Assembly (NCBI RefSeq): GCF_003944765.1
Contig: NZ_RWIU01000003.1
Coordinates: 62,001-126,000, forward strand
Length of the DNA stretch: 64,000 bases
Source: Hymenobacter perfusus
GTDB taxonomy: Bacteria; Bacteroidota; Bacteroidia; Cytophagales; Hymenobacteraceae
Direction: 5' to 3'
The notes under the pieces are model-generated. The model worked only from the letters and a program-made list of their open reading frames with translations, made no database searches and was not told where the DNA came from. Made by a program: the position numbers and the translations under genes. Positions 1 through 64,000 of this stretch are shown here, piece after piece (positions within the stretch are counted from its first letter, which is position 1; every line of letters starts with the position of its first letter).

Positions 1-1
1 T

Positions 2-2314
2 AGCGCGGCTGATAGTGGCCGTAATTTGAGTGGGCGAAAGGTGCAGCAGCCACGACTGATTAGCTCCCAGGGTTGCCAGAGACGAGGACCAGTTGCTGAA
101 GCCGCCCTGCGCGTCCAGCGTGACGGTGCCGGCCGCCTGGCCCGTCAGTAATTCAGTCACCCGGTACACGCCGGCCGGTAGCGTAGACAAGGCCAGGGAA
201 AGCGCCGGAGTAGTTGAGCTGCCCATATTAGTTACCATTAGCATGGCTTGCTGCTGATGCACGCGGGCATAGCTGAGCACGTTGCCGGTTGGGGAGGAGA
301 GAGGCAGCAGATAGCCTTTGCGCAGGGCTTCGTGGGTGTTGCGCAGCCGGATGAGCTGCTTGTAGTGGTTGAGTAGGGAAGCTGGGTCGGCCTGTTGGGT
401 AGCTACGTTGAACTGAGCATAGTTGCCATTGATACCGCGCCAGGGCGAGCCAGTCGTAAAGCCCGCTTGCGTGCCGGCTGTCCATTGCATGGGTTTGCGC
501 TTGTCCTCATCCACGCCGGCCCCGAGCATTCCTACTTCCTCGCCGTAGTACAGAAACGGTATACCGGGCATGGTGAGGTAGAGGGCCGCCGCCTGCTTCA
601 TGCGGGCCAGATTACCGCCCAGCTGATCCAGCACGCGGTTCTGGTCGTGGTTGGTGAGGAACGTGGCGTACTGCAGCTTGGGGTAGGAGCGGTCCACCAC
701 GCCCAACTGGGTGCGCAGGGCCGCCGGATTGCCGGCATTCAGGCTGCTGATGATGGCGGCGGCCAGATCAAATTCAAAGCAGGCATCGAGGCGCTGGTTG
801 AGGACGTAGGGCACCACGGCCGGCGTATTCGACCAGGCTTCGCCCACGGTGAAAGCGGCGGGGTTGACAGCCCTCACCGAATCATGAAATTCCTCCAGAA
901 TACCCAGAGTTTCGGGCGTGTTTTCGATGGTGTTGCTATTTTCCACTAGGTATTTCACGGCATCGAGGCGGTAGCCGTCTACGCCCTTGCGCAGCCAGAA
1001 CCGCGAGGCATCCCACATGGCCGCTTTCAGCTGCGGATTACGCCAGTTCAGGTCAGGCATACCGCTCCAAAACACGCCGTAATAGTAATTGCCGTTGCGC
1101 GGGTGCCAAACCGTGCCGTTGCCCGGCCCCGTTCCCGGCACCGTAGCCGACCAGCGGAACCAGTCACGGTAGGCATTGGAGGGGCTGCTGGCCGCCTGCT
1201 GAAACCAGGGGTGCTGGTCCGAGGCGTGGTTGAGTACCAGGTCAATAATTACCCGAAGCCCCCGGGCGTGGGCGGCGGCCAGAAACGCCTCGAACTCCGC
1301 CATGGTGCCGTAATCGGGCTCGGTGGCTTTGTAGTCGGTTACGTCGTAGCCGTGGTAGCTCGGCGAGGCCATCATGGGCATCAGCCAGAGGCCGGTAACG
1401 CCCAGGTCGGTGGTGGTGGAGGGGTTGCCGTCGTTGAGGTAATCGAGCTTCTGGGTAAGGCCCGCAAAGTCGCCTTTGCCGTCGCCGTTGCTGTCGTAGA
1501 AACTCCGCACGAACACTTCGTAGAACACCGCGTCGTTCCACCAGTGCGTGGTATAGTCGGTAAGAGATGGAGCGCAATTCTGGCAGGTGCTGAAGCAAAC
1601 GGCCGGCATGGGGTTGGTGGCCGCCATAGCCTCAAACACGCGGGTGAGCGTGCCGCTGGCATCGGGCGTACCGCAGGCGGCGGGTACGGTTTCCGTGTCG
1701 GCCAGGGTGCTGCCGTTCACGAAGCGGTACTGAAACCGGATGGGCGCGGGCAAAGCAATCTGCACCTCATAAATGCCGTCGCCGTTGTCGTCAGCAAGGG
1801 GCAGGGCATTGGTGTCGCCTTCCAGGCCGTAGCCGGCCAGCGGCTGGAAGTTGCCGATAACGTGCACCCCGGCGCGCGACACGTTCTGGCCGCGCATGTT
1901 CACCGCAAACCGGACCTGCGTATTGCAGCCGCCAAGCAGTAGGGTGGGGAGCCGCACGGCACTACCGCCCACCACTACTTCCCGGTTCACGTTGCCGCTT
2001 CCGTCAGTAACGCCGCAGGTAGCGGGAGGCAGCTCGGCCCCGCCCCAGGCGTTGCCGTTCACGAACTTGTAGAGGTAGGTGCCGGCCGGCACGTTCACCG
2101 TCACCTCATACACCCGGTCGTTGTCGGGGTCGGTGAGCAGGGTGGTGGCGGGGTTCCAGTCGGCCGGAAAGCCGGCTGCGGCCTGGAAGTTGCCGGCTAC
2201 GTGCAGGCCGGTGGCGGCCACCGTCTGCTGCCGCATATCCACCCGAAAAGTAAGCGGCACGGCCCAAGAGCTGAGGCTGTTGAGCAGCAGGACAAAAAGT
2301 ACAAGTCGTTTCAT
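2..2314 (-). CDS. alpha-amylase family glycoside hydrolase (GH13), 3' end cut by window edge
   Basis: About 771 residues are visible and the frame is still open at the left edge, so the C-terminus is missing. The protein starts MKRLVLFVLLLNSLSSWA, a Sec signal peptide. Two similar ~95-residue modules follow (about residues 20-115 and 120-215; each has a HV-x-GNFQ and a YEV segment and ends in a FVNG strand), resembling the starch/glycogen-binding-like beta modules that precede some Bacteroidota amylases. The GH13 barrel follows: region I DLVLNH (~358), region II GYRLDAVKYL with the nucleophile Asp (~449), region III VGEAW with the acid/base Glu (~490) and region IV FLTNHD (~555). It probably hydrolyses alpha-1,4-glucan outside the cytoplasm. 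A weak -7 element, TAGCTTTA on the minus strand, lies about 35 nt upstream (2349-2356). Family assignment is firm; exact substrate is inferred. Confidence 0.93.
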   Translation of the reverse strand, partial: MKRLVLFVLLLNSLSSWAVPLTFRVDMRQQTVAATGLHVAGNFQAAAGFPADWNPATTLLTDPDNDRVYEVTVNVPAGTYLYKFVNGNAWGGAELPPATCGVTDGSGNVNREVVVGGSAVRLPTLLLGGCNTQVRFAVNMRGQNVSRAGVHVIGNFQPLAGYGLEGDTNALPLADDNGDGIYEVQIALPAPIRFQYRFVNGSTLADTETVPAACGTPDASGTLTRVFEAMAATNPMPAVCFSTCQNCAPSLTDYTTHWWNDAVFYEVFVRSFYDSNGDGKGDFAGLTQKLDYLNDGNPSTTTDLGVTGLWLMPMMASPSYHGYDVTDYKATEPDYGTMAEFEAFLAAAHARGLRVIIDLVLNHASDQHPWFQQAASSPSNAYRDWFRWSATVPGTGPGNGTVWHPRNGNYYYGVFWSGMPDLNWRNPQLKAAMWDASRFWLRKGVDGYRLDAVKYLVENSNTIENTPETLGILEEFHDSVRAVNPAAFTVGEAWSNTPAVVPYVLNQRLDACFEFDLAAAIISSLNAGNPAALRTQLGVVDRSYPKLQYATFLTNHDQNRVLDQLGGNLARMKQAAALYLTMPGIPFLYYGEEVGMLGAGVDEDKRKPMQWTAGTQAGFTTGSPWRGINGNYAQFNVATQQADPASLLNHYKQLIRLRNTHEALRKGYLLPLSSPTGNVLSYARVHQQQAMLMVTNMGSSTTPALSLALSTLPAGVYRVTELLTGQAAGTVTLDAQGGFSNWSSSLATLGANQSWLLHLSPTQITATISRA

Positions 2315-2425
2315 CGGCAGAAGCAGTGGTAAACGGCAAAAAGAGCCTTAAAGCTACGGCTATTTCAGGCTGTTGCGGCCGGTGACGGGGTTGCTTGCCA
2401 AAAATGAAACTTCATTACAAGTAGC

Positions 2426-2613
2426 ACGTCATTCCGAGCCAAGGCGGAGCCGTAGCCGAGGAATCTCGCTCGTTAGTAATCTGATTGCTCTGGCAACGTC
2501 CGCAAGCGGGATTCCTCGGCTACGGCTCCGCCTTCACTCGGAATGACGTTCTGGGGTGTCGTTACCACTCAACGTCAGCACGCGAGATTCCTCGGCTCCG
2601 CTCGGAATGACGT
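2426..2613. repeat. dispersed palindromic repeat, family A (CGTCATTCCGAG type)
   Basis: The segment between purU and the amylase holds an inverted pair: ACGTCATTCCGAG...CCGAGGAATCTCG on the left and GATTCCTCGGCTACGGCTCC...CTCGGAATGACGT on the right, followed by a second partial copy ending at about 2613. Similar units occur at 6357-6451, 18757-18860, 39904-40050 and 42885-43047, always between genes. The whole non-coding stretch 2315-2661 is explained by this repeat plus the amylase leader. Confidence 0.8.
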
Positions 2614-2661
2614 GCTGCTTGCAATGACGTGCGGCCCCTGTCAGAACTGCCCCACCGGCTG

Positions 2662-3495
2662 CTACTCGAAGACGATGGTGCGGTTGCGGTGCACGGCCAC
2701 CTGCTCGCGGAACACCAGGGTGAGGGCCCGGGCCAGGGTGAGCTTCTCCACGTCGCGGCCTGCCTGGGCCATGTCGCGGGCGCTCTGGGTGTGGTCGGTA
2801 GGGATGACGCTCTGAGCAATGATGGGGCCCTGGTCGAGCTGATCGGTGACGAAGTGGGCGGTAGCCCCGATGCTTTTCACGCCGCGCTCATAGGCCTGGG
2901 CGTAGGGGCTGGCCCCGATGAAGGCCGGCAGAAAGCTGTGATGAATGTTGATGAGCCGCTCGGGAAAGTGCGCCACGAACTCCGAGGACAGAATGCGCAT
3001 GTAGCGGGCCAGCACCACAAACTCGGGTTGGTAGAACTCAATCTGGGTGAGTACGGCCGCTTCATGGGCTTCGCGGGAGAGGCCCTCGGCACTGAGGTGG
3101 TGGTAGGGTACGCCCAGCTTCTCGGTGATGGCGCGCAGGGTATCATGGTTGCTGATGACGGCCAGAACCTCGGCGTGGAGCTGCCCGAAGAAGTGGCGCA
3201 CCAGCAACTCGGAGAGGCAGTGGTGCTCCTTGGTGGCCAGCAGCACAATGCGGCGGGGCTGGTCGTTGCGCAGGCGTACGCGGGCGGTGGGGGGCAGGGC
3301 GGCGCGTAGTTCTTGCAGCAGTGCCTCCGGCTCGCATGGGCCATCAAACTCGGTTCGCATGAAGAAGTGCTGGTCGTGGCGGTCCACGAACTCGCCGTTG
3401 CGCAGCACGTTGAGGCCGTGGCGGTAGAGCACCTCCGTGACGCGGTACACCAGGCCCGGCTCGTCGGGGCAGTCAATCAGCAAAAAATGAATCAT
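2662..3495 (-). CDS. purU: formyltetrahydrofolate deformylase
   Basis: The product (277 residues from MIHFLLIDCPDEPG) hydrolyses 10-formyl-THF to THF and formate, supplying formate and balancing one-carbon pools. Residues 1-80 form the regulatory ACT domain. The rest is the formyltransferase fold with the NIHHSFLPAF segment (Asn-His-Ser signature) and the later HFVTDQLDQGPII segment carrying the catalytic Asp. Length matches the usual ~280 residues. I chose the ATG at 3495. A TTG ten codons upstream would add MRPVFFSAPR, which does not look like the family N-terminus. The gene is transcribed alone: phaB is divergent and the amylase is separated by a repeat. Confidence 0.95.
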   Translation of the reverse strand: MIHFLLIDCPDEPGLVYRVTEVLYRHGLNVLRNGEFVDRHDQHFFMRTEFDGPCEPEALLQELRAALPPTARVRLRNDQPRRIVLLATKEHHCLSELLVRHFFGQLHAEVLAVISNHDTLRAITEKLGVPYHHLSAEGLSREAHEAAVLTQIEFYQPEFVVLARYMRILSSEFVAHFPERLINIHHSFLPAFIGASPYAQAYERGVKSIGATAHFVTDQLDQGPIIAQSVIPTDHTQSARDMAQAGRDVEKLTLARALTLVFREQVAVHRNRTIVFE

Positions 3496-3596
3496 ACGCG
3501 GCGCGGAAAAAAATACAGGCCGCAAGGATAGGCACTATTCCGCGAAAAAGTGTCCCGCTTTGCTGGTCTGGGGCTCGGGCTTCGGAGCAGATGTAA

Positions 3597-3604
3597 TAAC
3601 TTTG
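3597..3604 (+). promoter_or_regulatory. possible -7 promoter element TAACTTTG upstream of phaB
   Basis: TAACTTTG matches the Bacteroidota -7 consensus TAnnTTTG exactly and lies on the coding strand of phaB, about 170 nt before its ATG, in the divergent purU-phaB spacer. No well-spaced -33 TTG was found; the nearest TTTG is 34 nt away. The assignment is tentative. The remaining spacer (3496-3777) shows no other convincing element. Confidence 0.35.
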
Positions 3605-3777
3605 GCCGCTCCGGCTGACGGACCGCTGCCCACGCGGCCCGTAAACCCAGCCGATACGTTCCGGGTAGCTACTCCGGGCAGCGGTGTCCCTGGCCGCTCC
3701 GCCGTGTCACCCACTCTATTCATTTCGCCCGCGAAAAAAAAGTAGTACACACAAACCGATTAGACGTTACAGACAGC

Positions 3778-4524
3778 ATGAAGCAGAACAACGAGCGTAT
3801 TGCATTGATTACGGGGAGCACCGGGGGTATTGGTACGGCGTTGTGCCGCAAGCTCAGCGAAGACGGCTACCAGGTGGTGGGTAACTTCCGCAACGAGGAA
3901 AAATCGGTGCAGCTGCAGCAGGAGCTGGATAAAACCGGCCACCACATTGAGCTGGTGCACGGCGACGTGAGCGACTTCGACTCAGTGGGCACGATGGTGC
4001 AGCACATCGAGACGAACATCGGCCCCATTGATATTCTGATCAACAACGCGGGCATCACGCGCGACACTTCGTTTGTGAAGATGACCAAGGCGCAGTGGGA
4101 CGAGGTGTTGAACACCAACCTCAACAGCGTATTCAACTGCACCCGCCACGTGATTCAGGGCATGGTGGAGCGCCGCTTCGGCCGCATCATTAATATTTCG
4201 TCCATCAACGCCCAGAAGGGCCAGTACGGCCAGACGAACTACTCCACCGCCAAGGCTGGCATGCACGGCTTCACTAAGTCATTGGCGCTGGAAGTGGCCA
4301 AGTATGGCATTACCGTCAACACGATTTCGCCCGGCTATATTGAAACCGAAATGGTGATGGCCGTGCCGGAGAATATCCGGGAGAAAATCATTGCCCAGAT
4401 TCCGGTAGGCCGCCTGGGTGGCCCCACGGAAATTGCCGAAGCCGTTTCGTTCCTGATTTCGGCGAAAAGCGGCTTTATCACCGGCTCCAACTTCGCCATC
4501 AACGGCGGCCAGCACATGGCGTAA
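3778..4524 (+). CDS. phaB: acetoacetyl-CoA reductase (SDR family)
   Basis: The 248-residue protein is a classical short-chain dehydrogenase, most like the PhaB/PhbB enzymes that reduce acetoacetyl-CoA to (R)-3-hydroxybutyryl-CoA with NADPH for polyhydroxybutyrate synthesis. Visible motifs are the cofactor loop TGSTGGIG (~14-21), NNAG (~90), the Ser of NISSINAQKGQYGQTNYSTAK with its YxxxK active site, and ISPGYIETEM after it. The IETEMVMAVPENI segment and the C-terminal FAINGGQHMA are typical of PhaB rather than FabG. No phaA or phaC is adjacent, so a role in a broader acyl-CoA pathway remains possible. A terminator follows 45 nt after the stop. Confidence 0.9.
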   Translation: MKQNNERIALITGSTGGIGTALCRKLSEDGYQVVGNFRNEEKSVQLQQELDKTGHHIELVHGDVSDFDSVGTMVQHIETNIGPIDILINNAGITRDTSFVKMTKAQWDEVLNTNLNSVFNCTRHVIQGMVERRFGRIINISSINAQKGQYGQTNYSTAKAGMHGFTKSLALEVAKYGITVNTISPGYIETEMVMAVPENIREKIIAQIPVGRLGGPTEIAEAVSFLISAKSGFITGSNFAINGGQHMA

Positions 4525-4568
4525 CCGGTCTTTGCCGGCACCGGATTGCCTGGTGTATTTCCTGTGCA

Positions 4569-4604
4569 AAAAGCCCCTTGGCATCATGTTGAGGGGCTTT
4601 TCTT
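4569..4604 (+). terminator. rho-independent terminator after phaB
   Basis: A perfect 10-bp stem, AAAAGCCCCT (4569-4578) with AGGGGCTTTT (4592-4601), has a 13-nt loop and ends in a T run. The A-rich left flank would let it also act on minus-strand transcripts from 4726-5262. Confidence 0.85.
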
Positions 4605-4725
4605 GTGTGTTGGCACGGAAGTGGTTTGCCGCTGGCGCGGCAGTGGATGGGTAGTCTGCGCACTATGGCTGGGCACAAGTTGTGCTGCGCCAGACTCGCG
4701 CCAGTTGGACGTTCTGCTACGTGGC

Positions 4726-5262
4726 TCAGATGCCGGTGGGCTTGCCGTCGAGGCTGCGGGCGTTCCGGTCGTGCCAGTACTGCGCTACCTGCTCTGGGCC
4801 TCGCTTTTCCATGCTGTCGTTTAGCTCGTCGCGTTCAGCCCGGAAATCCAGTAATGGCACGGCCATGCCGCAGGAGGTTTGCACTAGGTCCACGGTTACG
4901 ACTACTATCTGGCGGGCGCCGGGCAGGGTCGGAAACAGCGGCAGCAGCTCCACCCATTCCGCGTCGCGGGGGTGGTACACGGTAGCAGCGCCGTAGAGGC
5001 GCAGGATGTTGGGCCGGCCCTCAAAGGCGCACCACATCAGGGTAATGCGGTTGACTTCCAACAGATGGGCGGCGGTTTCGTTGCCGCTGCCGGTCAGGTT
5101 CAGCCAGGCCACGCGGTTGGCGTCGAGCACGCGCAGGGTATCCTGGCCCTTGGGCGAGATGTTGACGCGCCCATCCGCGGCAGCCGTGCCCACGAAAAAC
5201 AGGTGCTGCCGCTCAATGAACGTTTGGATTTCAGGCGTGATGGTGGGGTAGTGCTTGCCCAT
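4726..5262 (-). CDS. pyridoxamine 5'-phosphate oxidase family protein
   Basis: The 178-residue protein has the split-barrel flavin-binding fold of the PNPOx-like family: an N-terminal helix (TPEIQTFIERQHLFFVGTA), then the AADGRVNISPKGQD strand pair, VAWLNLTGSGNETAAHLLE, and NRITLMWCAFEGRPNILRLYG. This pattern is found in the stand-alone PNPOx-like proteins that bind FMN, F420 or haem, and not in PdxH itself. The substrate cannot be read from the sequence. It is monocistronic, convergent with phaB. The ATG at 5262 is preceded by TCTCCTTT on the coding strand, with no Shine-Dalgarno. Confidence 0.85.
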   Translation of the reverse strand: MGKHYPTITPEIQTFIERQHLFFVGTAAADGRVNISPKGQDTLRVLDANRVAWLNLTGSGNETAAHLLEVNRITLMWCAFEGRPNILRLYGAATVYHPRDAEWVELLPLFPTLPGARQIVVVTVDLVQTSCGMAVPLLDFRAERDELNDSMEKRGPEQVAQYWHDRNARSLDGKPTGI

Positions 5263-5362
5263 AAAGGAGAGGGGTTTGGCCCGGCAGCAAGGTAGAACTT
5301 CCTCCGTTTCAACGATAATTCCGCACAGATTTTTCCATTTGCCGATTGTACCTACTGGGCTT

Positions 5363-5767
5363 TTACTTTCTATTGTCGCGCCGCTCCTGGCCTTTTTTAA
5401 GCCGGTATTTGCCTTTCGCTACTTCGGTTTCTGAGTTGACCAGGACGTCAAGACCGGAGACGATTATGAACTGGTCTGTGGCTTCTGGCAGATAGCACAC
5501 TTCCACCTGCTGACCTTTGCTGAACTCGGTGACCTGTGCTTTGTCTGAAGCAGTGAGCGTCAGGAGTTGCCCGGCCCTCGTTTGGAAGCGGACCACCGGG
5601 AAGCGGTAAAACAGGCCAAAGAACTCGAGGTCTACTATTTCTCCCGGAACCCGCTTGCCATACCGGAGAATATCCAGGCGGCTGTGGGAGTTTTTGTTGG
5701 AGCGGTAGAAGGCAAATGCCATTCCTGCAACCACCACTGCGAATAGTACAAAGAAGAAGGTGTTCAT
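5363..5767 (-). CDS. small membrane protein, DUF3592-like
   Basis: The 134-residue protein has one N-terminal membrane helix (residues ~4-20, FFFVLFAVVVAGMAFAFY), then a soluble beta-rich domain: RYGKRVPGEIVDLEF, FYRFPVVRFQT, LLTLTASDKA, FSKGQQVEVCYLP. This pattern (G-x-I/V near the start, F-P-V-V-R-F, G-x-x-V-x-V-x-Y) is that of DUF3592 proteins, of unknown function. It ends in a charged tail (KKGQERRDNRK). It is the most distal of four related small membrane proteins (5363, 5902, 8841 and possibly 14357) interspersed with the AAA+/flotillin genes. Confidence 0.6.
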   Translation of the reverse strand: MNTFFFVLFAVVVAGMAFAFYRSNKNSHSRLDILRYGKRVPGEIVDLEFFGLFYRFPVVRFQTRAGQLLTLTASDKAQVTEFSKGQQVEVCYLPEATDQFIIVSGLDVLVNSETEVAKGKYRLKKGQERRDNRK

Positions 5768-5875
5768 TGGGAAATGCGGGAGCTGGTCGGGGTGGGAGTA
5801 GCGGAAAGTTGCGGAGTGCTGCTACCTGTTACGCCAGCATATAAGCAAGTATAGCAACGACACCTAACAGGCCGG

Positions 5876-5926
5876 CGGCCCGGCCTAGCCAGCGGCCCGG
5901 CCTAGCCAGCGGCCCGGCCTAGCCAG
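5876..5926. repeat. three perfect 17-bp tandem repeats overlapping a gene 3' end
   Basis: CGGCCCGGCCTAGCCAG occurs three times without a mismatch (5876-5892, 5893-5909, 5910-5926). On the minus strand the first copy encodes the last sense codons of the 5902-6288 gene and the second supplies its TAG stop. Because 17 is not a multiple of three, each added copy shifts the frame. Confidence 0.97.
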
Positions 5927-6288
5927 CGGTAGATTGTTATATCAGATTGATTGTAGGAGGGGACCAGAATTTCGGTGGGCGTGGCGGGATTATACTGGAT
6001 TTGCAGCGGCTCGCCCACACGAAACTGGTAGCGGCGCTTGCTGTGGGGGTAGCAAACCGTAACGGTTTCCTGGGTAGCCGTCTGGAAACGCAGGACGGGG
6101 AAGTAGGTGCGGTGGTCGGTAGAAGGGTTGTCTTCGAGGCGGACAATGGTGGCTGTGGCGGAGAGGCTGTGGATGAGCATGTGCTGATGTTTCTGGTGGA
6201 GCCGATTAGCTTTGCGTAGGAACAGCCCACCCAGCAGCAGGCAGATAAGCGCGAACAGCAGATCTTCAGGAATTACCGGGATGGTCAT
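5902..6288 (-). CDS. DUF3592-like membrane protein, C-terminus truncated by tandem repeat
   Basis: The 128-residue protein has an N-terminal membrane helix (~8-24, LLFALICLLLGGLFL) and a DUF3592-like domain with YFPVLRFQT, QETVTVCYP, RVGEPLQIQYNPATPTEI and a final YRWLGRAAG. The stop lies in the second of three 17-bp repeats. With only one repeat copy the frame would continue GLLGVVAILAYMLA and stop, giving a second membrane helix like the one that ends the relative at 8841-9263. The present form is therefore probably a recent truncation. A family A repeat lies upstream (6357-6451), and before that an ATPase 3'-end relic. Function unknown. Confidence 0.6.
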   Translation of the reverse strand: MTIPVIPEDLLFALICLLLGGLFLRKANRLHQKHQHMLIHSLSATATIVRLEDNPSTDHRTYFPVLRFQTATQETVTVCYPHSKRRYQFRVGEPLQIQYNPATPTEILVPSYNQSDITIYRWLGRAAG

Positions 6289-6356
6289 GGCACTTGAGGC
6301 CGTTGGGGTGGAGGTAGAGGCTTACGCTGCGGCATTGGCAAGTGGGTAGATGAGCA

Positions 6357-6451
6357 ACGTCAGCACGCGAGATGCTTCGGCTGCGCTCAGCATGACGGTT
6401 AGCTTGGCAACATAAGCACACAAGATGCTTCGGCAAGCTCAGCATGACGTT
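6357..6451. repeat. dispersed repeat, family A (CATGCTGAGC type), two direct half-units
   Basis: CGTCAGCACGCGAGATGCTTCGG...GCTCAGCATGACGG is followed by a second AAGATGCTTCGGCAAGCTC...AGCATGACGTTC. Both copies face the same way here, unlike the inverted pairs at the other loci. It separates the ATPase tail relic from the DUF3592-like gene. Confidence 0.75.
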
Positions 6452-6464
6452 CTGTGCTGGTGAA

Positions 6465-6573
6465 CTACTCCCGCTTTAACGCCTCCCGAATCCCGCTTAG
6501 GCCGCCAGCAATACTTTCCAGTTTCTCCAGCATCTGCAGGAGCTGGGCGGGGTCGGAGTGGCGCAGGTTGCCG
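6465..6573 (-). pseudogene. relic of the 3' end of an AAA+ (DUF3686) ATPase gene
   Basis: Read on the minus strand, this stretch encodes the last 34 residues and stop of a second ATPase. It runs from NLRHSDPAQLLQMLEKLE to IREALKRE-stop, and 29 of the 34 residues match the C-terminus of the intact ATPase at 9273-14312. Most base changes are synonymous or conservative (Asp/Glu, Asn/Ser, Gly/Ala). Homology stops at about 6573, 22 nt before the end of the serine hydrolase gene. It is best read as the remnant of a duplicated or exchanged ATPase gene. It has no start of its own. Confidence 0.8.
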
Positions 6574-6595
6574 GGGGGCTGAAACCCCTGACTGC

Positions 6596-8482
6596 CTACA
6601 CCGACCACAGGTGCAGGCTCAGCCAGCCGTAGGTAGCCAGGGTGGCGGCCAGCCAGCCCAATGCTCCGTAGGTGAGCAGCAGGTACCAGGCCACCGCGCG
6701 GCTACGGAACTGGCCGAAGCGGCGCAGCGTAAGCAACAGCCCGGCGAGGCTGAACACGGCAAAGGCCAGCGGCCCCACGCCGATGAGCCCCGTGGTCAGG
6801 CTGAGGTGGCCAGCGTCCCAGAAATGGCTGGCCAGGCTGGCAAAGGCCGCCACGGCAACCAGCAGGGCCGTAGTGGCCAGCAATGGCAGCAGACGGGGCA
6901 GCACCTGGGCGCGGGGCAGCCGGCGACGCAGGGCCATGACGAGCCACACCAGGCCCGCTAGGCTGGCCGTGAGCACCAGCAGCAGGCTGAGGGCCAGCAG
7001 GGCCGGCCGCAGCCACCACCAGCCGGAGCTGGCTTCCAGGAAATAGCCCTTGGCCGTAACCAGGGTGCGGCGGCCGTCGTGGTCGTGGGTGAGCACCATG
7101 GAAGCGAACTGCTCCCGGGGGCGGCGGAAGGTGAGCGGGCCGGTGGGCACCAGCGTGTCGGGCTGGCCGAGGAGGGGCAGCAACAGCAGCAACGGCCCCC
7201 GCCGGGTGAGGCGCTGGTCGCCGAGCAGGTAGTCGCGCAGGCCCAGGAGCTGCTGGCGGGGCGCCTCGTTCTGGTAGTGGCCCAGGAAGGGCGCTACGGC
7301 AGCGGCATCGAGGGGTACGAGCCGGGGCCGGGGCGGCGGGGGCACCTGGCGCAACAGAAATTCCAGCACCAGCTTATCGATGCTGGAGGTGCGTTGGTCG
7401 CCGTTGCTGGATAGGGCATAGCCCGCGCCCAGGCCGCGGTGGTAGGCAAACGTGGACGAGAAGCCCCCGATGCTGCCGCCGTGCCCCCGAAACACGGCTT
7501 TGCCGAGCGGGTTCATGGCCATGTTGGCCAGGCCGTAGCCGCCGGGCACGCCGGTGCGGGCCCCGAGGGCCGTGTGGGCCGTTTCCATGGCGTGCAGGGC
7601 GGCGGGCCGGAGCAGGGCCGTACCGTTGGGGCCCCGGAAGTCGTGGAGAAAGAACTGCACCCAGCGGGTCATATCGGCGGCGGAAGCGCTCAGCGAGCCG
7701 GCCGGGCCGGCGTAGATGGGCAGCGGCATGATGCGCTGGTAGCGGCCATCGGCGTAGCGGTAGCCGCGGGCCAGCCTGGGGTTGGCGGCGGGGCGCAGGT
7801 CGGCGGTAGCCTCGGGCATGCCCAGGGGGCGTAGCAGGTGCTGGCTCAGGTACTGCTCGTAGGGCTGGCCGCTGAGCTTTTCGAGCAGGTAGCCGGCCAG
7901 CTGGTAGCCGGGGTTGGCGTACGACATTCGCTCGCCGGGCCGCCAGCGGCAGCGCAGCTCGCGCCGAAACACCTGCACGGCGGCGGCCCCGCGCGGGTCG
8001 GTAGCGGTGGCGTTGTACATGTGGTTGATGCCCATATCGTCGAAGCCGGCGGTGTGTTCCAGCACGTGCACCACGCGCACCGGGTCGGTAGCTTCCCAGG
8101 GGTTGTCGATTAGAATTTCGGGGGCCAGCTTGCGCACTTCGTCGTTGAGGCTGAGCTTGCCTTGCTCCACGAGCTGGAGCAGGCCGGTGGCCACAAACGT
8201 CTTGGTAACGGAGCCCATCCGAAACAGGGTGTGGGCCGTCACGGGCCGGCGGTTTTCCACGTCGGCCAGACCCAATCCTCCTTCAAACAGCACCGAGTCG
8301 TGGATTACCAGGCTGAGCAGCAGGCCCGGAATGTGCTCCTGACGCATGATGCGCTGGATGGAATCGGTGAGCTGAGGGACGGTGGTAATGGGGTGGGGCG
8401 CGGGTTTAGGGTGCTGGGCCCGCAGCACGGTGGCCGATATGACGACTCCGAGTAGGGCAAGCAGCAGAAAGAGTTTCTTCAC
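6596..8482 (-). CDS. serine hydrolase (class C beta-lactamase/penicillin-binding-like) with C-terminal membrane helices
   Basis: The 628-residue protein starts with a signal peptide (MKKLFLLLALLGVVISATVLRAQ). The beta-lactamase-type catalytic domain (~35-390) shows the SxxK motif in FRMGSVTKTF (~90), the YxN motif in MSYANPGYQLAGYLL (~190) and an HGG triad in FRGHGGSIGG (~335). After an intervening beta domain (~400-490), about four membrane helices follow (ALLALSLLLVLTASLAGLVW onward), so the enzyme is anchored with its active site outside. Related proteins act on peptides, D-amino-acid substrates or esters; the substrate here is unknown. It interrupts the ATPase/DUF3592 neighbourhood and may have arrived with the rearrangement that left the relic at 6465. 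Confidence 0.9.
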   Translation of the reverse strand: MKKLFLLLALLGVVISATVLRAQHPKPAPHPITTVPQLTDSIQRIMRQEHIPGLLLSLVIHDSVLFEGGLGLADVENRRPVTAHTLFRMGSVTKTFVATGLLQLVEQGKLSLNDEVRKLAPEILIDNPWEATDPVRVVHVLEHTAGFDDMGINHMYNATATDPRGAAAVQVFRRELRCRWRPGERMSYANPGYQLAGYLLEKLSGQPYEQYLSQHLLRPLGMPEATADLRPAANPRLARGYRYADGRYQRIMPLPIYAGPAGSLSASAADMTRWVQFFLHDFRGPNGTALLRPAALHAMETAHTALGARTGVPGGYGLANMAMNPLGKAVFRGHGGSIGGFSSTFAYHRGLGAGYALSSNGDQRTSSIDKLVLEFLLRQVPPPPRPRLVPLDAAAVAPFLGHYQNEAPRQQLLGLRDYLLGDQRLTRRGPLLLLLPLLGQPDTLVPTGPLTFRRPREQFASMVLTHDHDGRRTLVTAKGYFLEASSGWWWLRPALLALSLLLVLTASLAGLVWLVMALRRRLPRAQVLPRLLPLLATTALLVAVAAFASLASHFWDAGHLSLTTGLIGVGPLAFAVFSLAGLLLTLRRFGQFRSRAVAWYLLLTYGALGWLAATLATYGWLSLHLWSV

Positions 8483-8591
8483 AGGGGGAATAGAGGGAGT
8501 AGATAAAGGGGCGGAAGATAGGGGTTTGCCGGAGAGTATAGCGGTTTGTTAATGAATGTGGGTAAGCGGCCGGGTGGCCGGCACCTGACCG

Positions 8592-8622
8592 GAGGCCGTT
8601 GTTTGCTCTAAGCAACGGCCTC
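8592..8622. other. perfect 10-bp inverted repeat in a 358-bp non-coding gap
   Basis: GAGGCCGTTG (8592-8601) pairs with CAACGGCCTC (8613-8622) around an 11-nt loop. It lies between the serine hydrolase (start 8482) and the DUF3592-like gene (stop 8841). No T run follows on either strand, so termination is uncertain. Nothing else convincing was seen in 8483-8840. Confidence 0.5.
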
Positions 8623-8840
8623 TGGGCCTGCCATAAAGGGTACTGGGTTGGTCTATGGCTCCTTGCAAACCTCCCGGCGGCTACCCCGCCGCAGTTACGG
8701 CTGAGCAGTAGCCCGCGCCACCAGGGCAAACGGCGGCACGGCGCGGGACGCTCGCGGCACAGCCGCTCCGGCATAGTGGTCACTCGGCAATAGCCGAGCG
8801 ACTGCAGGGGGAAAGTAAAGTAAAACCCATGCGTGAAATT

Positions 8841-9263
8841 TTACCCCTGTTTTAGCACCTCCCAAATCATATAAGCCACGTAGGTAATGGCTGCTGCTCC
8901 GAATACCAAAGCATAGTAGGCGCCAGTTGACTTAACATCGGTGGCAAGGGCGCAATTCTCCGGCCGCAAGGGGTCGTAGTAGACGTGTATTTCTCCCCCT
9001 ACTAGGTATAAGAATTCCTCGTTCGAATCTTTCGCCGAGAAATTAGCTTCATGCAAGCGGTGGTGCGGGTCCTGGTAAGTAGCCTTGAAGTGGCTGATGA
9101 AAGCATCCCTCTCTCTGGTAAGCCTGGCCTCAGTAATGACTGCCGAAGTAAGAATGCCATTAGCCCGCAGATATATATTTAGCCGGAGCTGCCGAGCATT
9201 AATCCAGATTAGGTAGATGCCCATTGTGAAGCACACTGTGGCAGTCAGGTATGGGTGTTCCAT
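8841..9263 (-). CDS. DUF3592-like membrane protein with two membrane helices
   Basis: The 140-residue protein has an N-terminal helix (~6-22), a central soluble domain (LRANGILTSAVITEARL, HEANFSAKDSNEEF, GGEIHVYYDPLRPENCAL) and a C-terminal helix (YYALVFGAAAITYVAYMIW). The YYDPLRPE-type turn and flanking helices fit DUF3592. Its ATG begins 10 nt after the ATPase stop, so the two are almost certainly co-transcribed and the product is likely to act at the membrane with the ATPase. It is the best-preserved of the four small relatives and the model for what the truncated 5902 gene has lost. Confidence 0.65.
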   Translation of the reverse strand: MEHPYLTATVCFTMGIYLIWINARQLRLNIYLRANGILTSAVITEARLTRERDAFISHFKATYQDPHHRLHEANFSAKDSNEEFLYLVGGEIHVYYDPLRPENCALATDVKSTGAYYALVFGAAAITYVAYMIWEVLKQG

Positions 9264-9272
9264 CTCGGTAAA

Positions 9273-12200
9273 TTACTCCCGCTTCAGCGCCTCCCGAATC
9301 CCGCTCAGGCCACCAGCTATATTCTCCAGCTTATCGAGCATTTGCAGGAGCTGGCCGGCGCCGGAGTGGCGGAGGTTGTCGAGGTAGGTTTGCTTGATTT
9401 GCTGCCAGCGGGCGGCTTGCTCGGGGGTGAGCCAGCCGAGTAGCTCGCGCAGCTTGAGCAGGTTGGATTCGGTGGCGCTGGTCAGGGTCTGGGCCTCGCT
9501 TTCGTAGTGGGCGGCCAGCAGGTCGGTTATTTCCTGGTCGTTCATGACGGGGCGCACTTTCTCGGCCAGCTTGTTCATGTTGCGGTAGGAGCCCTGGAGC
9601 TTGAACGGCGGCTCGGTGCGGTAGGCGTCGGCTTGGGCGGCGCTGGCAATGTAGGCGGCATTTACCTTGGCCACCACGTCGCGCAGGCGTAGCAACTGGC
9701 CGAGCACGGCCACGTACTCGTTGAGCTCCTCGGGCGAGTGGTTGCCCTCGAAGCTGAGGCCGTCCTGCTGGCCGGTTTCGGCGAGGCGGATGAGGGCGGG
9801 CACGTCCTGGGGGCTTTGGGTGGCGAGGCGGGCTAGGGCCGTGTTGCTGGTGAGGGCGTTTTCGAGGTAGGAGAGGCGGAAGGCGTCTTCGGAGCCGGCC
9901 GTGAGGATGTCGCCGAGGTTGTAGATGTCGGCGCGGTTGGCGAGCATGTCGGGCAACTGGAATACGTCGCCGCTTTCGGTGTAGGGGTTACCGGCCATCA
10001 CCACGGCCACCTTGCGGCCCCGGAAGTCGTAGGTGCGGGCGCGGCCCTGGTAGATGCCCTCAATCTTGCGCTGGGCGTCGCAGAGTGAGATGAACTTCTG
10101 CAGAAACTCGGGGTGGCAATGCTGAATGTCGTCCACGTAAATCATCACGTTGTCGCCCATCTCGAAGGCCAGATTCAGCTTTTCCAGCTCCTGCCGCGCC
10201 CCGGCGTTGGGGGCCTGGGCGGGGTCGACGCTGGTGACGGCGTGCCCGATGGCCGGCCCGTTGATCTTCATGAAGATGAGGCCCAGGCGGTTGGCCACGT
10301 ACTCCATGAGGGTGGTTTTGCCGTAGCCGGGCGGCGAAATCAGCAGCAGCAGCCCCATCAGGTCGGTGCGCTTGCCCTCGCCGGCCGTCCCGATCTGCTT
10401 GGCCAGGTTGGCCCCGATGAGTGGCAGGTACACTTTATCAATCAGCTGATTGCGCACGAACGACGTGAGCACGCGGGGCCGAAAATCTTCCAGGCGCATA
10501 TCCTCAGCGGCGCGGGTCAACAGCTGCTTTTTCGTCTCCTGAAACTGCTCGAACTGGGCCACGGTGGTGCGGTCGTAGTGCAGCAGGCGGCGGCGGAGTT
10601 CGGGGAAGTTGAGGGTGTAGTTGTTGGTTGTTAGTTGTCCGTTGTTAGTGGTAATGATGCGCGGGTGGGTGCCCTGGAAGCCGTCGAGGGTTTCGGTGGT
10701 GGGCGTGTGGACCACGCGGGCGGGGTCGAAAGTTTGGGTGAGCAGGAGGACGGCAGTTTCTGTTGCCTCACCCCCCCGGCCCCCCTCTCCGGGGGGAGAG
10801 GGGGGAGCCTGACGATTGATATCGTTGGATGAGTCTCGTAGTTTGGGTTGAGTTAGGCCAGCACCGCTATTTGCCGACTGGCTCCCCCTCTCCCCCTGGA
10901 GAGGGGGCCGGGGGGTGAGGCAGCTCTGCACCCACTGGCGCACCAGCTGGAACTGGGCCACGGGCTGGTCCTGGAGCTGGGTGATGGACTGTTGGAACAG
11001 GTCGGTGGCGTGGCGCTCCTGCAGCTGCTTCTGGAACTGCTGGTAGAGGTCGGCGGCTTCCTGGGAGATGATGAAGGAGCCGGTGTGGGTCAGCTCGTGG
11101 AACAGGTAGTCGCCGGCTTCCTGCACTTGTTCTGGCGTAAAGATGCCGGTTTGGGCGGCGAAGGTTTCGACGGCGGCTTGCAGCTCGGCTTTGAGCTGGT
11201 CGAACTCCTGGGAGTCGGGGAAGACCTGCAGCAGCACGCCGATACCCTGCAGCTGCCGCTCCCAGTGGGCGCGCTGGTCGGGGTCGGCGAAGCGCAGCCA
11301 GTAAAGGGCGGCAGCGGCGCGGGTATCTGCCGGGTAGCGGAGCAGGTCTGCCGTGCGGGTGAGGCGCACTAGGGCCGTGAGCAGCAGGGCGGCGTCGTGG
11401 TCGTGCACGCCTTTGAGGTAGCCTTCCTGGTAGCGCGCGGCCATGAACTGCTGCACGTAGGTGAGTAGCTCGGCGAGGCTGAGGTGGGTTAGCTCGGGTA
11501 CCGACAGCACAGCGGGTCGGCCGGCCTCGGGGTTGGCGGGGGCGGGGTGGTGGGCGGCCTGCAGGATGCGCCAGGCCAGAAACTCGGCCCGGTACACATC
11601 CTGGTTTTCCGACACCACGGTTTGCTCCCACACGGGCCGGGAGGCCAGCAGGGCGGAGTCGGTTATCTTCTGGAAGAAGTTGGTGCCGGTGAGGTGGTAG
11701 TGCAGGTCGTCGTCGCGCAGCACCACGGTCAGCTCCAGGGGCTGGGTGTTCACGGTGAAGGCGTGGGTGCCGAAGCGCAGGGTCTGGCCGCCGTCGGCGA
11801 ACAGGTCGGCCCGGTCGCGGAGCTGGCGCACGGCGTTTTCGCGCAGGGTTTTCAGGCGGCTCTGCACGTCGTCGGCCTTCACCGAGTCGCCGAGGCTGAG
11901 CAGGTCCTGGGCAGTCTGGCGCACCTTCTCCACCATCACGTCGGCGGCAAAATAGCCGTTGATGTCGGCCACCGATTCCATCCGGCTGACGCGGCTCTGC
12001 ACCGCTTTCAGCAGCCGCTCGGCGCTTTGCAGCAGGGCGGTGGCGCGCTGGTTGCGGGCGGCCACCAGGGCGGTTTTCTTCGATTCGAAGGCTTCTACTA
12101 CCTGCTCGCGGCGGGTGGTGAGCTGCTCGATGAACTGGTCGAAGTCGGGGAACTTGCCTTCCAGCTCTTCCAGCTGCACCATGAGCTTGGTCAGGTACTC

Positions 12201-14312
12201 GTCGCACTTAGCGGGCGTGTCGGCCAGGTCGAGGTAGTTGGTGAGGGCCTGTTCCAACAGCTTTAGCTGGGCCGTAAATTCGGCCTGGGCCTCGGTGCCG
12301 GCCAGCGCCTGCCGCCGCCGCTTCAGCGCCGCCCTGATCTGGTTGAAGCGGGCGTACACCGTCGAGATATTGTCGATGATGGCCGTGGTCTGCGTGGGGT
12401 CGGGGATGGGCAGGTTGCTCACCATCTCAATCAGCAGCTCCAGCTCCTGGGCCACGGCGGCGGTTTCCTGCTCGCGCTGGTCGGCCTCGATGGTTTTCTG
12501 CACCTGCTCTACGCCGTCGGCAATGGCCTGCACGCGCTGGGAATAGGGCAGGAGGGCATCGGGCCGGAGCAGGAAGTCCACGGTTTGCAGCGCCACTTCC
12601 TTGCTCAGGCTTTCGAGGTCGGCGGCGTGCTTTTCCACGGCTGGCAGCTCCACGTAGCGCAGCTCCTTCAGCGAAATGACCTCGCCCCGCACCCCGCGCA
12701 GCTCGCCCAGCAGCTGCACAAACTCCGTGACGGTATCGGGCGCTGAGCGGCGGATGCGGCCGGTCAGCTCGTCGGCTTTCTGGAACACGGTGGCCGTTTG
12801 CTGGGCCGTGTTCTTGCGCAGGCTCTGCACCTTCTCGAACTCCTCCACGGCCGCCGTGGCTGTCTGGCGGATTTCGGCCAGGGGCTCGGCCAAAGCCTGG
12901 GCCGCAGGTTCGCGCAGCCAGTGGTAGGCGTCGGTGAGGCTGGTGGTCTGGCGGATCAGGTCGAGGTAGAGGCCGGCGTAGCTGTCGTCCTTGCCGGCCA
13001 GCGTCAGCACTTCCTGTACCTCGCTCATGGCCCGCACAATCTCCTTGTTGCCCAGCTTGTAGAGGTAGGAGTCGGAGGTGATGGGCAGCTGGAAATCGGG
13101 GGCGGTGTAGGGCGTCTGCCAGATCTGCACGGCGTGGTGCTTCTTGGGCTCGTCGTCGGCCCGGAAGTAGCACAGCTCCCCATTCTCAAACAGCGCGTAG
13201 CCGTGGCACACGATGGGGTTATCCACGCGCTGGGCAATGCGGTTGTAGCTCAGCAGCAGGTAGGTGCCGTGGTCTTTGTTGAAGAACACGTACAGGAAAT
13301 CCTCCCCGTTCGGCGACACCACGCGCTTCTCGAACAGCATTTCCCGCAGCCCGTTGTCGAACAGCTTGTTGTCGCCGGTTTGCAGGTAGAAGCCGTGGGG
13401 GAAGATGATGCCTTGGCCGTCGGGCAGCAGCACGCAGGCATCGGCCAGGGCATCGAGGTGCTGGGCGGTTTTGAGCCGGTGGTTGAAGATGAAGTAGCGG
13501 TATTGCTGCTCCTGGTAGGGTCGGATTTTCAGCAGAATCAGGTTGCCCACCACGGCAAAGTAGATTTCCGAGTCGTCGAGGGTCTGGTCCTTGTCGTCCA
13601 CCGGCTCGCTCAGAATGCCGTGGCCGGAGGCAGTATTGTCCTCAACTTTGATGGTCAAATCACCGCCCACGGTTTCCACGAACACCTTGTCCTCGATGCT
13701 GATGTGGGGGTGCTTACCGCCGCGCTGCATGTCGCGGGTGGCGCGCTTCCACTGGAACTCGTGCTGGGGCGGGAAGGTGTACTCGTGGTCGGAGCGGTTG
13801 TCGAGGTAGGTGAGCGTATCGCCCTGCACCAGCCACTTGAACGTCTTGACATCCGAGGCACTTTTGCCCACCCGAAACACCATGAACAGGTGCACGCCAA
13901 TGACGGCGAACTTCACGAACTGGGTGTTCTTGTAGTAGCGGTACAGGTTGCGGAAATCCTCCAGAAACTGCGGGTTCTGTAACAGCTCCAGCCCCAGCGG
14001 CCGGAAGTCGTGCGCGGCGTACTCGTACACCCCAAACACATCGGCCAAGTCGGGCTCGGCCTTCAGGCCCAGCACCACGTTGTAGCCGAAGATGAACCGC
14101 TGGCCCACCGGCACCATGTCCCAGGCCACGCAGTTGTTTTCGGTGCTGATGCGGCCGGTGCCAATCAGGCGCGTATCCACGGCCCCAAACACCTGCTTGC
14201 GCTCCGCGTTGAGCTGGTCGAGGCGCAGGCGCAGGTCGGTGCTGCTTTTGAGCAGGCGGTTGCGCAGGATTTCGTAGGTGCCGGTTTCGAGTTGGGTAGC
14301 TTGAGCTTCCAT
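9273..14312 (-). CDS. giant AAA+ ATPase, DUF3686 / 'DNA repair ATPase' type
   Basis: About 1,679 residues. The N-terminal half (~20-500) carries the DUF3686-type region (RKQVFGAVDTRLIGTGRI, NNCVAWDMVPVGQRFIFGYN), followed by a long coiled-coil-rich middle (~500-850). The C-terminal AAA+ module has Walker A SPPGYGKTT (~1345) and Walker B VMIYVDD with a following AGNPYTESGDVF sensor segment. Two low-complexity inserts lie before the AAA+ domain: a palindromic element (residues ~1131-1183) and an Asn/Thr-rich patch ending NNGQLTTNN. The start is taken as MEAQATQLETG (ATG at 14312); a GTG five codons upstream is possible. Homologues are linked to PspA, flotillin and YqiJ-like genes, as here, suggesting an envelope-stress role despite the name. 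It is co-transcribed with the 8841 gene. Confidence 0.9.
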   Translation of the reverse strand: MEAQATQLETGTYEILRNRLLKSSTDLRLRLDQLNAERKQVFGAVDTRLIGTGRISTENNCVAWDMVPVGQRFIFGYNVVLGLKAEPDLADVFGVYEYAAHDFRPLGLELLQNPQFLEDFRNLYRYYKNTQFVKFAVIGVHLFMVFRVGKSASDVKTFKWLVQGDTLTYLDNRSDHEYTFPPQHEFQWKRATRDMQRGGKHPHISIEDKVFVETVGGDLTIKVEDNTASGHGILSEPVDDKDQTLDDSEIYFAVVGNLILLKIRPYQEQQYRYFIFNHRLKTAQHLDALADACVLLPDGQGIIFPHGFYLQTGDNKLFDNGLREMLFEKRVVSPNGEDFLYVFFNKDHGTYLLLSYNRIAQRVDNPIVCHGYALFENGELCYFRADDEPKKHHAVQIWQTPYTAPDFQLPITSDSYLYKLGNKEIVRAMSEVQEVLTLAGKDDSYAGLYLDLIRQTTSLTDAYHWLREPAAQALAEPLAEIRQTATAAVEEFEKVQSLRKNTAQQTATVFQKADELTGRIRRSAPDTVTEFVQLLGELRGVRGEVISLKELRYVELPAVEKHAADLESLSKEVALQTVDFLLRPDALLPYSQRVQAIADGVEQVQKTIEADQREQETAAVAQELELLIEMVSNLPIPDPTQTTAIIDNISTVYARFNQIRAALKRRRQALAGTEAQAEFTAQLKLLEQALTNYLDLADTPAKCDEYLTKLMVQLEELEGKFPDFDQFIEQLTTRREQVVEAFESKKTALVAARNQRATALLQSAERLLKAVQSRVSRMESVADINGYFAADVMVEKVRQTAQDLLSLGDSVKADDVQSRLKTLRENAVRQLRDRADLFADGGQTLRFGTHAFTVNTQPLELTVVLRDDDLHYHLTGTNFFQKITDSALLASRPVWEQTVVSENQDVYRAEFLAWRILQAAHHPAPANPEAGRPAVLSVPELTHLSLAELLTYVQQFMAARYQEGYLKGVHDHDAALLLTALVRLTRTADLLRYPADTRAAAALYWLRFADPDQRAHWERQLQGIGVLLQVFPDSQEFDQLKAELQAAVETFAAQTGIFTPEQVQEAGDYLFHELTHTGSFIISQEAADLYQQFQKQLQERHATDLFQQSITQLQDQPVAQFQLVRQWVQSCLTPRPPLQGERGSQSANSGAGLTQPKLRDSSNDINRQAPPSPPGEGGRGGEATETAVLLLTQTFDPARVVHTPTTETLDGFQGTHPRIITTNNGQLTTNNYTLNFPELRRRLLHYDRTTVAQFEQFQETKKQLLTRAAEDMRLEDFRPRVLTSFVRNQLIDKVYLPLIGANLAKQIGTAGEGKRTDLMGLLLLISPPGYGKTTLMEYVANRLGLIFMKINGPAIGHAVTSVDPAQAPNAGARQELEKLNLAFEMGDNVMIYVDDIQHCHPEFLQKFISLCDAQRKIEGIYQGRARTYDFRGRKVAVVMAGNPYTESGDVFQLPDMLANRADIYNLGDILTAGSEDAFRLSYLENALTSNTALARLATQSPQDVPALIRLAETGQQDGLSFEGNHSPEELNEYVAVLGQLLRLRDVVAKVNAAYIASAAQADAYRTEPPFKLQGSYRNMNKLAEKVRPVMNDQEITDLLAAHYESEAQTLTSATESNLLKLRELLGWLTPEQAARWQQIKQTYLDNLRHSGAGQLLQMLDKLENIAGGLSGIREALKRE
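10765..10921. repeat. MITE-like palindromic element inserted in frame in the ATPase gene
   Basis: The ends are complementary: GCCTCACCCCCC at 10765 and GGGGGGTGAGGC ending at 10921. Each end also carries an internal hairpin, CTCTCC-GGGG-GGAGAG near 10785 and CTCTCCCCCTGGAGAG near 10888. The termini match the element at 14758-14925 (GCCTCACCCC). It is translated without a stop as Pro/Gly/Arg-rich sequence (e.g. PPSPPGEGGRGGE) inside the otherwise alpha-helical ATPase. Confidence 0.75.
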
Positions 14313-14356
14313 AGGATGGCAAGGCACAGACCCTTGCGGGGAGAAAAAACGGCTAA

Positions 14357-14734
14357 TTAGTTTCGGGAGGACCGTAACCGGGCCTTCAGGATAGCATTAG
14401 CTGGATCTGATTTAGCATAGATGACGGCGGTAGTGTCACCTTTGGCGTGGGTGCGCAAAAAGTTTCTGGACACCCGCGTCCGAAGGGAATGCTCCACGCC
14501 GCCCACAGTATACCGCACTGATACGCGCCGATTTTTGTGCCTTCTGACCCGGGTGATAATGCCCGTGGCGTACCCTGGATTTTTCAGGATAGCCGCGCGC
14601 TGTTCAGCAATATCCGCTCTGATGAAGTAGATAAGGCTAGCAAAAAGAGCAATGGAGAAAGCCAGTCCAAGAGCGAGACCCACGATTTGCCGGCGGGTCA
14701 TTTGGGGTGGAGTGGTGGAATCGGGTGCTTGCAT
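14357..14734 (-). CDS. small membrane protein between flotillin and ATPase genes
   Basis: The 125-residue product (start MQAPDSTTPPQMTRR) has one strong membrane helix (~20-42, IVGLALGLAFSIALFASLIYF) and a basic soluble domain (YATGIITRVRRHKNRRVSVRYTVGG, then VIYAKSDPANAIL). The G-x-I-T-R-V-R / V-x-Y / P-x-N-A pattern recalls a shortened DUF3592 domain; I am moderately sure of that. The open frame extends upstream into the palindromic element at 14758-14925, which is not expected to be translated, so the ATG at 14734 is preferred. The gene lies 45 nt before the ATPase in the same direction. Confidence 0.6.
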   Translation of the reverse strand: MQAPDSTTPPQMTRRQIVGLALGLAFSIALFASLIYFIRADIAEQRAAILKNPGYATGIITRVRRHKNRRVSVRYTVGGVEHSLRTRVSRNFLRTHAKGDTTAVIYAKSDPANAILKARLRSSRN

Positions 14735-14757
14735 GAGCAGGTAGTCAGCGCTAGATA

Positions 14758-14925
14758 CTAGTCGCCTCACCCCAACCCCTTCGCCGCTCAAAGCGCGGAA
14801 TGAAAAAGAGAGGGGCTCTAGTTGTAGAGTTTGGAGGTAGAGAGAAACTAGCACTAGCTTTAAAAGGGTAGAAGCTAGTTCCCCCTCTCCTTTTCGGAGA
14901 GGGGACTAGGGGGTGAGGCGACTAG
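14758..14925. repeat. 168-bp MITE-like element with 16-bp perfect terminal inverted repeats
   Basis: CTAGTCGCCTCACCCC (14758-14773) and GGGGTGAGGCGACTAG (14910-14925) are exact reverse complements. Inside the right end CCCCTCTCC-TTTTC-GGAGAGGGG forms a further hairpin. It fills the gap between the flotillin stop (14929) and the next gene, and carries no ORF of its own. It shares the GCCTCACCCC terminus with the copy inside the ATPase. Confidence 0.8.
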
Positions 14926-14928
14926 AGG

Positions 14929-17085
14929 TTACAGCAGCCGCGCCGGCTTATCCCCGATGCCCAGCGCCGCCGCCGTACCCGCCAGCTGCGTAATCGTAGC
15001 ACGGGTGGCGTCGTCGCCGGCCTGGTTCATCATCTTCAGCAGCAGGGCCGAGACGCTCAGGTTCTTCATGTCCTCCGAGCTGAGGCCGAACTGGTCCACG
15101 AAGCGGCGCAGGTTGGCTTTGAAGTCGCCGCCGTCCTGGGAGAAGAAGGCGTCCTTCACGGTGCCCAGCACTTCAGAATTGTGGACGGTGCGGTCAATCA
15201 TTTTGCCCTTGGTGATAGAGCCGATGATCTGGTCGAAGAACATCGTTTCGCCGCCCACGATGTCGATTTTGGCGGCTTTGAGGGCCTCGCCGATAACGCC
15301 GGCCTGGGAGGCGGCAATGTCCTTCTGAATGTTGATCTGGGCCAGTTCCACCGACTTGTCCTTGTCGAGGCGCAGCTTGAACTCCTCGTGGTCTTTGCCC
15401 ACGCCGTCGAGCTTCTTCATGGCGTCGGCCTTGGCTTCGATGCCCTTGGCTTCCACCGCGAATTTCTGCTCCGATACGGCGGCTTCGGCCAACCCTTTCT
15501 TCTGGTCGGCGTCGGCGCGGAACTGGATGATGTCGGCGTCGGCCTGGCCTTTTTCGCGGTTGACTTTGGCGGCTACCAGCCCCAGCTTCTCGTCGGCCTC
15601 AGCTTGGGCACCGGCCCGCGACTGGATGGCCTGGGCTTCGGCGGCGGCGGTGAGTTGGAGCACGTTGGCTTCGGTTTCGCCTTCCTTCTGGCGGGCGGTG
15701 GCTTTGGCCTGCATCACCTGCGCCTCGGCCAAACCTACGGCCGTGGCCTTGCTGGCTTCGGCTTCGGCGAGGGTGCGAATGGCCTGGCCCTTGAACTCGG
15801 CGGCGGCCTTCTCGGCTTCGGCGTCAATGAGCACCTGCTTGGCGCGGAACTCGGCGGCCTGGCGCTCCATGTCGGCGCCGCCGACCAGGGCCACCGTGGC
15901 GGTTTCGGCCTGCTGCTTGGCGGCCGTCAGGGCCACCAGCTTGTCGCGGTCGGCCAGGGCCTGGGCGCGGGTGTCCTTGATTTTCTCCTCCTCGATTACC
16001 GTGGCTTTTTCCACCGTGATTCGCTCGCGGATGATGGCCTGGATGTTCTTTTTCTCTTCTTCCAGCGCTTTTTCCTTCTCGATCTGGGCCAAGGCGACTA
16101 TTCGCTCCCGCTCGTTTACTTCCAGGGCTTTGGCCTGGGCTACGCGCTCGGTTTCCACGGCGTCGGTGCGCTGTTTGTTGCGCTCGGCCACCAGCACCTG
16201 CCGGTCGCGGTTCTGCTCGGCAATGCCCACTTCTTCCTCGGTGGCAATGCGGGCCTTTTCGCCCTTCAGGCGCTCTTCCTGCTGCACTTTCTCGGTTTCA
16301 GCCAGCTCCCGCGACTTGATGTTGGCAATTTCGCGCTTCTGCTTTTCCTGGTTTTCAATCAGCTGCTTTTCCAGCTGCAGGATGGTTTCCTGCGCCTCTA
16401 CGTCCTGCTTCTTGATGGTTTTCTGCTGCTCGCGCTGGATGGCGTTGGCCTGAATTTTCTGCTCCGAGGTCAGGGAAATAATCTTCTTGATGCCTTCGGC
16501 GTCCAGAATGTTGTCCTGGTTGAGGGCCGTTAGCGGGGTTTGCTCCAGGTAGTCGATGGCGCAGTCGTCGAGCACGTAGCCGTTGAGGTCGGTGCCGATG
16601 ATGGTCAGGATTTGCTGCTTGAACTGCTCGCGGGAGTTATAGAGCTCAATGAAATCGAAGTGCTTGCCCACGGTTTTGAGGGCTTCCGAGAACTTGGCGT
16701 CGAAGAGGCTTTCCAGCGCGGCCGGGTCGGAGGCGCGGTGCGCGCCGATGCTCTGGGCCACGTTCACCACGTCCTGGCTGGTTTTGTTGACGCGCACGAA
16801 GAAGTTCACCTTCACGTCGGCGCGCATGTTGTCTTTGCAGACCAGCCCTTCGGAGCCGGCGCGGGCAATAACGATGGTTTTGAGCTTGATGTCCATCACC
16901 TCCAGCTTATGCAGCACGGGCACCACAAAAATGCCGCTGAACGACACCTGCGTGTCGCCCATGCCGGTGCGCACCAGGGCCTCGCCCTGCACGGCCTTTT
17001 GGTACATGCGCGCCACAATGGCAATAAAGCCCAATAAGAGGACGGCCACGATGACAATCACCGCGAGAGAAAGTTGTTCTAGCAT
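14929..17085 (-). CDS. flotillin family protein (YqiK type, SPFH domain)
   Basis: The 718-residue protein (start MLEQLSLAVIVIVAVLLLGF) has one N-terminal membrane helix (~6-27), an SPFH/band-7 domain (~30-200: GFIAIVARMYQKAVQGEALV, VMDIKLKTIVIAR, DVKVNFFVRVNKT), and a very long charged coiled coil (~210-590) rich in EAE/KAE heptads. A flotillin C-terminal segment follows, with MFFDQIIGSITKGKMIDR. Such proteins oligomerise at the inner membrane and organise microdomains. It sits directly downstream of the YqiJ-like gene, the same pair as E. coli yqiJ-yqiK. The ATG at 17085 is preferred over a start nine codons upstream because it places the helix at the N-terminus. Confidence 0.93.
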   Translation of the reverse strand: MLEQLSLAVIVIVAVLLLGFIAIVARMYQKAVQGEALVRTGMGDTQVSFSGIFVVPVLHKLEVMDIKLKTIVIARAGSEGLVCKDNMRADVKVNFFVRVNKTSQDVVNVAQSIGAHRASDPAALESLFDAKFSEALKTVGKHFDFIELYNSREQFKQQILTIIGTDLNGYVLDDCAIDYLEQTPLTALNQDNILDAEGIKKIISLTSEQKIQANAIQREQQKTIKKQDVEAQETILQLEKQLIENQEKQKREIANIKSRELAETEKVQQEERLKGEKARIATEEEVGIAEQNRDRQVLVAERNKQRTDAVETERVAQAKALEVNERERIVALAQIEKEKALEEEKKNIQAIIRERITVEKATVIEEEKIKDTRAQALADRDKLVALTAAKQQAETATVALVGGADMERQAAEFRAKQVLIDAEAEKAAAEFKGQAIRTLAEAEASKATAVGLAEAQVMQAKATARQKEGETEANVLQLTAAAEAQAIQSRAGAQAEADEKLGLVAAKVNREKGQADADIIQFRADADQKKGLAEAAVSEQKFAVEAKGIEAKADAMKKLDGVGKDHEEFKLRLDKDKSVELAQINIQKDIAASQAGVIGEALKAAKIDIVGGETMFFDQIIGSITKGKMIDRTVHNSEVLGTVKDAFFSQDGGDFKANLRRFVDQFGLSSEDMKNLSVSALLLKMMNQAGDDATRATITQLAGTAAALGIGDKPARLL

Positions 17086-17171
17086 GGAAGTAAGGAGTAG
17101 GAGTAGAGGCAAATCGGGAGAAAGGAAGAGAAAATTATTGGTAGGTAAGCGGTACAGCCGTCAGCTTGGTA

Positions 17172-17280
17172 CACGCTGTAGAGACGCAATATCTTGCGTC
17201 TCGTCGTTGCTGATGTTGTTATCTATATGCGCTGTCGGTCGTTCAACGACGAGACGCAAAATATTGCGTTTCTACACCGT
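17172..17280. repeat. dispersed palindromic repeat, family B
   Basis: GTAGAGACGCAATATCTTGCGTCTCGTCGTTG on the left arm (quoted in part: GTAGAGACGCAA...TTGCGTCTCGTCG) mirrors CGACGAGACGCAA...TTGCGTTTCTAC on the right. The unit interior GTCGTTGCTGAT-TTGTTAT is shared almost exactly with the element at 45251-45363. It fills the gap between the flotillin and YqiJ-like genes. Confidence 0.8.
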
Positions 17281-17301
17281 TCTGTTGATCTGCGAAACGA
17301 T

Positions 17302-17961
17302 TCAGGGCGCGTCATATGGCTCCACAAGGTAGCAGCGGCGGGTGGCATCGTAGTCAATCACCAGCGCCGTATCACCTTTTTTTAGCTCAACGGCGGCGGA
17401 GGCGGCGCGCACGCTCAGTACCAGTGGTGCCCCGGTGGCCTGGGGCACGCTGGCCTGCCCCAACTGCTGCTGGCTGGCGGGCAGCAGCAGGGTGCAGACT
17501 TTGCCCAGCGGCTGCGCGCCGCCGTCGTGGTTGCGCTCCATGGCCGCAAACAGCCGCACAAACGGCAGCGTGAGCACCTTGGCCACCAGCAAGCTGCCCA
17601 GCAGCAGCGGCACCAGCAGCACCGCCCCCAGCAGCCCCGACGTGTTGCCCAAATAGTGGTTCAGCAGAATGCTGCCCACCCACCACGGCAGCGCCACGAA
17701 GCTCACCAGCACCATCAGCGGCACCCGGCCCAGGTTGAAAAAAGCCAGCGCATGGTTCAGCCAGCTCACGCCCATATCGGCCGGATCGGGCGCGGTGTGG
17801 CCGTCGGGACTGAAGTGCGCGGCGTGGTCGGTATCGACGTCAAGGGTCTTGAAGTCGAGTACGCCCAGAAGCACCGTCAGCCAGTACAGCAGCACGAACA
17901 CCAGCAAGCCGGTGGGCAGCAGGTTGGGCGGCGAAACGGCAGCATGTAGAAGTTCGGTCAT
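17302..17961 (-). CDS. YqiJ/NfeD-like membrane protein with C-terminal OB fold
   Basis: The 219-residue protein has about three membrane segments (~15-36 LLPTGLLVFVLLYWLTVLLGV, ~80-104 LMVLVSFVALPWWVGSILL, ~109-129 LLGAVLLVPLLLGSLLVAKV) and a C-terminal beta-rich OB-like domain (GKVCTLLLPASQQQLG ... KKGDTALVIDYDATRRCYLVEPYD). This architecture is that of YqiJ/NfeD-type flotillin partners. Its place next to the flotillin gene supports a joint membrane complex. Only a family B repeat separates the two genes, with no terminator-like T run. Confidence 0.85.
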   Translation of the reverse strand: MTELLHAAVSPPNLLPTGLLVFVLLYWLTVLLGVLDFKTLDVDTDHAAHFSPDGHTAPDPADMGVSWLNHALAFFNLGRVPLMVLVSFVALPWWVGSILLNHYLGNTSGLLGAVLLVPLLLGSLLVAKVLTLPFVRLFAAMERNHDGGAQPLGKVCTLLLPASQQQLGQASVPQATGAPLVLSVRAASAAVELKKGDTALVIDYDATRRCYLVEPYDAP

Positions 17962-18014
17962 GGCAGAATAGAAAGTGGGGTAGAAAGCCAGTGCCGAAGA
18001 TGTTGACTGGGAAT

Positions 18015-18719
18015 TTACCCCAGCCCCAGCTTGGCCTTCAGGGCCTGCAAATCGGCGGAAGCTTGGCCGCTGCCGTCCTTGCCCAGCGCCTTGTCAATTT
18101 CCTGATCGATGGACTTGCTTTCCTGGGCAATCTGCCCGTACGATTCAGCCAGGGCTTCCTCAGTCGCCACCTTGTCCTTCATGCGCTCCAGCAGCGCCAC
18201 CGTGCCCGACGAATCCAGTTGGGCCAGCTGCTGGTTGATGGTTTTGGTGGCCGTGCTCACCGTCACGCGGGCTTTCAGGGTTTTTAGCTCGTTGTCCCAC
18301 TGCGAAATGGTGCTTTTGAGCTGCTGCACGTTCTGGTCGAGCTGCTGGGCCGAGGCCTCAAACTTCTGCTGTTCCTGGGTGGCGCGGGTGGCCTGGGCTT
18401 CGTGCTGGGTTTTCTTGAGCAGGGCTTCCGTGGCGAGGCGGTCGGCTTCGGGAGCCTCCATCTCCTGGCGGTGCGCCTTCTGGAGCAGCAGCACGGCCTT
18501 GTTTTCGTAGTCAAGGGCGCGGCCACGCTCCGTTTCGGCCTCATTGCGGCTGCGGATGGCCAGGGCCTTCACCTCGGCCAGCGCGTGCAGGGCCTTGTCT
18601 AGGTCCAGGCGCAGGTCGCGCAGCCCCTGCTCGATCATTTTGATCGGGTCCTCGAACTGGTTGACTGCCGAATGCGCTTCGGCCTGCCCGATTTTGAAGA
18701 TGCGGTTGAAGAGGTTCAT
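18015..18719 (-). CDS. pspA: PspA/IM30 family protein
   Basis: The 234-residue protein is predicted to be almost entirely coiled coil. The N-terminal amphipathic helix (MNLFNRIFKIGQAEAHSAVN) and the QFEDPIKMIEQGLRDLRLDL segment are classic PspA/Vipp1 features for binding stressed membranes. A long heptad region follows (LKKTQHEAQATRATQEQQKF) and then a short C-terminal helix. The family forms ESCRT-III-like assemblies that limit membrane leakage. It lies 53 nt upstream of the YqiJ-like gene in the same direction, so a shared transcript is likely. Confidence 0.93.
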   Translation of the reverse strand: MNLFNRIFKIGQAEAHSAVNQFEDPIKMIEQGLRDLRLDLDKALHALAEVKALAIRSRNEAETERGRALDYENKAVLLLQKAHRQEMEAPEADRLATEALLKKTQHEAQATRATQEQQKFEASAQQLDQNVQQLKSTISQWDNELKTLKARVTVSTATKTINQQLAQLDSSGTVALLERMKDKVATEEALAESYGQIAQESKSIDQEIDKALGKDGSGQASADLQALKAKLGLG

Positions 18720-18756
18720 GGCTGTTGGGAGTTTGGGGTGTTGAGGAAGTTTGGAT

Positions 18757-18860
18757 CGTCATGCTGAGCCTGTCGAAGCATCTCTACCGCTTCGTCTGAA
18801 TGGTATTGCAACGAAGCGGTAGAGATGCTTCGACTTCGCTCCGCTGCGCTCAGCATGACG
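18757..18860. repeat. dispersed palindromic repeat, family A (CATGCTGAGC type)
   Basis: CGTCATGCTGAGCC...GAAGCATCTCTACCGCTTCG is mirrored by CGAAGCGGTAGAGATGCTTCG...GCTCAGCATGACG. It ends 1 nt before the stop codon (18862) of the upstream small gene and 38 nt before pspA begins, so it lies inside the probable operon. Confidence 0.85.
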
Positions 18861-18861
18861 G

Positions 18862-19275
18862 TCAGATGTCCTCGGAACCGGATTTCGAAAACGCAATCAG
18901 CTCGTCGCTGAACTCGCTGAGTAGCAAGCCCAGGGAATTGAAAACGGCTTCCAGCTCCTGCCGGTCGAGGTGCTCCAGCTGAAGCGTGTCGCGGAAGATG
19001 ACCTTGCGGCCTGTTTCGTCAAGCACGAAAGCGCCGTGAATGATGTCACGGTTCTTCTGGAGCAGGCGCTGGTAGATGTCGCAGTTAGGGGCCAGCAGAT
19101 CCAGCAGGTACTGCTCCAGAATCAGCAGCGGCTCGCCGCAGCCCAGCACCAAGTGCTCGATGCCTAGCTCCGGCTTGCTCACTACCAGCAGGTTGTTAGC
19201 CTCATCCTGGTGGCAGATGTCGAAGTCAAGCTCCAGCAGATAGTTCTGGATTTTATAGAAGTAGGAGTTGGCCAT
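18862..19275 (-). CDS. small acidic protein, YbjN / Tir-chaperone-like
   Basis: The 137-residue, acidic, soluble protein opens MANSYFYKIQNYLLELDFDI and continues NLLVVSKPELGIEHLVLGCG, then a helix (LLILEQYLLDLL) and the VLDETGRKVIFRDTLQLEHLD strand-turn. The alpha-beta pattern resembles YbjN and type III secretion chaperone-like proteins; assignment is by pattern only. Such genes recur beside pspA and DUF3686 ATPases, where they may modulate PspA. It is the first gene of the minus-strand cluster. The spacer upstream (19276-19490) must hold its promoter, but no clean TAnnTTTG was found on that strand. Confidence 0.55.
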   Translation of the reverse strand: MANSYFYKIQNYLLELDFDICHQDEANNLLVVSKPELGIEHLVLGCGEPLLILEQYLLDLLAPNCDIYQRLLQKNRDIIHGAFVLDETGRKVIFRDTLQLEHLDRQELEAVFNSLGLLLSEFSDELIAFSKSGSEDI

Positions 19276-19419
19276 AGAGTAAGTCGAACTTGGGGAGAAG
19301 GGAAGTTGGCCAGAAGGTAAGTACTATCGGGAAGCCGTCCGTAGCGCGGTGCGGAAAGGCTTTGGATCTAATGGCTCAAAAAAATAGCGGAGCAGAAAAC
19401 TGCCATCGGGAATATGTGC

Positions 19420-19427
19420 TAGCTTTA
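19420..19427 (+). promoter_or_regulatory. possible -7 element (TAGCTTTA) of the XRE regulator gene
   Basis: TAGCTTTA matches TAnnTTTG at seven of eight positions and lies about 64 nt before the regulator ATG, just ahead of the two operator-like dyads. Transcription would then begin close to the first dyad. No -33 TTG with good spacing was seen. Confidence 0.35.
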
Positions 19428-19440
19428 CGATGCAAGTGTA

Positions 19441-19471
19441 CTCAAAGTTTGAGATACGCTCAAGTTTTGAG
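19441..19471. promoter_or_regulatory. pair of operator-like dyads CTCAA-N3-TTGAG
   Basis: CTCAAAGTTTGAG (19441-19453) and CTCAAGTTTTGAG (19459-19471) share CTCAA-N3-TTGAG, with centres 18 bp apart. They lie 20-50 nt before the XRE regulator ATG and in the divergent spacer to the stress cluster. This is a typical layout for autoregulation by a dimeric XRE protein, with possible control of the divergent genes. Binding is inferred. Confidence 0.6.
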
Positions 19472-19490
19472 CAGAAAATATTTTTGCCGC

Positions 19491-20276
19491 ATGTCGTACG
19501 TAGGAAAGAACATTCGCAAAATTAGAACCGTCAAGAAGCTGAGCCAGGCCGCTTTTGCCGAGTTGTTTGGCCTGGCCCGGCCCAGCGTAGGGGCATACGA
19601 AGAAGGACGGTCTGAGCCAAAAATGGAGACGCTGATCCAGATTGCTCATTATTTTGGCTTATCGGTAGACTTGCTACTTACGAAAGAGCTGACCGTAAAC
19701 GAGCTTTACCACTTCGACATTTTCCGGCAGGAGCCCGCCGCCGAAGTACCCGCCAAGCCGGCCGCTGCCGAGGCTGACCGCCTGGCCCAACTCACGCCCT
19801 TTGTGCCCGCCGACCGCCTGCTCGAGTACATTGTGCAGCACCACAGCACCGGGTTCATCGACGCGCTGCCGCCGCTCACGTTTCCGCACCAGCTGGGGCC
19901 GGCCACCCGGGCCTTCGAGATTGTAGGGGCCGAAATGCAGCACCAGCAGCAAGGCCTGCGTCACCAGGATGTAGTGCTATGCTGCCGCGTAGATAAGGCC
20001 ACGGCCACCCTGCGGCCGGGCCGCATCTATGCCTTCGTCACGCAAAGCAGCCTGCTGGTGCGCCGCCTCTCCGAGCGCCTGCCTGCTAACGTGCTCAAGC
20101 TCCGCGCCGACAACCCCGACTACGGCACCCAGGAATTCGCCCTGGAGCAAGCCTTGGAAATATGGGAAGTGAAGGCCGTGTTCACCACCCACCTGCGCCC
20201 GCCGTCGCGCATTGAGGACCGGGTGACGCGGCTGGAACGGCAGGTAGAGGAGTTGCTGGCGCGGCTGGACGGGTAA
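19491..20276 (+). CDS. XRE-family regulator with S24/LexA-like C-terminal domain lacking the protease dyad
   Basis: The product is 261 residues from MSYVGKNIRKIRTVKKLSQ. The HTH spans ~1-60 (SQAAFAELFGLARPSVGAYEEGRSEPKMETL). After a linker, residues ~110-235 resemble the S24/LexA sensor fold (FEIVGAEMQHQ; HQDVVLCCRV; GRIYAFVTQSSLLVRRLSE). Where LexA has G-x-SM, this protein has GAEM, and the lysine position reads VRRL, so self-cleavage is unlikely. The C-terminus is a short coiled coil (RIEDRVTRLERQVEELLARL). An in-frame start at 19290 exists, but the operator dyads and promoter lie between it and 19491. It probably controls the divergent PspA/flotillin/ATPase cluster. Confidence 0.85.
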   Translation: MSYVGKNIRKIRTVKKLSQAAFAELFGLARPSVGAYEEGRSEPKMETLIQIAHYFGLSVDLLLTKELTVNELYHFDIFRQEPAAEVPAKPAAAEADRLAQLTPFVPADRLLEYIVQHHSTGFIDALPPLTFPHQLGPATRAFEIVGAEMQHQQQGLRHQDVVLCCRVDKATATLRPGRIYAFVTQSSLLVRRLSERLPANVLKLRADNPDYGTQEFALEQALEIWEVKAVFTTHLRPPSRIEDRVTRLERQVEELLARLDG

Positions 20277-20323
20277 GCGGCGCGTGTGTAACAGCCTGAC
20301 TGGCCTGCCTGTGCGAAAACTAT

Positions 20324-20437
20324 TCAGGAAGCAAACCAGTCGCTCAGCCAAGCGAATAAATCGGCGAGCAGGCCATCCAGCAGCAGGTCGCCTAGCCAGC
20401 GTAGCCCGTCTTTTAAATACTGGAACAACTCAGCCAT
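20324..20437 (-). CDS. unannotated 37-residue amphipathic small protein
   Basis: ATG at 20435-20437, stop TGA at 20324-20326. The peptide begins MAELFQYLKDGLRWLG and ends LFAWLSDWFAS. It has no proline except none at all, is rich in Leu/Trp/Phe, and has an Asp or other polar residue about every three to four positions. That gives one continuous amphipathic helix with a net negative charge. It could be a membrane-surface small protein. No family was recognised and no Shine-Dalgarno precedes it. Coding status rests on composition and its place at the end of the stress-regulator gene, so it is only a candidate. Confidence 0.4.
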   Translation of the reverse strand: MAELFQYLKDGLRWLGDLLLDGLLADLFAWLSDWFAS

Positions 20438-20498
20438 ACCAAAGGGTAAGAATATACCCCGGCAATATGCAAAGAAAGTCGCCTATCAGCCAAGTAGG

Positions 20499-20531
20499 TG
20501 GAGCAGTTCTTCTGAATGGTGCTCCATTCAG
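20499..20531. other. two mutually exclusive hairpins
   Basis: TGGAGCA (20499-20505) can pair with TGCTCCA (20520-20526). Alternatively CTGAATGG (20512-20519) can pair with CCATTCAG (20524-20531), with a 4-nt loop. The two stems share 20520-20526 or overlap it, so only one can form. It lies upstream of the 37-residue ORF on the minus strand. Confidence 0.4.
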
Positions 20532-20583
20532 GTAGTCATGTAAAAGGCTACTATAAGCCGAAAACCCGGACCGGCTGGCTACC

Positions 20584-20613
20584 AAACAAAAACGCGAAGC
20601 CAGGCTTCGCGTT
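20584..20613 (-). terminator. rho-independent terminator of the 48-residue gene
   Basis: An 11-bp arm AACGCGAAGCC (20591-20601) and its exact complement GGCTTCGCGTT (20603-20613) form a stem. On the minus strand it is followed by TTTTTGTTT. It lies 49 nt downstream of the stop of the 20662-20808 ORF, which supports transcription of that ORF. Confidence 0.8.
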
Positions 20614-20661
20614 GCGGAGGAAACAGTAAAAGAATAGGCCGGACCGGCAGCCTGGTTGCGG

Positions 20662-20808
20662 TCAGCCGTTGGAAGGCGTGACACTCCGCAACAGGGTGGA
20701 AATGGCATCGGAGAGGGGGGCGGGTTGCGGCTGCGGGCGGTTGGCTGCGCCTAAGACCAGCAGCACGAAAAGAACCAGAAAGCGCAAAAGGGTGGAAAAA
20801 CGCTGCAT
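20662..20808 (-). CDS. 48-residue hypothetical protein with N-terminal hydrophobic helix
   Basis: ATG at 20806-20808, stop at 20662. The start MQRFSTLLRFLVLFVLLVLG is a signal peptide or membrane anchor, followed by a Pro/Gln-rich linker (ANRPQPQPAPLSD) and a short tail ending RSVTPSNG. A strong terminator follows on the same strand (20584-20613), so this is probably a real transcription unit. Upstream (20836-20873) two small hairpins occur in the leader or promoter region: TACCTCC/GGAGGTA and TGCCG/CGGCA. No homology is recognised; the function is unknown. Confidence 0.5.
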   Translation of the reverse strand: MQRFSTLLRFLVLFVLLVLGAANRPQPQPAPLSDAISTLLRSVTPSNG

Positions 20809-21049
20809 AGAGTAAGGGTCAGGTAATCAGAAAGCTACCTCCTTGCCCGGAGGTATTGCCGAATCATACGGCAAAACTACGGCGAGGTATATTAATCCCA
20901 GGTTATTATTAACCGAACCAGGCTTTCCAGCCCACCAGTTGGAGATTATGGAGTAGAGAGCCTGCAAAAAATCCCCGATTTCTGGCTGTGGCTTCCGGCC
21001 GGTCGGCAAAAGCAATAACTTCCGGCTGCCAATCCCCATTCAAAATCCC

Positions 21050-22825
21050 ATGCCCCATTCCGCCCTCGATACGCCCGAGCTGAATCTGGAAGCCACCAGC
21101 CAGTCATCTGCCGCCGATAAGCCCGCCACCCGGCCCATGTACTACGAGTACAAGCCCGAGGAAACCGTGCGCGCCATGCACGGCACTACCCTGCGCTGCA
21201 AAACCTGGGAAGCCGAAGCGGCCCTGCGCATGCTGGAAAACAACCTCGACCCGGCCGTGAGCCTAGTGTACGACGAGCTGATTGTGTACGGCGGGGCCGG
21301 CCGTGCCGCCCGCAACTGGAAGGAGTACCAGACCATCGTCAGGACCCTCAAAAACCTGGAGCCCGACGAAACCATGCTCGTGCAAAGCGGCAAGGCCGTG
21401 GGCGTACTGCGCACCTGGGCCCACGCCCCGCGGGTGCTCATAGCCAACTCCAACCTCGTGCCCGCCTGGAGCACCCAGGAGTATTTCGATGAGCTGGACC
21501 GGCTGGGGCTGATGATGTACGGGCAAATGACGGCCGGCTCCTGGATTTACATTGCCACCCAGGGCATTTTGCAGGGCACCTACGAGACCTTCGCCGCCGT
21601 GGCCGACAAGCACTTTTCGGGTACGGCGGCTGGCACCGTGACCGTCACGGCCGGGCTGGGCGGCATGAGCGGGGCGCAGCCGCTGGCCGTGACCATGAAC
21701 GACGGCGTGTGCCTGGTTATCGAGCCCATCGACGAGCGGGTGAAGCAGAAGGTGCGCGAAGGCTACCTCGACGAGCAGGCCCGCGACCTGACCCACGCCC
21801 TGGAGCTGTGTGAGCAATACAAAGCCGCCCGCACCGGCTGGAGCATCGGCCTCACCGGCAACGCCGCCACCGTGCTGCCTGAACTGCTAACCCAGGGCTA
21901 CAAAGTGGACATCGTCACGGACCAGACCTCCGCCCACGACCTACTCGACTACCTCCCCGAAGGCGACATCGACGCGGTATTGCAGTTGCGCAAAGATGAC
22001 CCTGCCGAATTCCGGCGGCAGGCCCTGCAGTCCATCATGAAGCACTGCCAGGCCATTATTGACATGCAAACGGCCGGTTCCGTGGCCCTCGACTACGGCA
22101 ACAACCTGCGCGGCCAGGCCGAGAAGGGCGGCCTGAAAGTGCGCGACGAGCATGGCCAGTTTCTCTACCCCGGCTTCGTGCCCGGCTACATCCGGCCGCT
22201 GTTCTGCGAGGGCAAAGGCCCCTTCCGCTGGGCCGCCCTCAGCGGCGACCCCCAGGATATCCTGCGCATCGACCGCGCCCTGCTGGAAACCTTCCCCGAC
22301 AACAAAATGCTGGCCCGCTGGATTGAGAAGGCCCAAGCCAAAGTGCCGTTCATCGGGTTGCCGGCGCGGGTGTGCTGGCTGGGCTACGGCGAGCGGGAGA
22401 AGTTCGGCTTGGTCATCAACGACCTGGTGGCGCGGGGCGAAGTATCGGCTCCCATCGTCATCGGCCGCGACCACCTCGACTGCGGCTCCGTGGCCTCGCC
22501 CAACCGCGAAACCGAGGGCATGAAGGACGGCTCCGACGCCGTAGCCGACTGGCCCCTGCTCAACGCCCTGGCCAACTGCGCCAGCGGCGCCGACTGGGTT
22601 TCGCTGCACAACGGCGGCGGCGTGGGCATCGGCAACTCCACCCACTCCGGCATGGTGATAGTGGCCACCGGCACCCCCGAAAAAGCCGAGCGCCTGCGCC
22701 GCGTGCTCACCACCGACCCCGGCATGGGCGTCTTTCGCCACGCCGATGCCGGCTACGAGCTGGCCCAACAGGTAGCCCAGGAGCGTGGGGTGAAGATTCC
22801 GGGGCAGAACAGAAGAAGTAATTGA
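21050..22825 (+). CDS. hutU: urocanate hydratase
   Basis: The 591-residue enzyme converts urocanate to imidazolonepropionate, the second step of histidine degradation, with tightly bound NAD+. Visible features are [21 protein letters not shown] near the N-terminus, the NAD-contact segment [36 protein letters not shown], the [14 protein letters not shown] segment with the conserved Cys, and the C-terminal [17 protein letters not shown]. It is slightly longer than the usual ~555 because of a polar N-terminal extension. The product is the substrate of HutI, whose gene lies about 30 kb away; hutH is not in the window. A weak TAACTTCC lies about 30 nt before the ATG. Confidence 0.96.
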
Positions 22826-22929
22826 TTGCTGCGTCTCCAGTGTGTGAGACTTGTTAGGTTAGTTGGTTTTTACTGTTTATATATGACAATGCTTTTTTAA
22901 AAAAAAACAAACCAAAAAAAACAACTGCA

Positions 22930-24534
22930 ATGCTTTCTGAAAATTTACTGCTTCTGCAAGAAGATATTTGTCTTGGATCTACGCTTAATAATACAGATGT
23001 TAGAGGTGCATATAGTCCAATGCAATTTGTCTTAAGGTTAAGAAACGATGTTCGTGATGCGTTAAAAAGTGATTTTTATCCGGAGAAAATACAAGCTCTT
23101 TCGACAAGTATTCATGAAAATATCCATTGGTGGCAGCATGTGGGTTCTAATTTTGGGTTTTTATACAGCCTTTGTTATCCTGCTTTTGCTCACATGTCTA
23201 AACATTTATTGAGCAAACTTGTCGATCAAGATTTGGCTTATAAATCAATATTAAAATTTGATAAAACTTATTATGAAAAATATGGCGTAGCTGACATATT
23301 TGACATTAATTTAATTGTGAATAATTATTATGATCTTGAATACGCAAAATTATTTGCAATTGATAATAAAAATATCAAATATATATATGATGATAAAAGA
23401 TATTTTTTAAATATTGGTCATTGTTATCATATATTTTGGTCATCCAATATTAGTGTTGTGGCTGATACGATTGATCCACAGTATAGCTTTTTGCCTAAGA
23501 TAAATGATTGGGTTAAGGAGTTTGTGCGATTGACTGATGAAAAAATAGACGGCTTTTATGTTGAGTCCCCTGTTCATATGTCACTTACTGGAGTGAAAGC
23601 AATATATGAAGGTCAAGCAATATTTAACCAAGTGCAGTATTTGGCTAAAGCATTAAACGAAAAGTTAATGTATGTAGAATGCGAAAATATAGGCATGTTA
23701 CACGGTGTATATGTTGAAGCATTCGAAATTTATTTAAAGACTACAAACATTGCTAGACCTGTTTTTGTGTTAGATATAAAAATTTCTCTATTTCTTCTTG
23801 TTTGTGATTTGTCAATAAATCCAAGTAATGGTTTTCCATTAGAAATTTATGACTATGAGGATTTTATTATTAAGAATGATCCAGGTATGAGATTTATGCA
23901 GCTTTGTCATACTATTGCTGAAAAGCCAGATTTTTTCCTTGATAAGATAAAATTGCATTCTAAGGAGGAGTATATTGAATTGAGTAAAGAGCTATCTGAA
24001 TCTATTGGATGCATATGCCCTTATGAGAGTATAGCAGTGGTATTGAAATGGGGTGAGAATGAAAGTGTAATGCAGGTGCTTCGAGAGGAAGAAAAGTTTA
24101 ACTACTTGAATGAAAATTTGTCTATTAGGCTGATGTTTTCAAAATATTATAGGTTTCAGGAGGATAAACAGAAGTATCCAAATGTTTTTTGTTGGTTTGG
24201 TTACCATGGTGCGAGCAATAATGATGAAGTATTTGGTATTGTTGATTATATTAGAAAGAAACATCATGCGTTATTTATAGATGATTATGATGGTGAGATT
24301 AAACCAGTGGTGTTTGATGGACAAGAAGAAGAAGATATTTGGGATACATTCAATGACTTTTATATGTATAATGTTTTATATGATATTATTTTAAAATGGG
24401 TTTCTCAGGAAGGAGATTTTAAATTTGATTATACTTGGCTTGCAAGTAGCCGTGCTGACAATATTGTGAATATTGTAAAAAAGGATTTTGAGAAAAACTT
24501 CAATATATCAATGGATGATGTTAAAATAGTGTAA
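22930..24534 (+). CDS. AT-rich predicted HExxH metalloprotein of unknown family
   Basis: The 534-residue protein has no recognisable family. Its key feature is SIHENIHWWQHVGSNFG: a full HExxH zinc-binding motif (H62, E63, H66). A second segment, GVKAIYEGQAIFNQ (E227), could give the third ligand in a gluzincin-like arrangement. No signal peptide or clear membrane helix is present. The gene is visibly AT-rich, about one third GC by eye, against roughly 60% in its neighbours, and uses A/T-ending codons throughout. A poly-A/T leader precedes the ATG. This indicates recent horizontal acquisition. It stands alone between hutU and an oxidoreductase gene. The protease role is inferred from the motif only; a defence or toxin role is possible but unproven. 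Confidence 0.85.
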   Translation: MLSENLLLLQEDICLGSTLNNTDVRGAYSPMQFVLRLRNDVRDALKSDFYPEKIQALSTSIHENIHWWQHVGSNFGFLYSLCYPAFAHMSKHLLSKLVDQDLAYKSILKFDKTYYEKYGVADIFDINLIVNNYYDLEYAKLFAIDNKNIKYIYDDKRYFLNIGHCYHIFWSSNISVVADTIDPQYSFLPKINDWVKEFVRLTDEKIDGFYVESPVHMSLTGVKAIYEGQAIFNQVQYLAKALNEKLMYVECENIGMLHGVYVEAFEIYLKTTNIARPVFVLDIKISLFLLVCDLSINPSNGFPLEIYDYEDFIIKNDPGMRFMQLCHTIAEKPDFFLDKIKLHSKEEYIELSKELSESIGCICPYESIAVVLKWGENESVMQVLREEEKFNYLNENLSIRLMFSKYYRFQEDKQKYPNVFCWFGYHGASNNDEVFGIVDYIRKKHHALFIDDYDGEIKPVVFDGQEEEDIWDTFNDFYMYNVLYDIILKWVSQEGDFKFDYTWLASSRADNIVNIVKKDFEKNFNISMDDVKIV

Positions 24535-24754
24535 GTAATTTGCGTTTTCATTAGTAGCGTGGGAATGGTGGCTCATGCTAGCGTTAATGTTAGGTCTTAT
24601 TATGGTGAGAATTTTGAGCCTGCAATATTGTATTAGAGGTTTAAGTAAATAAACGCATCTGCCACCCAAAAAAATCAAAACCTACACCTCCGCTGTTCAG
24701 TAACCTATACCTGCGCTGGTCCATCACCGGCGCACCAACCAAACAACACAACCT

Positions 24755-25483
24755 ATGAACATCGGAATCATTGGCGCCGGCCACATCGGCAGCGCCCTGG
24801 GCGTACGGCTCACCAGCCTTGGCCATTCGGTTTACATTGCCAACTCCCGCGGCCCCGAAACGCTCAAGGATGTGGCCCAGAAAACCGGCGCTACGCCCGT
24901 TACGGCCGAGGAAGCTGCCCAGCGCGGCACCGACCTCATTGTGGTAACCATCCCGCTCAAGAACATTCCCGACCTGCCCAAGGACCTGTTCGCCAACGTA
25001 CCGGCCGAGGTGCCCGTCATCGACACCAGCAACTACTACCCGCACCTGCGCGACGGGAAAATGCCCGAACTGGAAACCGGCGACCTGACGGAAAGCCAGT
25101 GGGTGCAGCAGCACCTGGGCCGCCCCGTGGTGAAGGTGTTCAACAACATCTACGCCGACCACCTCGAAAATAAAGGCCAGCCCGCCGGCACGCCCGACCG
25201 CATTGCCCTGCCCGTGGCCTCCGACGATGCCGCCGCCAAGCAGAAAGTAATGGCCGTGGTCGACGAACTCGGCTTCGACGCCGTGGACGACGGCACCCTG
25301 GCCCAGTCGTGGCGCCAGCAGCCTGGCACCCCATCCTACGGCGCCGATATGCCCGCTGATAAGCTGCGCGAACATTTCGAGAGCCTCGGCACCAAGCGCA
25401 CCGAAGCCCAGCACGCCGAATACCTGGCCAACCACGCCAAGACGGAGCAGCAGATGGAGGCCCAGGGCATCAAGCTGAAATAG
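24755..25483 (+). CDS. NADPH-dependent oxidoreductase, F420-reductase (FNO-like) family
   Basis: The 242-residue protein starts with a dinucleotide-binding loop, MNIGIIGAGHIGSALG, followed by VYIANSRGPETLKDV, typical of the FNO/NADP-oxidoreductase coenzyme F420-dependent family. DLIVVTIPLKNIPDLPKDL, DTSNYYPHLRDG and VVKVFNNIYADHLENKG match family positions. Bacteroidota usually lack F420, so the true cofactor partner is unclear. It lies downstream of the AT-rich gene and upstream of a family B-like repeat. The spacer 24535-24754 contains the AT-rich island's right end and no gene. Confidence 0.85.
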   Translation: MNIGIIGAGHIGSALGVRLTSLGHSVYIANSRGPETLKDVAQKTGATPVTAEEAAQRGTDLIVVTIPLKNIPDLPKDLFANVPAEVPVIDTSNYYPHLRDGKMPELETGDLTESQWVQQHLGRPVVKVFNNIYADHLENKGQPAGTPDRIALPVASDDAAAKQKVMAVVDELGFDAVDDGTLAQSWRQQPGTPSYGADMPADKLREHFESLGTKRTEAQHAEYLANHAKTEQQMEAQGIKLK

Positions 25484-25509
25484 CCAACAGCCTAAAGCCT
25501 TTCCGGAGC

Positions 25510-25613
25510 CGCCGCACAGTAGCGCGAACTCTGTAGTTCGCGTCTCCGAGCCGTTTGGATAGTGCCATCGGTGCAGTAGCGCGAACTCCACAGTTCGCGC
25601 TACTGCACGGCGG
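25510..25613. repeat. palindromic repeat with GCGCGAACT...AGTTCGCG arms
   Basis: The left part CAGTAGCGCGAACTCTGTAG..TTCGCG and right part CGCGAACTCCACAGTTCGCG..CTACTG form nested hairpins, with outer CCGC/GCGG ends. This is a separate sequence family from A and B but has the same paired-hairpin design. It follows the 24755 gene directly. Confidence 0.7.
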
Positions 25614-25754
25614 TTTCGGCTGCCGGGGCACGCAAGTGCCGCAACAAACTGCAAAGTGTCGCCTCAGGAAACTGGGGCGGCATTTTTCGTTTCAGGTGAT
25701 TCGCACGCAAGCACCCGTTTCAACCCCTGCGCGGATCTGCGCGTATCCGCACGT

Positions 25755-26171
25755 ATGCATCCAATCGTGCCCTGGCTTCCGCTGCTGTTTCTGCCCGTTT
25801 TCGGGGCCTTCTGGTGTCTGGTGGTCTTCATGATATCCCGCATGGGCTGGAGCCGCCTGGCCGAAGCGTATGCCGTAGCAGAAGTTCCCGCCACCGTACA
25901 TCGGCAGACGCTGATGTATCTGCGCATCGGGGTGGCGAAGTACAACAATGCCGCCCGCATGGGCCTGACGCCCCAAGGCCTGTACCTGAGCACCTGGAAA
26001 ATCTTCTTTGTGGGGCACCCGCCGCTGTTCATTCCCTGGTCGGCCTTCGGGCCGGTGCAGGAAGAGACGTTTCTGTGGGCGAAAACCTACACCACCCACA
26101 TCAGCGGCCCCGGCGGAGCCGTCCGCTTCCAGTTCACCAGCGACCAGCTGCGGGCCGCGCTGCCGGACTAG
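25755..26171 (+). CDS. hypothetical membrane-anchored protein
   Basis: The product is 138 residues from MHPIVPWLPLLFLPVFGAFW, which forms one N-terminal membrane helix (~3-28). The soluble remainder contains RIGVAKYNNAARMGLTPQGLYLS, FFVGHPPLFIPWSAF and a beta-rich tail. The GLTPQGLYLSTWKIFF...HPPLFIPWSAF pattern recurs in small Bacteroidota proteins with a PH-like fold; the function is unknown. An in-frame start at 25656 would add 33 residues from within repeat-derived sequence and is disfavoured. The stop codon abuts a family B-like repeat. Confidence 0.65.
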   Translation: MHPIVPWLPLLFLPVFGAFWCLVVFMISRMGWSRLAEAYAVAEVPATVHRQTLMYLRIGVAKYNNAARMGLTPQGLYLSTWKIFFVGHPPLFIPWSAFGPVQEETFLWAKTYTTHISGPGGAVRFQFTSDQLRAALPD

Positions 26172-26256
26172 AGACGCGTGATTGAGCGCCCGGAATGGCA
26201 ACGCTCAACCATGAAAACGTCAGTAACTACGAGACGCGAAGGGTCGCGTCGTCACG
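26170..26256. repeat. degenerate family B repeat
   Basis: TAGAGACGCGTGATTGAGCG and GCTCAACCATG are followed by ACTACGAGACGCGAAGGGTCGCGTC. Arms resemble the 17172 and 45251 elements but are diverged. It fills the gap between two convergent genes. Confidence 0.55.
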
Positions 26257-26260
26257 TCCC

Positions 26261-27241
26261 TCAGATGGCTTGCGCTAGTAGCTCGCGTATCTGCGTGTAG
26301 CGGATGTCCGGATAGCGGGCGTTGTCCAGGGGCTCCGCCAGCTTGGCTTGGCCGCTGAGCATGTTGTGCATATACTGCATACCCTGCCAGGGCGGGAATA
26401 CCTCATTTTCGGCGGGTGCCAGGGCGCGGGTTACCTTAATCATACCGGCCAGAAAACCCAGCCCACCCACGCGCAGCAGCTTGAACGGCTGACCAAACGC
26501 CGCACTGGCTTCGGCCCCCAGTTCCCGGATACTGGCCACCTCACCGGCTACCCGCAGGTAGCGCGGGGTATTGGTATCAAGGGCAGCGGCGGCGGTAAAG
26601 TCGGCCGTATCCACCATCGTGGTGAAATCCAGCGGCTGGTCGGCGTCGCCCCAGTACACAATGCGCCGGATGCCCGGCTGCACCAGCGGTGCCTGGCCCT
26701 TCAGCAAATCCATGAACATGCCGTTGAGAATGGACGTGGCCCGGATGGGCGCGGCATCGAGCCGGCGCTGAAATTCCCGGCGCAAATCGAAGTTCCGGTT
26801 GGAGCCTTCGGGAAGTGTGGTAAAATCAGCGGAGAAGTCGGAGGGAATGAAGCGCGGGACACCCGCCGCTACGGCCGCTTCGAGCAGGCGGGTCTGCGTG
26901 TCCACAATACTATCGCGCAGCCCTGAAAGAGCCGATACCACGCAGGTCGCGCCGGCACAGGCCCGGGTGAGGTCGGCTGCGCTGTTGAAGTTCGTCTCCA
27001 TTACTTCTACTCCCTGCATTCGCAGTGATTCTGTTTCGGCTTTTCGGCCGGATCCTGGCCGAACCAAGGCCCGAACGGTGGCACCTCGTCGGCGCAAATG
27101 ATGGGCAATCAGCAGGCCCAGGCCACCGGTGGCACCCGCCAGCACAATGGTGGCGGCAGTAGGAGCGGGGGTAGAAGTCGAAGGCAATCCGTGTTCAGAA
27201 GCAGCAGGTAGCATAATAGGCCGGTTAGTCGTATCCCCCAT
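26261..27241 (-). CDS. NmrA-like NAD(P)-binding reductase (isoflavone/aromatic alcohol reductase type)
   Basis: The 326-residue protein has an N-terminal polar extension (~28 residues), then the Rossmann segment IVLAGATGGLGLLIAHHL and VRALVRPGSGRKAE, consistent with an NADPH-binding atypical SDR. TCVVSALSGLRDSIVDTQ and VPRFIPSDFSADF follow as in NmrA/isoflavone-reductase-like proteins. No SDR catalytic Tyr-Lys pair is obvious, as in NmrA-type members, so it may reduce small aromatic substrates or sense redox state. It is convergent with the 25755 gene and followed by the GT4 gene in the same direction. Confidence 0.85.
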   Translation of the reverse strand: MGDTTNRPIMLPAASEHGLPSTSTPAPTAATIVLAGATGGLGLLIAHHLRRRGATVRALVRPGSGRKAETESLRMQGVEVMETNFNSAADLTRACAGATCVVSALSGLRDSIVDTQTRLLEAAVAAGVPRFIPSDFSADFTTLPEGSNRNFDLRREFQRRLDAAPIRATSILNGMFMDLLKGQAPLVQPGIRRIVYWGDADQPLDFTTMVDTADFTAAAALDTNTPRYLRVAGEVASIRELGAEASAAFGQPFKLLRVGGLGFLAGMIKVTRALAPAENEVFPPWQGMQYMHNMLSGQAKLAEPLDNARYPDIRYTQIRELLAQAI

Positions 27242-27338
27242 ACGGCTACCCGGCCTACCAGTTCGACTTAAAGCAGTTGGTGAGCGTGGTTTAGCCGCTT
27301 CCTCAGCATTCCACGCTGCCGTCTATTTGCCTTCCCCA

Positions 27339-28568
27339 CTAAAAATTCTGGTTGCCTGCAAGCTGATAGGTGCGGGACCAGCGGGGCACGAAAGCTGCGG
27401 CGGCCGGCATAAACCGGTTTTCCAATACGCGCTTCACGCTATAGCCCCAGACGTCCCAGTTCAGACGCTGCTCAAAAAGCTGGCGCGAGGAAGCACACAG
27501 CCGGGCGTACCGCGCCGGATCCTCGAAGATGGGCTTGATGGCGGCAGCAAACTCCCGGCCCCGGGCTGCCAGACTGAGCCGGTAGCCGTTCACGCCCTCC
27601 TCCACAAATTCGGCTATGCCGCCGGTATCAGTCGTGAAGGAAGGCAGCCCGAAGGCACTAGCCTCGCAGAAGACAATGGCGGCGCACTCCGCCCGGGTGG
27701 GCAGCAGGAAGAAATCAGCGGCCAGATATAGGTTATCCAGTTGCTCCCGCTGCTGCGGGTCGTTCTTATCCAGAAACGGAATAACCGTCAGGTTCTCATG
27801 CTCAAAACCGGTTGGCGGCACACAGCCGCAAATGGTCAGATGGGCGTCAATCCCTGACTGGCGCAGCTCCAGCAACGTTTCGAAAGCTATTTCGCCGCCC
27901 TTGCGTCCCCATTCTACCCCCACAAAAAGCAGATGGCAAGTTGAAGTGCGCTTAGGCTGCAGCACAGTAGCGCGGGGTAATACCTGCGCCATGTTAGCTC
28001 CAAAAGGCTGCACTAAGACGTTGCGCCGAGTTGCCCCAAAATCCTGCACGGCCGACTGCGCCGCCCAGCGCGAGGAAAATAGCAGTAAGCTAGCCTTGTT
28101 AATGGCCCGCTGCTCGATGTGCGCCAGCTCCCGCTTGGATACGGGCAGCAGGTTGGAGAGGCCCGCGTAGTAATCAATCAGCTGCGTGATAGTCGAGTCG
28201 CCGCAGTACACAATCGGAATATTGGTGCGCAGGTAGGCTAGCTCAGTGTACGCAGCCGGCGCAAAAATTACATCGAAGCGGCGGCCCTGGAGCCGCGCCC
28301 CAAAAATGAGCCCATAGATTTTAGAAACCAGCACGCTGATGCTGTAATGGTAGCGCTTACCACCCGTCAGCCACCCGATAACCTTGTTCAGCCGGTCGCC
28401 CAGCGCAAACAGGTAGCGGAGCGAAACCGGCCCCAGGTATTCCACATCGCCCACATGCTTTTCTAAGGTCTGGCCCAGCATGTAGTGCAGCCCCGACCAA
28501 GCGCGTCGGTCGTGCGGGTTGGTGGCGGTAAGAAAGGCAATGCGCAGGCGTCGGGGTTGTGGCGTCAT
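27339..28568 (-). CDS. glycosyltransferase family 4-like protein
   Basis: The 409-residue product (start MTPQPRRLRIAFLTATNPHD) has a GT-B fold. The N-terminal half contains FDVIFAPAAYTELAYL and a possible UDP-sugar-like domain. The C-terminal half has LLFVGVEWGRKGGEIAFETL (nucleotide-binding strand-loop), ICGCVPPTGF, ADFFLLPTRAECAAIVFCEA with the E-x7-E-type donor-binding segment, and GLPSFTTDTGGIAEFV. It probably makes cell-surface or secreted glycans. Codons upstream of 28568 would add an unrelated peptide, so this ATG is chosen. It is monocistronic, with a gene-poor stretch upstream. Confidence 0.88.
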   Translation of the reverse strand: MTPQPRRLRIAFLTATNPHDRRAWSGLHYMLGQTLEKHVGDVEYLGPVSLRYLFALGDRLNKVIGWLTGGKRYHYSISVLVSKIYGLIFGARLQGRRFDVIFAPAAYTELAYLRTNIPIVYCGDSTITQLIDYYAGLSNLLPVSKRELAHIEQRAINKASLLLFSSRWAAQSAVQDFGATRRNVLVQPFGANMAQVLPRATVLQPKRTSTCHLLFVGVEWGRKGGEIAFETLLELRQSGIDAHLTICGCVPPTGFEHENLTVIPFLDKNDPQQREQLDNLYLAADFFLLPTRAECAAIVFCEASAFGLPSFTTDTGGIAEFVEEGVNGYRLSLAARGREFAAAIKPIFEDPARYARLCASSRQLFEQRLNWDVWGYSVKRVLENRFMPAAAAFVPRWSRTYQLAGNQNF

Positions 28569-29168
28569 ACAACAGGAGCAGTAAAGAGGTAAACTAAAAG
28601 CGTTGGTAGGAGCCGAAATTCTAAGCCAACTGCCACACCCGGCCGCCCCGACAACTGCCGGACACGGCCGCACTAAAGCGTACTACACTACCCAAATGCT
28701 CATTTTCACCAACAGAACCCGGTTATCCGGGCCTGCTGCCGTAACGTCAGCACACAGGGCTACTTTGTTCTTGCGTAAAGCTCTTTATCCATTCCACTTC
28801 TGGGGCTTCTGATGTCTTACTCTAGAGAATGTAAGCACACCCAATGGTTCTTCCTCATCTACTGCCTGCCACGCGTTTGGGGATAACGCGGGTAAGCAAA
28901 TCCTGGCGTATGTGGGACTACGCGCGCAGCTATTTCCGGAGTCAATTTACAGGCTGCCGCGGAAAAACAAGCGTTTCCGGACATCTGCTGCTGCCCGGCC
29001 TGTTGCTATGCCTGAGCTTGGTAACTGCTTGATAGCAAGCTCAGGCGCTGTTGCCGTACTATAACAGGTGGCGGATAAAACCACGATAAACACTGCAAAA
29101 TCCCCGAAAATGCACGAGTATCCTGCCTGACGTGATGATGCCCCAAAATGGGAAAATGGAGGGAGTAT
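28569..29168. other. gene-poor stretch without convincing coding sequence
   Basis: No ORF here has a recognisable product. The longest plus-strand frame (28844-29032) is basic, then ends in a hydrophobic run (HLLLPGLLLCLSLV), which is not convincing as a gene. The stretch contains one 11-bp hairpin (29010-29046) and turns more AT-rich towards 29.1 kb. Confidence 0.5.
29010..29046. other. perfect 11-bp hairpin GCCTGAGCTTG / CAAGCTCAGGC
   Basis: Arms 29010-29020 and 29036-29046 are exact complements around a 15-nt loop. No T run follows on either strand, so it is not an obvious terminator. Confidence 0.5.
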
Positions 29169-29345
29169 ATGACGATAAAAAAGGGAAAAATATTTTTTGT
29201 TATAATCTCAAAAGGCCAGCTTTTTAGCTGGGTGAGTGGTCAGAAAGTAGGCTCCAGCAGTTCCTGGATTCTTGTTAATGGCATACCCATTATATGGGAG
29301 TATACCGGGTTAATCAGGAGCATTACGGGCCAGAGTCGAAAATAA
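29169..29345 (+). CDS. possible 58-residue small protein
   Basis: The ATG at 29169 is preceded by GGAGGGAGTAT, an unusually clear Shine-Dalgarno for this genome. The product starts MTIKKGKIFFVIISKGQLFS, followed by GSSSSWILVNGIPIIWEYTG. No family is recognised. A TTGTTATAAT box lies within the ORF itself. The evidence is only the ribosome-binding site and AT-shifted composition. Confidence 0.25.
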   Translation: MTIKKGKIFFVIISKGQLFSWVSGQKVGSSSSWILVNGIPIIWEYTGLIRSITGQSRK

Positions 29346-29447
29346 AGCCTACCTTTACATCGTCAAAGGCAAATCGTCTCGTGTCACTATCTTAATTCAG
29401 CTTATTGAATTAACTATAGGGTTCCGCTGCAGCTTGCTTCATCATCC

Positions 29448-29460
29448 ATCACCTCCTTTT
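29448..29460 (+). promoter_or_regulatory. anti-Shine-Dalgarno-like sequence ATCACCTCCTTTT in the cspA leader
   Basis: The 13-nt ATCACCTCCTTTT is the same sense as the conserved 3' tail of 16S rRNA (ATCACCTCCTTT) and ends 7 nt before the cspA ATG, where a Shine-Dalgarno would normally be. It cannot pair with the ribosome's own tail. It could pair with a Shine-Dalgarno elsewhere or mimic the tail. No -7 element is certain; TACCTTTA (29350-29357) is a candidate, giving a leader of about 100 nt. Confidence 0.7.
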
Positions 29461-29467
29461 AAGCATC

Positions 29468-29659
29468 ATGCAGACGGGAACCGTAAAATTTTTCAATGAA
29501 ACCAAAGGGTTTGGTTTCATCAACAACGCCGAAACCGGCGAAGACATCTTCGTACACGTAACCGGCCTCATTGACGAAATCCGCGACAATGACAAGGTAG
29601 AATTCGAAGTGGAGCAGGGCCGCAAGGGCCTGAACGCTGTGAAAGTGCGTCGCGCTTAG
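29468..29659 (+). CDS. cspA: cold-shock protein
   Basis: The 63-residue single CSD protein has RNP1-like KGFGFI (~13-18) and RNP2-like DIFVHV (~26-31). It is an RNA chaperone that keeps mRNA single-stranded at low temperature. The start and length are canonical (MQTGTVKFFNETKGFGFIN). The AT-rich leader and the anti-SD-like sequence 7 nt upstream suggest post-transcriptional control. A strong terminator follows 22 nt after the stop, so it is monocistronic. Confidence 0.95.
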   Translation: MQTGTVKFFNETKGFGFINNAETGEDIFVHVTGLIDEIRDNDKVEFEVEQGRKGLNAVKVRRA

Positions 29660-29680
29660 TACAGCCCGCTTTGTAGCTGA

Positions 29681-29716
29681 AAAGAGGCTTCTCCGCATGG
29701 AGAAGCCTCTTTTTTT
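29681..29716 (+). terminator. rho-independent terminator of cspA
   Basis: AAAGAGGCTTCTCC (29681-29694) and GGAGAAGCCTCTTT (29699-29712) form a 14-bp stem with a GCAT loop, followed by T residues. Confidence 0.92.
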
Positions 29717-29875
29717 GCCAATGTGCCAACAGCTCAGGCCTTGGGGATGGGGCAGAATGGCTGCCAGTGGGGCAGTGGTGCCTGTCCGGATAAAAGGAGC
29801 TTAGCTGTAAGTGATTGGAAAAGCAGAAGTTCCGGGTGTTTATTTGTGTTCCCAACTTCTCCCACCCATCTACCC

Positions 29876-30814
29876 ATGCAAGCCACTACTTCCGTTTTTA
29901 TGGTGCGGCCCACGCGGTTCACCTTCAATACCGAAACGGCTCATTCCAACCATTTTCAGGGATTTATGGCCGGGCTCGATGACAGCGCCATTCAGGCCCG
30001 CGCTTTCGAGGAGTTTGATGCAATGGTAGCCCGGCTGCGGGGCCATGGGGTGCAGGTGCTGGTGTTTGAGGATACTGCGGAGCCCCACACTCCCGACGCG
30101 GTATTTCCCAACAATTGGGGTACTTTTCATCCCGATGGCCGAGCCTTGCTCTATCCAATGTGCGCCCCAAACCGCCGCGCCGAACGGCGGCCTGATATTC
30201 TGGAGGTGCTGGGGCAGCAGTTTTCTCTGCGGGAAGTAGTGGATTTATCGAGCCATGAGCAGCAGGGACGGTTTCTGGAGGGAACCGGCAGCATCATTTT
30301 CGACCACCTTCACCATGTGGCCTATGCCTGTCTCTCGGCGCGTACGGAACAGACACTGTTTGCGGACGTATGCACCCGTCTTCTTGGCTATCGGCCTGTG
30401 GCTTTTCATGCCTACGATGCGTTGCGGCAGGAAATCTACCATACCAACGTGATGATGTGCGTCGGAACGGAATTCGCGGTGATTTGCCTGGAAAGTATTA
30501 CCGATACAGCCGAGCGGACTGCAGTGGTAACCTCGCTCACGGGCACGGGCCACGAAATCATTGCCATCAGTCTGGAGCAGGTGGCGCGCTTTGCCGGGAA
30601 TATGCTGGAGTTGCGCTCAGCGGCTGGAACGACGCTGCTGGCCATGTCGCAGAGTGCGTATGATGCTCTGACACCCGCGCAGCGCCACGTCCTCGGCCAG
30701 TATGCCGAGCTACTGCCGCTGGCTATTCCAACCATTGAAACCATTGGTGGCGGCAGTGCCCGCTGCATGCTGGCGGAAGTGTTTCTACCAGCCACTGCAC
30801 AGGCCGCAGTATAA
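29876..30814 (+). CDS. ctlX: citrulline utilisation hydrolase type, arginine deiminase-related protein
   Basis: The 312-residue protein belongs to the amidinotransferase/arginine deiminase superfamily, CtlX branch. Visible are the VRPTRFTFNTET entry strand, DAVFPNNWGTFHPDG, the FLEGTGSIIFDH segment, YHTNVMMCVG with a catalytic His, and the C-terminal GGGSARCMLAEVF with the likely nucleophile Cys. CtlX acts in citrulline/arginine use; the exact reaction is inferred from the family. The start MQATTSVFM matches family length; an upstream frame reaching 29723 overlaps the cspA terminator region. A 33-bp inverted repeat follows the stop. Confidence 0.9.
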   Translation: MQATTSVFMVRPTRFTFNTETAHSNHFQGFMAGLDDSAIQARAFEEFDAMVARLRGHGVQVLVFEDTAEPHTPDAVFPNNWGTFHPDGRALLYPMCAPNRRAERRPDILEVLGQQFSLREVVDLSSHEQQGRFLEGTGSIIFDHLHHVAYACLSARTEQTLFADVCTRLLGYRPVAFHAYDALRQEIYHTNVMMCVGTEFAVICLESITDTAERTAVVTSLTGTGHEIIAISLEQVARFAGNMLELRSAAGTTLLAMSQSAYDALTPAQRHVLGQYAELLPLAIPTIETIGGGSARCMLAEVFLPATAQAAV

Positions 30815-30818
30815 ATAA

Positions 30819-30887
30819 CGGGCCTTATACGGCAGAAGCGCCCCGCTGAACAAGGTTCAGCGGGGCGCTTCTGCCGTATAAGGCCCG
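30819..30887. terminator. 33-bp perfect inverted repeat between convergent ctlX and mqo
   Basis: The arm 30819-30851 (CGGGCCTTATACGGCAGAAG...) is the exact reverse complement of 30855-30887, with a 3-nt AAG loop. It lies 4 nt after the ctlX stop and 15 nt before the mqo stop. There is no T tract on either strand, and the stem is far longer than ordinary terminators. A bidirectional termination role is likely, but this is an inference. Confidence 0.5.
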
Positions 30888-30902
30888 GATGGAAGCTACC
30901 GG

Positions 30903-32423
30903 CTACTGCTGAGCGGGGGCATTTTCGTCCAGCCCCAGAACGGCACTGGTGTGGGCGCGGAGCTGCGCTACTAGTTGCGGCTCATCATTGAGATTTTTGC
31001 CGAAAGAAGGAATCATTTCGCGCATTTTGTCCTGCCAGGCTGGTGTGCGGGCGCTTTCGGCAAAGCACCGCTGCACCAAGCCCACCATAATGCTCACGGC
31101 CGTGGAAGCACCCGGCGAAGCGCCTAGCAGGGCCGCAATGGAACCGTCGGCGGCGGCTACTACCTCGGTGCCGAATTCCAGTACGCCGCCTTCCTTCGCG
31201 TCCTTCTTGATAACCTGCACGCGCTGGCCGGCCGTTTCCAGCTGCCAGTCTTCGCCTCGCGCTTCGGGCAGGTATTCGCGCAGGGCCGCCAGCCGGTCTT
31301 CCGGCGACTGCCTGACTTGGTTGATCAGGTATTTGGTGAGCGGCATGTTCTTGAGGCCCGCAATAATCATGGGGCGCATGTTGCTGAGCTTCACCGACAG
31401 CGGTAAATCGAGGTAGGAACCCTGCTTGAGGAACTTGGTGCTGAAACCGGCATACGGGCCGAATAACAGCTCCTGTTTCTCGTTGATTACCCGCGTATCG
31501 AGGTGGGGTACCGACATGGGAGGGGAGCCCACGGATGCTTTGCCGTACACTTTGGTGTGGTGCCGGGCAATGACTTCGGGGTTGATGCACTTGAGCCATT
31601 GGCCGCTCACGGGGAAGCCGCCAAACCCCTGACCTTCCGGAATTTCAGACTTAATGAGCAGCGGCAGCGACCCGCCTCCGGCCCCGATAAATACGAACGG
31701 CGCCCGGATTTTCACTTTCGCGTCGGTAGTCAGGTCCCGGGCTTTCACGCTCCATTGGCCGTCGTCCTTACGTTTGAGACCCTCCACGTCGTGGTGGAAG
31801 TAGAACGAAACGCCGGGCTTTTCCTGCAGCAGCGTGAACATGCCCCGGGTGAGGGAGCCGAAGTTGACATCGGTGCCCAGGTCCATGCGGGTGGCGGCCA
31901 CGGGCTGCTGCGGGTCGCGGCCATCCATTACCAGCGGCATCCAGCGGGCCAGTTCGGCGCGGTCCTGACTGAATTTCATGCCCTGGAACAGGGGGGACTG
32001 CACGAGAGCCGCGTGGCGCTTGCGCAGGAAATCCACGTTTTTATCGCCCCACACAAAGCTTAAATGCGGAATGTGGTTGATGAAGCGCGTTACACCCGTG
32101 ACCTGGTACTTCTCCACCAAATAAGCCCAGAACTGCTTCGACTGTTCAAACTGCTCGGCAATTTTGATGGCCTTGCTGATGTCGATGCTGCCGTCGGGCT
32201 TTTCAGGCGTGTAGTTCAGCTCACAAAAGGCCGAGTGGCCGGTGCCGGCGTTGTTCCAGGCGTCGGAGCTTTCGGCGGCAGCCACGTCGAGCCGCTCAAA
32301 AATGGCAATGGTGAGGTCGGGTTGCAACTCCTTAAGCATCAGGCCCAGGGTTGCGCTCATGATTCCAGCTCCAATCAGCACCACATCGGCGGTGAGAGGA
32401 GCAGTACTGTCGGTCGTGCTCAT
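30903..32423 (-). CDS. mqo: malate:quinone oxidoreductase
   Basis: The 506-residue peripheral membrane flavoprotein oxidises malate to oxaloacetate and passes electrons to quinone, a TCA-cycle step. It starts with the FAD-binding ADVVLIGAGIMSATLGLML and has AAAESSDAWNNAGTGHSAFCELNYTP, typical of Mqo. The C-terminal GASPGASTAVSIMVGLVQRCF is also a family signature. Length is normal (~500). It is monocistronic and convergent with ctlX. The spacer 32424-32720 upstream holds no further gene and no clear promoter. Confidence 0.96.
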   Translation of the reverse strand: MSTTDSTAPLTADVVLIGAGIMSATLGLMLKELQPDLTIAIFERLDVAAAESSDAWNNAGTGHSAFCELNYTPEKPDGSIDISKAIKIAEQFEQSKQFWAYLVEKYQVTGVTRFINHIPHLSFVWGDKNVDFLRKRHAALVQSPLFQGMKFSQDRAELARWMPLVMDGRDPQQPVAATRMDLGTDVNFGSLTRGMFTLLQEKPGVSFYFHHDVEGLKRKDDGQWSVKARDLTTDAKVKIRAPFVFIGAGGGSLPLLIKSEIPEGQGFGGFPVSGQWLKCINPEVIARHHTKVYGKASVGSPPMSVPHLDTRVINEKQELLFGPYAGFSTKFLKQGSYLDLPLSVKLSNMRPMIIAGLKNMPLTKYLINQVRQSPEDRLAALREYLPEARGEDWQLETAGQRVQVIKKDAKEGGVLEFGTEVVAAADGSIAALLGASPGASTAVSIMVGLVQRCFAESARTPAWQDKMREMIPSFGKNLNDEPQLVAQLRAHTSAVLGLDENAPAQQ

Positions 32424-32720
32424 GCGTAGTTCAGAATAGGACTTACGAAGTACGGCAGAAAGCAGAAAAGGTGGCCTTTGATGCCGTAGAAATATGCGGT
32501 GACGAACCGATTATAACGCACCAGGCTAGTTTAGCGTCCGACTTTTCCCGCCTGCCGGACAGGCTCGGGTCCGCTCCAGGCTGCGGGTGATGAACTGCTG
32601 AGGTGCTACAACACGCTCATCTCACTAACGCAGAAAAGCTGGTGGCGTATCCTTCCGACCACCTGCTGGTGCTCCCGGAAATAGAGTGTCCCAGCAAGTA
32701 AAGTAGTCCGGCCGACAGGC

Positions 32721-33260
32721 TCAGGCCTGCGGGTGTAGGGCCTGCCACTCGTGGTCCAGCATGCTCATCTCAATCAGGCTCCAATATTCCCCTTCGTAGC
32801 GCAGAATATCACGCGAACAGCCTTCCTGCTGCATGCCTGCCCGGGTATAGGCCCGAATGGCGGCCTCGTTGAAATCATATACGCCCAGATCAATGCGGTG
32901 CAACTGAAGCTGCTCGAAACCGAAGCGCAGGGCCTCCGTCAGCATCCGGCGGGCCAGGCCCCGGCCGCGCTGCTCCGGTGCAATGAACACCCGGCTGATG
33001 CGGGCGGCACTGTTTTTCTGGCTGAGGCTGCCCAGGGAAATGTGGCCGACAACGGTTTCGGTGGTCGTATCTACCGCTTTGAAGATGAACACATCGGACT
33101 CGCCCAGCTGGTTGGTGTCCTGCAGATACCACTCCAGCTTATCGGGGGTGAGGGGGAAGTTGAACATCGGCCCCGACCAGTTCATAAGCAAGTGAGGGGA
33201 GTCGATCCAGGTAATAAGCTGGGTGAAATCGGCAGGGGTAAAATAGTCCAGACGGATCAT
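32721..33260 (-). CDS. GNAT family N-acetyltransferase
   Basis: The product is 179 residues from MIRLDYFTPADFTQLITWID, with the GNAT acetyl-CoA loop IAPEQRGRGLARRMLTEAL (Q/R-x-x-G-x-G/A) and the later RIDLGVYDFNEAAIRAYTRAGM strand-helix. It resembles RimJ/RimL-type acetyltransferases acting on proteins or small amines; the substrate cannot be read. An upstream frame start at 33278 would add six residues only. It is the last minus-strand gene before the divergent catabolic locus. Confidence 0.88.
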   Translation of the reverse strand: MIRLDYFTPADFTQLITWIDSPHLLMNWSGPMFNFPLTPDKLEWYLQDTNQLGESDVFIFKAVDTTTETVVGHISLGSLSQKNSAARISRVFIAPEQRGRGLARRMLTEALRFGFEQLQLHRIDLGVYDFNEAAIRAYTRAGMQQEGCSRDILRYEGEYWSLIEMSMLDHEWQALHPQA

Positions 33261-33476
33261 GCGGGCAACAACGGGCAAACCGGCCGGAAATCACGCAATA
33301 GGCAGATTTCGGGTGGCCTCAGAACTAACGAAGGTACGCACCGTTGAGCTGGTAAACAGCAGCCGGCAATACCTTAATTTGAGGTAAGTACAGGACGAGC
33401 TTTTTCGGGCCGGACAAGGCAGCGCAGGGCAGCCTCAGAGAGCGGGCCGAGCAGTCTGAACGGGCTACAATGGGCC

Positions 33477-33509
33477 TTGCTGGCTGCGCTGGGGTTTTTC
33501 GTAACTTTG
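33477..33509 (+). promoter_or_regulatory. promoter of the hybrid sensor gene (TTG - 22 nt - TAACTTTG)
   Basis: TAACTTTG (33502-33509) is an exact TAnnTTTG -7 match, and TTG (33477-33479) sits 22 nt upstream as the -33 element. Transcription should start near 33515, which argues that the true translation start lies downstream of the TTG at 33511. Confidence 0.65.
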
Positions 33510-33564
33510 GTTGAGAAGTAGCCCACATTCCAGAAGCCGATTCATTTATAACCGACGGAACTGC

Positions 33565-36450
33565 TTGCGTTGTCCTATCTGCCTGAGTCGGGTTCTGGTG
33601 TCGTTGGGCCTGTTGGGTCTGGTCACGATGTGTACGCCCGCCACGCCTCCTCGCCCCATCTACCGCATTGGCTTTTCGCAGAGCGTAAGTTCCGGCGACT
33701 GGCGGCAGGCTATGCTGGCGGGCATGGAGCGGGAGCTGGCGTTTCACCCGGAAATTCAGTTTCTGATGCGCGATGCGCAGAGCAGCAGCCAGCGCCAGCA
33801 GCAGCAGATACATGACCTGCTGCAGGCCGGGGCCGATGTGCTGATTGTGGCCCCCAACGAGGAACAGGCGTTGTCGTCGGCCATTGAGGAGGCTTACCGG
33901 CGCGGCGTACCCGTAATATTGCTGGACCGCCACACCACCTCGCCGCACTACGCGGCCTACGTGGGCGGCGACAATACCGGGGTGGGTGCCGCCGCCGCGC
34001 GCTATGCGGCCCAGCTGCTGCGGCAGCGCGGTCAGATAGTAGAAATTACCGGCTCGTCTTCTTCCGTTACCAAAGAGCGGCACAATGGTTTTGTGCAGAC
34101 GCTGCGGGCCTACCCGCAGATGCGCGTGGTGGGTGCAGTATCCGGCGACTGGGGCACTACCGCATTGCAGCCGGCTCTTACGGAGCTGCTCCGGAACTAC
34201 CCGGAAACCCGGCTGATTTTCGCCCACAGCGACCTGATGGCCCAGGGTGCCTACGAGGTGTGCCGAAAGCTGGGCCGGGAGGATATCCGCATTATTGGGG
34301 TGGATGGGCTGGCGGGTGCGGGCAACGGGCTGGAAATGGTGCAACAGGGCCGGAGCACGGCTTCTTTGTTCTACTCGCCGGGTGGGGAGGAAGCCATTCG
34401 CGTGGCCCTCCGGATTCTGCACCATCAGGCCTACGAGCGGGAAAATATCCTGGGAACCATCGTCATCGACTCCACCAACGCCCTGACCCTGCAGCAGCAG
34501 GCCGCCAAGCTCACCAGCCAGCAGGAAGGCATTGAGCAGCAGCAGCTTCTGCTGCGCACCCTGCAGGCCACCTACGCCAGCCAGCGCACGGTGTTGTATG
34601 GGTTGGTGATTTCCTTGCTGGCGGCGGTAGGGCTGGGGGCCAGCGCCTGGCGCGCTGCCCGCAACAACCGTCGCATCAACCAGCAGCTGGCCCGGCAAAA
34701 CGAAGCCAATGACGCCATCAACCAGGAACTGGTGCGGCAGAACGAAGCCAACGACGTCATTAACCAGGAACTGGTGCGGCAGAACGCGGCCAACGACGTC
34801 ATTAACCAACAGCTTAGCACCCAGAACGAGGAAATCCGGGCCCAGCGCAACCAACTTGCCGAACTGGCCGAGCAGGCCCGCCGCGAAACCGAGGCCAAGC
34901 TGCGGTTCTTCACCAACTTCTCCCACGAGCTGCGTACCCCGCTCACCCTCATTATGGGGCCGGTGGAGGAGATGCTGACCGGCCGCAACAGCACTGCCTT
35001 GCAGCCCACCCACCGCCACGATCTGGGCCTGATCCGGCGTAACACCCAGCGCCTGCTTCAGTTGGTCAATCAGCTGCTGGATTTCCGCAAGATTGAGGTG
35101 GGCAAGATGGCCGTGCAGGCGTACGAGGAAGATGTGGTGGCCTTCGTGCGGGAGCTGGTGGAAACCTTTGAGCCGGCCGCCCGGGTGCAGCAGGTGGGCC
35201 TGACGTTTGTACCGGTGGAGCCTGCGTTACCGGCCTGGGTTGACCGCAACGTGCTGGACAAAGTCTTTTTCAACCTGCTCTCCAACGCCCTCAAATACAC
35301 CCCGCGCGGTGGCCAGATTACCGTGCGCGTGCAGCCCGACGACGAGGGCCGCACTCTGCAGGTGCAGGTAGCGGACACCGGCCGTGGCATCCGGCCCCAG
35401 GACAGCCCGCACATTTTCGAGTGGTTTTACCAGGGCGAGCAGCCGGCTACGGCCAAAGGATCGGGCATGGGGCTGGCCCTGGCGCAGGGGCTGGTGCGGC
35501 TGCATCAGGGCCAGCTTACCTTCAGCAGCCAAGTGGGCCAGGGCAGCACCTTCACCGTGACGCTGCCCCGGGAACTGCCCCGGGAGCTGCGCGCCACCGA
35601 TGCTGCCGCGCCGCTGGCATTTTCTCTGGACGAGCCCCTGGTAGTGCCAGCCGGCGATGCCGAAGGCCCGGTTTCGGAAGCGGAGGCATTGGTGCTGGTG
35701 ATTGAAGACAATGCCGATGTGAATGAGTTTGTGGCCCGCAAGTTGCGCCCCCATTTCCGGGTGCAGTCGGCCACGGATGGCAAGACGGGCCTGCAGCTGG
35801 CCCTGGAGCTGATTCCGGACCTGATAGTGTGCGACGTGATGATGCCCGGCCTGAGCGGGCTGGAAGTGGTGGCCCGCCTCCGCGCCGACTGGCGCACCTC
35901 GCACGTGCCGGTGATACTGCTCACGGCCCGTAACGCCCCCGAGCAGCAGGTGGAAGGCGTGCAGGCCGGCGCCGATGTGTACCTGACCAAGCCCTTCAAC
36001 CCGGCCTTCCTGCTGGAAAGCGTCCGTACCCTGCTGGCTAACCGGGCCCGGCAGCGCGAGCACCTCAGCCGGCAGTTGGTCGCCACTACCGAAACGCCCG
36101 CCGCCCCCAACCCCGATCAGGCCTTCATTCAGGCCCTCACTGCCCAGGTAGAAACCGACCTCACCCGCACCGACCTGACGGTGGAGGAGCTGGCGCACGC
36201 GCTGGGTTTCTCGCGCATGCAGCTCTACCGAAAGGTGAAAGCCGTGCTCGGCACCAGCATCACCGACTTTATCCAGAGCGTGCGGCTGCAGAAGGCCTGC
36301 GAGCTGCTGCGCGACGAAACACTCAGTGTAACGGCCGTGGCCTACGAGGTAGGCTACGCCTCGCACTCCTACTTCTCCAACAGCTTCAAGGCGCGTTATG
36401 GGCTGGCTCCTTCGGAGTTCCGGGCCCGCCATCAGGCCGGGGTCAGTTGA
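33565..36450 (+). CDS. hybrid sensor: periplasmic sugar-binding, histidine kinase, receiver and AraC domains
   Basis: About 961 residues. After an N-terminal hydrophobic signal (VLVSLGLLGLVTM), residues ~25-310 form a periplasmic substrate-binding (LacI/RbsB-like) domain (DVLIVAPNEEQALSSAIEEA; VGGDNTGVGAAAARY; IIGVDGLAGAGNGLEMVQQG). A membrane helix follows (TVLYGLVISLLAAVGLGASA), then a 56-residue repeat linker, HisKA with FFTNFSHELRTPLTLI (phospho-His), HATPase (NVLDKVFFNLLSNALKYTP), a receiver with Asp in IVCDVMMPG, and a C-terminal AraC HTH (VEELAHALGFSRMQLYRKVK). It is a one-protein version of sensing plus transcription control, most likely of the genes that follow. The start is uncertain: 33565 (TTG) or 33511 (TTG); the latter overlaps the promoter. 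Confidence 0.92.
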   Translation: MRCPICLSRVLVSLGLLGLVTMCTPATPPRPIYRIGFSQSVSSGDWRQAMLAGMERELAFHPEIQFLMRDAQSSSQRQQQQIHDLLQAGADVLIVAPNEEQALSSAIEEAYRRGVPVILLDRHTTSPHYAAYVGGDNTGVGAAAARYAAQLLRQRGQIVEITGSSSSVTKERHNGFVQTLRAYPQMRVVGAVSGDWGTTALQPALTELLRNYPETRLIFAHSDLMAQGAYEVCRKLGREDIRIIGVDGLAGAGNGLEMVQQGRSTASLFYSPGGEEAIRVALRILHHQAYERENILGTIVIDSTNALTLQQQAAKLTSQQEGIEQQQLLLRTLQATYASQRTVLYGLVISLLAAVGLGASAWRAARNNRRINQQLARQNEANDAINQELVRQNEANDVINQELVRQNAANDVINQQLSTQNEEIRAQRNQLAELAEQARRETEAKLRFFTNFSHELRTPLTLIMGPVEEMLTGRNSTALQPTHRHDLGLIRRNTQRLLQLVNQLLDFRKIEVGKMAVQAYEEDVVAFVRELVETFEPAARVQQVGLTFVPVEPALPAWVDRNVLDKVFFNLLSNALKYTPRGGQITVRVQPDDEGRTLQVQVADTGRGIRPQDSPHIFEWFYQGEQPATAKGSGMGLALAQGLVRLHQGQLTFSSQVGQGSTFTVTLPRELPRELRATDAAAPLAFSLDEPLVVPAGDAEGPVSEAEALVLVIEDNADVNEFVARKLRPHFRVQSATDGKTGLQLALELIPDLIVCDVMMPGLSGLEVVARLRADWRTSHVPVILLTARNAPEQQVEGVQAGADVYLTKPFNPAFLLESVRTLLANRARQREHLSRQLVATTETPAAPNPDQAFIQALTAQVETDLTRTDLTVEELAHALGFSRMQLYRKVKAVLGTSITDFIQSVRLQKACELLRDETLSVTAVAYEVGYASHSYFSNSFKARYGLAPSEFRARHQAGVS
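34675..34842 (+). repeat. four in-frame 42-bp repeats encoding a 14-residue coiled-coil unit
   Basis: Each unit encodes a variant of INQELVRQNEANDV (units: INQQLARQNEANDA, INQELVRQNEANDV, INQELVRQNAANDV, INQQLSTQNEEIRA). The unit is exactly two heptads, so copy-number change would keep the coiled-coil phase between membrane helix and kinase. Confidence 0.9.
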
Positions 36451-36653
36451 AGTAATTGTGCATCAACGGCTTGTACTGGCGGTAAAAAGTTAACACATTG
36501 GCATTTGTTTTTATTAGCAAGTGCCTTTATGTCAGGTATTTATATATTTATTTCATATTGAACACCACCTGCACGATTTGAGCATAAGCCGGGAAGCTGA
36601 ACCCTGAATCTTTACAAGGTCATCGTATCTACCTTCCCACCCTTCCTGCTCCT

Positions 36654-37538
36654 ATGACTTCCCGTCGTGCCTTTGTGAAGTCCGCCGCCCTGCTTTCGGC
36701 AGGCGTACTGGCGGCCCCGGCCTTGCTGGCCAAATCCCCTTCTACTATTGGGTTGCAGCTGTATACCGTGCGTGATGCCATGCAGCAGGACCCGGCTGGC
36801 ACACTGGCCCGGTTGGCTAAGCTGGGCTACAACTCTGTGGAAGGCGCCACCTACACCGGCAACCAGAAGTTCTATGGTATGGAGCCCGCTGCTTTTGCCA
36901 AGGTGCTGAAGCAGAACGGCCTCATCATGCCCAGCAGCCACTACCTCCTCGGCGAGCAGGAAAACAACGGACAGGCTACACAGGGCACCATACTCCATGG
37001 CTGGGACAAAGCTGTGGATGATGCCGCCCAGGTGGGCATCAAGTATATGGTGTGCGCTTACTTACTGGAAGGAGAGCGGGGCAACCTCGACCACTACAAG
37101 CTGCTGGCCGAGCGCCTGAATAAGGCCGGGGAGCGGTGCAAAAAGGCGGGCATTCAGATGGCCTACCACAACCACGACTTCGAGTTTGCGGCCCAGAACG
37201 GTAAGCTGCCCTACGACGTGCTGCTCAAGGAAACTGATAAAAACCTGGTGCAGATGGAGCTGGACCTGTACTGGGCCACCAAAGCCGGCCACGATCCGGT
37301 AGAACTGTTCAAGAAGAACCCCGGCCGCTTTCCGCTCTGGCACGTGAAGGACATGGACAAAACGCCCCAGCATGGCTTCACGGAAGTGGGCAACGGCAGC
37401 ATCGACTTCAAGCGCATTTTCGCTCAGGCCAAAGTAGCTGGCATGAAGTACTTCTTCGTGGAACAGGACCAGACGCCCGGTTCGCCCTTCGATAGCATTC
37501 AGCAAAGCATTACCCACATCAAGCGCAACCTGGTGTAG
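36654..37538 (+). CDS. sugar phosphate isomerase/epimerase-type protein with Tat-like signal
   Basis: The 294-residue TIM-barrel protein is of the AP-endonuclease-2/xylose-isomerase-like superfamily. The N-terminus TSRRAFVKSAALLSAGVLAAP is a twin-arginine (RR) export signal. Barrel segments: IGLQLYTVRDAMQQDPAG, GIQMAYHNHDFEFAA, VQMELDLYWATKAGHDP, FPLWHVKDMD (metal-binding Asp/Glu/His set). Exported relatives in 3-keto-sugar loci cleave or isomerise oxidised glycosides. It is the first of a run of plus-strand genes; the ATG lies in the AT-rich 36451-36653 spacer, which probably holds the promoter (no single clear -7). Confidence 0.85.
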   Translation: MTSRRAFVKSAALLSAGVLAAPALLAKSPSTIGLQLYTVRDAMQQDPAGTLARLAKLGYNSVEGATYTGNQKFYGMEPAAFAKVLKQNGLIMPSSHYLLGEQENNGQATQGTILHGWDKAVDDAAQVGIKYMVCAYLLEGERGNLDHYKLLAERLNKAGERCKKAGIQMAYHNHDFEFAAQNGKLPYDVLLKETDKNLVQMELDLYWATKAGHDPVELFKKNPGRFPLWHVKDMDKTPQHGFTEVGNGSIDFKRIFAQAKVAGMKYFFVEQDQTPGSPFDSIQQSITHIKRNLV

Positions 37539-37579
37539 CCGGCTGCCATTCGCTTCCCACTCTTCCCACCCATTCTCTT

Positions 37580-39256
37580 ATGGAAAAGAATACCTATGAT
37601 GCCATTGTCATCGGTTCCGGCATTTCGGGCGGCATGGCTGCCAAAGAGCTGACCGAAAAGGGCCTGAAAACCATCATGCTGGAGCGGGGCCGCAACGTAG
37701 AGCACATCAAAGACTACGTGAATGCCAACAAGAACCCTTGGGAGTTTCCGCACCGGGGCGGCCGTACCGAGCAGATGATCAAGGACTACCCGGTATTGAG
37801 CCGGGATTATACCCTGAATGAGAGCAACCTGGATTTCTGGGTGAAGGAAAAGGAAAGCCCCTACGTGGAGGTAAAGCCCTTCGACTGGTTCCGGGGCTAC
37901 CAAGTGGGAGGCCGCTCCCTGATGTGGGGCCGCCAGAGCTACCGTTGGAGCGAGTACGATTTTGAGGCCAACGCCAAGGACGGCATTGCCGTGGACTGGC
38001 CTATCCGCTACAAAGACCTGGCGCCCTGGTACAGCCGCGTGGAGAAGTTTGCGGGTATCAGCGGCAACCGGGACGGCCTGCCCCAGCTACCGGACGGCGA
38101 CTTTATGCCGCCCATGGAAATGAACTGCGTGGAAAAGGACGTGGCTGCCCGCATCCGCAAGAACTTCAAGGACCGCCACATGGTGATTGGGCGCACGGCC
38201 AACATCACCAAGCCCCACAACAACCGCGTAAACTGCCAGTACCGCAACAAGTGCTGGCTGGGCTGCCCGTTCGGGGCCTATTACAGCACGCAGTCGGCCT
38301 CCCTGCCGGCCGCCGTGGCCACCGGAAACCTTACGCTGCGGCCGTTTTCCATCGTCACCAAAATCCTTTACGACAAGGATACCAAGCGGGCCAAGGGCGT
38401 GGAAGTGCTGGACGCGGAAACCAACCAGACCTACGAGTACTTCGCCAAAATCATCTTCCTGAACGCCTCCACCCTGAACTCGGCCTGGGTACTGATGAAC
38501 TCGGCTACCGACGTGTGGCCCGAGGGGCTGGGCAGCAGCAGCGGGGAACTGGGCCACAACCTGATGGACCACCACTTCCGGGCGGGGGCCCACGGCGAAA
38601 TGCCCGGCTACGAGGACAAATACACCTACGGCCGCCGCGCCAATGGCATTTACGTGCCGCGCTACCGCAACCTGTTCGGGGATAAGCGCGACTACATCCG
38701 GGGCTTTGGCTACCAGGGCGGGGCTGGCCGGGAAGGCTGGGGCCGCGACGTGGCCGAGCTCAGCATCGGCGGCGACTTCAAGGATGCCCTCACCGAGCCC
38801 GGCAACTGGACGATGGGCCTCACCGGCTTTGGCGAAACCCTGCCTTACCACGACAACCGTGCCTTCCTCGACAAAACCAAAAAGGACAAGTGGGGTCTGC
38901 CGGTGCTGGCTATTGATGCCACCATCCGGGAAAACGAGCAGAAAATGCGCATCGATATGATGCAGGACGCTCAGGAAATGCTGGAAAAAGCGGGTCTCAA
39001 GAACGTGAGCACCTACAACGGCGGTTACAACCTGGGCGGCGGCATTCATGAAATGGGCACCGCCCGCATGGGCCGCGATCCGAAAACCTCGGTGCTCAAC
39101 CAGCACAATCAGGTGTGGGACGCTCCCAACGTGTATGTAACCGACGGGGCCTGTATGACTTCAGCTGCCTGCCAGAACCCCTCGCTCACCTACATGGCCC
39201 TCACGGCCCGCGCCGTAGACCATGCCGTGAGCGAGCTGAAAAAACAGAACGTTTAA
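37580..39256 (+). CDS. GMC-family oxidoreductase (glucoside/sugar 3-dehydrogenase-like large subunit)
   Basis: The 558-residue flavoenzyme opens with the FAD-binding IVIGSGISGGMAAKEL (GxGxxG) and LERGRN (acidic strand). Other features are YQVGGRSLMWGRQSYRW, NRVNCQYRNKCWLGCPFGAYYS (a Cys-rich segment typical of this branch), and the C-terminal GGGIHEMGTARMG with the catalytic His, then NVYVTDGACMTSAACQNPSLT. Such subunits with a subunit-3 partner oxidise sugar hydroxyls, e.g. to 3-keto sugars. Starts 41 nt after the upstream gene and is followed 9 nt later by its partner. Confidence 0.93.
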   Translation: MEKNTYDAIVIGSGISGGMAAKELTEKGLKTIMLERGRNVEHIKDYVNANKNPWEFPHRGGRTEQMIKDYPVLSRDYTLNESNLDFWVKEKESPYVEVKPFDWFRGYQVGGRSLMWGRQSYRWSEYDFEANAKDGIAVDWPIRYKDLAPWYSRVEKFAGISGNRDGLPQLPDGDFMPPMEMNCVEKDVAARIRKNFKDRHMVIGRTANITKPHNNRVNCQYRNKCWLGCPFGAYYSTQSASLPAAVATGNLTLRPFSIVTKILYDKDTKRAKGVEVLDAETNQTYEYFAKIIFLNASTLNSAWVLMNSATDVWPEGLGSSSGELGHNLMDHHFRAGAHGEMPGYEDKYTYGRRANGIYVPRYRNLFGDKRDYIRGFGYQGGAGREGWGRDVAELSIGGDFKDALTEPGNWTMGLTGFGETLPYHDNRAFLDKTKKDKWGLPVLAIDATIRENEQKMRIDMMQDAQEMLEKAGLKNVSTYNGGYNLGGGIHEMGTARMGRDPKTSVLNQHNQVWDAPNVYVTDGACMTSAACQNPSLTYMALTARAVDHAVSELKKQNV

Positions 39257-39265
39257 TTCCTTTCG

Positions 39266-39886
39266 ATGATGATGAACCGACGTGATGCCCTGGCCCGCGT
39301 AGCTCTGCTGATGGGCGGAGCCGTTATCGGGGGCGACTATTTCCTGAGCAGCTGCTCTTCGCCCAGCGAGGAAAAAACTAAGGCCAAAGCTCCGCAATCT
39401 GCCGCCGCTCCCAAAGAGCTGCCGGCCGTGCTCAATGCTGAGCAAATAGCCTACCTGAACGAAGTGGGCGACACCATTTTACCCACCACAAAGTCGCCGG
39501 GGGCTAAGGCGGCCGATGTGGGCGGCTTCATGGCCGTGATGGTGCGCGACTGTTACAAGCCCGCTGACCAGCAGATTTTCAAGCAGGGCCTGACCAAGCT
39601 GGAAGCCGCTGCCAATCAGCAGTACAAAAAGGGCTTCCTGGCCCTCGATGCCACCCAGCGCACCAACCTACTGACGGCCCTGGACGCGGAGCAGAAAAAC
39701 TACGCCAAAACCAAAACGCCGGAGCAGCCCAACCATTACTTCCGCATGATGAAGGAACTCACGCTGCTGGGATACTTCACCTCCGAAGTGGGCGCCACCA
39801 AAGCCCTGCGCTACTTGCCCGTTCCCGGCAAGTACGACGGCTGCGTGCCCTACAAAAAAGGTGACCGGGCCTGGGCTACTACCTGA
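39266..39886 (+). CDS. gluconate 2-dehydrogenase subunit 3-like protein
   Basis: The 206-residue small subunit of GMC-type membrane dehydrogenases. The N-terminus MMNRRDALARVALLMGG has a twin-arginine pair, and LSSC (~30) could be a lipobox. The conserved segment LNEVGDTILPTTKSPGAKAADVGGFMAVMVRD matches the subunit-3 domain. It folds on or escorts the catalytic subunit through the Tat system. Three consecutive ATGs start it at 39266. It ends near a family A repeat (39904-40050). Confidence 0.9.
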   Translation: MMMNRRDALARVALLMGGAVIGGDYFLSSCSSPSEEKTKAKAPQSAAAPKELPAVLNAEQIAYLNEVGDTILPTTKSPGAKAADVGGFMAVMVRDCYKPADQQIFKQGLTKLEAAANQQYKKGFLALDATQRTNLLTALDAEQKNYAKTKTPEQPNHYFRMMKELTLLGYFTSEVGATKALRYLPVPGKYDGCVPYKKGDRAWATT

Positions 39887-39903
39887 TTCCTCAGAAACCA
39901 GAA

Positions 39904-40050
39904 CGTCATGCTGAGCTTGTCGAAGCATCTCGCGTGCTGACGTTGTGGTAGTAACCCAATCGAAGTGGTAGAGATGCTTCGACTCCGCTCAGCATGACAG
40001 GTACCATTACAACGTCATTCCGAGATTCCTCGGCAAGCTCGGAATGACGT
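39904..40050. repeat. dispersed palindromic repeat, family A (both sub-types)
   Basis: CGTCATGCTGAGCTTGTCG...GAAGCATCTC is mirrored by GAGATGCTTCGAC...GCTCAGCATGAC. A second short hairpin follows: CGTCATTCCGAG-ATTCCTCGGCAAG-CTCGGAATGACG. So two sub-types (TGCTGAGC and TTCCGAG) sit side by side. It fills the gap before the Gfo/Idh gene. Confidence 0.85.
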
Positions 40051-40076
40051 GTTGTTAAAATCAAACCAGCAACTAA

Positions 40077-41252
40077 ATGAAATTACGACTGGGCATGATT
40101 GGCGGCGGGCAGGGCGCGTTCATTGGGGCGGTGCACCGCATGGCCGCCGCCCTGGATGGCCTTTATGAGCTGACGGCCGGTGCGTTCAGCAGCAACCCCG
40201 AAACATCCCGGGCCACCGGGCAGGAGCTGGGTCTGGCTCCGGAACGAGTGTACGGCTCGTATCAGGAACTCATTGAGCAGGAAGCCCAACGCCCGGCGGA
40301 TGAGCGGGTGCAGGTTATCAGCATCGTGACGCCTAACCACCTGCACTTTGCGCCGGCCAAACTGGCGCTGGAAAGTGGGTTTGATGTGGTACTGGACAAG
40401 CCGATGACGTTTTCCCTGGCTGAAGCTAAGGAGCTGCAGAAAGTGGTAGCAGCCACCGGCCGCCGGCTTTGCCTGACGCATACCTACACCGGCTACCCCA
40501 TGCTCAAGGAAGCCCGGCAACTGGTAGCCTCCGGGGCGCTGGGCATCATCCGGAAAGTGTACGTGGAGTACCCCCAGGGCTGGCTGAGTTCCTTCGAGGA
40601 AGGCGGCAACAACAAGCAGGCCGCCTGGCGCACCGACCCCGCCCGCAGCGGCGTGGCCGGGGCTATGGGCGACATCGGTACCCACGCCTTCAACCTGCTG
40701 GAGTACGTGAGCGGCCTGCACGTCACCCAGCTCTGCGCCGACATCAACACAGTAGTACCCGGCCGCCAGCTCGACGACGACGGGGCTGTGCTGCTGCGCC
40801 TCACGGGTGGGGCCAGCGGTGTGCTGGTAGCTACCCAGGTGGCCGCCGGCGAGGAAAACAACGTGCGCCTGCGCATCTACGGCGAGAAAGGCGGCCTCGA
40901 CTGGCAGCAGGCCGATGCCAACACCTTGCTGGTGAAGTGGCTGGACCGACCCACCGAAATCCGGCGGACGGGCGCGGGCTACCTCAGCGCTGCCGCCCGC
41001 CACAACAGCCGTATTCCGGCCGGCCACCCCGAGGGCTACCTCGAAGCCTTTGCCAACCTCTACCGCAACTTCGCCCTGACCCTGCTGGCCGACCAAACCG
41101 GCCAACCTGCCCCAGCCGAAGCCCACGACTACCCCGGCATTGAGCATGGCGTGCGGGGTATGGCCTTCATCGAAACCGTCATTGCCTCAGGCCGCTCCGC
41201 ACAGAAGTGGACGGATTTTCCGGCTGTCGAGAGCTTAGAGCGAAGACCTTAG
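40077..41252 (+). CDS. Gfo/Idh/MocA family oxidoreductase
   Basis: The 391-residue protein starts with the NAD(P)-binding RLGMIGGGQGAFIGAVHRM. VISIVTPNHLHFAPAKLAL and GFDVVLDKPMTFSLAEAKEL (the DKP form of the EKP motif) follow, then the C-terminal GAMGDIGTHAFNLLEYVSG with the substrate-binding His. No signal peptide, so it acts in the cytoplasm. In 3-keto glycoside loci such enzymes oxidise or reduce the sugar at C3. It is followed by the second isomerase-type gene (67 nt later). Confidence 0.93.
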   Translation: MKLRLGMIGGGQGAFIGAVHRMAAALDGLYELTAGAFSSNPETSRATGQELGLAPERVYGSYQELIEQEAQRPADERVQVISIVTPNHLHFAPAKLALESGFDVVLDKPMTFSLAEAKELQKVVAATGRRLCLTHTYTGYPMLKEARQLVASGALGIIRKVYVEYPQGWLSSFEEGGNNKQAAWRTDPARSGVAGAMGDIGTHAFNLLEYVSGLHVTQLCADINTVVPGRQLDDDGAVLLRLTGGASGVLVATQVAAGEENNVRLRIYGEKGGLDWQQADANTLLVKWLDRPTEIRRTGAGYLSAAARHNSRIPAGHPEGYLEAFANLYRNFALTLLADQTGQPAPAEAHDYPGIEHGVRGMAFIETVIASGRSAQKWTDFPAVESLERRP

Positions 41253-41319
41253 AATTTAGATTCTACTACATGCAATCGAAAAGGCCTAAGCTCTACGTTC
41301 TCTGCCCTAAGCTCTCAAA

Positions 41320-42372
41320 ATGAAAACTATCAAAGGCCCCGGCATCTTTCTGGCCCAGTTTATCGGCGACCAGGCCCCATTTAACAGCCTCGCCAACATC
41401 TGCGAATGGGCGGCGGGCCTGGGGTATAAGGGCGTGCAGATCCCGACCCTGGACAGCCGCTTTATCGACCTGAAGCTGGCCGCGGAAAGCCAGACCTACG
41501 CCGACAAGCTGCGCGGTACGGTGCAGGCGGCCGGTCTGGAAATCACCGAGCTGTCTACCCATTTGCAGGGGCAGCTGGTGGCCGTGAACCCCGTGTATGA
41601 CCAGTTGTTCGACGGCTTTGCCCCCGAGGCAGTGCGCGGCAACCCCGCCGCCCGGCAGCAGTGGGCGGTGCAGCAGCTCAAGTATGCCGCCCAGGCCTCG
41701 CAGCGGCTGGGGCTGACGGCCCACGCCACGTTCAGCGGGGCGCTGCTCTGGCCCTACGTGTACCCCTGGCCCCAGCGCCCGGCGGGCCTCGTGGAAACCG
41801 GTTTTGAGGAGTTGGCCCGCCGCTGGCGGCCCATTCTGGACGTGTTTGACGAGTGCGGCGTGGATGTGTGCTACGAAATTCACCCCGGCGAGGACCTGCA
41901 CGATGGCGTGAGCTACGAGCAGTTTCTGGCGAAAGTAGACCACCATCCGCGCGCCTGCCTGCTCTACGATCCTTCCCACTTCGTGCTGCAGTGCCTGGAT
42001 TACCTGGCGTATATCGACATCTACCACGAACGAATCCGGGCCTTTCACGTGAAGGACGCCGAGTTCAACCCTACGGGCCGTCAGGGGGTGTACGGGGGCT
42101 ACCAGAACTGGGTAGACCGTGCTGGCCGCTTCCGCTCGTTGGGGGATGGGCAGGTCGATTTCAAAGCCATTTTCAGTAAGCTCACCCAGTACGATTACCC
42201 CGGCTGGGCCGTGCTGGAGTGGGAATGTGCCCTCAAACACCCCGAAGACGGAGCCCGCGAAGGCGCCGCTTTTATCCAGAGCCACCTCATCCGCGTTACC
42301 GACAAAGCCTTCGACGACTTCGCCGCTTCCGGCATCGACGCGGCCCGCAACAAAAGCCTGCTTGGCCTCTAA
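41320..42372 (+). CDS. cytoplasmic sugar phosphate isomerase/epimerase-type protein
   Basis: The 350-residue TIM-barrel protein has no signal peptide (MKTIKGPGIFLAQFIGDQAP). Barrel metal-site segments are visible: VDVCYEIHPGEDLHDG (Glu), ACLLYDPSHFVLQ (Asp/His), RAFHVKDAEFNPTGRQGVYGG (His, Asp) and PGWAVLEWECAL (Glu). Members of this branch carry out isomerisation or carbohydrate lyase steps on keto-sugars. It lies between the Gfo/Idh gene and the cytochrome gene, in the same direction, so all probably belong to one transcript. Confidence 0.9.
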   Translation: MKTIKGPGIFLAQFIGDQAPFNSLANICEWAAGLGYKGVQIPTLDSRFIDLKLAAESQTYADKLRGTVQAAGLEITELSTHLQGQLVAVNPVYDQLFDGFAPEAVRGNPAARQQWAVQQLKYAAQASQRLGLTAHATFSGALLWPYVYPWPQRPAGLVETGFEELARRWRPILDVFDECGVDVCYEIHPGEDLHDGVSYEQFLAKVDHHPRACLLYDPSHFVLQCLDYLAYIDIYHERIRAFHVKDAEFNPTGRQGVYGGYQNWVDRAGRFRSLGDGQVDFKAIFSKLTQYDYPGWAVLEWECALKHPEDGAREGAAFIQSHLIRVTDKAFDDFAASGIDAARNKSLLGL

Positions 42373-42388
42373 CCCTACCGCCTTTCCT

Positions 42389-42859
42389 ATGAAAAACGCC
42401 CTCCTGCTCCTGACCCTTTGCGCTGGCCTGACCTCCTGCGGCTCCGAATCCGACAAGCCTGCCGCCAAGGAATCCTACACCCTCGCCGACGAAGCCGAAA
42501 CCGCCCAGGACAGCACCACCAGCGCCAACCTCAGCGCCGTGGCCCGCCAGCCCCAGGTAGATACCAACGCCACCAAAATCGGTACGACGCCCACCGGTAC
42601 GCCGGCCGCCTCGGGGGCCAAGCTCATTGCCGGCTCCGACTGCGCCAGCTGCCACCGAGAGGCCGAGAAGCTGCTGGGCCCGTCCTACAAGGACATTGCC
42701 GCCAAGTACCCCGCCAACGCGGCCAACGTAACCATGCTGGCCAAGAAAATCATCAGCGGCGGCAGCGGCAACTGGGGCGAGGTAGCCATGACGCCCCACC
42801 CCGGCCTCTCCCAGAAAGACGCCGAGGAAATGACCCGCTACATCCTCAGCCTGAAATAG
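42389..42859 (+). CDS. c-type cytochrome lipoprotein
   Basis: The 156-residue protein has a lipoprotein signal (MKNALLLLTLCAGLTSCGSE; lipobox LTSC, Cys at ~17), a ~55-residue Ser/Thr/Ala linker, and one c-type haem domain with CASCH and the axial Met in VAMTPHPGLS. It is a periplasmic-facing electron carrier, the natural acceptor for the GMC dehydrogenase. The family ends EEMTRYILSLK as here. A frame open upstream to 42119 overlaps the previous gene and is not used; the ATG starts 14 nt after that gene's stop. Confidence 0.92.
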   Translation: MKNALLLLTLCAGLTSCGSESDKPAAKESYTLADEAETAQDSTTSANLSAVARQPQVDTNATKIGTTPTGTPAASGAKLIAGSDCASCHREAEKLLGPSYKDIAAKYPANAANVTMLAKKIISGGSGNWGEVAMTPHPGLSQKDAEEMTRYILSLK

Positions 42860-42884
42860 AAGCTGAATCGGTACAAAACAAGAA

Positions 42885-43047
42885 CGTCATGCTGAGCTTG
42901 CCGAAGCATCTCTACCGCTTCGTTGCATTGCTAATTAATTACCCCGGTAGAAATGCTGCGGCAAGCTCAGCATGACATCTGGTTTGACTGCGGCAGCACG
43001 CTAGATTCTTCGTCCTTGTTCTAAGCGCAACATGCTCGGAATGACGT
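42885..43047. repeat. dispersed palindromic repeat, family A
   Basis: CGTCATGCTGAGCTTGCCG...AAGCATCTCTACCGC mirrors GGTAGAAATGCTGCGGC...AAGCTCAGCATGAC, followed by a partial TGCTCGGAATGACGTT unit. Located between the cytochrome and transporter genes. It may hold transcript-end or processing signals. Confidence 0.8.
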
Positions 43048-43096
43048 TCAGCTAACCCTACCACGACCCACTTCCCAATCCCACGCCCACCTGCTT

Positions 43097-44353
<1,257 letters not shown>

Positions 44354-44360
44354 CGCACCC

Positions 44361-45251
44361 ATGGCTACCATCTGGAACCGCCGCGCCGCTCTCAAAGGGC
44401 TGCTGACCACTACCGCCGCCGTGAGCACCGTTGGTTTGGCCGGGGCCGGCACCATCGCCGAAAAACGCCCCGCTATGCCTGCTGCTTTGAAAGGAAATAT
44501 CCGCCAGTCGGTGTGCCGCTGGTGCTTCGCCGATTTGTCGTTGGAGCAGCTTTGCGCCGCCGCCAAGGAAATGGGTATCCGGGGCATTGATCTGGTTGGC
44601 CCCCAGGAATGGCCGACCCTGAAAAAGTACGGCCTCGATTCGCCCATGTGCAACGGCGCGGAAATCAACCTGACCGACGGCTTCAACGACCCGCAGTTTC
44701 ACGCCCGCCTGCAGAAGCAGTACGCCGCTATGATTCCGCAGGTGGCCAAGGCCGGCTACCGCAACCTGATCTGCTTCAGCGGCAGTCGTAGGGACAAAAC
44801 CGATGAGCAGGGCTGGGCCAACTGCGTAGCTGGCCTGAAGCCGCTGATGAAGCTGGCCGAGCAACACAACGTGGTGCTGGTGATGGAACTGCTCAACAGC
44901 AAAATCGACCACAAAGACTACCAGTGCGACCGGACCGCCTGGGGCGCGGAGCTGGCCAAACGGCTGGGCTCCGAGCACTTCAAGCTGCTCTACGACATCT
45001 ACCACATGCAGATTGACGAGGGCGACGTCATTCGTACCCTCACTGAGTTTCACCCTTACATTGCCCACTACCACACCGCCGGCGTGCCCGGCCGCCACGA
45101 GCTCAACGACGCCCAGGAATTGAACTACCCGGCCATCATGCGCGCCATCCTGGCCACCGGCTTCAAAGGCTACGTGGCTCAGGAGTTCATCCCGAAGCAG
45201 CCCGACAAGCTGGCCTCCCTGCGCCAGGCCGTGCAGCTCTGCGACGTCTGA
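44361..45251 (+). CDS. hydroxypyruvate isomerase-like TIM-barrel protein with Tat-like signal
   Basis: The 296-residue protein begins MATIWNRRAALKGLLTTTAA, a twin-arginine signal, so it is likely exported. Barrel segments: RWCFADLSLEQLCAAAKEMG, NVVLVMELLNSKIDHKDYQ (Glu), FKLLYDIYHMQIDEGD (Asp/His/Glu) and YIAHYHTAGVPG (His). This is the Hyi/OtnI-like branch; a role in rearranging a 3-keto sugar is inferred from context, not from the sequence alone. The stop (45251) is at the start of a family B repeat. Confidence 0.88.
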   Translation: MATIWNRRAALKGLLTTTAAVSTVGLAGAGTIAEKRPAMPAALKGNIRQSVCRWCFADLSLEQLCAAAKEMGIRGIDLVGPQEWPTLKKYGLDSPMCNGAEINLTDGFNDPQFHARLQKQYAAMIPQVAKAGYRNLICFSGSRRDKTDEQGWANCVAGLKPLMKLAEQHNVVLVMELLNSKIDHKDYQCDRTAWGAELAKRLGSEHFKLLYDIYHMQIDEGDVIRTLTEFHPYIAHYHTAGVPGRHELNDAQELNYPAIMRAILATGFKGYVAQEFIPKQPDKLASLRQAVQLCDV

Positions 45252-45363
45252 ACGATGTAGAGACGCGACACTTCGCGTCTCGTCGTTGCTGATATTGTTA
45301 TTGCCGCACGGTTTCAAAACGTTCAACGTAAAGACGCGAAGTGTCGCGTCTCTACGTCGTTCT
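45251..45363. repeat. dispersed palindromic repeat, family B
   Basis: AACGATGTAGAGACGCGACA...CTTCGCGTCT on the left mirrors AGACGCGAAG...TGTCGCGTCTCTAC on the right, with interior TCGTCGTTGCTGATATTGTT as in the 17172 element. It separates the isomerase-like and DUF1080 genes. Confidence 0.85.
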
Positions 45364-45376
45364 AGCCTCTCTACTC

Positions 45377-46147
45377 ATGAAATTTCCTTTCCTGACGGCC
45401 GCTCTTTTTAGTTTTTCCGTAGCCGCCTGCGCCCAGCAAGCCGGCAAGCCGGAAGATACCGAGGTATGGAAGCCGATTCCGAAAACGGTGCGCGGCAAGC
45501 TAAAAACCACGCCGCCACCGGCCAACGCGGTGGTGCTGTTTGATGGCAAAAACCTGAACGAGTGGGTGTCGGCCGACGACCGGACCCAGCCGGCCCAGTG
45601 GACGGTGGCCGACGGCCTGCTGACGGTGGACAAGCCCAAAGGCAACATCGAAACCAAACGCACCTTCACCAACTACCGCCTGCACTTGGAGTGGCGCGTG
45701 CCCGCCGACATTACCGGCCAGGGCCAGGTGCGCGGCAACAGCGGCGTGTTTCTGGCTTCCCTGGGCAAAGGCGACCTGGGCTACGAGCTGCAGATCCTCG
45801 ACCCCTACCAGAACCCCACCTACGTGAACGGTATGGCCGGCAGCATCTACAAGCAGCGCATTCCGCTGGCCAATCCCGGCCGCCAGCCTGGCGAATGGCA
45901 GTCCTACGACGTGTGGTGGACCGCCCCCACCTTCAAGCCCGATGGCGCAGTGCTGACGCCCGCCCGCGTTACGGTGAAGTTCAACGGCGTAACGGTACAA
46001 AAGAACGTGGCCCTGGCCGGCCCCACGCGCTACATTGGCCCGCCCCAGTACGAGGCCCACGGACCCGCACCCATCAAGCTCCAGTCGCACGGCGACCCGA
46101 GCGCGCCTATTAGCTTCCGTAACATCTGGGTGCTGGAACTGAAGTAG
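45377..46147 (+). CDS. 3-keto-disaccharide hydrolase (DUF1080) protein
   Basis: The product (256 residues) starts with a signal peptide, MKFPFLTAALFSFSVAACAQQ, and a lipobox-like AAC. The DUF1080 laminin-G-like domain follows: NAVVLFDGKNLNEWVS, GNIETKRTFTNYRLHLEWRV, GNSGVFLASLGKGDLGYELQ (the GNSG motif) and FNGVTVQKNVALAGPTRY. The family hydrolyses glycosidic bonds next to an oxidised 3-keto sugar. It is the last gene of the locus, with a short spacer (46148-46241) to the convergent MscS gene. Confidence 0.92.
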   Translation: MKFPFLTAALFSFSVAACAQQAGKPEDTEVWKPIPKTVRGKLKTTPPPANAVVLFDGKNLNEWVSADDRTQPAQWTVADGLLTVDKPKGNIETKRTFTNYRLHLEWRVPADITGQGQVRGNSGVFLASLGKGDLGYELQILDPYQNPTYVNGMAGSIYKQRIPLANPGRQPGEWQSYDVWWTAPTFKPDGAVLTPARVTVKFNGVTVQKNVALAGPTRYIGPPQYEAHGPAPIKLQSHGDPSAPISFRNIWVLELK

Positions 46148-46241
46148 GAGAGAGGTAGACAGCTAACCTGCTCCAAGATTTCATTAGCCGAAGACCTTGT
46201 CGGAGTTTAGTATTACTGGCAATTGCCGGGGCAGATGGGCT

Positions 46242-47366
46242 TTACTCCATACCGTCGGGCAGAGGTGTGAAAGGCCGGTCAGTGGGCTCGAATAGGGAAC
46301 GTGATTTGGGTAGGCTTTCAGGGTGCTGCTCCTGAATGAAGCGCACCAGCTGCTCCCGGACCTCACAGCGCAAATCGAAGGCCCGGCTGGAGTTGCTGGC
46401 ACTCACCAGGCAGCGTAATTCCAGGGTGCGCTCCTTGGAATCAGTGACCTGCAACACGCATACCCGCTGGTCCCAGAGCGGATTGGTGGCCACTACGCGT
46501 TTCAGCTCGGCCCGCACTGCTTCTACCGGAATAGTGTAATCGGTGTAGAGAAACACGGTGCCCAGCAGCTGCGAGGTGCTGCGGGTCCAGTTCTGGAAGG
46601 GCTTTTCGATGAAGTAGTTGAGCGGTAATACCAGCCGCCGCTCATCCCAGATGCGCAGCACCACATACGTAAAGGTTATTTCCTCCACCCGGCCCCATTC
46701 GCCCTCCACTACCAGCACATCATCCAGTCGAAGCGGTTGCGTAAACGCAATCTGAAAGCCGGCCAGCAGGTTACTAATGGAGCGTTGGGCCGCGAAGCCC
46801 ACAATAACCGAGGCAATACCGGCCGAAGTAAGCAGCCCCGTCCCGATTTTACGTACCGTGGCAAAGCTCATCAGCACCAGAGCCACGGCCACGAATACAA
46901 TCAACGACACCACCAGCTTCTTAACGAACTGCAGCTGCGTGAACAGCTTGCGTACCCGTAGATTGTCGCCGTCCGTGAGTTGGTAATGCCGCTGTACCAG
47001 GTCCTGCACCACATCCACGGCCTGTACCAGGCACCAGGCAAAAGTGGTAAGCAGAGCAGTTTCTACCAGCCGCCGCGCCACTTCCAGGGGGCGGTCATCG
47101 AGCAGGGTGAGCGGCAGGGTGAACGACACCACCAGCACCGGCAGAAACCAGGCGGCGGGCGTACTCAGGTGCCGCAGCACCGACTGCGCCAAAAAGGTGT
47201 CCTGGCGGCGGGCGTAGCGCTTTAGCAGGCCGAACATCAGCGTCTTCAACAGCCAGCCCACGGCCAGACTACCCGCTATAATGCCGGCGGCCCGAAGTAA
47301 CAGCTGCAGCAGATCAGGAACGAGGTCGGCGGGAAGTTGCAGCATGAGCAGGTAAGCGGGCTTCAT
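46242..47366 (-). CDS. mechanosensitive ion channel, MscS family
   Basis: The 374-residue protein has an N-terminal membrane part of about four to five helices (IIAGSLAVGWLLKTLMFGLL; WFLPVLVVSFTLPLTLL; VVSLIVFVAVALVLMSFA), the pore-like helix GLLTSAGIASVIVGFAAQRSISNLLAGFQI, and a cytoplasmic beta domain (DDVLVVEGEWGRVEEITFTYVVLRIWDERRLVLPLNYF). It opens under hypo-osmotic tension. It is convergent with the DUF1080 gene and divergent from the methyltransferase at 47499. Confidence 0.93.
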   Translation of the reverse strand: MKPAYLLMLQLPADLVPDLLQLLLRAAGIIAGSLAVGWLLKTLMFGLLKRYARRQDTFLAQSVLRHLSTPAAWFLPVLVVSFTLPLTLLDDRPLEVARRLVETALLTTFAWCLVQAVDVVQDLVQRHYQLTDGDNLRVRKLFTQLQFVKKLVVSLIVFVAVALVLMSFATVRKIGTGLLTSAGIASVIVGFAAQRSISNLLAGFQIAFTQPLRLDDVLVVEGEWGRVEEITFTYVVLRIWDERRLVLPLNYFIEKPFQNWTRSTSQLLGTVFLYTDYTIPVEAVRAELKRVVATNPLWDQRVCVLQVTDSKERTLELRCLVSASNSSRAFDLRCEVREQLVRFIQEQHPESLPKSRSLFEPTDRPFTPLPDGME

Positions 47367-47498
47367 CAGGCGTAGCTTACCCGCAACGTGAAGGAAAGGT
47401 TACCGGGACGCCTGCAGGAGCAGGAAAGGCGGAAAATGTCCACCTTGCTGGCAGGACACACGCAGTGCCCCAACCCTGGAACCTCATCGTCGCCCACC

Positions 47499-48305
47499 AT
47501 GCCTTCCGTACCCGCTGACTACTTGGAGCTGAACCGCCGCCTCTGGAACGCCAAAACGGCGCATCACGTCGCTTCTGATTTCTACAACGTGCCAGGCTTT
47601 CTGGCCGGCCAATCTTCCCTGAACGAGGTGGAGCTGGGGCTGCTGGGAGAGGTGGCCGGCCAGCAGATTCTGCATCTGCAGTGCCACTTCGGGCAGGATT
47701 CGTTGTCGCTGAGCCATCTGGGCGCGCAGGTAACTGGCGTTGATCTGGCCGATACGGCTATTGCCACGGCCCGGGAGCTGGCCGCCCAACTGCAAACGGA
47801 CACGCAGTTCATCTGCGCCGATGTGTATGAGCTGCCCCGGCACCTGCAGCAGCAGTTCGATGTGGTATTTACCACCTACGGGGTGCTGGGCTGGTTGCCC
47901 GATATGGAGCAATGGGCCCACGTGGTTGCGCACTTCCTGAAACCTGGCGGCCGGCTGGTGCTGGTGGAATTTCATCCGGTACTATGGATGTTTAACCCCG
48001 ATTTCACGCGGGTGGAATACGCCTATTTCAACCGGGAGACCATCACGGAGGTAGAAACCGGCACCTACGCCGACCGCCAAGCGCCCATTGAGGCAACCGC
48101 CGTTTCCTGGAATCATAGTCTGGGCGAAGTGCTGGGGGCCTTGCTAGATCAGGGCCTCGAAATCCAGCATTTTGCGGAGTATGATTATTCTCCCTACGAC
48201 TGCTTTGCGGGGTTGGAGCAGGTAGCTGAGCGCCGCTATCAGCTAAGCGCCCTGCCCGGTAAGCTACCCATGCTGTATTCCGTGGTAGCCCGCAAAGCCG
48301 GTTAG
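47499..48305 (+). CDS. class I SAM-dependent methyltransferase
   Basis: The product is 268 residues from MPSVPADYLELNRRLWNAKT. The Rossmann signature is weak but readable: QQILHLQCHFGQDSLSLSHLGAQVTGVDLADTA (motif I to acidic strand II), QFICADVYELP (motif III) and DVVFTTYGVLGWLPDMEQWA. The substrate is unknown. The gene ends four nt inside the convergent nicotinamidase gene: its TAG at 48303-48305 overlaps the other's TAA at 48302-48304. A frame open to 47388 upstream is unlikely to be coding. Confidence 0.88.
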   Translation: MPSVPADYLELNRRLWNAKTAHHVASDFYNVPGFLAGQSSLNEVELGLLGEVAGQQILHLQCHFGQDSLSLSHLGAQVTGVDLADTAIATARELAAQLQTDTQFICADVYELPRHLQQQFDVVFTTYGVLGWLPDMEQWAHVVAHFLKPGGRLVLVEFHPVLWMFNPDFTRVEYAYFNRETITEVETGTYADRQAPIEATAVSWNHSLGEVLGALLDQGLEIQHFAEYDYSPYDCFAGLEQVAERRYQLSALPGKLPMLYSVVARKAG

Positions 48306-48922
48306 CGCGGCAGTGGCAATACATCTGCGAGAAGTGGGAAAGTTGCTCTCCGCTGGGCCAGCACGCGTTGGGCATCCTGGTAGCCTTCCGCCGAAATAGC
48401 GCGGGTGGCTTCGGCCAGAAAAATAACCCGGAAGCCTTCCTGCAGGGCATCCAGCGCCGAGAAATACACGCAGTAATCGGCCGCCAGCCCGCACAGGTGT
48501 ACTTCCTGCACTCCCCGGCCCCGCAGGTAATCGGCCAAGCCGGTGCTTTTGCGGTGGCCGTTATCGAAGAAGCCGCTGTAGGAATCTATTTCCGGGTTCA
48601 TGCCCTTGCGGAAAATGGCTTCAATCCAGTGTTGGTCGAGTTGGGCGCTGAATTCGGCTCCCGGTGTACCCTGCACGCAGTGGTCGGGCCACAGCGTTTG
48701 CGGAAGGCCGTGTAAGTCAAGCTGTGAAAACAGCGCGTGCCCGGGGTGCTGGCTGGCAAAGCTCTGATGGTCGGCCGGATGCCAGTCCTGGGTAGCTACC
48801 ACCAGCTCATAGTGAGGTTGCAGGCGGTTTACCAGCGGTAGTATTTCGTGACCGGCGGGTACGGCTAGTGAGCCGCCGGGCAGGAAGTCGTTCTGAATGT
48901 CAATGAGCAGGAGAGCAGTCAT
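48302..48922 (-). CDS. pncA: nicotinamidase (nicotinamide deamidase)
   Basis: The product (206 residues from MTALLLIDIQNDFLPGGSLA) deamidates nicotinamide to nicotinate for NAD+ salvage. The catalytic Asp lies in IDIQNDF, the metal-binding D-x-H-x-x-H in QDWHPADHQSFA, the Lys-equivalent region in LWPDHCVQGTPGAEF, and the nucleophile Cys in LCGLAADYCV. The upstream frame to 48973 adds a non-family peptide and is rejected. It overlaps the methyltransferase stop in a convergent arrangement. Confidence 0.95.
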   Translation of the reverse strand: MTALLLIDIQNDFLPGGSLAVPAGHEILPLVNRLQPHYELVVATQDWHPADHQSFASQHPGHALFSQLDLHGLPQTLWPDHCVQGTPGAEFSAQLDQHWIEAIFRKGMNPEIDSYSGFFDNGHRKSTGLADYLRGRGVQEVHLCGLAADYCVYFSALDALQEGFRVIFLAEATRAISAEGYQDAQRVLAQRRATFPLLADVLPLPR

Positions 48923-49061
48923 ACAGCGAAAAATGGCAAGCGGGTGGTTCAGATTGGGAAAGAAAAGCTTCAAAATAGAGCATACTGTTCAAATACTTGT
49001 GCTCTGTTTAATCGTATTTTTTAGTGTTTGATTTATACTTGTTGTTCTAAGGTATTCCGTC

Positions 49062-49490
49062 ATGGATTCACTACAGCATATCATCTACCAGAGCACGGCC
49101 GTCATGGCACTAGCTGGGCCGGAACTGGAGCGGCTGCTCCATCAATGTCGGGTGCATAACCAACTGGCCGGGGTATCCGGCATGCTATTATACGACGGCA
49201 GCCGGTTTCTGCAGATATTGGAAGGTCCGGCGGTGGCCATTACCCATATTTTCAGCCGTATTGTACCCGACTGCCGCCATACCGATGTGCAGGTGCTGGC
49301 CAACGGCCCGGTGGCGCAACGGCAGTTCAGTACCTGGTCGATGGGTTTGGTGAACTACGGCATCTGCTCCGCCGCCGACTTTGAGGACGCGCTGCCGGCC
49401 CTGCTCAGCATTACTGACGCGGCCCTGTGGATGCTGCTCCATGATTTTCAGCTGAATGCCGGCCGCATGCGTCGGTATATACCGTCTTAA
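49062..49490 (+). CDS. BLUF-domain blue-light sensor
   Basis: The 142-residue protein is a single BLUF domain with a short C-terminal helix. The flavin-binding features are HIIYQSTA (Tyr), LLHQCRVHNQLAGVSGMLLY, RFLQILEG (the Gln that switches on light) and FSTWSMG (Trp/Met near the flavin). No output domain is fused, so signalling needs a partner protein. The upstream 48923-49061 is AT-rich and may hold the promoter, but no exact -7 was found. Confidence 0.93.
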   Translation: MDSLQHIIYQSTAVMALAGPELERLLHQCRVHNQLAGVSGMLLYDGSRFLQILEGPAVAITHIFSRIVPDCRHTDVQVLANGPVAQRQFSTWSMGLVNYGICSAADFEDALPALLSITDAALWMLLHDFQLNAGRMRRYIPS

Positions 49491-49586
49491 TTCCGCTGCC
49501 TGCGCTTATGCGCTGTAATTCATCGTTACCTTGCGCCATACCGGGCCTCCCAGGTGGCGGACTCCGGATTCTGGTACAGCAAGGCA

Positions 49587-50513
49587 ATGACAGGTCGTTT
49601 TTTCACGGGAATCAGTATAGCAGTGGGGGCCGCGCTGCCGATGGCGGCGGCAGCTCAGACCACGGAAGCCCGCGCTATTCCGGGTACGCAGGTGTGGCTG
49701 GTGGCGCCCCCCGGTTTCGGGCCGGCTACCGGTTTTGCGGGACTTCGGCGGGGCGAGGCGGTGTTGCAGGTGTTAGATTTGAAGGGAAGCAACTATTACC
49801 GGCAGGCCGCCGGATTCAGCCCGGCTCGGTTTGAGGCGCGAGGGGGCAAAGTACTGGATTTTAAGGAAGTATCCGGTACAGCTTATCCGGCCCGGCTGGT
49901 GCGGGTGCGTCTGTCGCCCACGCAGGAATCGTCGCAGCTACTGTTCGGCGACTCCACGTTTGCCGTGCTGCTGGATGCCCGTTACCCCGCCGCCGATACG
50001 GCCCTGGCTACTGCGATGCGCCGCAGCCTGCTCAGCGCCACGTACCGCAAGGCCAATGAAACCGGCAGCCCTTCTACCGCCGACATGGTCTTCAGTTTCG
50101 ACGAAAAAAAGTCGCCGTTTGCATTGGCTGACCTGCGGGCTGGCCGGTACGTGTACGCATTGGGCGGGCAGCGCAAAGCCGATTACGGAACCGAGCCCCT
50201 GGTAACGGTAACCACCCACGCGTATAATCCGTCCATCACGGCCGCCGATATCAGCCAGCAGGTGCTGGGCCAGCAAACCGGCCTGACGGGTTACACGGCC
50301 CGAAAAATGGCTTCGGGCAAGATAAACGACCTAGTAACCTACGAAACGGAAGGCTTCGCGCAGCTGCTGGGGCAGCGGGTGCTGGTGTATCAGCAGGTGA
50401 CGGTGATAGGCAGCACCGCCGTAGCCATGCAGGCCATTGCCCGTCAGGATTTTGAAGCGACGCTCACACAGTTCAAGAGTATGACCCACACCATAACCGC
50501 CCGCAAAAAGTAG
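49587..50513 (+). CDS. hypothetical secreted protein
   Basis: The product (308 residues from MTGRFFTGISIAVGAALPMA) has a Sec signal peptide ending near AAAAQTTEA, so it is periplasmic or outer-membrane associated. The body is beta-rich (TQVWLVAPPGFGPATGFAGL; GEAVLQVLDLKGSNYY; RLVRVRLSPTQES; TAVAMQAIARQDFEATL). It resembles uncharacterised Bacteroidota secreted proteins of the PsbP/DUF1795 kind only loosely. A weak TACCTTGC lies about 55 nt upstream. Its stop is 3 nt before the stop of the convergent ligase-like gene. Confidence 0.6.
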   Translation: MTGRFFTGISIAVGAALPMAAAAQTTEARAIPGTQVWLVAPPGFGPATGFAGLRRGEAVLQVLDLKGSNYYRQAAGFSPARFEARGGKVLDFKEVSGTAYPARLVRVRLSPTQESSQLLFGDSTFAVLLDARYPAADTALATAMRRSLLSATYRKANETGSPSTADMVFSFDEKKSPFALADLRAGRYVYALGGQRKADYGTEPLVTVTTHAYNPSITAADISQQVLGQQTGLTGYTARKMASGKINDLVTYETEGFAQLLGQRVLVYQQVTVIGSTAVAMQAIARQDFEATLTQFKSMTHTITARKK

Positions 50514-50516
50514 CTG

Positions 50517-51041
50517 CTACACCTGCGCTGCCCGAAACGGGAATCGGGCCAACTCCTGCCACGGTCCGCCCTGGTAAGCCCACAGCGTAAAACCCGTGCC
50601 CACGGCCTCAAACGGCGTAAAACCGGCGGTCAACTCCTGGTGTAAACCCCGGGCGACGGTAGGCAGAACTTTATTCTGCACCGTAACGTGGGGCCGGAGG
50701 GGCTGCCGGTCCTGGGGAGTAAGCCAGGCGTCCCAGGCTTTTTGCAATTCCCGGTGGAGCTGCTGCACCCGCAGGTTCTCAAGCGAATAGGCCACGCCCT
50801 GCCCCAGAAACCGCAAGCCGCTGACGTGTAGCGGGAGAGGAGGCACAGTGGCTGTTACGGCCTGCAGGTGCTGCTCAATGGCAGCCTGCTCCAGGCCGGG
50901 CAAATGGTGAAACAGGGTGACGTGAGCTTTCAGATAATTGCGCTCCGGCGGGAAATGCTGTTGCCGCAGCTGGTTGAAATACCGGTGCGAAGCCGCGTCC
51001 AGCGTCAGCGTTAGTATGAGGGGCGCAGGAGAATCGGTCAT
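50517..51041 (-). CDS. 2'-5' RNA ligase family protein
   Basis: The 174-residue product (start MTDSPAPLILTLTL) has the two HxT/S motifs of the 2H phosphoesterase fold: AHVTLFHHL (~40) and PHVTVQNKV (~125). These enzymes act on 2',3'-cyclic phosphates in RNA or nucleotides. The physiological substrate is unknown. It is convergent with the 49587 gene. The ATG at 51041 is preferred over 51053, which only adds four residues. Confidence 0.87.
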   Translation of the reverse strand: MTDSPAPLILTLTLDAASHRYFNQLRQQHFPPERNYLKAHVTLFHHLPGLEQAAIEQHLQAVTATVPPLPLHVSGLRFLGQGVAYSLENLRVQQLHRELQKAWDAWLTPQDRQPLRPHVTVQNKVLPTVARGLHQELTAGFTPFEAVGTGFTLWAYQGGPWQELARFPFRAAQV

Positions 51042-51116
51042 AAGAAAGGGCAAAGCCGGCTGTACGTGAAATTCACGCCAGGCGGCTTTGCCCCATTGCT
51101 TTTACTTGCGCCGGAT

Positions 51117-52691
51117 CTACGGCGCTACAATCATTAAGCGGGAGGTTTTGCTGTAGCCGGCCTGGCGGACCCGCAGAAAGTAGACACCGCCCGGCAGCCC
51201 GGCAGTGCGTAGCTGCGCCGGGTTACTTCCTGCATCGGTGCGCAGCTGCCGCACCAGCTGGCCCCGGGTATTGCGCAACTCCAGCGTAGCCGGTAGTTCA
51301 GCGGTAGGCAACAGCACCTGCACCTGCTCCCGGGCCGGGTTAGGATACACCTGCACCGCAAAGTCGCCGGCCCTGCTCACGGGCTGAACCGAGGAATATG
51401 CCACGCGGCCGTCCTCATCGTGCATCGCCAGCCGGTAATACGATTGTCCGACCAGGGGCTTGGCGTCCAGCACCGAGTACGACTGCCCACCGGGCCGGTT
51501 TCCGGCCGTAACCCGCCCGGCTGGTTGCCAGCTGGTACCGGTGGCACTGCGCTCAACTTCAAAATAGCCCACCTTCTGCTCGCTGGCAGTCAACCAGTCG
51601 AGCCGCACGCCTGCGGTGGTAGCAGCAGCACCAAACCGCACGAGCGTGACGGGCAGCGGCAGCGCGTCGCGGAAGCTCACGGCATCACCCCGGGTGCAGC
51701 CCAGCGCCGCTCCATAGGCCCGTCCGGTGTAGTTGCCGGTCTGGCCATCAATCCGGAAAATTTCCCCGGTGGCCGCCCGCACCGTGTATACATTGTCGAA
51801 CCGGTCCGAAAACATGGCACCCACGTTCCTGTCGCCGGAGGTGGCAGCTGGAATTGGGGTGGCTACGTTGGTTGTAACGGCCACCGGAGCCGTAGCTGGG
51901 TTGCTGATGGTCAGGTATTGGTCGGTGAGGCCCAGGTAGCTCACCAAGTTGCCGGTTGCTTTATCGTACACCCAGTCCTGAATGCCGCCCTCGGGCGTTG
52001 GCCCCGAGCCGCCGGAGCGGATGTACGCCTCTGCCTGACTACGGAACGACTCTACCACGGCGGCCGTGGCTGGGTCGGAGGTGTTGAGGCGCTGCCAGGT
52101 GGGCGCGGCAATGTTGGTCAGGTCTACGGTGCCCACGTACAGGCGGGCATCGGATACGCGGGCGGTGTTGGGCAGCGGAAACCCGAAAAGCGTATTGAAA
52201 ATGATGCGGAATGTGGCACCCCCAATGTAGTATTGGCCGTCGGGGCCGCTGTCGGCTACAAAGTTGAGGGCCTGCCGCACGTCCGTAGTGGACTGGGAGC
52301 CGGTGGGCTGCGTCAACTCACCGGCGGGCGGCGTATCCGGGGCCGTCATGGGCCGCACAGAATCGGCCAGGGCAGTGCTCAGGTTAATGCGGTACAGCTG
52401 AGGCGTGAACGTAGTGAAATTACCCAGACTCTGCTGCTCCACCCGCATACCGTACAGCACCGACTGGTCGGCTTGGTTATAGCCCAAACCATTGATGATT
52501 AAATTGTTGCCGCCGTTAATGCGCACGGTGCCCACCGTTTGCAGGGACCCATCCTGCAGGACCTGATACAGTTGGGAAGGGTTGCGGGCCGAAGCCGGAC
52601 ACGCCGATGATACGGCAAAGCTGCTGGTAGGCAGTTGGGCCCACGCGCTATAACCACCGAGCAGGAGCAGGAAGAGTATAGAATTTTTCAT
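51117..52691 (-). CDS. T9SS-secreted protein with C-terminal sorting domain
   Basis: The product is 524 residues from MKNSILFLLLLGGYSAWAQ. The N-terminal signal is followed by a beta-propeller-like domain of the DUF6923 type (QLYQVLQDGSLQTVGTVRI; GLGYNQADQSVLYGM; DYxSDRFDNVYTVRAATGE), a fibronectin-like region (RLDWLTASEQKVGYFEVERS) and a type IX sorting domain (VQVYPNPAREQVQVLLPT, then VYFLRVRQAGYSKTSRLMIV). The protein is exported through T9SS and probably attached at the cell surface. The longer frame to 52820 contains the divergent promoter region and is rejected. Confidence 0.85.
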   Translation of the reverse strand: MKNSILFLLLLGGYSAWAQLPTSSFAVSSACPASARNPSQLYQVLQDGSLQTVGTVRINGGNNLIINGLGYNQADQSVLYGMRVEQQSLGNFTTFTPQLYRINLSTALADSVRPMTAPDTPPAGELTQPTGSQSTTDVRQALNFVADSGPDGQYYIGGATFRIIFNTLFGFPLPNTARVSDARLYVGTVDLTNIAAPTWQRLNTSDPATAAVVESFRSQAEAYIRSGGSGPTPEGGIQDWVYDKATGNLVSYLGLTDQYLTISNPATAPVAVTTNVATPIPAATSGDRNVGAMFSDRFDNVYTVRAATGEIFRIDGQTGNYTGRAYGAALGCTRGDAVSFRDALPLPVTLVRFGAAATTAGVRLDWLTASEQKVGYFEVERSATGTSWQPAGRVTAGNRPGGQSYSVLDAKPLVGQSYYRLAMHDEDGRVAYSSVQPVSRAGDFAVQVYPNPAREQVQVLLPTAELPATLELRNTRGQLVRQLRTDAGSNPAQLRTAGLPGGVYFLRVRQAGYSKTSRLMIVAP

Positions 52692-52806
52692 TTTGGGAAG
52701 TAAGGCAGAGGTCCGAAAAAGTCCATATCCGCTTGTAGAAGCCACATTTAACGGTAGGTAAAAGGTACGAAACATGGGCCTATAAACTCCTCTTTCCCGA
52801 AAATGG

Positions 52807-52826
52807 ATACACTTTGGCAAGTGTAT
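52807..52826. promoter_or_regulatory. perfect palindrome ATACACTT-TGGC-AAGTGTAT in the divergent hutI spacer
   Basis: The 8-bp arms are exact complements around TGGC. It lies 116 nt upstream of the minus-strand T9SS gene start (52691) and 122 nt before the hutI ATG, a usual place for an operator. Which regulator, if any, binds is unknown. Rest of the spacer is AT-rich near 52900. Confidence 0.5.
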
Positions 52827-52948
52827 TCTTATCTGCGTATATAGCTGTGAACCACTCGTTGAGGTCGAAATACAGCCTTCACATTACCGGTTCGGACAAA
52901 AGCTGCCGAAATTTTTTTTACACTTTTACCGCTCCACCCAACGTACCA

Positions 52949-54208
52949 ATGGCTTACTCCCTTCTGATCCGCAATTGCGGCCAGCTGCTTACGCTGGCCG
53001 GCTCCTCCACTAACCAGCCCCTTACCGGCTCCGCACTTACGGACTGGCGCAGTATTCCGGGGGGCTACGTGGCCTGCGAAAATGACCGGATAGTGGCAGT
53101 GGGCCCGATGGCGGAGCTGGATGAAACCCAGGTCACGGCGGCTACTACGGTGCTGGATGCGGCGGGGCGCGTGGTACTGCCGGGCCTGGTAGAGTGCCAC
53201 ACGCACCTGGTTTTTGGGGGCAACCGGGCCCACGAGTTTCAGCGCAAGCTTCAGGGCGAAACCTACCTCGATATTCTGGCCAGCGGCGGCGGCATTCTGA
53301 GTACGGTGCAAGCCACGCGGGCCGCTTCGCAGGAGCAGCTGCTGGCTAATGCACTCCACCATCTGGCGGGGTTTCAGCGTTACGGCATCACTACGCTGGA
53401 AGCCAAAAGCGGGTACGGGCTTGACGCGGAAACGGAGCTGCGGCTTGTGGAGGTTGCCCGGGAGGTTGGCCGGCGGCAGCCAGTGCGGGTGGTACCTACT
53501 TTCCTGGGGGCGCACGTTCCCGGACCCGAGTACCGGGGCCGCCCGACCGAATATCTGGCTATGCTGGTGCGCGACGTGCTGCCGCACCTGAATCCGCAGG
53601 AAGTACCGTTCGTGGATATCTTCTGCGAAGAAGGCGCGTTTTCCGTGGCCGACTCGCGGCAGTACCTGACGCAGGCGCAGGCGCTGGGGTTCGGCCTGAA
53701 AATCCATGCGGAGCAGCTGCACGACTTGGGCGGCTGCGAAATGGCCGCGCAGCTGGGGGCCATCAGCATCGACCATGCCGACTACCTGACTCCGGCCGCC
53801 GCCGCGCGCATTGCCCGCCAGAGTCAGGGCCGCACCGTAGCGGTGCTGCTGCCGCTGGTGCCGCTGTTTCTGCGGCAGGAACGATATGCCTCCGGGCGTG
53901 CCTTCATCGAAGCCGGACTGCCCGTGGCCCTCAGCACCGACTTCAACCCGGGTTCCTGTCCCAGCAAAAACTTGTGGCTGGCGGTGTCGGTGGCCTGCCT
54001 GAAAATGGGTCTGACGCCCCGCGAGGCCATAGCGGCCGTAACCATCAACGCGGCCTGGGCCATCGGGCAGCAGCGGGAATGTGGCAGCCTGGAGCCCGGT
54101 AAACGGGCCGATATTCTGGTGCTGGACGTGCCTGCGCTGGAGGAAATTCCGTACTGGCTGGGCGAAAACCCGGTGCGGCAGGTGGTTATCGGCGGAGAAT
54201 TGGCCTAG
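52949..54208 (+). CDS. hutI: imidazolonepropionase
   Basis: The 419-residue metal-dependent amidohydrolase converts imidazolonepropionate to formiminoglutamate, following HutU. Seen are the metal-binding VECHTHLVFGGNRAHEFQ, ITTLEAKSGYGLD, VVPTFLGAHVPGPEYRG, KIHAEQLHDLGGCEMAAQLG and ALSTDFNPGSCPSKNLWLA, all family signatures. The start MAYSLLIRNCGQL fits. It is distant from hutU (~28 kb) and alone between a divergent T9SS gene and a convergent lipoprotein gene. A terminator follows. Confidence 0.95.
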   Translation: MAYSLLIRNCGQLLTLAGSSTNQPLTGSALTDWRSIPGGYVACENDRIVAVGPMAELDETQVTAATTVLDAAGRVVLPGLVECHTHLVFGGNRAHEFQRKLQGETYLDILASGGGILSTVQATRAASQEQLLANALHHLAGFQRYGITTLEAKSGYGLDAETELRLVEVAREVGRRQPVRVVPTFLGAHVPGPEYRGRPTEYLAMLVRDVLPHLNPQEVPFVDIFCEEGAFSVADSRQYLTQAQALGFGLKIHAEQLHDLGGCEMAAQLGAISIDHADYLTPAAAARIARQSQGRTVAVLLPLVPLFLRQERYASGRAFIEAGLPVALSTDFNPGSCPSKNLWLAVSVACLKMGLTPREAIAAVTINAAWAIGQQRECGSLEPGKRADILVLDVPALEEIPYWLGENPVRQVVIGGELA

Positions 54209-54220
54209 CATCCGACCAAC

Positions 54221-54258
54221 AAAAAGCCCGACCGTCAGACCTGACGACCGGGCTTTTT
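54221..54258. terminator. bidirectional rho-independent terminator
   Basis: AAAAAGCCCG (54221-54230) pairs with CGGGCTTTTT (54249-54258), with an inner CGTCAG/CTGACG stem. A-run on the left and T-run on the right allow termination of hutI and of the convergent lipoprotein gene (54281). Confidence 0.88.
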
Positions 54259-54280
54259 AGTGCCTGCAAACTGTGCTGAA

Positions 54281-55261
54281 TTACAGTGTGTTTAGGCTGG
54301 CTATAAGGTCGGCGGGAGTGGTTTCCTGCAAAACGGGCGCGAAAGGAACTCCCACTTGTACCGTGCCATCCTGGCGGCCGTAGTACAGCTTGTCATCCAC
54401 CGTCCGGATAACCACAATGCTGACTGCCGCCCCCAGCGGTACCCCGCCGCTTCGGAAGCTGTTGGGCGCGGTAAAAGTACACACGCTTATAGCCCCATTG
54501 AAGGTGCGGAACACGGCAAATACCATCGTGTTTTTCTGCGGGTCGATGTTGGTGCCGGCTACGTTGACGGTAATCGTCTGCGGGTTTGGGGTAGAGTAAA
54601 ACCGGTCGCAGTTAAACCAGCCGATGCCCTGGTTATACAGCACGCTGCTCACCGTTATCAGATTACCGGTAGGGGTCGGGCTGAGAGTGGAGCCGGGGTC
54701 CGTATTCAGCGTCCAGTTAAAGCAGCTGCTGGCAGAGCCGGAACCGCCACCGGAACCGCCCGGCGCCACAAACAGCCGCATGGTATCCTGCGGCGACACG
54801 TTGGGCGGGTTCATCGTCTGGAGCCGGATGGTAGCGCCTGGAGCCATACGCAGGGTGGTATCCTGCGCGGGCTGCAGGTACACTTCCCCGGCCGACTGCA
54901 GCACCCGCCCGTTGGATACCGTGGGCATGTTACTGAGCACCATATCGGCCCGGCTGAAAATCTCCCGGAAAGCCAGCTGAACCGGTGCGGTTACCACCTG
55001 GCCGTTCTTCACGAAAGCATTGGCCGGAATCGTCACGATGGTGCCTTTCGAGCCGGTGAAGGTGTTGGCGCGGGTAGGGTCGTAGGTAAAGGTCTGTACG
55101 GCGGCTCCCAGCTGCGTCTGCAGGGCCTTCACGGTGCTGGGCACGGGGAGGGTAGGACCGGGAGTAGTGCCGTCTTCACACACCACGGTGCCCGCATCAA
55201 ACTGACAGGCCGGAAGCAGAAAAGGTAAGGTAAGCAGGCTGGCAATCAGTAGTCGTTTCAT
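54281..55261 (-). CDS. hypothetical lipoprotein
   Basis: The product (326 residues) has a lipobox at FLLPACQF (Cys19) and a beta-sandwich-like body: TFTGSKGTIVTIPANAFV, VTAPVQLAFREIFSRADM, MPTVSNGRVLQSAGEVYLQ. This set (G-S-x-G-T-x-I-x-I-P-x-x-A-F and S-N-G-R-x-L-x-S-A-G-E) recurs in Bacteroidota lipoproteins of unknown function. The C-terminal half contains two Cys and an Asn-rich region. It follows the sigma/anti-sigma pair in the same direction by 42 nt, so the three may form one unit. Confidence 0.75.
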   Translation of the reverse strand: MKRLLIASLLTLPFLLPACQFDAGTVVCEDGTTPGPTLPVPSTVKALQTQLGAAVQTFTYDPTRANTFTGSKGTIVTIPANAFVKNGQVVTAPVQLAFREIFSRADMVLSNMPTVSNGRVLQSAGEVYLQPAQDTTLRMAPGATIRLQTMNPPNVSPQDTMRLFVAPGGSGGGSGSASSCFNWTLNTDPGSTLSPTPTGNLITVSSVLYNQGIGWFNCDRFYSTPNPQTITVNVAGTNIDPQKNTMVFAVFRTFNGAISVCTFTAPNSFRSGGVPLGAAVSIVVIRTVDDKLYYGRQDGTVQVGVPFAPVLQETTPADLIASLNTL

Positions 55262-55303
55262 TGGGTTTTCAGAGGTAAGTTGGATAAAAGGAATAAGCTG
55301 TAC

Positions 55304-56815
55304 TTAGTGTTTGCGCGGGTCCAGGTCCCAGCTGTAGCCAATCTGCACGCCGGTGCTCCAGGGGCGGCGGGGCGCACGGGTGCTGTCAGGAATGGTGAGC
55401 GAGTTTAGAAACACTTGGCCCTGGGGCCGTATGGTAAGCCACTGCCCCGGCGCAAACTGGTAGCTGGCAAACACGCCCCCGGTAAGAGCCAGGTTGAGGC
55501 GGCGGAAAGGCAGATTCACCGCGTCGGTGGGCCATTGGCGCTGGCCGCAGTTGCAGGCCGAGCCTTCGGTGGTGCGGGCTCCGGTGAGGAAGGCCACGTT
55601 GCCGCCGCCCAGCACGCCGTAGCGCCAGCGGTGGTTGCCCTGCAGCGTCAGCTGGGCCTGCACCGGAATGGTCAGGAAGCGGTACACGTCGCGGAAGTCC
55701 TTCTGCAGCAGGTTTTCCTGGGAAGTTTTCTTAAGCTGATACTGTAGTGAATTGGCAAGCTCGGCGTAGCCCAACCCCGCCGCTACCGTCAGTTGCCGCG
55801 AAAAGGCGTAGGCGGCCGTTGCCTGGCCCGAAAAGCCGAGGTTGGGTCGTTCCAGCCGTTCCAGCTGCGTAGGTGAGCCCCCCAGGAAGCGGTAGGTAAG
55901 GCTCGGGCCAAGCACCAGTTGGGCGCTCCAGTTGCGCAGCCGCAGCTCCTGTTTGGTATGCCGCTTGCGGGCACGACGTTTGGCATGTACTTCCGGCTCG
56001 GCCGGCTCCAGTGGTTTCGGCCTGATGGCCAGTAGCGCCAACGGCTCGTTGCTGACTTTCTGCGCCTGTTGCCGGCTCCGTCGGGTAGCTGTGGCATGTG
56101 CGGTAGCGTCGCCGGTGGTGGGGTTTTCGGCAGCTTCTCCGGCGGTAGGGCTCAGGTCGGTACGGCTGCGGCGGGCGGCCCCGGACCGCTGCAGGGTGCG
56201 GCGGTTTCCTTCACTTTCCAAGCCTGGGTAGGAAGTGCGAGCGGTTTTGGTGGTGCCTGCCAGTAGCCCGACAGCCCGGCGTAGGTTGCGCCGCTTGCTG
56301 CGCGGCGCGCCATCGGGGCCGTTTGCCGCTCCCACCACAACGCCATTATGGGTACGCTGCTCCCGTTTGGTGCGGGCGGTTATGGCTGGTAGTATCGGCG
56401 AGCCAGACTCTGCTGACGGATTGCCGCTTGACCCCGAAAGCGGGCTTACTGCTGAAGTAACTGCGCGGGCCGCCCTGGATTCAGCAAGGGCAGCCGGCTC
56501 AGCTGTGGTGTGGGCTGGCGGCAGTAACTTCCGGCTGGTTGCGCGGTCAGCTTCAGGCTGGCTTGAAGTGCGTTGGGCCGCCTGGCTGCCGGCATTGAGG
56601 CTTGCAAACGGATGCCAGTAGTCGTTGCCGATTTTTACGGTGCCTACCACAAAGGCCAGCAGCAACAGCAGCAGCAAGGGCCGCCAGTTGCGGGGCTGTT
56701 TGGCGGGTACCTGCTCCCGTATAGCGGCCCATACCGCTTCGGGCGGGGCGCTGCCGTAGCCTTCAAGTTTGCGCTTCAGGTCCTGGTAGAGTTGTTCCGA
56801 TTCGTGCTCAGTCAT
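55304..56815 (-). CDS. anti-sigma-like protein fused to a C-terminal outer-membrane beta-barrel-like domain
   Basis: The 503-residue protein has a cytoplasmic N-terminal region (MTEHESEQLYQDLKRKLEGYG), one membrane helix (WRPLLLLLLLAFVVGTVKI, ~45), a long Arg/Ala/Ser-rich disordered stretch (~75-300), and a C-terminal beta-barrel-like part (SAQLVLGPSLTYRFLG; LTVAAGLGYAELANSL; FRRLNLALTGGVFASYQF; STGVQIGYSWDLD). It overlaps the sigma factor gene by eight nt. The N-terminal region is likely to bind the sigma factor. The barrel could span the outer membrane, so the protein could bridge the envelope. No regulatory function has been shown here. Confidence 0.75.
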   Translation of the reverse strand: MTEHESEQLYQDLKRKLEGYGSAPPEAVWAAIREQVPAKQPRNWRPLLLLLLLAFVVGTVKIGNDYWHPFASLNAGSQAAQRTSSQPEADRATSRKLLPPAHTTAEPAALAESRAARAVTSAVSPLSGSSGNPSAESGSPILPAITARTKREQRTHNGVVVGAANGPDGAPRSKRRNLRRAVGLLAGTTKTARTSYPGLESEGNRRTLQRSGAARRSRTDLSPTAGEAAENPTTGDATAHATATRRSRQQAQKVSNEPLALLAIRPKPLEPAEPEVHAKRRARKRHTKQELRLRNWSAQLVLGPSLTYRFLGGSPTQLERLERPNLGFSGQATAAYAFSRQLTVAAGLGYAELANSLQYQLKKTSQENLLQKDFRDVYRFLTIPVQAQLTLQGNHRWRYGVLGGGNVAFLTGARTTEGSACNCGQRQWPTDAVNLPFRRLNLALTGGVFASYQFAPGQWLTIRPQGQVFLNSLTIPDSTRAPRRPWSTGVQIGYSWDLDPRKH

Positions 56816-57362
56816 GGTAGTGAGGGGTGTGAGCCTGCTGTTGCAGGCGTTCTTCCAGCAGGCGGCGGGCCCGGGAAAGCTGCGACTTGCTGGTGCCTTC
56901 CGAAATGCCCAGCAGCTCCCCGATTTCGGCGTGCGAGTAGCCTTCGACGGCGTACAGGTTCAGGACGGTGCGGTAGCCGGGCGGCAGCGTATTCATCAGG
57001 CGCACCACATCATCGGCGGAAAGCTGATCGAAGGGCGTGCCGTCGGGGTGGGGGAGGTCGGCGGCTTCCTCCGTATCCAGGTGCGGCCCGCGCTGCTGGT
57101 GCTGGTGCCAGAGGTTGAGGGAAGTGGTAACGGCAATGCGGCGGGCCCAGGCCTCGAAAGGGCCCTTGTTGCGAAACTGGTCGAGGCGGGTGAAAATCTT
57201 CACGAAGGTCAACTGGAGGGCGTCTTCGGCTTCGGCCCGGGAAGGGCAGTAGCGCAGGCACACGCCCATCAGTTGGTACCCCAGCCGCTCGTACAGGCCC
57301 CGCTGGGCCGCCGCCCGGCCCCGGCGGCACCCTTCCACGAGTTCGTTAATTGATTCGGCCAT
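56808..57362 (-). CDS. RNA polymerase ECF-type sigma factor
   Basis: The 184-residue protein has sigma region 2 (LVEGCRRGRAAAQRGLYERLG, then DALQLTFVKIFTRLDQFR and FEAWARRIAVTTSLNLWHQH) and sigma region 4 (LPPGYRTVLNLYAVEGYSHAEIGELLGISEGTSKSQLSRARRLL). It directs RNA polymerase to a small regulon when released by its partner. The stop overlaps the start of the anti-sigma-like gene by eight nt, a translational coupling typical of sigma/anti-sigma pairs. Confidence 0.95.
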   Translation of the reverse strand: MAESINELVEGCRRGRAAAQRGLYERLGYQLMGVCLRYCPSRAEAEDALQLTFVKIFTRLDQFRNKGPFEAWARRIAVTTSLNLWHQHQQRGPHLDTEEAADLPHPDGTPFDQLSADDVVRLMNTLPPGYRTVLNLYAVEGYSHAEIGELLGISEGTSKSQLSRARRLLEERLQQQAHTPHYHD

Positions 57363-57579
57363 AGGCGGAGGCAGATAAGAAGGTAAGGATACGATGCACT
57401 AGCGTTCTGCCCCCATGACCGGCCGACCCCGCTTTGGGGTTGCGTGGGGCCAGGAAATATTTTCCTTCGCTGATAAAGCTCCGCAACATACTACACCCTA
57501 CCGCCCGAAACCGTAGTTTCGCCTTCTCGCCGTGCCTCATTTGTCGGCGGGTGTATCCGCCGCTGTTTTCCACTCCGCT

Positions 57580-58371
57580 ATGCTGCTGCCCATCTACCAG
57601 GTTGATGCCTTCTCCGACCGGCCCTTTGCCGGCAACCCCGCCGCCGTGTGCCCGCTGACTGAGTGGCTGCCCGCCGCCACCATGCAGGCCATAGCCGCCG
57701 AAAACAACCTCGCCGAAACGGCCTTCTTCGTGCCGAAACCCGATGGAGAGTTTGAAATCCGGTGGTTTACGCCAGCTGTGGAAGTGGAACTGTGCGGGCA
57801 CGCCACTTTGGCCTCGGCCCACGTACTCTACCGCCACCTGGGGTTCACGGGCGCAGAAATCGTGTTTCACTCGAAGAGCGGCCCGTTGCGGGTAAGTCAG
57901 GCCGAAGCCGGGATGCTCACCCTCGACTTCCCGGCCCGCCCGCCGCACCCCATTACCGCGCACCCCGACGGTCTGCTCGATGGCCTGCGCGCCACGCCGC
58001 TGCAACTGCTGGCCGGCCCCGACTTGGTGTGCGTCTTCGCCACCGAAGCCGAAGTGCGCGCCTTGCACCCCGACATGGCGCACCTAATCAAGGTGGAATA
58101 CCGCGCCGTAATTGCCACCGCACCTGGCTCCGATGGCGCGGATTTCGTGTCGCGCTTTTTCGGCCCCCGGGTGGGCGTGCCCGAAGACCCGGTAACCGGT
58201 TCGGCCCACACCACGCTGGTGCCTTATTGGGCCGAAAGGCTTGGCAAGCTGCACCTGCACGCCCGCCAGGTATCAGCCCGCAGCGGCGACCTGTGGTGCG
58301 AGCTGCGCGGCGAGCGGGTGCTGATGAGCGGCCACGCCGTTACGTATCTGAAGGGCGAAATAACAGTCTGA
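57580..58371 (+). CDS. PhzF family phenazine biosynthesis-like isomerase
   Basis: The product (263 residues from MLLPIYQVDAFSDRPFAGNP) belongs to the PhzF/diaminopimelate-epimerase-like fold. The catalytic Glu is in ENNLAETAFF, with VELCGHATLASAHVLY and the EDPVTGSAHTTLVPYW segment near the C-terminus. No phenazine genes are nearby, so it is probably an epimerase/isomerase for another metabolite. A TAGTTTCG element lies about 60 nt upstream. The upstream frame to 57532 is disfavoured. Confidence 0.9.
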   Translation: MLLPIYQVDAFSDRPFAGNPAAVCPLTEWLPAATMQAIAAENNLAETAFFVPKPDGEFEIRWFTPAVEVELCGHATLASAHVLYRHLGFTGAEIVFHSKSGPLRVSQAEAGMLTLDFPARPPHPITAHPDGLLDGLRATPLQLLAGPDLVCVFATEAEVRALHPDMAHLIKVEYRAVIATAPGSDGADFVSRFFGPRVGVPEDPVTGSAHTTLVPYWAERLGKLHLHARQVSARSGDLWCELRGERVLMSGHAVTYLKGEITV

Positions 58372-58431
58372 TAACGGCCATACAGGCATTTCCATTGATC
58401 CATTCTCTTCCATTTTATATTCTTTAGAAGA

Positions 58432-59505
58432 ATGCATACTACATATATGGCCCTGCTGCTGGCCCTTGGTTTAAGCGTAGCCACGCGGCTGGCATCAGCC
58501 CAAACCACCAGCAGCCAGGAGCTGGTGAAACAAGGCGTGGCTCTCTACGACCAGGGGAAACCCGATGAGGCGGTGCTGCGCTACAAAGAGGCCCTGAAGC
58601 AGGACCCCGCCAACACCACCGCCCGCTACGAGCTGGCCCTGACCTACAACGCCTTAGGCCGCAACGAGGAAGCCGTGGCCCTGAGCAAACAGATTCTGAA
58701 ACAGGAAGCCGAGCCCGGCCCCTCCATCTACAGCACCTACGGCAACGCCCTCGACGGCCTGAAAAAGCCCAAAGAAGCCGCCAAAGTGTATCAGGAGGGC
58801 CTGAAACGTTACCCCAACGACGGCGCGCTGCACTTCAACCTGGGCGTCACGCAGGCCACGGCCCTCAATCAGCCAGCTGAAGCCATTGGCAGCATGCAGC
58901 AGTCGGTGCGGTGTCGGCCGGGGCACGCCAACTCGCTGAACGCGCTGGCTCTGCTGCAGCAGCAGGAAGGCAACCGCGTGCCGGCGCTGCTGGCCATGCT
59001 ACGTCTGTTGCAGATGGAGCCCACCGGCCAACGGGCCGAGGCGGTGCTGGCGCGCTTCGATAAGTTGCTGGGCCGGGGTGTGGAGAAAACCGGCGAAAAA
59101 GCCGTGACCATTGACATCTCCCCGGAAACCCTGAAAAACGCCGGTAAAAAAGGCCGTCCCGACAACTTTAGCGCGGCCGATATGCTGCTGAGCATGAGCG
59201 GGGCCATGGATTACAGCGAGGAAAATAAGGACAAAACGCCCACCGAGCAGCTCATTCGCAAGCTGGACGCGTTGATCAGCGTGCTGGACGAGCTGCACCC
59301 GGAAAAGCAGGAAGGCTTTACCTGGCAGTATCTGGTGCCTTACTTCGTGGAGCTGAAGAAGCAGGGCTACCTGCCGGCCTTGGCGTATGCAGTGCAGGAA
59401 TCGAGGGCCACCCGCACGCCCGAGGTGCAAACCTGGCTGGCCAACCACACGGCTACCGTGGAGGAGTTCCGCAGCTGGTCGGCGGCGTACGCGTGGCCGA
59501 AGTAG
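58432..59505 (+). CDS. tetratricopeptide repeat protein
   Basis: The 357-residue protein has a signal peptide (MALLLALGLSVATRLASAQ) and about four TPR units (~30-65, 64-98, 98-132, 133-170; e.g. GVALYDQGKPDEAVLRYKEAL, LALTYNALGRNEEAVALSKQI, VYQEGLKRYPNDGALHFNLG). A less repetitive C-terminal domain follows (DNFSAADMLLSMSGAMDYSE ... RSWSAAYAW). It likely acts as a periplasmic protein-binding scaffold. Partners are unknown. Confidence 0.85.
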   Translation: MHTTYMALLLALGLSVATRLASAQTTSSQELVKQGVALYDQGKPDEAVLRYKEALKQDPANTTARYELALTYNALGRNEEAVALSKQILKQEAEPGPSIYSTYGNALDGLKKPKEAAKVYQEGLKRYPNDGALHFNLGVTQATALNQPAEAIGSMQQSVRCRPGHANSLNALALLQQQEGNRVPALLAMLRLLQMEPTGQRAEAVLARFDKLLGRGVEKTGEKAVTIDISPETLKNAGKKGRPDNFSAADMLLSMSGAMDYSEENKDKTPTEQLIRKLDALISVLDELHPEKQEGFTWQYLVPYFVELKKQGYLPALAYAVQESRATRTPEVQTWLANHTATVEEFRSWSAAYAWPK

Positions 59506-59561
59506 GAGCGGTATTTCACCAGAAGAGAGAGGGTAGTATCAGTTTTTAGCATGTATCCAAG

Positions 59562-60032
59562 GTGCCAGCGAATAAAGGAATATGTAGCCTATTGTTACTG
59601 ACATTCTTATTGGGTTGTCAGCGCGGTTACGTAGCAAAACGTAACCCTAAACAGTGGAAGCCACAGGTGTCAACTCACGGAAAACATACGCCGGTACCAT
59701 TCTGCCAACTTCCTGCTTATCGGAATAAAGTAGTATATGTACGTGGTGTATACAGCGGTGTGGAGGAATACTGGGGTTTTAGTTTTGCAGAGGGAAGAAA
59801 AAAATGCAGTTCACCCTCAATAGAGTTGACTCTGTCGGATTCTCTAATTGAAACTATACAGGAAAAATACGCGTCGGTACACGCTAATTATTCATCCCAA
59901 TATCTGGTGATTGATGCTGTTGGTAAATACGAGGATGACCAATCGTCAGGCTACGGACATCTGGGCCATAATGAGGCACAATTTATAGTGCAGCAGCTAA
60001 TACAGGTGCAATTAATATCTAACCAGAAATAG
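59562..60032 (+). CDS. hypothetical lipoprotein
   Basis: The start is a GTG (MPANKGICSLLLLTFLLGCQ), giving a lipoprotein signal with lipobox LLGC. The 156-residue product has NKVVYVRGVYSGVEEYWGFS and an Ile/Leu-rich C-terminus. AT content is higher than in the neighbours, suggesting later arrival. An ATG at 59551 is out of frame and stops early, so GTG is chosen. No homologue is recognised. Confidence 0.6.
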   Translation: MPANKGICSLLLLTFLLGCQRGYVAKRNPKQWKPQVSTHGKHTPVPFCQLPAYRNKVVYVRGVYSGVEEYWGFSFAEGRKKCSSPSIELTLSDSLIETIQEKYASVHANYSSQYLVIDAVGKYEDDQSSGYGHLGHNEAQFIVQQLIQVQLISNQK

Positions 60033-60080
60033 AGGCGTGATTAGCATTACAATGTAAATCGTGGTTACACCTTCTCAATA

Positions 60081-60296
60081 CTACCCGCGCACCTGCTCCC
60101 GCTCGTAACCGCGCTCCAGCACCTGCTCCACGAACAGGAGCTTGTTGGGCAGTTGTAGTAGCGCCGCGTGAATGGCGGCCGGCACGCCCGCGTACCGTAC
60201 CAGTCCGCCGTGGCGGTACTCAGTTTCCAGCGTCTGCGTGGCGGCCTCGTAGCCCACGGCCTTCAGGGAAGTAGAACGAACGGAGCGGCGCTGCAT
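60081..60296 (-). CDS. KTSC-domain protein
   Basis: The 71-residue protein fits the KTSC domain (Lys-tRNA synthetase C-terminus-like): RSTSLKAVGYEAATQTLETEYRHGGLVRYAGVPAAIHAAL. This domain is usually small and of unknown function; a nucleic-acid-binding role is suspected from its name family only. It is convergent with the 59562 gene. Spacer 60297-60437 upstream is AT-rich. Confidence 0.75.
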   Translation of the reverse strand: MQRRSVRSTSLKAVGYEAATQTLETEYRHGGLVRYAGVPAAIHAALLQLPNKLLFVEQVLERGYEREQVRG

Positions 60297-60437
60297 GGAG
60301 TGAAGATGATTGTGTGCAGAAAATTCACAAAATAGATGACTCTGTGACTAAAGAAGCGAATAAGGTCTTTTTAATGTTTCGTTCGTAAAGAATACCAACT
60401 ACATTAATGACTGTTTTTAAGATTGCCTGGAGATGTT

Positions 60438-61088
60438 ATGTTAGATACTTTTTGCCCAAAATTCTGTTTTAGCTGTTTAATGGCTGTGTTTTTTCGATTA
60501 ATAGTAATTACCCTGTTTTCGTGTACTCCACAAGACAAAAAAGCCGATGTATCTACAGATACAGTTGGTCGTGCTACTCATGCCATTGTCTTAACTATAC
60601 TCAAGCACGATAGTCTTCTGCTTTCTAGTCGAAGTGGGCACGCAGGTCTTCTTGCGTACTGCTTACAGCCCATCGAACTCATTCTTCATTATCCAAAAAC
60701 CAATATTCCACCGCCGCCGCCTAAAGACTTTACTGTATACCTGCCTTCTCTTCTGCGGTACACCTACCAGAATCAGCCTTTCTTCAGTAGACAAGATTCT
60801 GTATTTCTACTTCAGCAAGGGCGGCAACTGCGTGCAGGGGTATTAGACACAATGTTGTTTACACAAGGAGACTTGATTACTGATTCGGACTCGGGAGCAG
60901 GGAAGAAGTTACGAGAACTAGACAATTATTATCGCATTACACTGCCCCTCTTTTCGCAGGATAGCATGAGAGCGTATATTCAAGTAGATCGTATTTGTAC
61001 GGGCTGTGGCCGTGGATCTGACTTGTTTCTGGAGCAGAAAAAGGGGGTGTGGAAGGTGGTGAAAAGAGGCATGCGCTGGCTTAATTAG
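60438..61088 (+). CDS. hypothetical lipoprotein
   Basis: About 216 residues from ATG 60438, preceded by GGAG five nt away. A hydrophobic stretch with lipobox LFSC (MAVFFRLIVITLFSC) could be the real signal if translation begins at ATG 60480. The body has KDFTVYLPSLLRYTYQNQPF, ITLPLFSQDSMRAYIQVDRI and GCGRGSDLFLEQKKG. AT-rich compared with neighbours. No family recognised. Confidence 0.55.
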   Translation: MLDTFCPKFCFSCLMAVFFRLIVITLFSCTPQDKKADVSTDTVGRATHAIVLTILKHDSLLLSSRSGHAGLLAYCLQPIELILHYPKTNIPPPPPKDFTVYLPSLLRYTYQNQPFFSRQDSVFLLQQGRQLRAGVLDTMLFTQGDLITDSDSGAGKKLRELDNYYRITLPLFSQDSMRAYIQVDRICTGCGRGSDLFLEQKKGVWKVVKRGMRWLN

Positions 61089-61126
61089 CTCTGTCTGAGG
61101 AGGCCCAATACGTTAAATAATCCTCC

Positions 61127-61765
61127 TCACGCCGCCGGCTTCTTCCGCGCAGCTGGGGCTTTTTTGCCGGCGACGGGGGCGGCCAGCTTACCGGGGTTAT
61201 CGGCCAGGAACTTGCCCCAGCTTTTACCGCCGGCTTTCACGTTGTTGCCCTTCTGGTAGTGGTGGCACATGGCCACGGCCAGGGCATCGGTGGCGTCGAG
61301 GAACTTGGGGGCTTCCTCGATGGGCGGCAGCTTGAGCGTCTGGCGCAGCATGTGGGCCACCTGCTCTTTGCTGGCATTGCCGGAGCCCGTCACGGCCTGC
61401 TTGACCTTGGTGGGCGCGTACTCCACGTACGGAATCTGGCGGGCCAGGCAGGCGGCAATGGCCACGCCCTGGGCCCGGCCCAGCTTGAGCATGCTCTGCA
61501 CGTTCACCCCAAAAAACGGTGCTTCAATGGCCAGCTCATCGGGCAGATACTCGTCAATCAGCTCCGTCATGCGCTCAAAAATGCGCTTGAGCTTGAGGGC
61601 GTGGTTGGTGCCCAGCTTGCGCATGTCAATCACGTCGTAGGCCAGCATGCGGGCCTGCTGGCCCTGCACCTCAATTACGGCGTAGCCCATCAGATTGGTG
61701 CCGGGATCTACGCCCATAATAACTTTGGGCAGTAGCTCGGAAGAAGAGGCGAGGGGCAGAATCAT
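61127..61765 (-). CDS. ruvC: Holliday junction resolvase
   Basis: The 212-residue endonuclease resolves Holliday junctions with RuvAB. Catalytic acids are visible: Asp in IMGVDPGTN, Glu in [11 protein letters not shown], and Asp in [15 protein letters not shown]. The C-terminus carries an Ala/Lys/Pro-rich tail ([18 protein letters not shown]), longer than in E. coli. The start is ATG at 61765 ([20 protein letters not shown]); a longer frame to 61894 is not needed by the fold. Neighbouring ruvA/ruvB are absent from the window. Confidence 0.95.
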
Positions 61766-61932
61766 AAATAGGTAGCGGCTGGCAATAAGTCGTCCGCTCA
61801 AAAAAGTACATGGCAAACAGCCGGTGAGCGTAGTGCGGCCGGCGGCCACCGAAAGCAGCCCGCCGCCGGTGAGGGAGCCGCTGCCAGCGCGCAACCCGTT
61901 AACTTGCCGAAGTTACGCAACTGCCCGCCGTT

Positions 61933-62979
61933 TTGCCCCTGCCCAAGCCTCAAAGCTACGTCCAAACCCCCGAACAACCCGCGCCCATCCGGCGGCGCGG
62001 CTGGGTGGTGGCCGGTAAAGTGGGCATCACGCTGCTCACGCTGGGCCTGCTCTGGCACTCGGTGGTGGCCGATACTGCTACGGCCGCCGCCTGGCGGGGC
62101 CTGCTCACTCGTGCCCTCAGCGGGGCCGGACGGGGCCCGGTACTACTGGCCCTGCTGCTGATGCCCGTCAATTGGGGGCTGGAGGCTTGGAAGTGGTGGC
62201 GACTGGCCCGGCACCTAGAGCCCGTATCGTTCCGGCGCAGCTTCCGCGCGGTGCTGGTGGGCCTCACGCTGGGCTTCGTGACGCCCAACCGGGTGGGCGA
62301 CTACGCCGGCCGCATCATGGAGCTGAAAAGTCGCCGGCTCGATGCGCTGGGAGCCGTATTTCTGGGGCGCTACTGCCAGTTGGTAGCTACGGTGGCGGCC
62401 GGCACGCTGGGCCTGCTGTATTTTCTATTACGGTTTTACCTGCCCGCTTACCCGGCCGCCAAGCTGGGCCTGGTCGGACTCACCCTGCTCATCAACGCGC
62501 TGGTGCTGCTGCCGCTGTATCACTCCGAGTTGCTGGTGGCGGCGGTGGAGGCGGTGCGGCCGTTGCGCCGCTTTAGCCGGTTTCTGGCCGTCATGCCCAC
62601 CTATCCGGCCCGCATCCTGACCGATGTACTGCTGATTTCCAGTCTGCGCTATGCCGTGTTCTGTGCGCAGTTTGGGCTGTTGCTGCTGGCGTATGGAGTG
62701 CAGGCGCCGGTAGGGCCAGCCTTGGCCGCCATTGCGGGCACGTTCCTGCTCAAATCCCTGGTGCCTTCGCTCAACGCGCTGGCCGATGTGGGGGTACGGG
62801 AGCTGTCGGCCACCCACTTATTCGGGTTGCTGGGCGAGCCGGTCCTGCCGGTGCTCAGTGCCAGCCTGAGTCTGTGGGTACTGAATATTGCCGTGCCCAG
62901 TGCCATCGGGCTGATATTTGTGCTCCGGCTGAACGTACTGCGCAAGCGTAAAACGCCGGATCCGGCCCCGGCCGCATGA
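61933..62979 (+). CDS. flippase-like (lysylphosphatidylglycerol synthase transmembrane / UPF0104) protein
   Basis: The 348-residue polytopic membrane protein starts at TTG 61933 (MPLPKPQSYVQTPEQP...). About eight membrane segments are visible, beginning VGITLLTLGLLWHSVV, with NWGLEAWKWWRLARHLEP and LTLGFVTPNRVGDYAGRIMEL, a family signature. It may transport or flip a glycolipid or related product. TAACTTGC sits about 30 nt before the start. Its stop overlaps the next gene's start (ATGA). Confidence 0.88.
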   Translation: MPLPKPQSYVQTPEQPAPIRRRGWVVAGKVGITLLTLGLLWHSVVADTATAAAWRGLLTRALSGAGRGPVLLALLLMPVNWGLEAWKWWRLARHLEPVSFRRSFRAVLVGLTLGFVTPNRVGDYAGRIMELKSRRLDALGAVFLGRYCQLVATVAAGTLGLLYFLLRFYLPAYPAAKLGLVGLTLLINALVLLPLYHSELLVAAVEAVRPLRRFSRFLAVMPTYPARILTDVLLISSLRYAVFCAQFGLLLLAYGVQAPVGPALAAIAGTFLLKSLVPSLNALADVGVRELSATHLFGLLGEPVLPVLSASLSLWVLNIAVPSAIGLIFVLRLNVLRKRKTPDPAPAA

Positions 62980-64000
62980 GTGTAGCCGGGTGGTTGTGGT
63001 CGGTGGGGCTAGTGGGAACGGCGGGCACGTACCTGGGCCGGATGCTGCAGTACCGGCGGGCGTGGAAACGACTGGTCACAGCCTCATCGGTGCCCGATCT
63101 TTCCGAAAACCTGCCAGCAGTTACTCCAGCAGAATCAACGCCGGCCTTTTCCATTCTGATTGCGGCCCGTAACGAGGCCGAAAACCTACCGTACCTGCTG
63201 CGCGACCTGGCTGCCCAGCTGCCGGTACCGGGTGGCTTTGAGGTGATTATCGTGGATGACCACTCCACTGATGCCACGGCGCAGGTGGTACAGGCCGCCG
63301 CGCAACAGCTGCCGTTTCCGGTGCAGTTGCTGCCGCTGGCCGGTCAGCCCGGCACTCCCACGGGCAAGAAAGCAGCCGTGCAGGCCGCCATCACGGTAGC
63401 CCGTGCGCCCTGGTTATTGCTTACCGATGCTGACTGCCGGGTGCCGGCCGGGTGGGTACGGGCCTACGCCCGTCTGGTCGCCACCGACGCCACGGCCCGC
63501 TTCATCAGCGGGCCGGTGCTGCTTACTGGCGCGGGCTGGCTGGCCACGTTGCAGGGGCTGGAGCTGGCCGGGTTGGTAGGGGTGGGGGCGGCTTCCATCG
63601 GCCGTAATCAACCTACCATGTGCAACGGGGCCAACCTGGCCTACCGCCGCCAGGATTTCTATGCTGTGCAGGGTTTCCAGGGCAATGAGGCCGTAGCCAG
63701 TGGCGACGATGAATTCCTGCTGCATAAGCTGCATGCGGCTTTCTCTGGTAGCATTCGGTTTCTGGCCGACCCGCAGGCCGTGGTGCAAACTGGCGCTCAG
63801 CCAACCCTGCGGCTACTGCTGCGGCAGCGGGTACGCTGGGCCAGTAAGTGGCGGCATTACCAAACGCGCACTCCGCAGCGGCTGGCCGTGCTGGTGCTGC
63901 TGGCCAATCTCACTTTTCCGGTAGGGGCGGGGCTGTGGGCGGCGGGGCTGGTGCCGGGTGGGGTAGCCGGCCTGAGCTGGGCCCTCAAACTCCTCGCCGA
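62976..64000 (+). CDS. glycosyltransferase family 2 protein, 3' end cut by window edge
   Basis: The gene begins at ATG 62976, overlapping the stop of the previous gene by four nt (ATGA), so translational coupling is likely. A membrane helix opens the protein (MSVAGWLWSVGLVGTAGTYL). The GT-A domain has FSILIAARNEAENLPYLLRD, VIIVDDHSTDATAQ (DDxS/T), LLTDADCRVPAGW (DxD-like), GDDEFLLHK and the RQRVRWASKW acceptor motif (QxxRW). This fits processive or lipid-linked sugar transferases. About 341 codons are visible; the C-terminus is missing. Confidence 0.92.
   Translation, partial: MSVAGWLWSVGLVGTAGTYLGRMLQYRRAWKRLVTASSVPDLSENLPAVTPAESTPAFSILIAARNEAENLPYLLRDLAAQLPVPGGFEVIIVDDHSTDATAQVVQAAAQQLPFPVQLLPLAGQPGTPTGKKAAVQAAITVARAPWLLLTDADCRVPAGWVRAYARLVATDATARFISGPVLLTGAGWLATLQGLELAGLVGVGAASIGRNQPTMCNGANLAYRRQDFYAVQGFQGNEAVASGDDEFLLHKLHAAFSGSIRFLADPQAVVQTGAQPTLRLLLRQRVRWASKWRHYQTRTPQRLAVLVLLANLTFPVGAGLWAAGLVPGGVAGLSWALKLLA

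What the first reader, a model, noticed from the sequence alone, without database searches (positions are those of the whole stretch)
5363..20276. Extended PspA / YqiJ / flotillin / DUF3686-ATPase module with small membrane partners and an S24-like regulator
Seen: YbjN/Tir-like, PspA, YqiJ-like, flotillin, a small membrane protein, ATPase, a DUF3592-like protein, a serine hydrolase and two further DUF3592-like genes are all on the minus strand, with a divergent XRE regulator. Established: PspA, flotillin, YqiJ and DUF3686 ATPases are linked in several phyla and tied to envelope stress. Inference: the extra DUF3592-like proteins and the membrane-anchored serine hydrolase are unreported partners that may connect the ATPase to membrane or cell-wall damage.
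Basis: partly seen in the sequence, partly recalled or inferred. Interest (0 to 1): 0.65.

Follow-up and report, generated by a model that had tools for sequence, protein, structure and literature searches.

The report
Defence-gene hotspot behind a stress ATPase
The extra small membrane genes beside this known membrane-stress gene cluster look less like fixed partners than like swappable cargo at a recombination hotspot at the end of the cluster's ATPase gene, a spot that in sister species often carries anti-phage defence genes and leaves stray copies of the ATPase gene's tail behind.

Summary
The genes are real and placed as described. The core (CesT/Tir, PspA, YqiJ-like, flotillin-like, DUF3686 ATPase) is a published operon type (Ravi 2024). 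One addition holds: the divergent XRE-S24 regulator accompanies CesT in all 20 CesT-bearing genomes of a 60-genome survey. The 'extended partners' do not hold as conserved partners. The stretch from the ATPase stop to a conserved flank gene (window 5263-9272) is a variable slot. In 26 Hymenobacter loci it spans 0.4-8 kb with different content nearly every time: DUF3592 genes, or mostly AT-rich genes including CBASS, type IIG restriction, a DRT reverse transcriptase, NACHT, SIR2/NB-ARC and Fic proteins. Copies of the ATPase's own last ~100-120 nt recur there (21 of 65 ATPase loci; 2 of 490 control genes); the window has one just after the serine hydrolase. DUF3592 genes next to ATPases at least 90% identical are 27% identical (median). 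The last 24 ATPase codons show about three times the third-position divergence of the codons before them. Likely, [tail + gene] cassettes enter at the ATPase 3' end and displace older ones. No integrase was seen among 33 slot proteins. What DUF3592 does (partner, immunity, defence) is open.

The parts
19494..20276 (+). XRE-S24 regulator, divergent from the module; probable catalytic Ser/Lys positions of the S24 part hold E/D and R
   Evidence: Pfam HTH_3 5e-12, Peptidase_S24 1e-7; orthologue beside CesT in 20 of 20 CesT genomes; residues in 19 aligned sequences
18862..19275 (-). CesT/Tir-like chaperone
   Evidence: PF22550 1.8e-55
18015..18719 (-). PspA
   Evidence: PF04012 8e-41
17302..17961 (-). 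YqiJ/YuaF-like membrane protein
   Evidence: several TM segments, position; upstream of the ATPase in 25 of 25 family loci; no Pfam, NCBIfam or PDB match
14929..17085 (-). flotillin-like (N-terminal TM, long coiled coil)
   Evidence: layout, position and Ravi 2024 description; no sequence-profile match
14357..14734 (-). DUF3592 protein a, between flotillin and ATPase; 52-54% identical to genes at the same place in three g5 loci
   Evidence: PF12158 30.2 bits
9273..14312 (-). DUF3686 + DUF7902 + AAA ATPase
9347..9389 (-). zone just before the exchangeable ATPase tail (nt -75 to -117 from gene end): conserved third positions, and where most orphan tails begin
9273..9346 (-). exchangeable ATPase 3' tail (last ~24 codons)
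   Evidence: third-position divergence 0.42-0.44 against 0.12-0.18 upstream
8841..9263 (-). DUF3592 protein b, slot 1, 9 nt after the ATPase stop
   Evidence: model pLDDT 92
6596..8482 (-). serine hydrolase (PF00144, AmpH/class C-like) with C-terminal TM segments
6465..6576 (-). orphan copy of the ATPase 3' end, reads NLRHSDPAQLLQMLEKLESIAGGLSGIREALKRE-stop, about 20 nt after the hydrolase stop
   Evidence: 84-85% nt to the ATPase tail over 111-118 nt
5902..6288 (-). DUF3592 protein c, after the orphan tail; 91% to a gene in locus L099
5775..5816 (-). possible decayed second orphan tail
   Evidence: weak 42-nt alignment, no statistics
5363..5767 (-). DUF3592 protein d
4726..5262 (-). PNPOx-like flavin protein, conserved outer flank of the slot
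   Evidence: PF01243 4e-12; same strand in 26 of 26 loci that have it

Best explanation
Two things lie side by side. (1) A known envelope-stress module (CesT/Tir, PspA, YqiJ-like, flotillin-like, DUF3686 AAA ATPase) beside a divergent, probably non-proteolytic XRE-S24 regulator. (2) From the ATPase stop to the PNPOx-like gene (window 5263-9272), a recombination hotspot of Hymenobacter. SHOWN: content between the two fixed flanks differs almost genome by genome; it is on average AT-rich against its flanks, often anti-phage-defence-like, and interspersed with copies of the ATPase 3' end; in two compared cases such a copy is an old ATPase end still joined to the gene that follows the ATPase in a relative; and the last ~24 codons of the ATPase are far more diverged than the codons before them. 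INFERRED: incoming DNA enters by recombination near nt -75 to -117 of the ATPase gene, brings its own ATPase tail plus a gene, so the ATPase stays whole, and pushes the old tail and gene downstream. Homologous recombination through the ATPase end is the default mechanism; a recombinase acting in trans is not excluded. The window's DUF3592 b-d genes are such cassettes. The serine hydrolase is a GC-rich resident neighbour (its orthologues lie downstream of the ATPase in genus g5 too) now caught between them. Genes next to the ATPase may be read with it, so the slot may give its cargo the expression of a membrane-stress operon (inferred, untested).
For: Fixed flanks, variable content: 26 loci, 435-8009 nt. 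Tail copies within 5 kb: ATPase 21 of 65, other genes 2 of 310 and 0 of 180 (Fisher 2e-19), also in single-contig genomes G250 and G334. Displacement: L118's slot-1 gene has a 78% relative behind an orphan tail in L087 (ATPases 97.3% identical), and homology runs unbroken through tail, stop and gene; the same for L130 and L088 (87%). Gene turnover: 107 pairs with ATPase 90% or more, DUF3592 median 27%, 100 of 107 under 40%; the flank PNPOx median 87% in the 55 such pairs that have it. Tail divergence: (in 77 of 79 close pairs the tail is more diverged than the adjacent window); 4 of 5 control genes show no such step. Foreign composition: slot genes mean GC 0.465 against PNPOx 0.637 and control genes 0.611. 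Defence content: PADLOC at 1e-20 hits at least 10 of 33 slot proteins, in 7 of 26 loci, against 2 of 107 proteins beyond PNPOx (Fisher 7e-6).
Against: Orphan start points spread over -96 to -119 nt, with others at -78, -143 and -199 to -271, so no single crossover point is proven. Orphan tails are usually not closest to their own ATPase tail nor to the predicted partner's, so the path of each event cannot be read off. The tail is not the only diverged part of the gene: 13-codon windows about 478-510 codons from the end are as diverged, and the gene-wide median is 0.23. A first test that took the last 37 codons as one block saw no difference, because it mixed conserved and diverged parts. Serine hydrolase genes, one of five controls, also show a raised 3' end (0.459 against 0.325, n=8). 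45 loci of 66 show no orphan tail. Much cargo is not defence-like by PADLOC: of 20 slot proteins scanned singly, 10 had no hit at 1e-20, the NACHT, AlbA_2, NA37 and HD-CE proteins among them. The two PADLOC hits among controls are GlgB and mad3. PADLOC and Pfam matches are homology, not function. Relatedness between loci is not corrected for in the Fisher tests.
Confidence: 0.8

Rival explanations
1. One reading: the DUF3592 proteins and the serine hydrolase are functional partners of the ATPase in membrane or cell-wall damage. For DUF3592 a weaker form is possible: one variable TM-OB-like-TM protein, translated right after the ATPase, is its interchangeable partner.
For: 50 of 50 DUF3592 genes found downstream are on the ATPase strand; 16 of 22 slot-1 genes start 2-14 nt after the ATPase stop; 4 of the window genome's 5 DUF3592 matches are at this locus; DUF3592 a lies between flotillin and ATPase in three of five g5 loci as well; serine hydrolase linked in 6 of 7 ATPase genomes that have it.
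Against: Not found near the ATPase in 20 loci outside the family nor in 12 of 13 loci of other family genera (own profile, some of the 20 loci on short contigs); slot 1 holds DUF3592 in 22 of 66 loci and other genes in many others; non-orthologous replacement; hydrolase absent from 19 of 26 ATPase genomes and set off by a 358-nt gap upstream.
Confidence: 0.2
2. The array arose by tandem duplication of [ATPase tail + DUF3592] inside one genome, followed by divergence, without import.
For: Units are tandem, co-oriented and homologous; one pair in L094 is 79% identical.
Against: Tail copies are 74-97% alike at DNA level while slot-1 DUF3592 proteins are about 27% alike between genomes with near-identical ATPases; L087's slot-1 gene is 76% to L030's but 30% to L118's slot-1 gene, the relative of the one it displaced; an unrelated Fic gene sits between two tails in L086 and L097; AT-rich cargo.
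Confidence: 0.08
3. Site-specific capture: a recombinase acting in trans uses a core near nt -75 to -117 of the ATPase gene as attachment site, so these are integron-like or rAID-like cassettes.
For: Most orphan tails begin in a narrow zone, many directly after the cargo gene's stop; the zone (window of codons 26-38) is among the most conserved third-position stretches (rank 34 of 1643 windows) beside one of the most diverged (ranks 11-39).
Against: No integrase, transposase or relaxase family among the 33 slot proteins at 1e-6 (proteins under 120 aa not scanned); start points not identical; a fixed short homology handed down by descent would give the same pattern.
Confidence: 0.3

Closest known systems
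CesT/Tir-PspA operons with band-7/flotillin, YqiJ/YuaF and a beta-propeller AAA+ ATPase (Ravi et al. 2024, PMC11237479; outline and passages seen)
   Same: Same gene set as the window core
   Different: The words XRE, S24, LexA, DUF3592 and beta-lactamase do not occur in its main text as held; no variable slot in the passages seen
PspA-band-7 neighbourhoods in Bacteroidota, with HTH regulators in some PspA operons (Popp et al. 2022, PMC9239133; passages seen)
   Same: PspA beside band-7 proteins; an HTH regulator in the operon is mentioned in general
   Different: XRE, S24 and DUF3686 do not occur in its main text as held
rAID arrays of orphan immunity genes in Bacteroidales (PMC12247911; passages seen)
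   Same: Co-oriented short, diverse, AT-richer genes with conserved sequence between them, in the same phylum
   Different: rAID has its own tyrosine recombinase; here the repeated sequence is the 3' end of a resident ATPase gene, no recombinase was seen, and larger phage-defence-like genes share the slot
Rhs/CDI orphan modules (PMC3967940 seen in the search listing only; detail recalled)
   Same: New 3' end plus following gene displaces the old 3' end, left as an orphan downstream
   Different: Here the exchanged protein end keeps its amino-acid sequence and is no toxin; the variable part is the following gene
Defence-island hotspots between core genes, and SCC-type elements at the 3' end of a core gene (recalled)
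   Same: Fixed flanks, variable defence cargo
   Different: Mostly one to three genes, gene-tail scars of ~100-120 nt, no integrase seen

Membership tests
CesT/Tir-PspA-band-7-AAA+ operon (Ravi 2024 first group) | CesT/Tir and PspA dyad | tested here: met
   PF22550 1.8e-55, PF04012 8e-41, adjacent
[quoted passage not shown]
   TM and coiled coil present; no band-7 or flotillin profile match
CesT/Tir-PspA-band-7-AAA+ operon (Ravi 2024 first group) | large AAA+ ATPase with N-terminal propeller/coiled coil | tested here: met
   DUF3686 2e-194 N-terminal, AAA C-terminal; the propeller itself not tested
CesT/Tir-PspA-band-7-AAA+ operon (Ravi 2024 first group) | 3TM YqiJ/YuaF protein | tested here: inconclusive
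   hydrophobic segments at about 7-40, 71-101 and 103-141; no profile match
DUF3592 (PF12158) | match over Pfam cut-off 25.3 bits | tested here: inconclusive
   a and c over (30.2, 25.5), b and d under (19.8, 18.7); b-d align with other members found here
Anti-phage defence hotspot | fixed core-gene flanks with variable, defence-enriched, foreign-looking cargo | tested here: met
Anti-phage defence hotspot | cargo protects against phage | not testable with these tools
   needs experiments
rAID system | tyrosine recombinase at the head of the array | tested here: not met
   none among 33 slot proteins of 120 aa or more in 26 loci; the ATPase stands at the head
Integron | integron integrase | tested here: not met
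   no integrase family among the slot proteins; the rest of the genomes was not searched
Integron | attC sites | not tested
   folded attC-like sites were not looked for
S24 autoprotease regulator (LexA/CI type) | catalytic Ser-Lys pair | tested here: inconclusive
   positions judged equivalent by eye hold E/D and R in 19 of 19 sequences; motif recalled, no LexA was aligned

The most novel reading that the evidence does not exclude
The 3' end of a membrane-stress ATPase gene serves as the capture site of a cassette system unlike integrons and rAID: each cassette is one or a few genes plus a spare copy of the ATPase's own last ~100 nt, so every insertion re-makes an intact ATPase and leaves the old end as a scar. 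The array serves as a bank of defence or immunity genes (variable membrane-anchored OB-like DUF3592 proteins and phage-defence systems) wired to a PspA/flotillin envelope-stress operon.
Probability: 0.3. Interest if true: 0.85.

Novelty: new variant of a known kind. Interest (0 to 1): 0.62.

Why it matters
It corrects a tempting guilt-by-association reading: neighbours of the ATPase here are largely rotating cargo. It also gives a hotspot with two fixed flanks, which can be mined for new defence genes in an under-studied phylum, and a natural record (orphan tails joined to former neighbours) of how small gene cassettes are captured without a visible integrase. That a phage-shock-type operon hosts phage-defence-like cargo at its end raises the directly testable question whether the stress operon drives that cargo.

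Tried and rejected
Synonymous constraint on the last 37 codons as one block: no signal; split by position it showed a sharp step. Orphan tail closest to its own or its partner's ATPase tail: not in general. Promoter and terminator scans, including a Bacteroidota-type pattern (recalled): no excess over shuffles. Fold of DUF3592 b: TM-beta-TM with an OB-like core; best VIA-align Z 6.1 (e.g. 53-58 residues, rmsd 1.8-2.5, to SSB proteins), best Foldseek E in PDB 0.033: a common arrangement, no function read from it. The viral library gives giant-virus and a few phage proteins, several named DUF3592, not followed up. NCBIfam for DUF3592 a and b: no match. Structure of the flotillin N-terminus: unusable. 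Literature: one paper in the library holds 'DUF3592' (listing only); none joins PspA, flotillin and DUF3686; 'PspA' with 'defense island' and 'hotspot' gave two papers, seen in the listing only. PMC10948618 (a Pseudomonas cluster with a CesT-like BacA and a PspA-like BacB; passages seen) was not used further. These searches cover only the held open-access library.

Dropped before counts: loci without a complete ATPase 3' end (7 of the 60 regions, chosen because they had a tail match) are left out of the 66-locus and 65-locus counts; six genomes with a match were not fetched (G291, G336, G314, lying near a contig end, and G257, G242, G335). Three of the 66 ATPases (L086, L088, L100) have an interrupted frame and were left out of the alignment of 35. 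Slot proteins under 120 aa and DUF3592 genes were left out of the PADLOC comparison on both sides. Of the 33 slot proteins, 20 were scanned singly, all 33 (25 of 48 families shown), so 'at least 10' is a lower bound.


Full report
OBSERVATION. The window lies in a 5.1-Mb genome (G000). A genome of its genus, G325, has a contig of the same length as that of Hymenobacter sp. YC55, and loci of the sister genus g5 (G020, G030, G040) match contigs named Hymenobacter jeollabukensis, Solirubrum puertoriconensis and Hymenobacter edaphi by length. On the minus strand run CesT/Tir (18862-19275), PspA (18015-18719), a YqiJ-like protein (17302-17961), a flotillin-like protein (14929-17085), a DUF3592 protein (14357-14734), the DUF3686 ATPase (9273-14312), DUF3592 b (8841-9263), a beta-lactamase-fold serine hydrolase (6596-8482), DUF3592 c (5902-6288) and d (5363-5767); the XRE-S24 gene (19494-20276) is divergent. 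Flotillin and YqiJ could not be confirmed by any profile search here; I keep the names because topology and order fit the operon described by Ravi et al. (PMC11237479, outline and passages seen).

CORE AND REGULATOR. In 60 genomes of the family, 26 have the ATPase. In the 25 fetched relatives, flotillin and YqiJ genes lie upstream of it in 25 of 25, PspA in 20, CesT in 18 and the XRE-S24 orthologue in 18. Over the 60 genomes CesT occurs in 20 and the XRE-S24 orthologue (44% identity or more, split from paralogues of about 36% or less) in 21: all 20 CesT genomes plus G004. The seven ATPase genomes without CesT lack it. At its locus G045 keeps XRE, CesT and PspA without YqiJ, flotillin and ATPase; G004, which has no CesT and no ATPase, keeps the XRE gene among the flanking genes of its g5 relatives. 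So the regulator goes with the CesT-PspA half. Its S24 part has E/D and R where I judge, from recall, that LexA-type proteases have Ser and Lys (19 of 19 aligned sequences), which suggests a sensor or dimer domain and not a self-cleaving one (inference). In 194 genomes of the order, some of the same family, the ATPase is in 34; of 20 loci fetched from other families, 17 show flotillin and YqiJ (the other three lie on contigs under 15 kb), 5 PspA, and 1 CesT and XRE.

THE EXTRAS ARE NOT CONSERVED PARTNERS. With a profile built from the genus's DUF3592 genes, a DUF3592 gene is near the ATPase in 0 of those 20 loci, in 1 of 13 family loci outside genera g1 and g5, and in 7 of 12 within them; several of the 20 loci are short, and the profile may miss distant members. 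With Pfam's own model there are 66 DUF3592 matches (E up to 0.1) in 31 of 60 family genomes; 43 are in 15 ATPase genomes, 20 of these within 10 kb of the ATPase, and 23 are in 16 genomes without it. The serine hydrolase has orthologues (60% or more) in 9 of 60 genomes: 7 with ATPase, 2 without, one of these broken (Fisher 0.03); 6 of the 7 start 0.8-4.8 kb downstream of the ATPase on its strand but with different genes between; the other three places show no core gene within the 19 kb fetched. Hymenobacter YC55 (L060) has it 8.7 kb downstream.

A TAIL COPY IN THE WINDOW. The last ~112 nt of the ATPase gene recur at 6465-6576 with 84-85% identity, in frame to the stop, about 20 nt after the hydrolase stop. 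A profile of the ATPase's last 60 residues, searched in 120 genomes of the genus, matched 73; 22 genomes have, besides the end of a long frame, at least one further match, on the same contig and 0.4-5.4 kb downstream in 20 of them (those of G254 and G299 are on other contigs); G005, G256, G286, G306, G312 and G326 have only tails not attached to a long frame, that of G326 close to a contig end. I fetched 60 regions. Of 66 loci with a complete ATPase 3' end (53 of these, 7 earlier ones of the genus with the window, 5 of g5), 21 have orphan tails by tblastn. In a like-for-like test with each gene's last 150 nt against its own next 5 kb, the ATPase scores 21 of 65, other downstream genes 2 of 310, genes of 26 neighbourhoods 0 of 180. 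Of 30 orphans aligned, most begin at -96 to -119 nt from the ATPase end, many right after the stop of the gene before them.

A HOTSPOT. A PNPOx-like gene follows on the same strand in 26 loci and gives a fixed outer flank. Between ATPase and PNPOx lie 435 to 8009 nt with nearly unique content: DUF3592 alone; DUF3592-tail-DUF3592; DUF3592-tail-Fic-tail (L086, L097); or other genes close behind the ATPase stop. Pfam and PADLOC name an oligonucleotide cyclase with a 4TM effector (CBASS; 2e-73, 2e-51), a DRT UG13a reverse transcriptase (2e-215), a type IIG restriction-methylase (7e-183), a PDC-M38 ATPase/TOPRIM pair (2e-101, 2e-66), two SoFic proteins (4e-45), a SIR2-NB-ARC protein (ThsA-like, 2e-23), a PDC-S31 protein (6e-50), two AlbA_2 proteins, a HATPase with a Shedu-like end, and HD-CE and NACHT proteins. 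With one cut-off (1e-20) at least 10 of 33 slot proteins, in 7 of 26 loci, hit PADLOC, against 2 of 107 beyond PNPOx in the same loci, GlgB and mad3 (Fisher 7e-6). AlbA_2, NA37, HD-CE, NACHT and the weak PIN protein did not pass that cut-off. Slot genes of 120 aa or more, DUF3592 included, average 46.5% GC, PNPOx 63.7%, control genes 61.1%; DUF3592 genes 51.3%; the window's hydrolase has 69.2%. No integrase, transposase or relaxase family is among the 33 (Pfam, 1e-6).

DISPLACEMENT AND EXCHANGE. Among 17 loci with a slot-1 DUF3592 and an alignable ATPase, 107 pairs have ATPases 90% or more identical; the DUF3592 proteins are then 27% identical in the median (100 of 107 under 40%, the highest 85%), while PNPOx is 87% in 55 such pairs. 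A relative of the same allele can be slot 1 in one genome and stand behind an orphan tail in another: L118 and L087 (78%, ATPases 97.3%), L130 and L088 (87%); the alignment runs unbroken through tail, stop codon and gene. The window's c gene is 91% identical to one in L099. So these orphan tails read as former ATPase ends with their former neighbours. Which genome's tail an orphan resembles most does not follow simply. Third positions of 35 ATPases diverge 0.42-0.44 in the last 24 codons and 0.12-0.18 in the 276 before, with a step at nt -75; in 79 close pairs the tail is more diverged than an adjacent window in 77. Windows about 478-510 codons from the end are as diverged, and the gene-wide median of 13-codon windows is 0.23. 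PNPOx, an SDR gene and two others show no 3' step; hydrolase genes do (0.459 against 0.325, n=8).

READING. The simplest account is repeated entry of [ATPase end + gene] DNA through recombination in a short zone before the tail. Homologous recombination is sufficient and my default; a recombinase in trans would explain the narrow zone. What DUF3592 does is not shown. It is a predicted TM - OB-like - TM protein, on the ATPase strand in 50 of 50 cases, and in 16 of 22 slot-1 cases 2-14 nt behind the ATPase stop. My odds, inference only: variable partner of the ATPase 0.2; immunity protein against a neighbour's membrane toxin (as in rAID) or phage-defence protein 0.4; neither 0.4.

KNOWN OR NEW. 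The core is published. rAID (PMC12247911, passages seen), Rhs orphans (recalled; PMC3967940 in a listing) and defence hotspots (recalled) are relatives in kind. I found no report of an ATPase-tail cassette array or of this hotspot in the searches, which cover only an open-access library. I file it as a new variant of a known kind.

Noticed in passing
window 10764-10922: A 158-nt palindromic repeat sits in frame inside the ATPase gene and codes a low-complexity linker (LTPRPPLQGERG...PPSPPGEGGRGGE); similar 30-45-nt repeats near this place of other ATPases recur between genes in many loci, and ATPase open frames vary in length (about 1636-1772 aa).
   Followed up: partly
L134 3087-4142 minus; L141 4575-5264 minus (offsets from ATPase end): Two other genes, an SDR-like gene and a 229-aa protein, also have a copy of their last 106-114 nt downstream, so the 3'-end duplication may not be limited to the ATPase.
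   Followed up: no
L105 (G312): Urocanase is followed directly by the last ~70 ATPase codons and a gene 52% identical to the window's DUF3592 b: at this locus the module from regulator to ATPase body is missing.
   Followed up: partly
L109 (G256), L104 (G286), L106 (G306), L108 (G005): Genomes whose only match to the ATPase-end profile is an orphan tail; L109 and L104 keep DUF3592 genes beside them: probable scars of module loss.
   Followed up: partly
L027, L033-L035, L041-L043 between flotillin and ATPase; L053 (G045): In genus g6 a 170-230-aa coiled-coil membrane protein stands between flotillin and ATPase; G045, whose locus lacks YqiJ, flotillin and ATPase, kept it.
   Followed up: no
L036 14418-14720, L045 14296-14694; L030-L032, L036 between PspA and YqiJ: Other small accessory genes: a protein that looks like a bacterial PH domain (recalled) before flotillin, and ~70-100-aa hydrophobic proteins, in tandem in L036.
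   Followed up: no
L028, L029, L040 between flotillin and ATPase: A DUF559-like (Vsr-type, recalled) nuclease gene in the gap where the window has DUF3592 a.
   Followed up: no
L093, L094, L102: Orphan ATPase tails starting at about -143 nt lie some 30-40 nt behind a PNPOx gene end, that is, beyond the outer flank of the slot.
   Followed up: no
DUF3592 model of window 8841-9263: Many giant-virus membrane proteins match the DUF3592 fold (31 matches at E 0.001 or better in BFVD), and some phage proteins more weakly.
   Followed up: no
L086, L088, L100: In three loci of the hotspot the ATPase frame is interrupted and only the last 543-564 codons are open, two of them with orphan tails and DUF3592 genes still downstream.
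   Followed up: no
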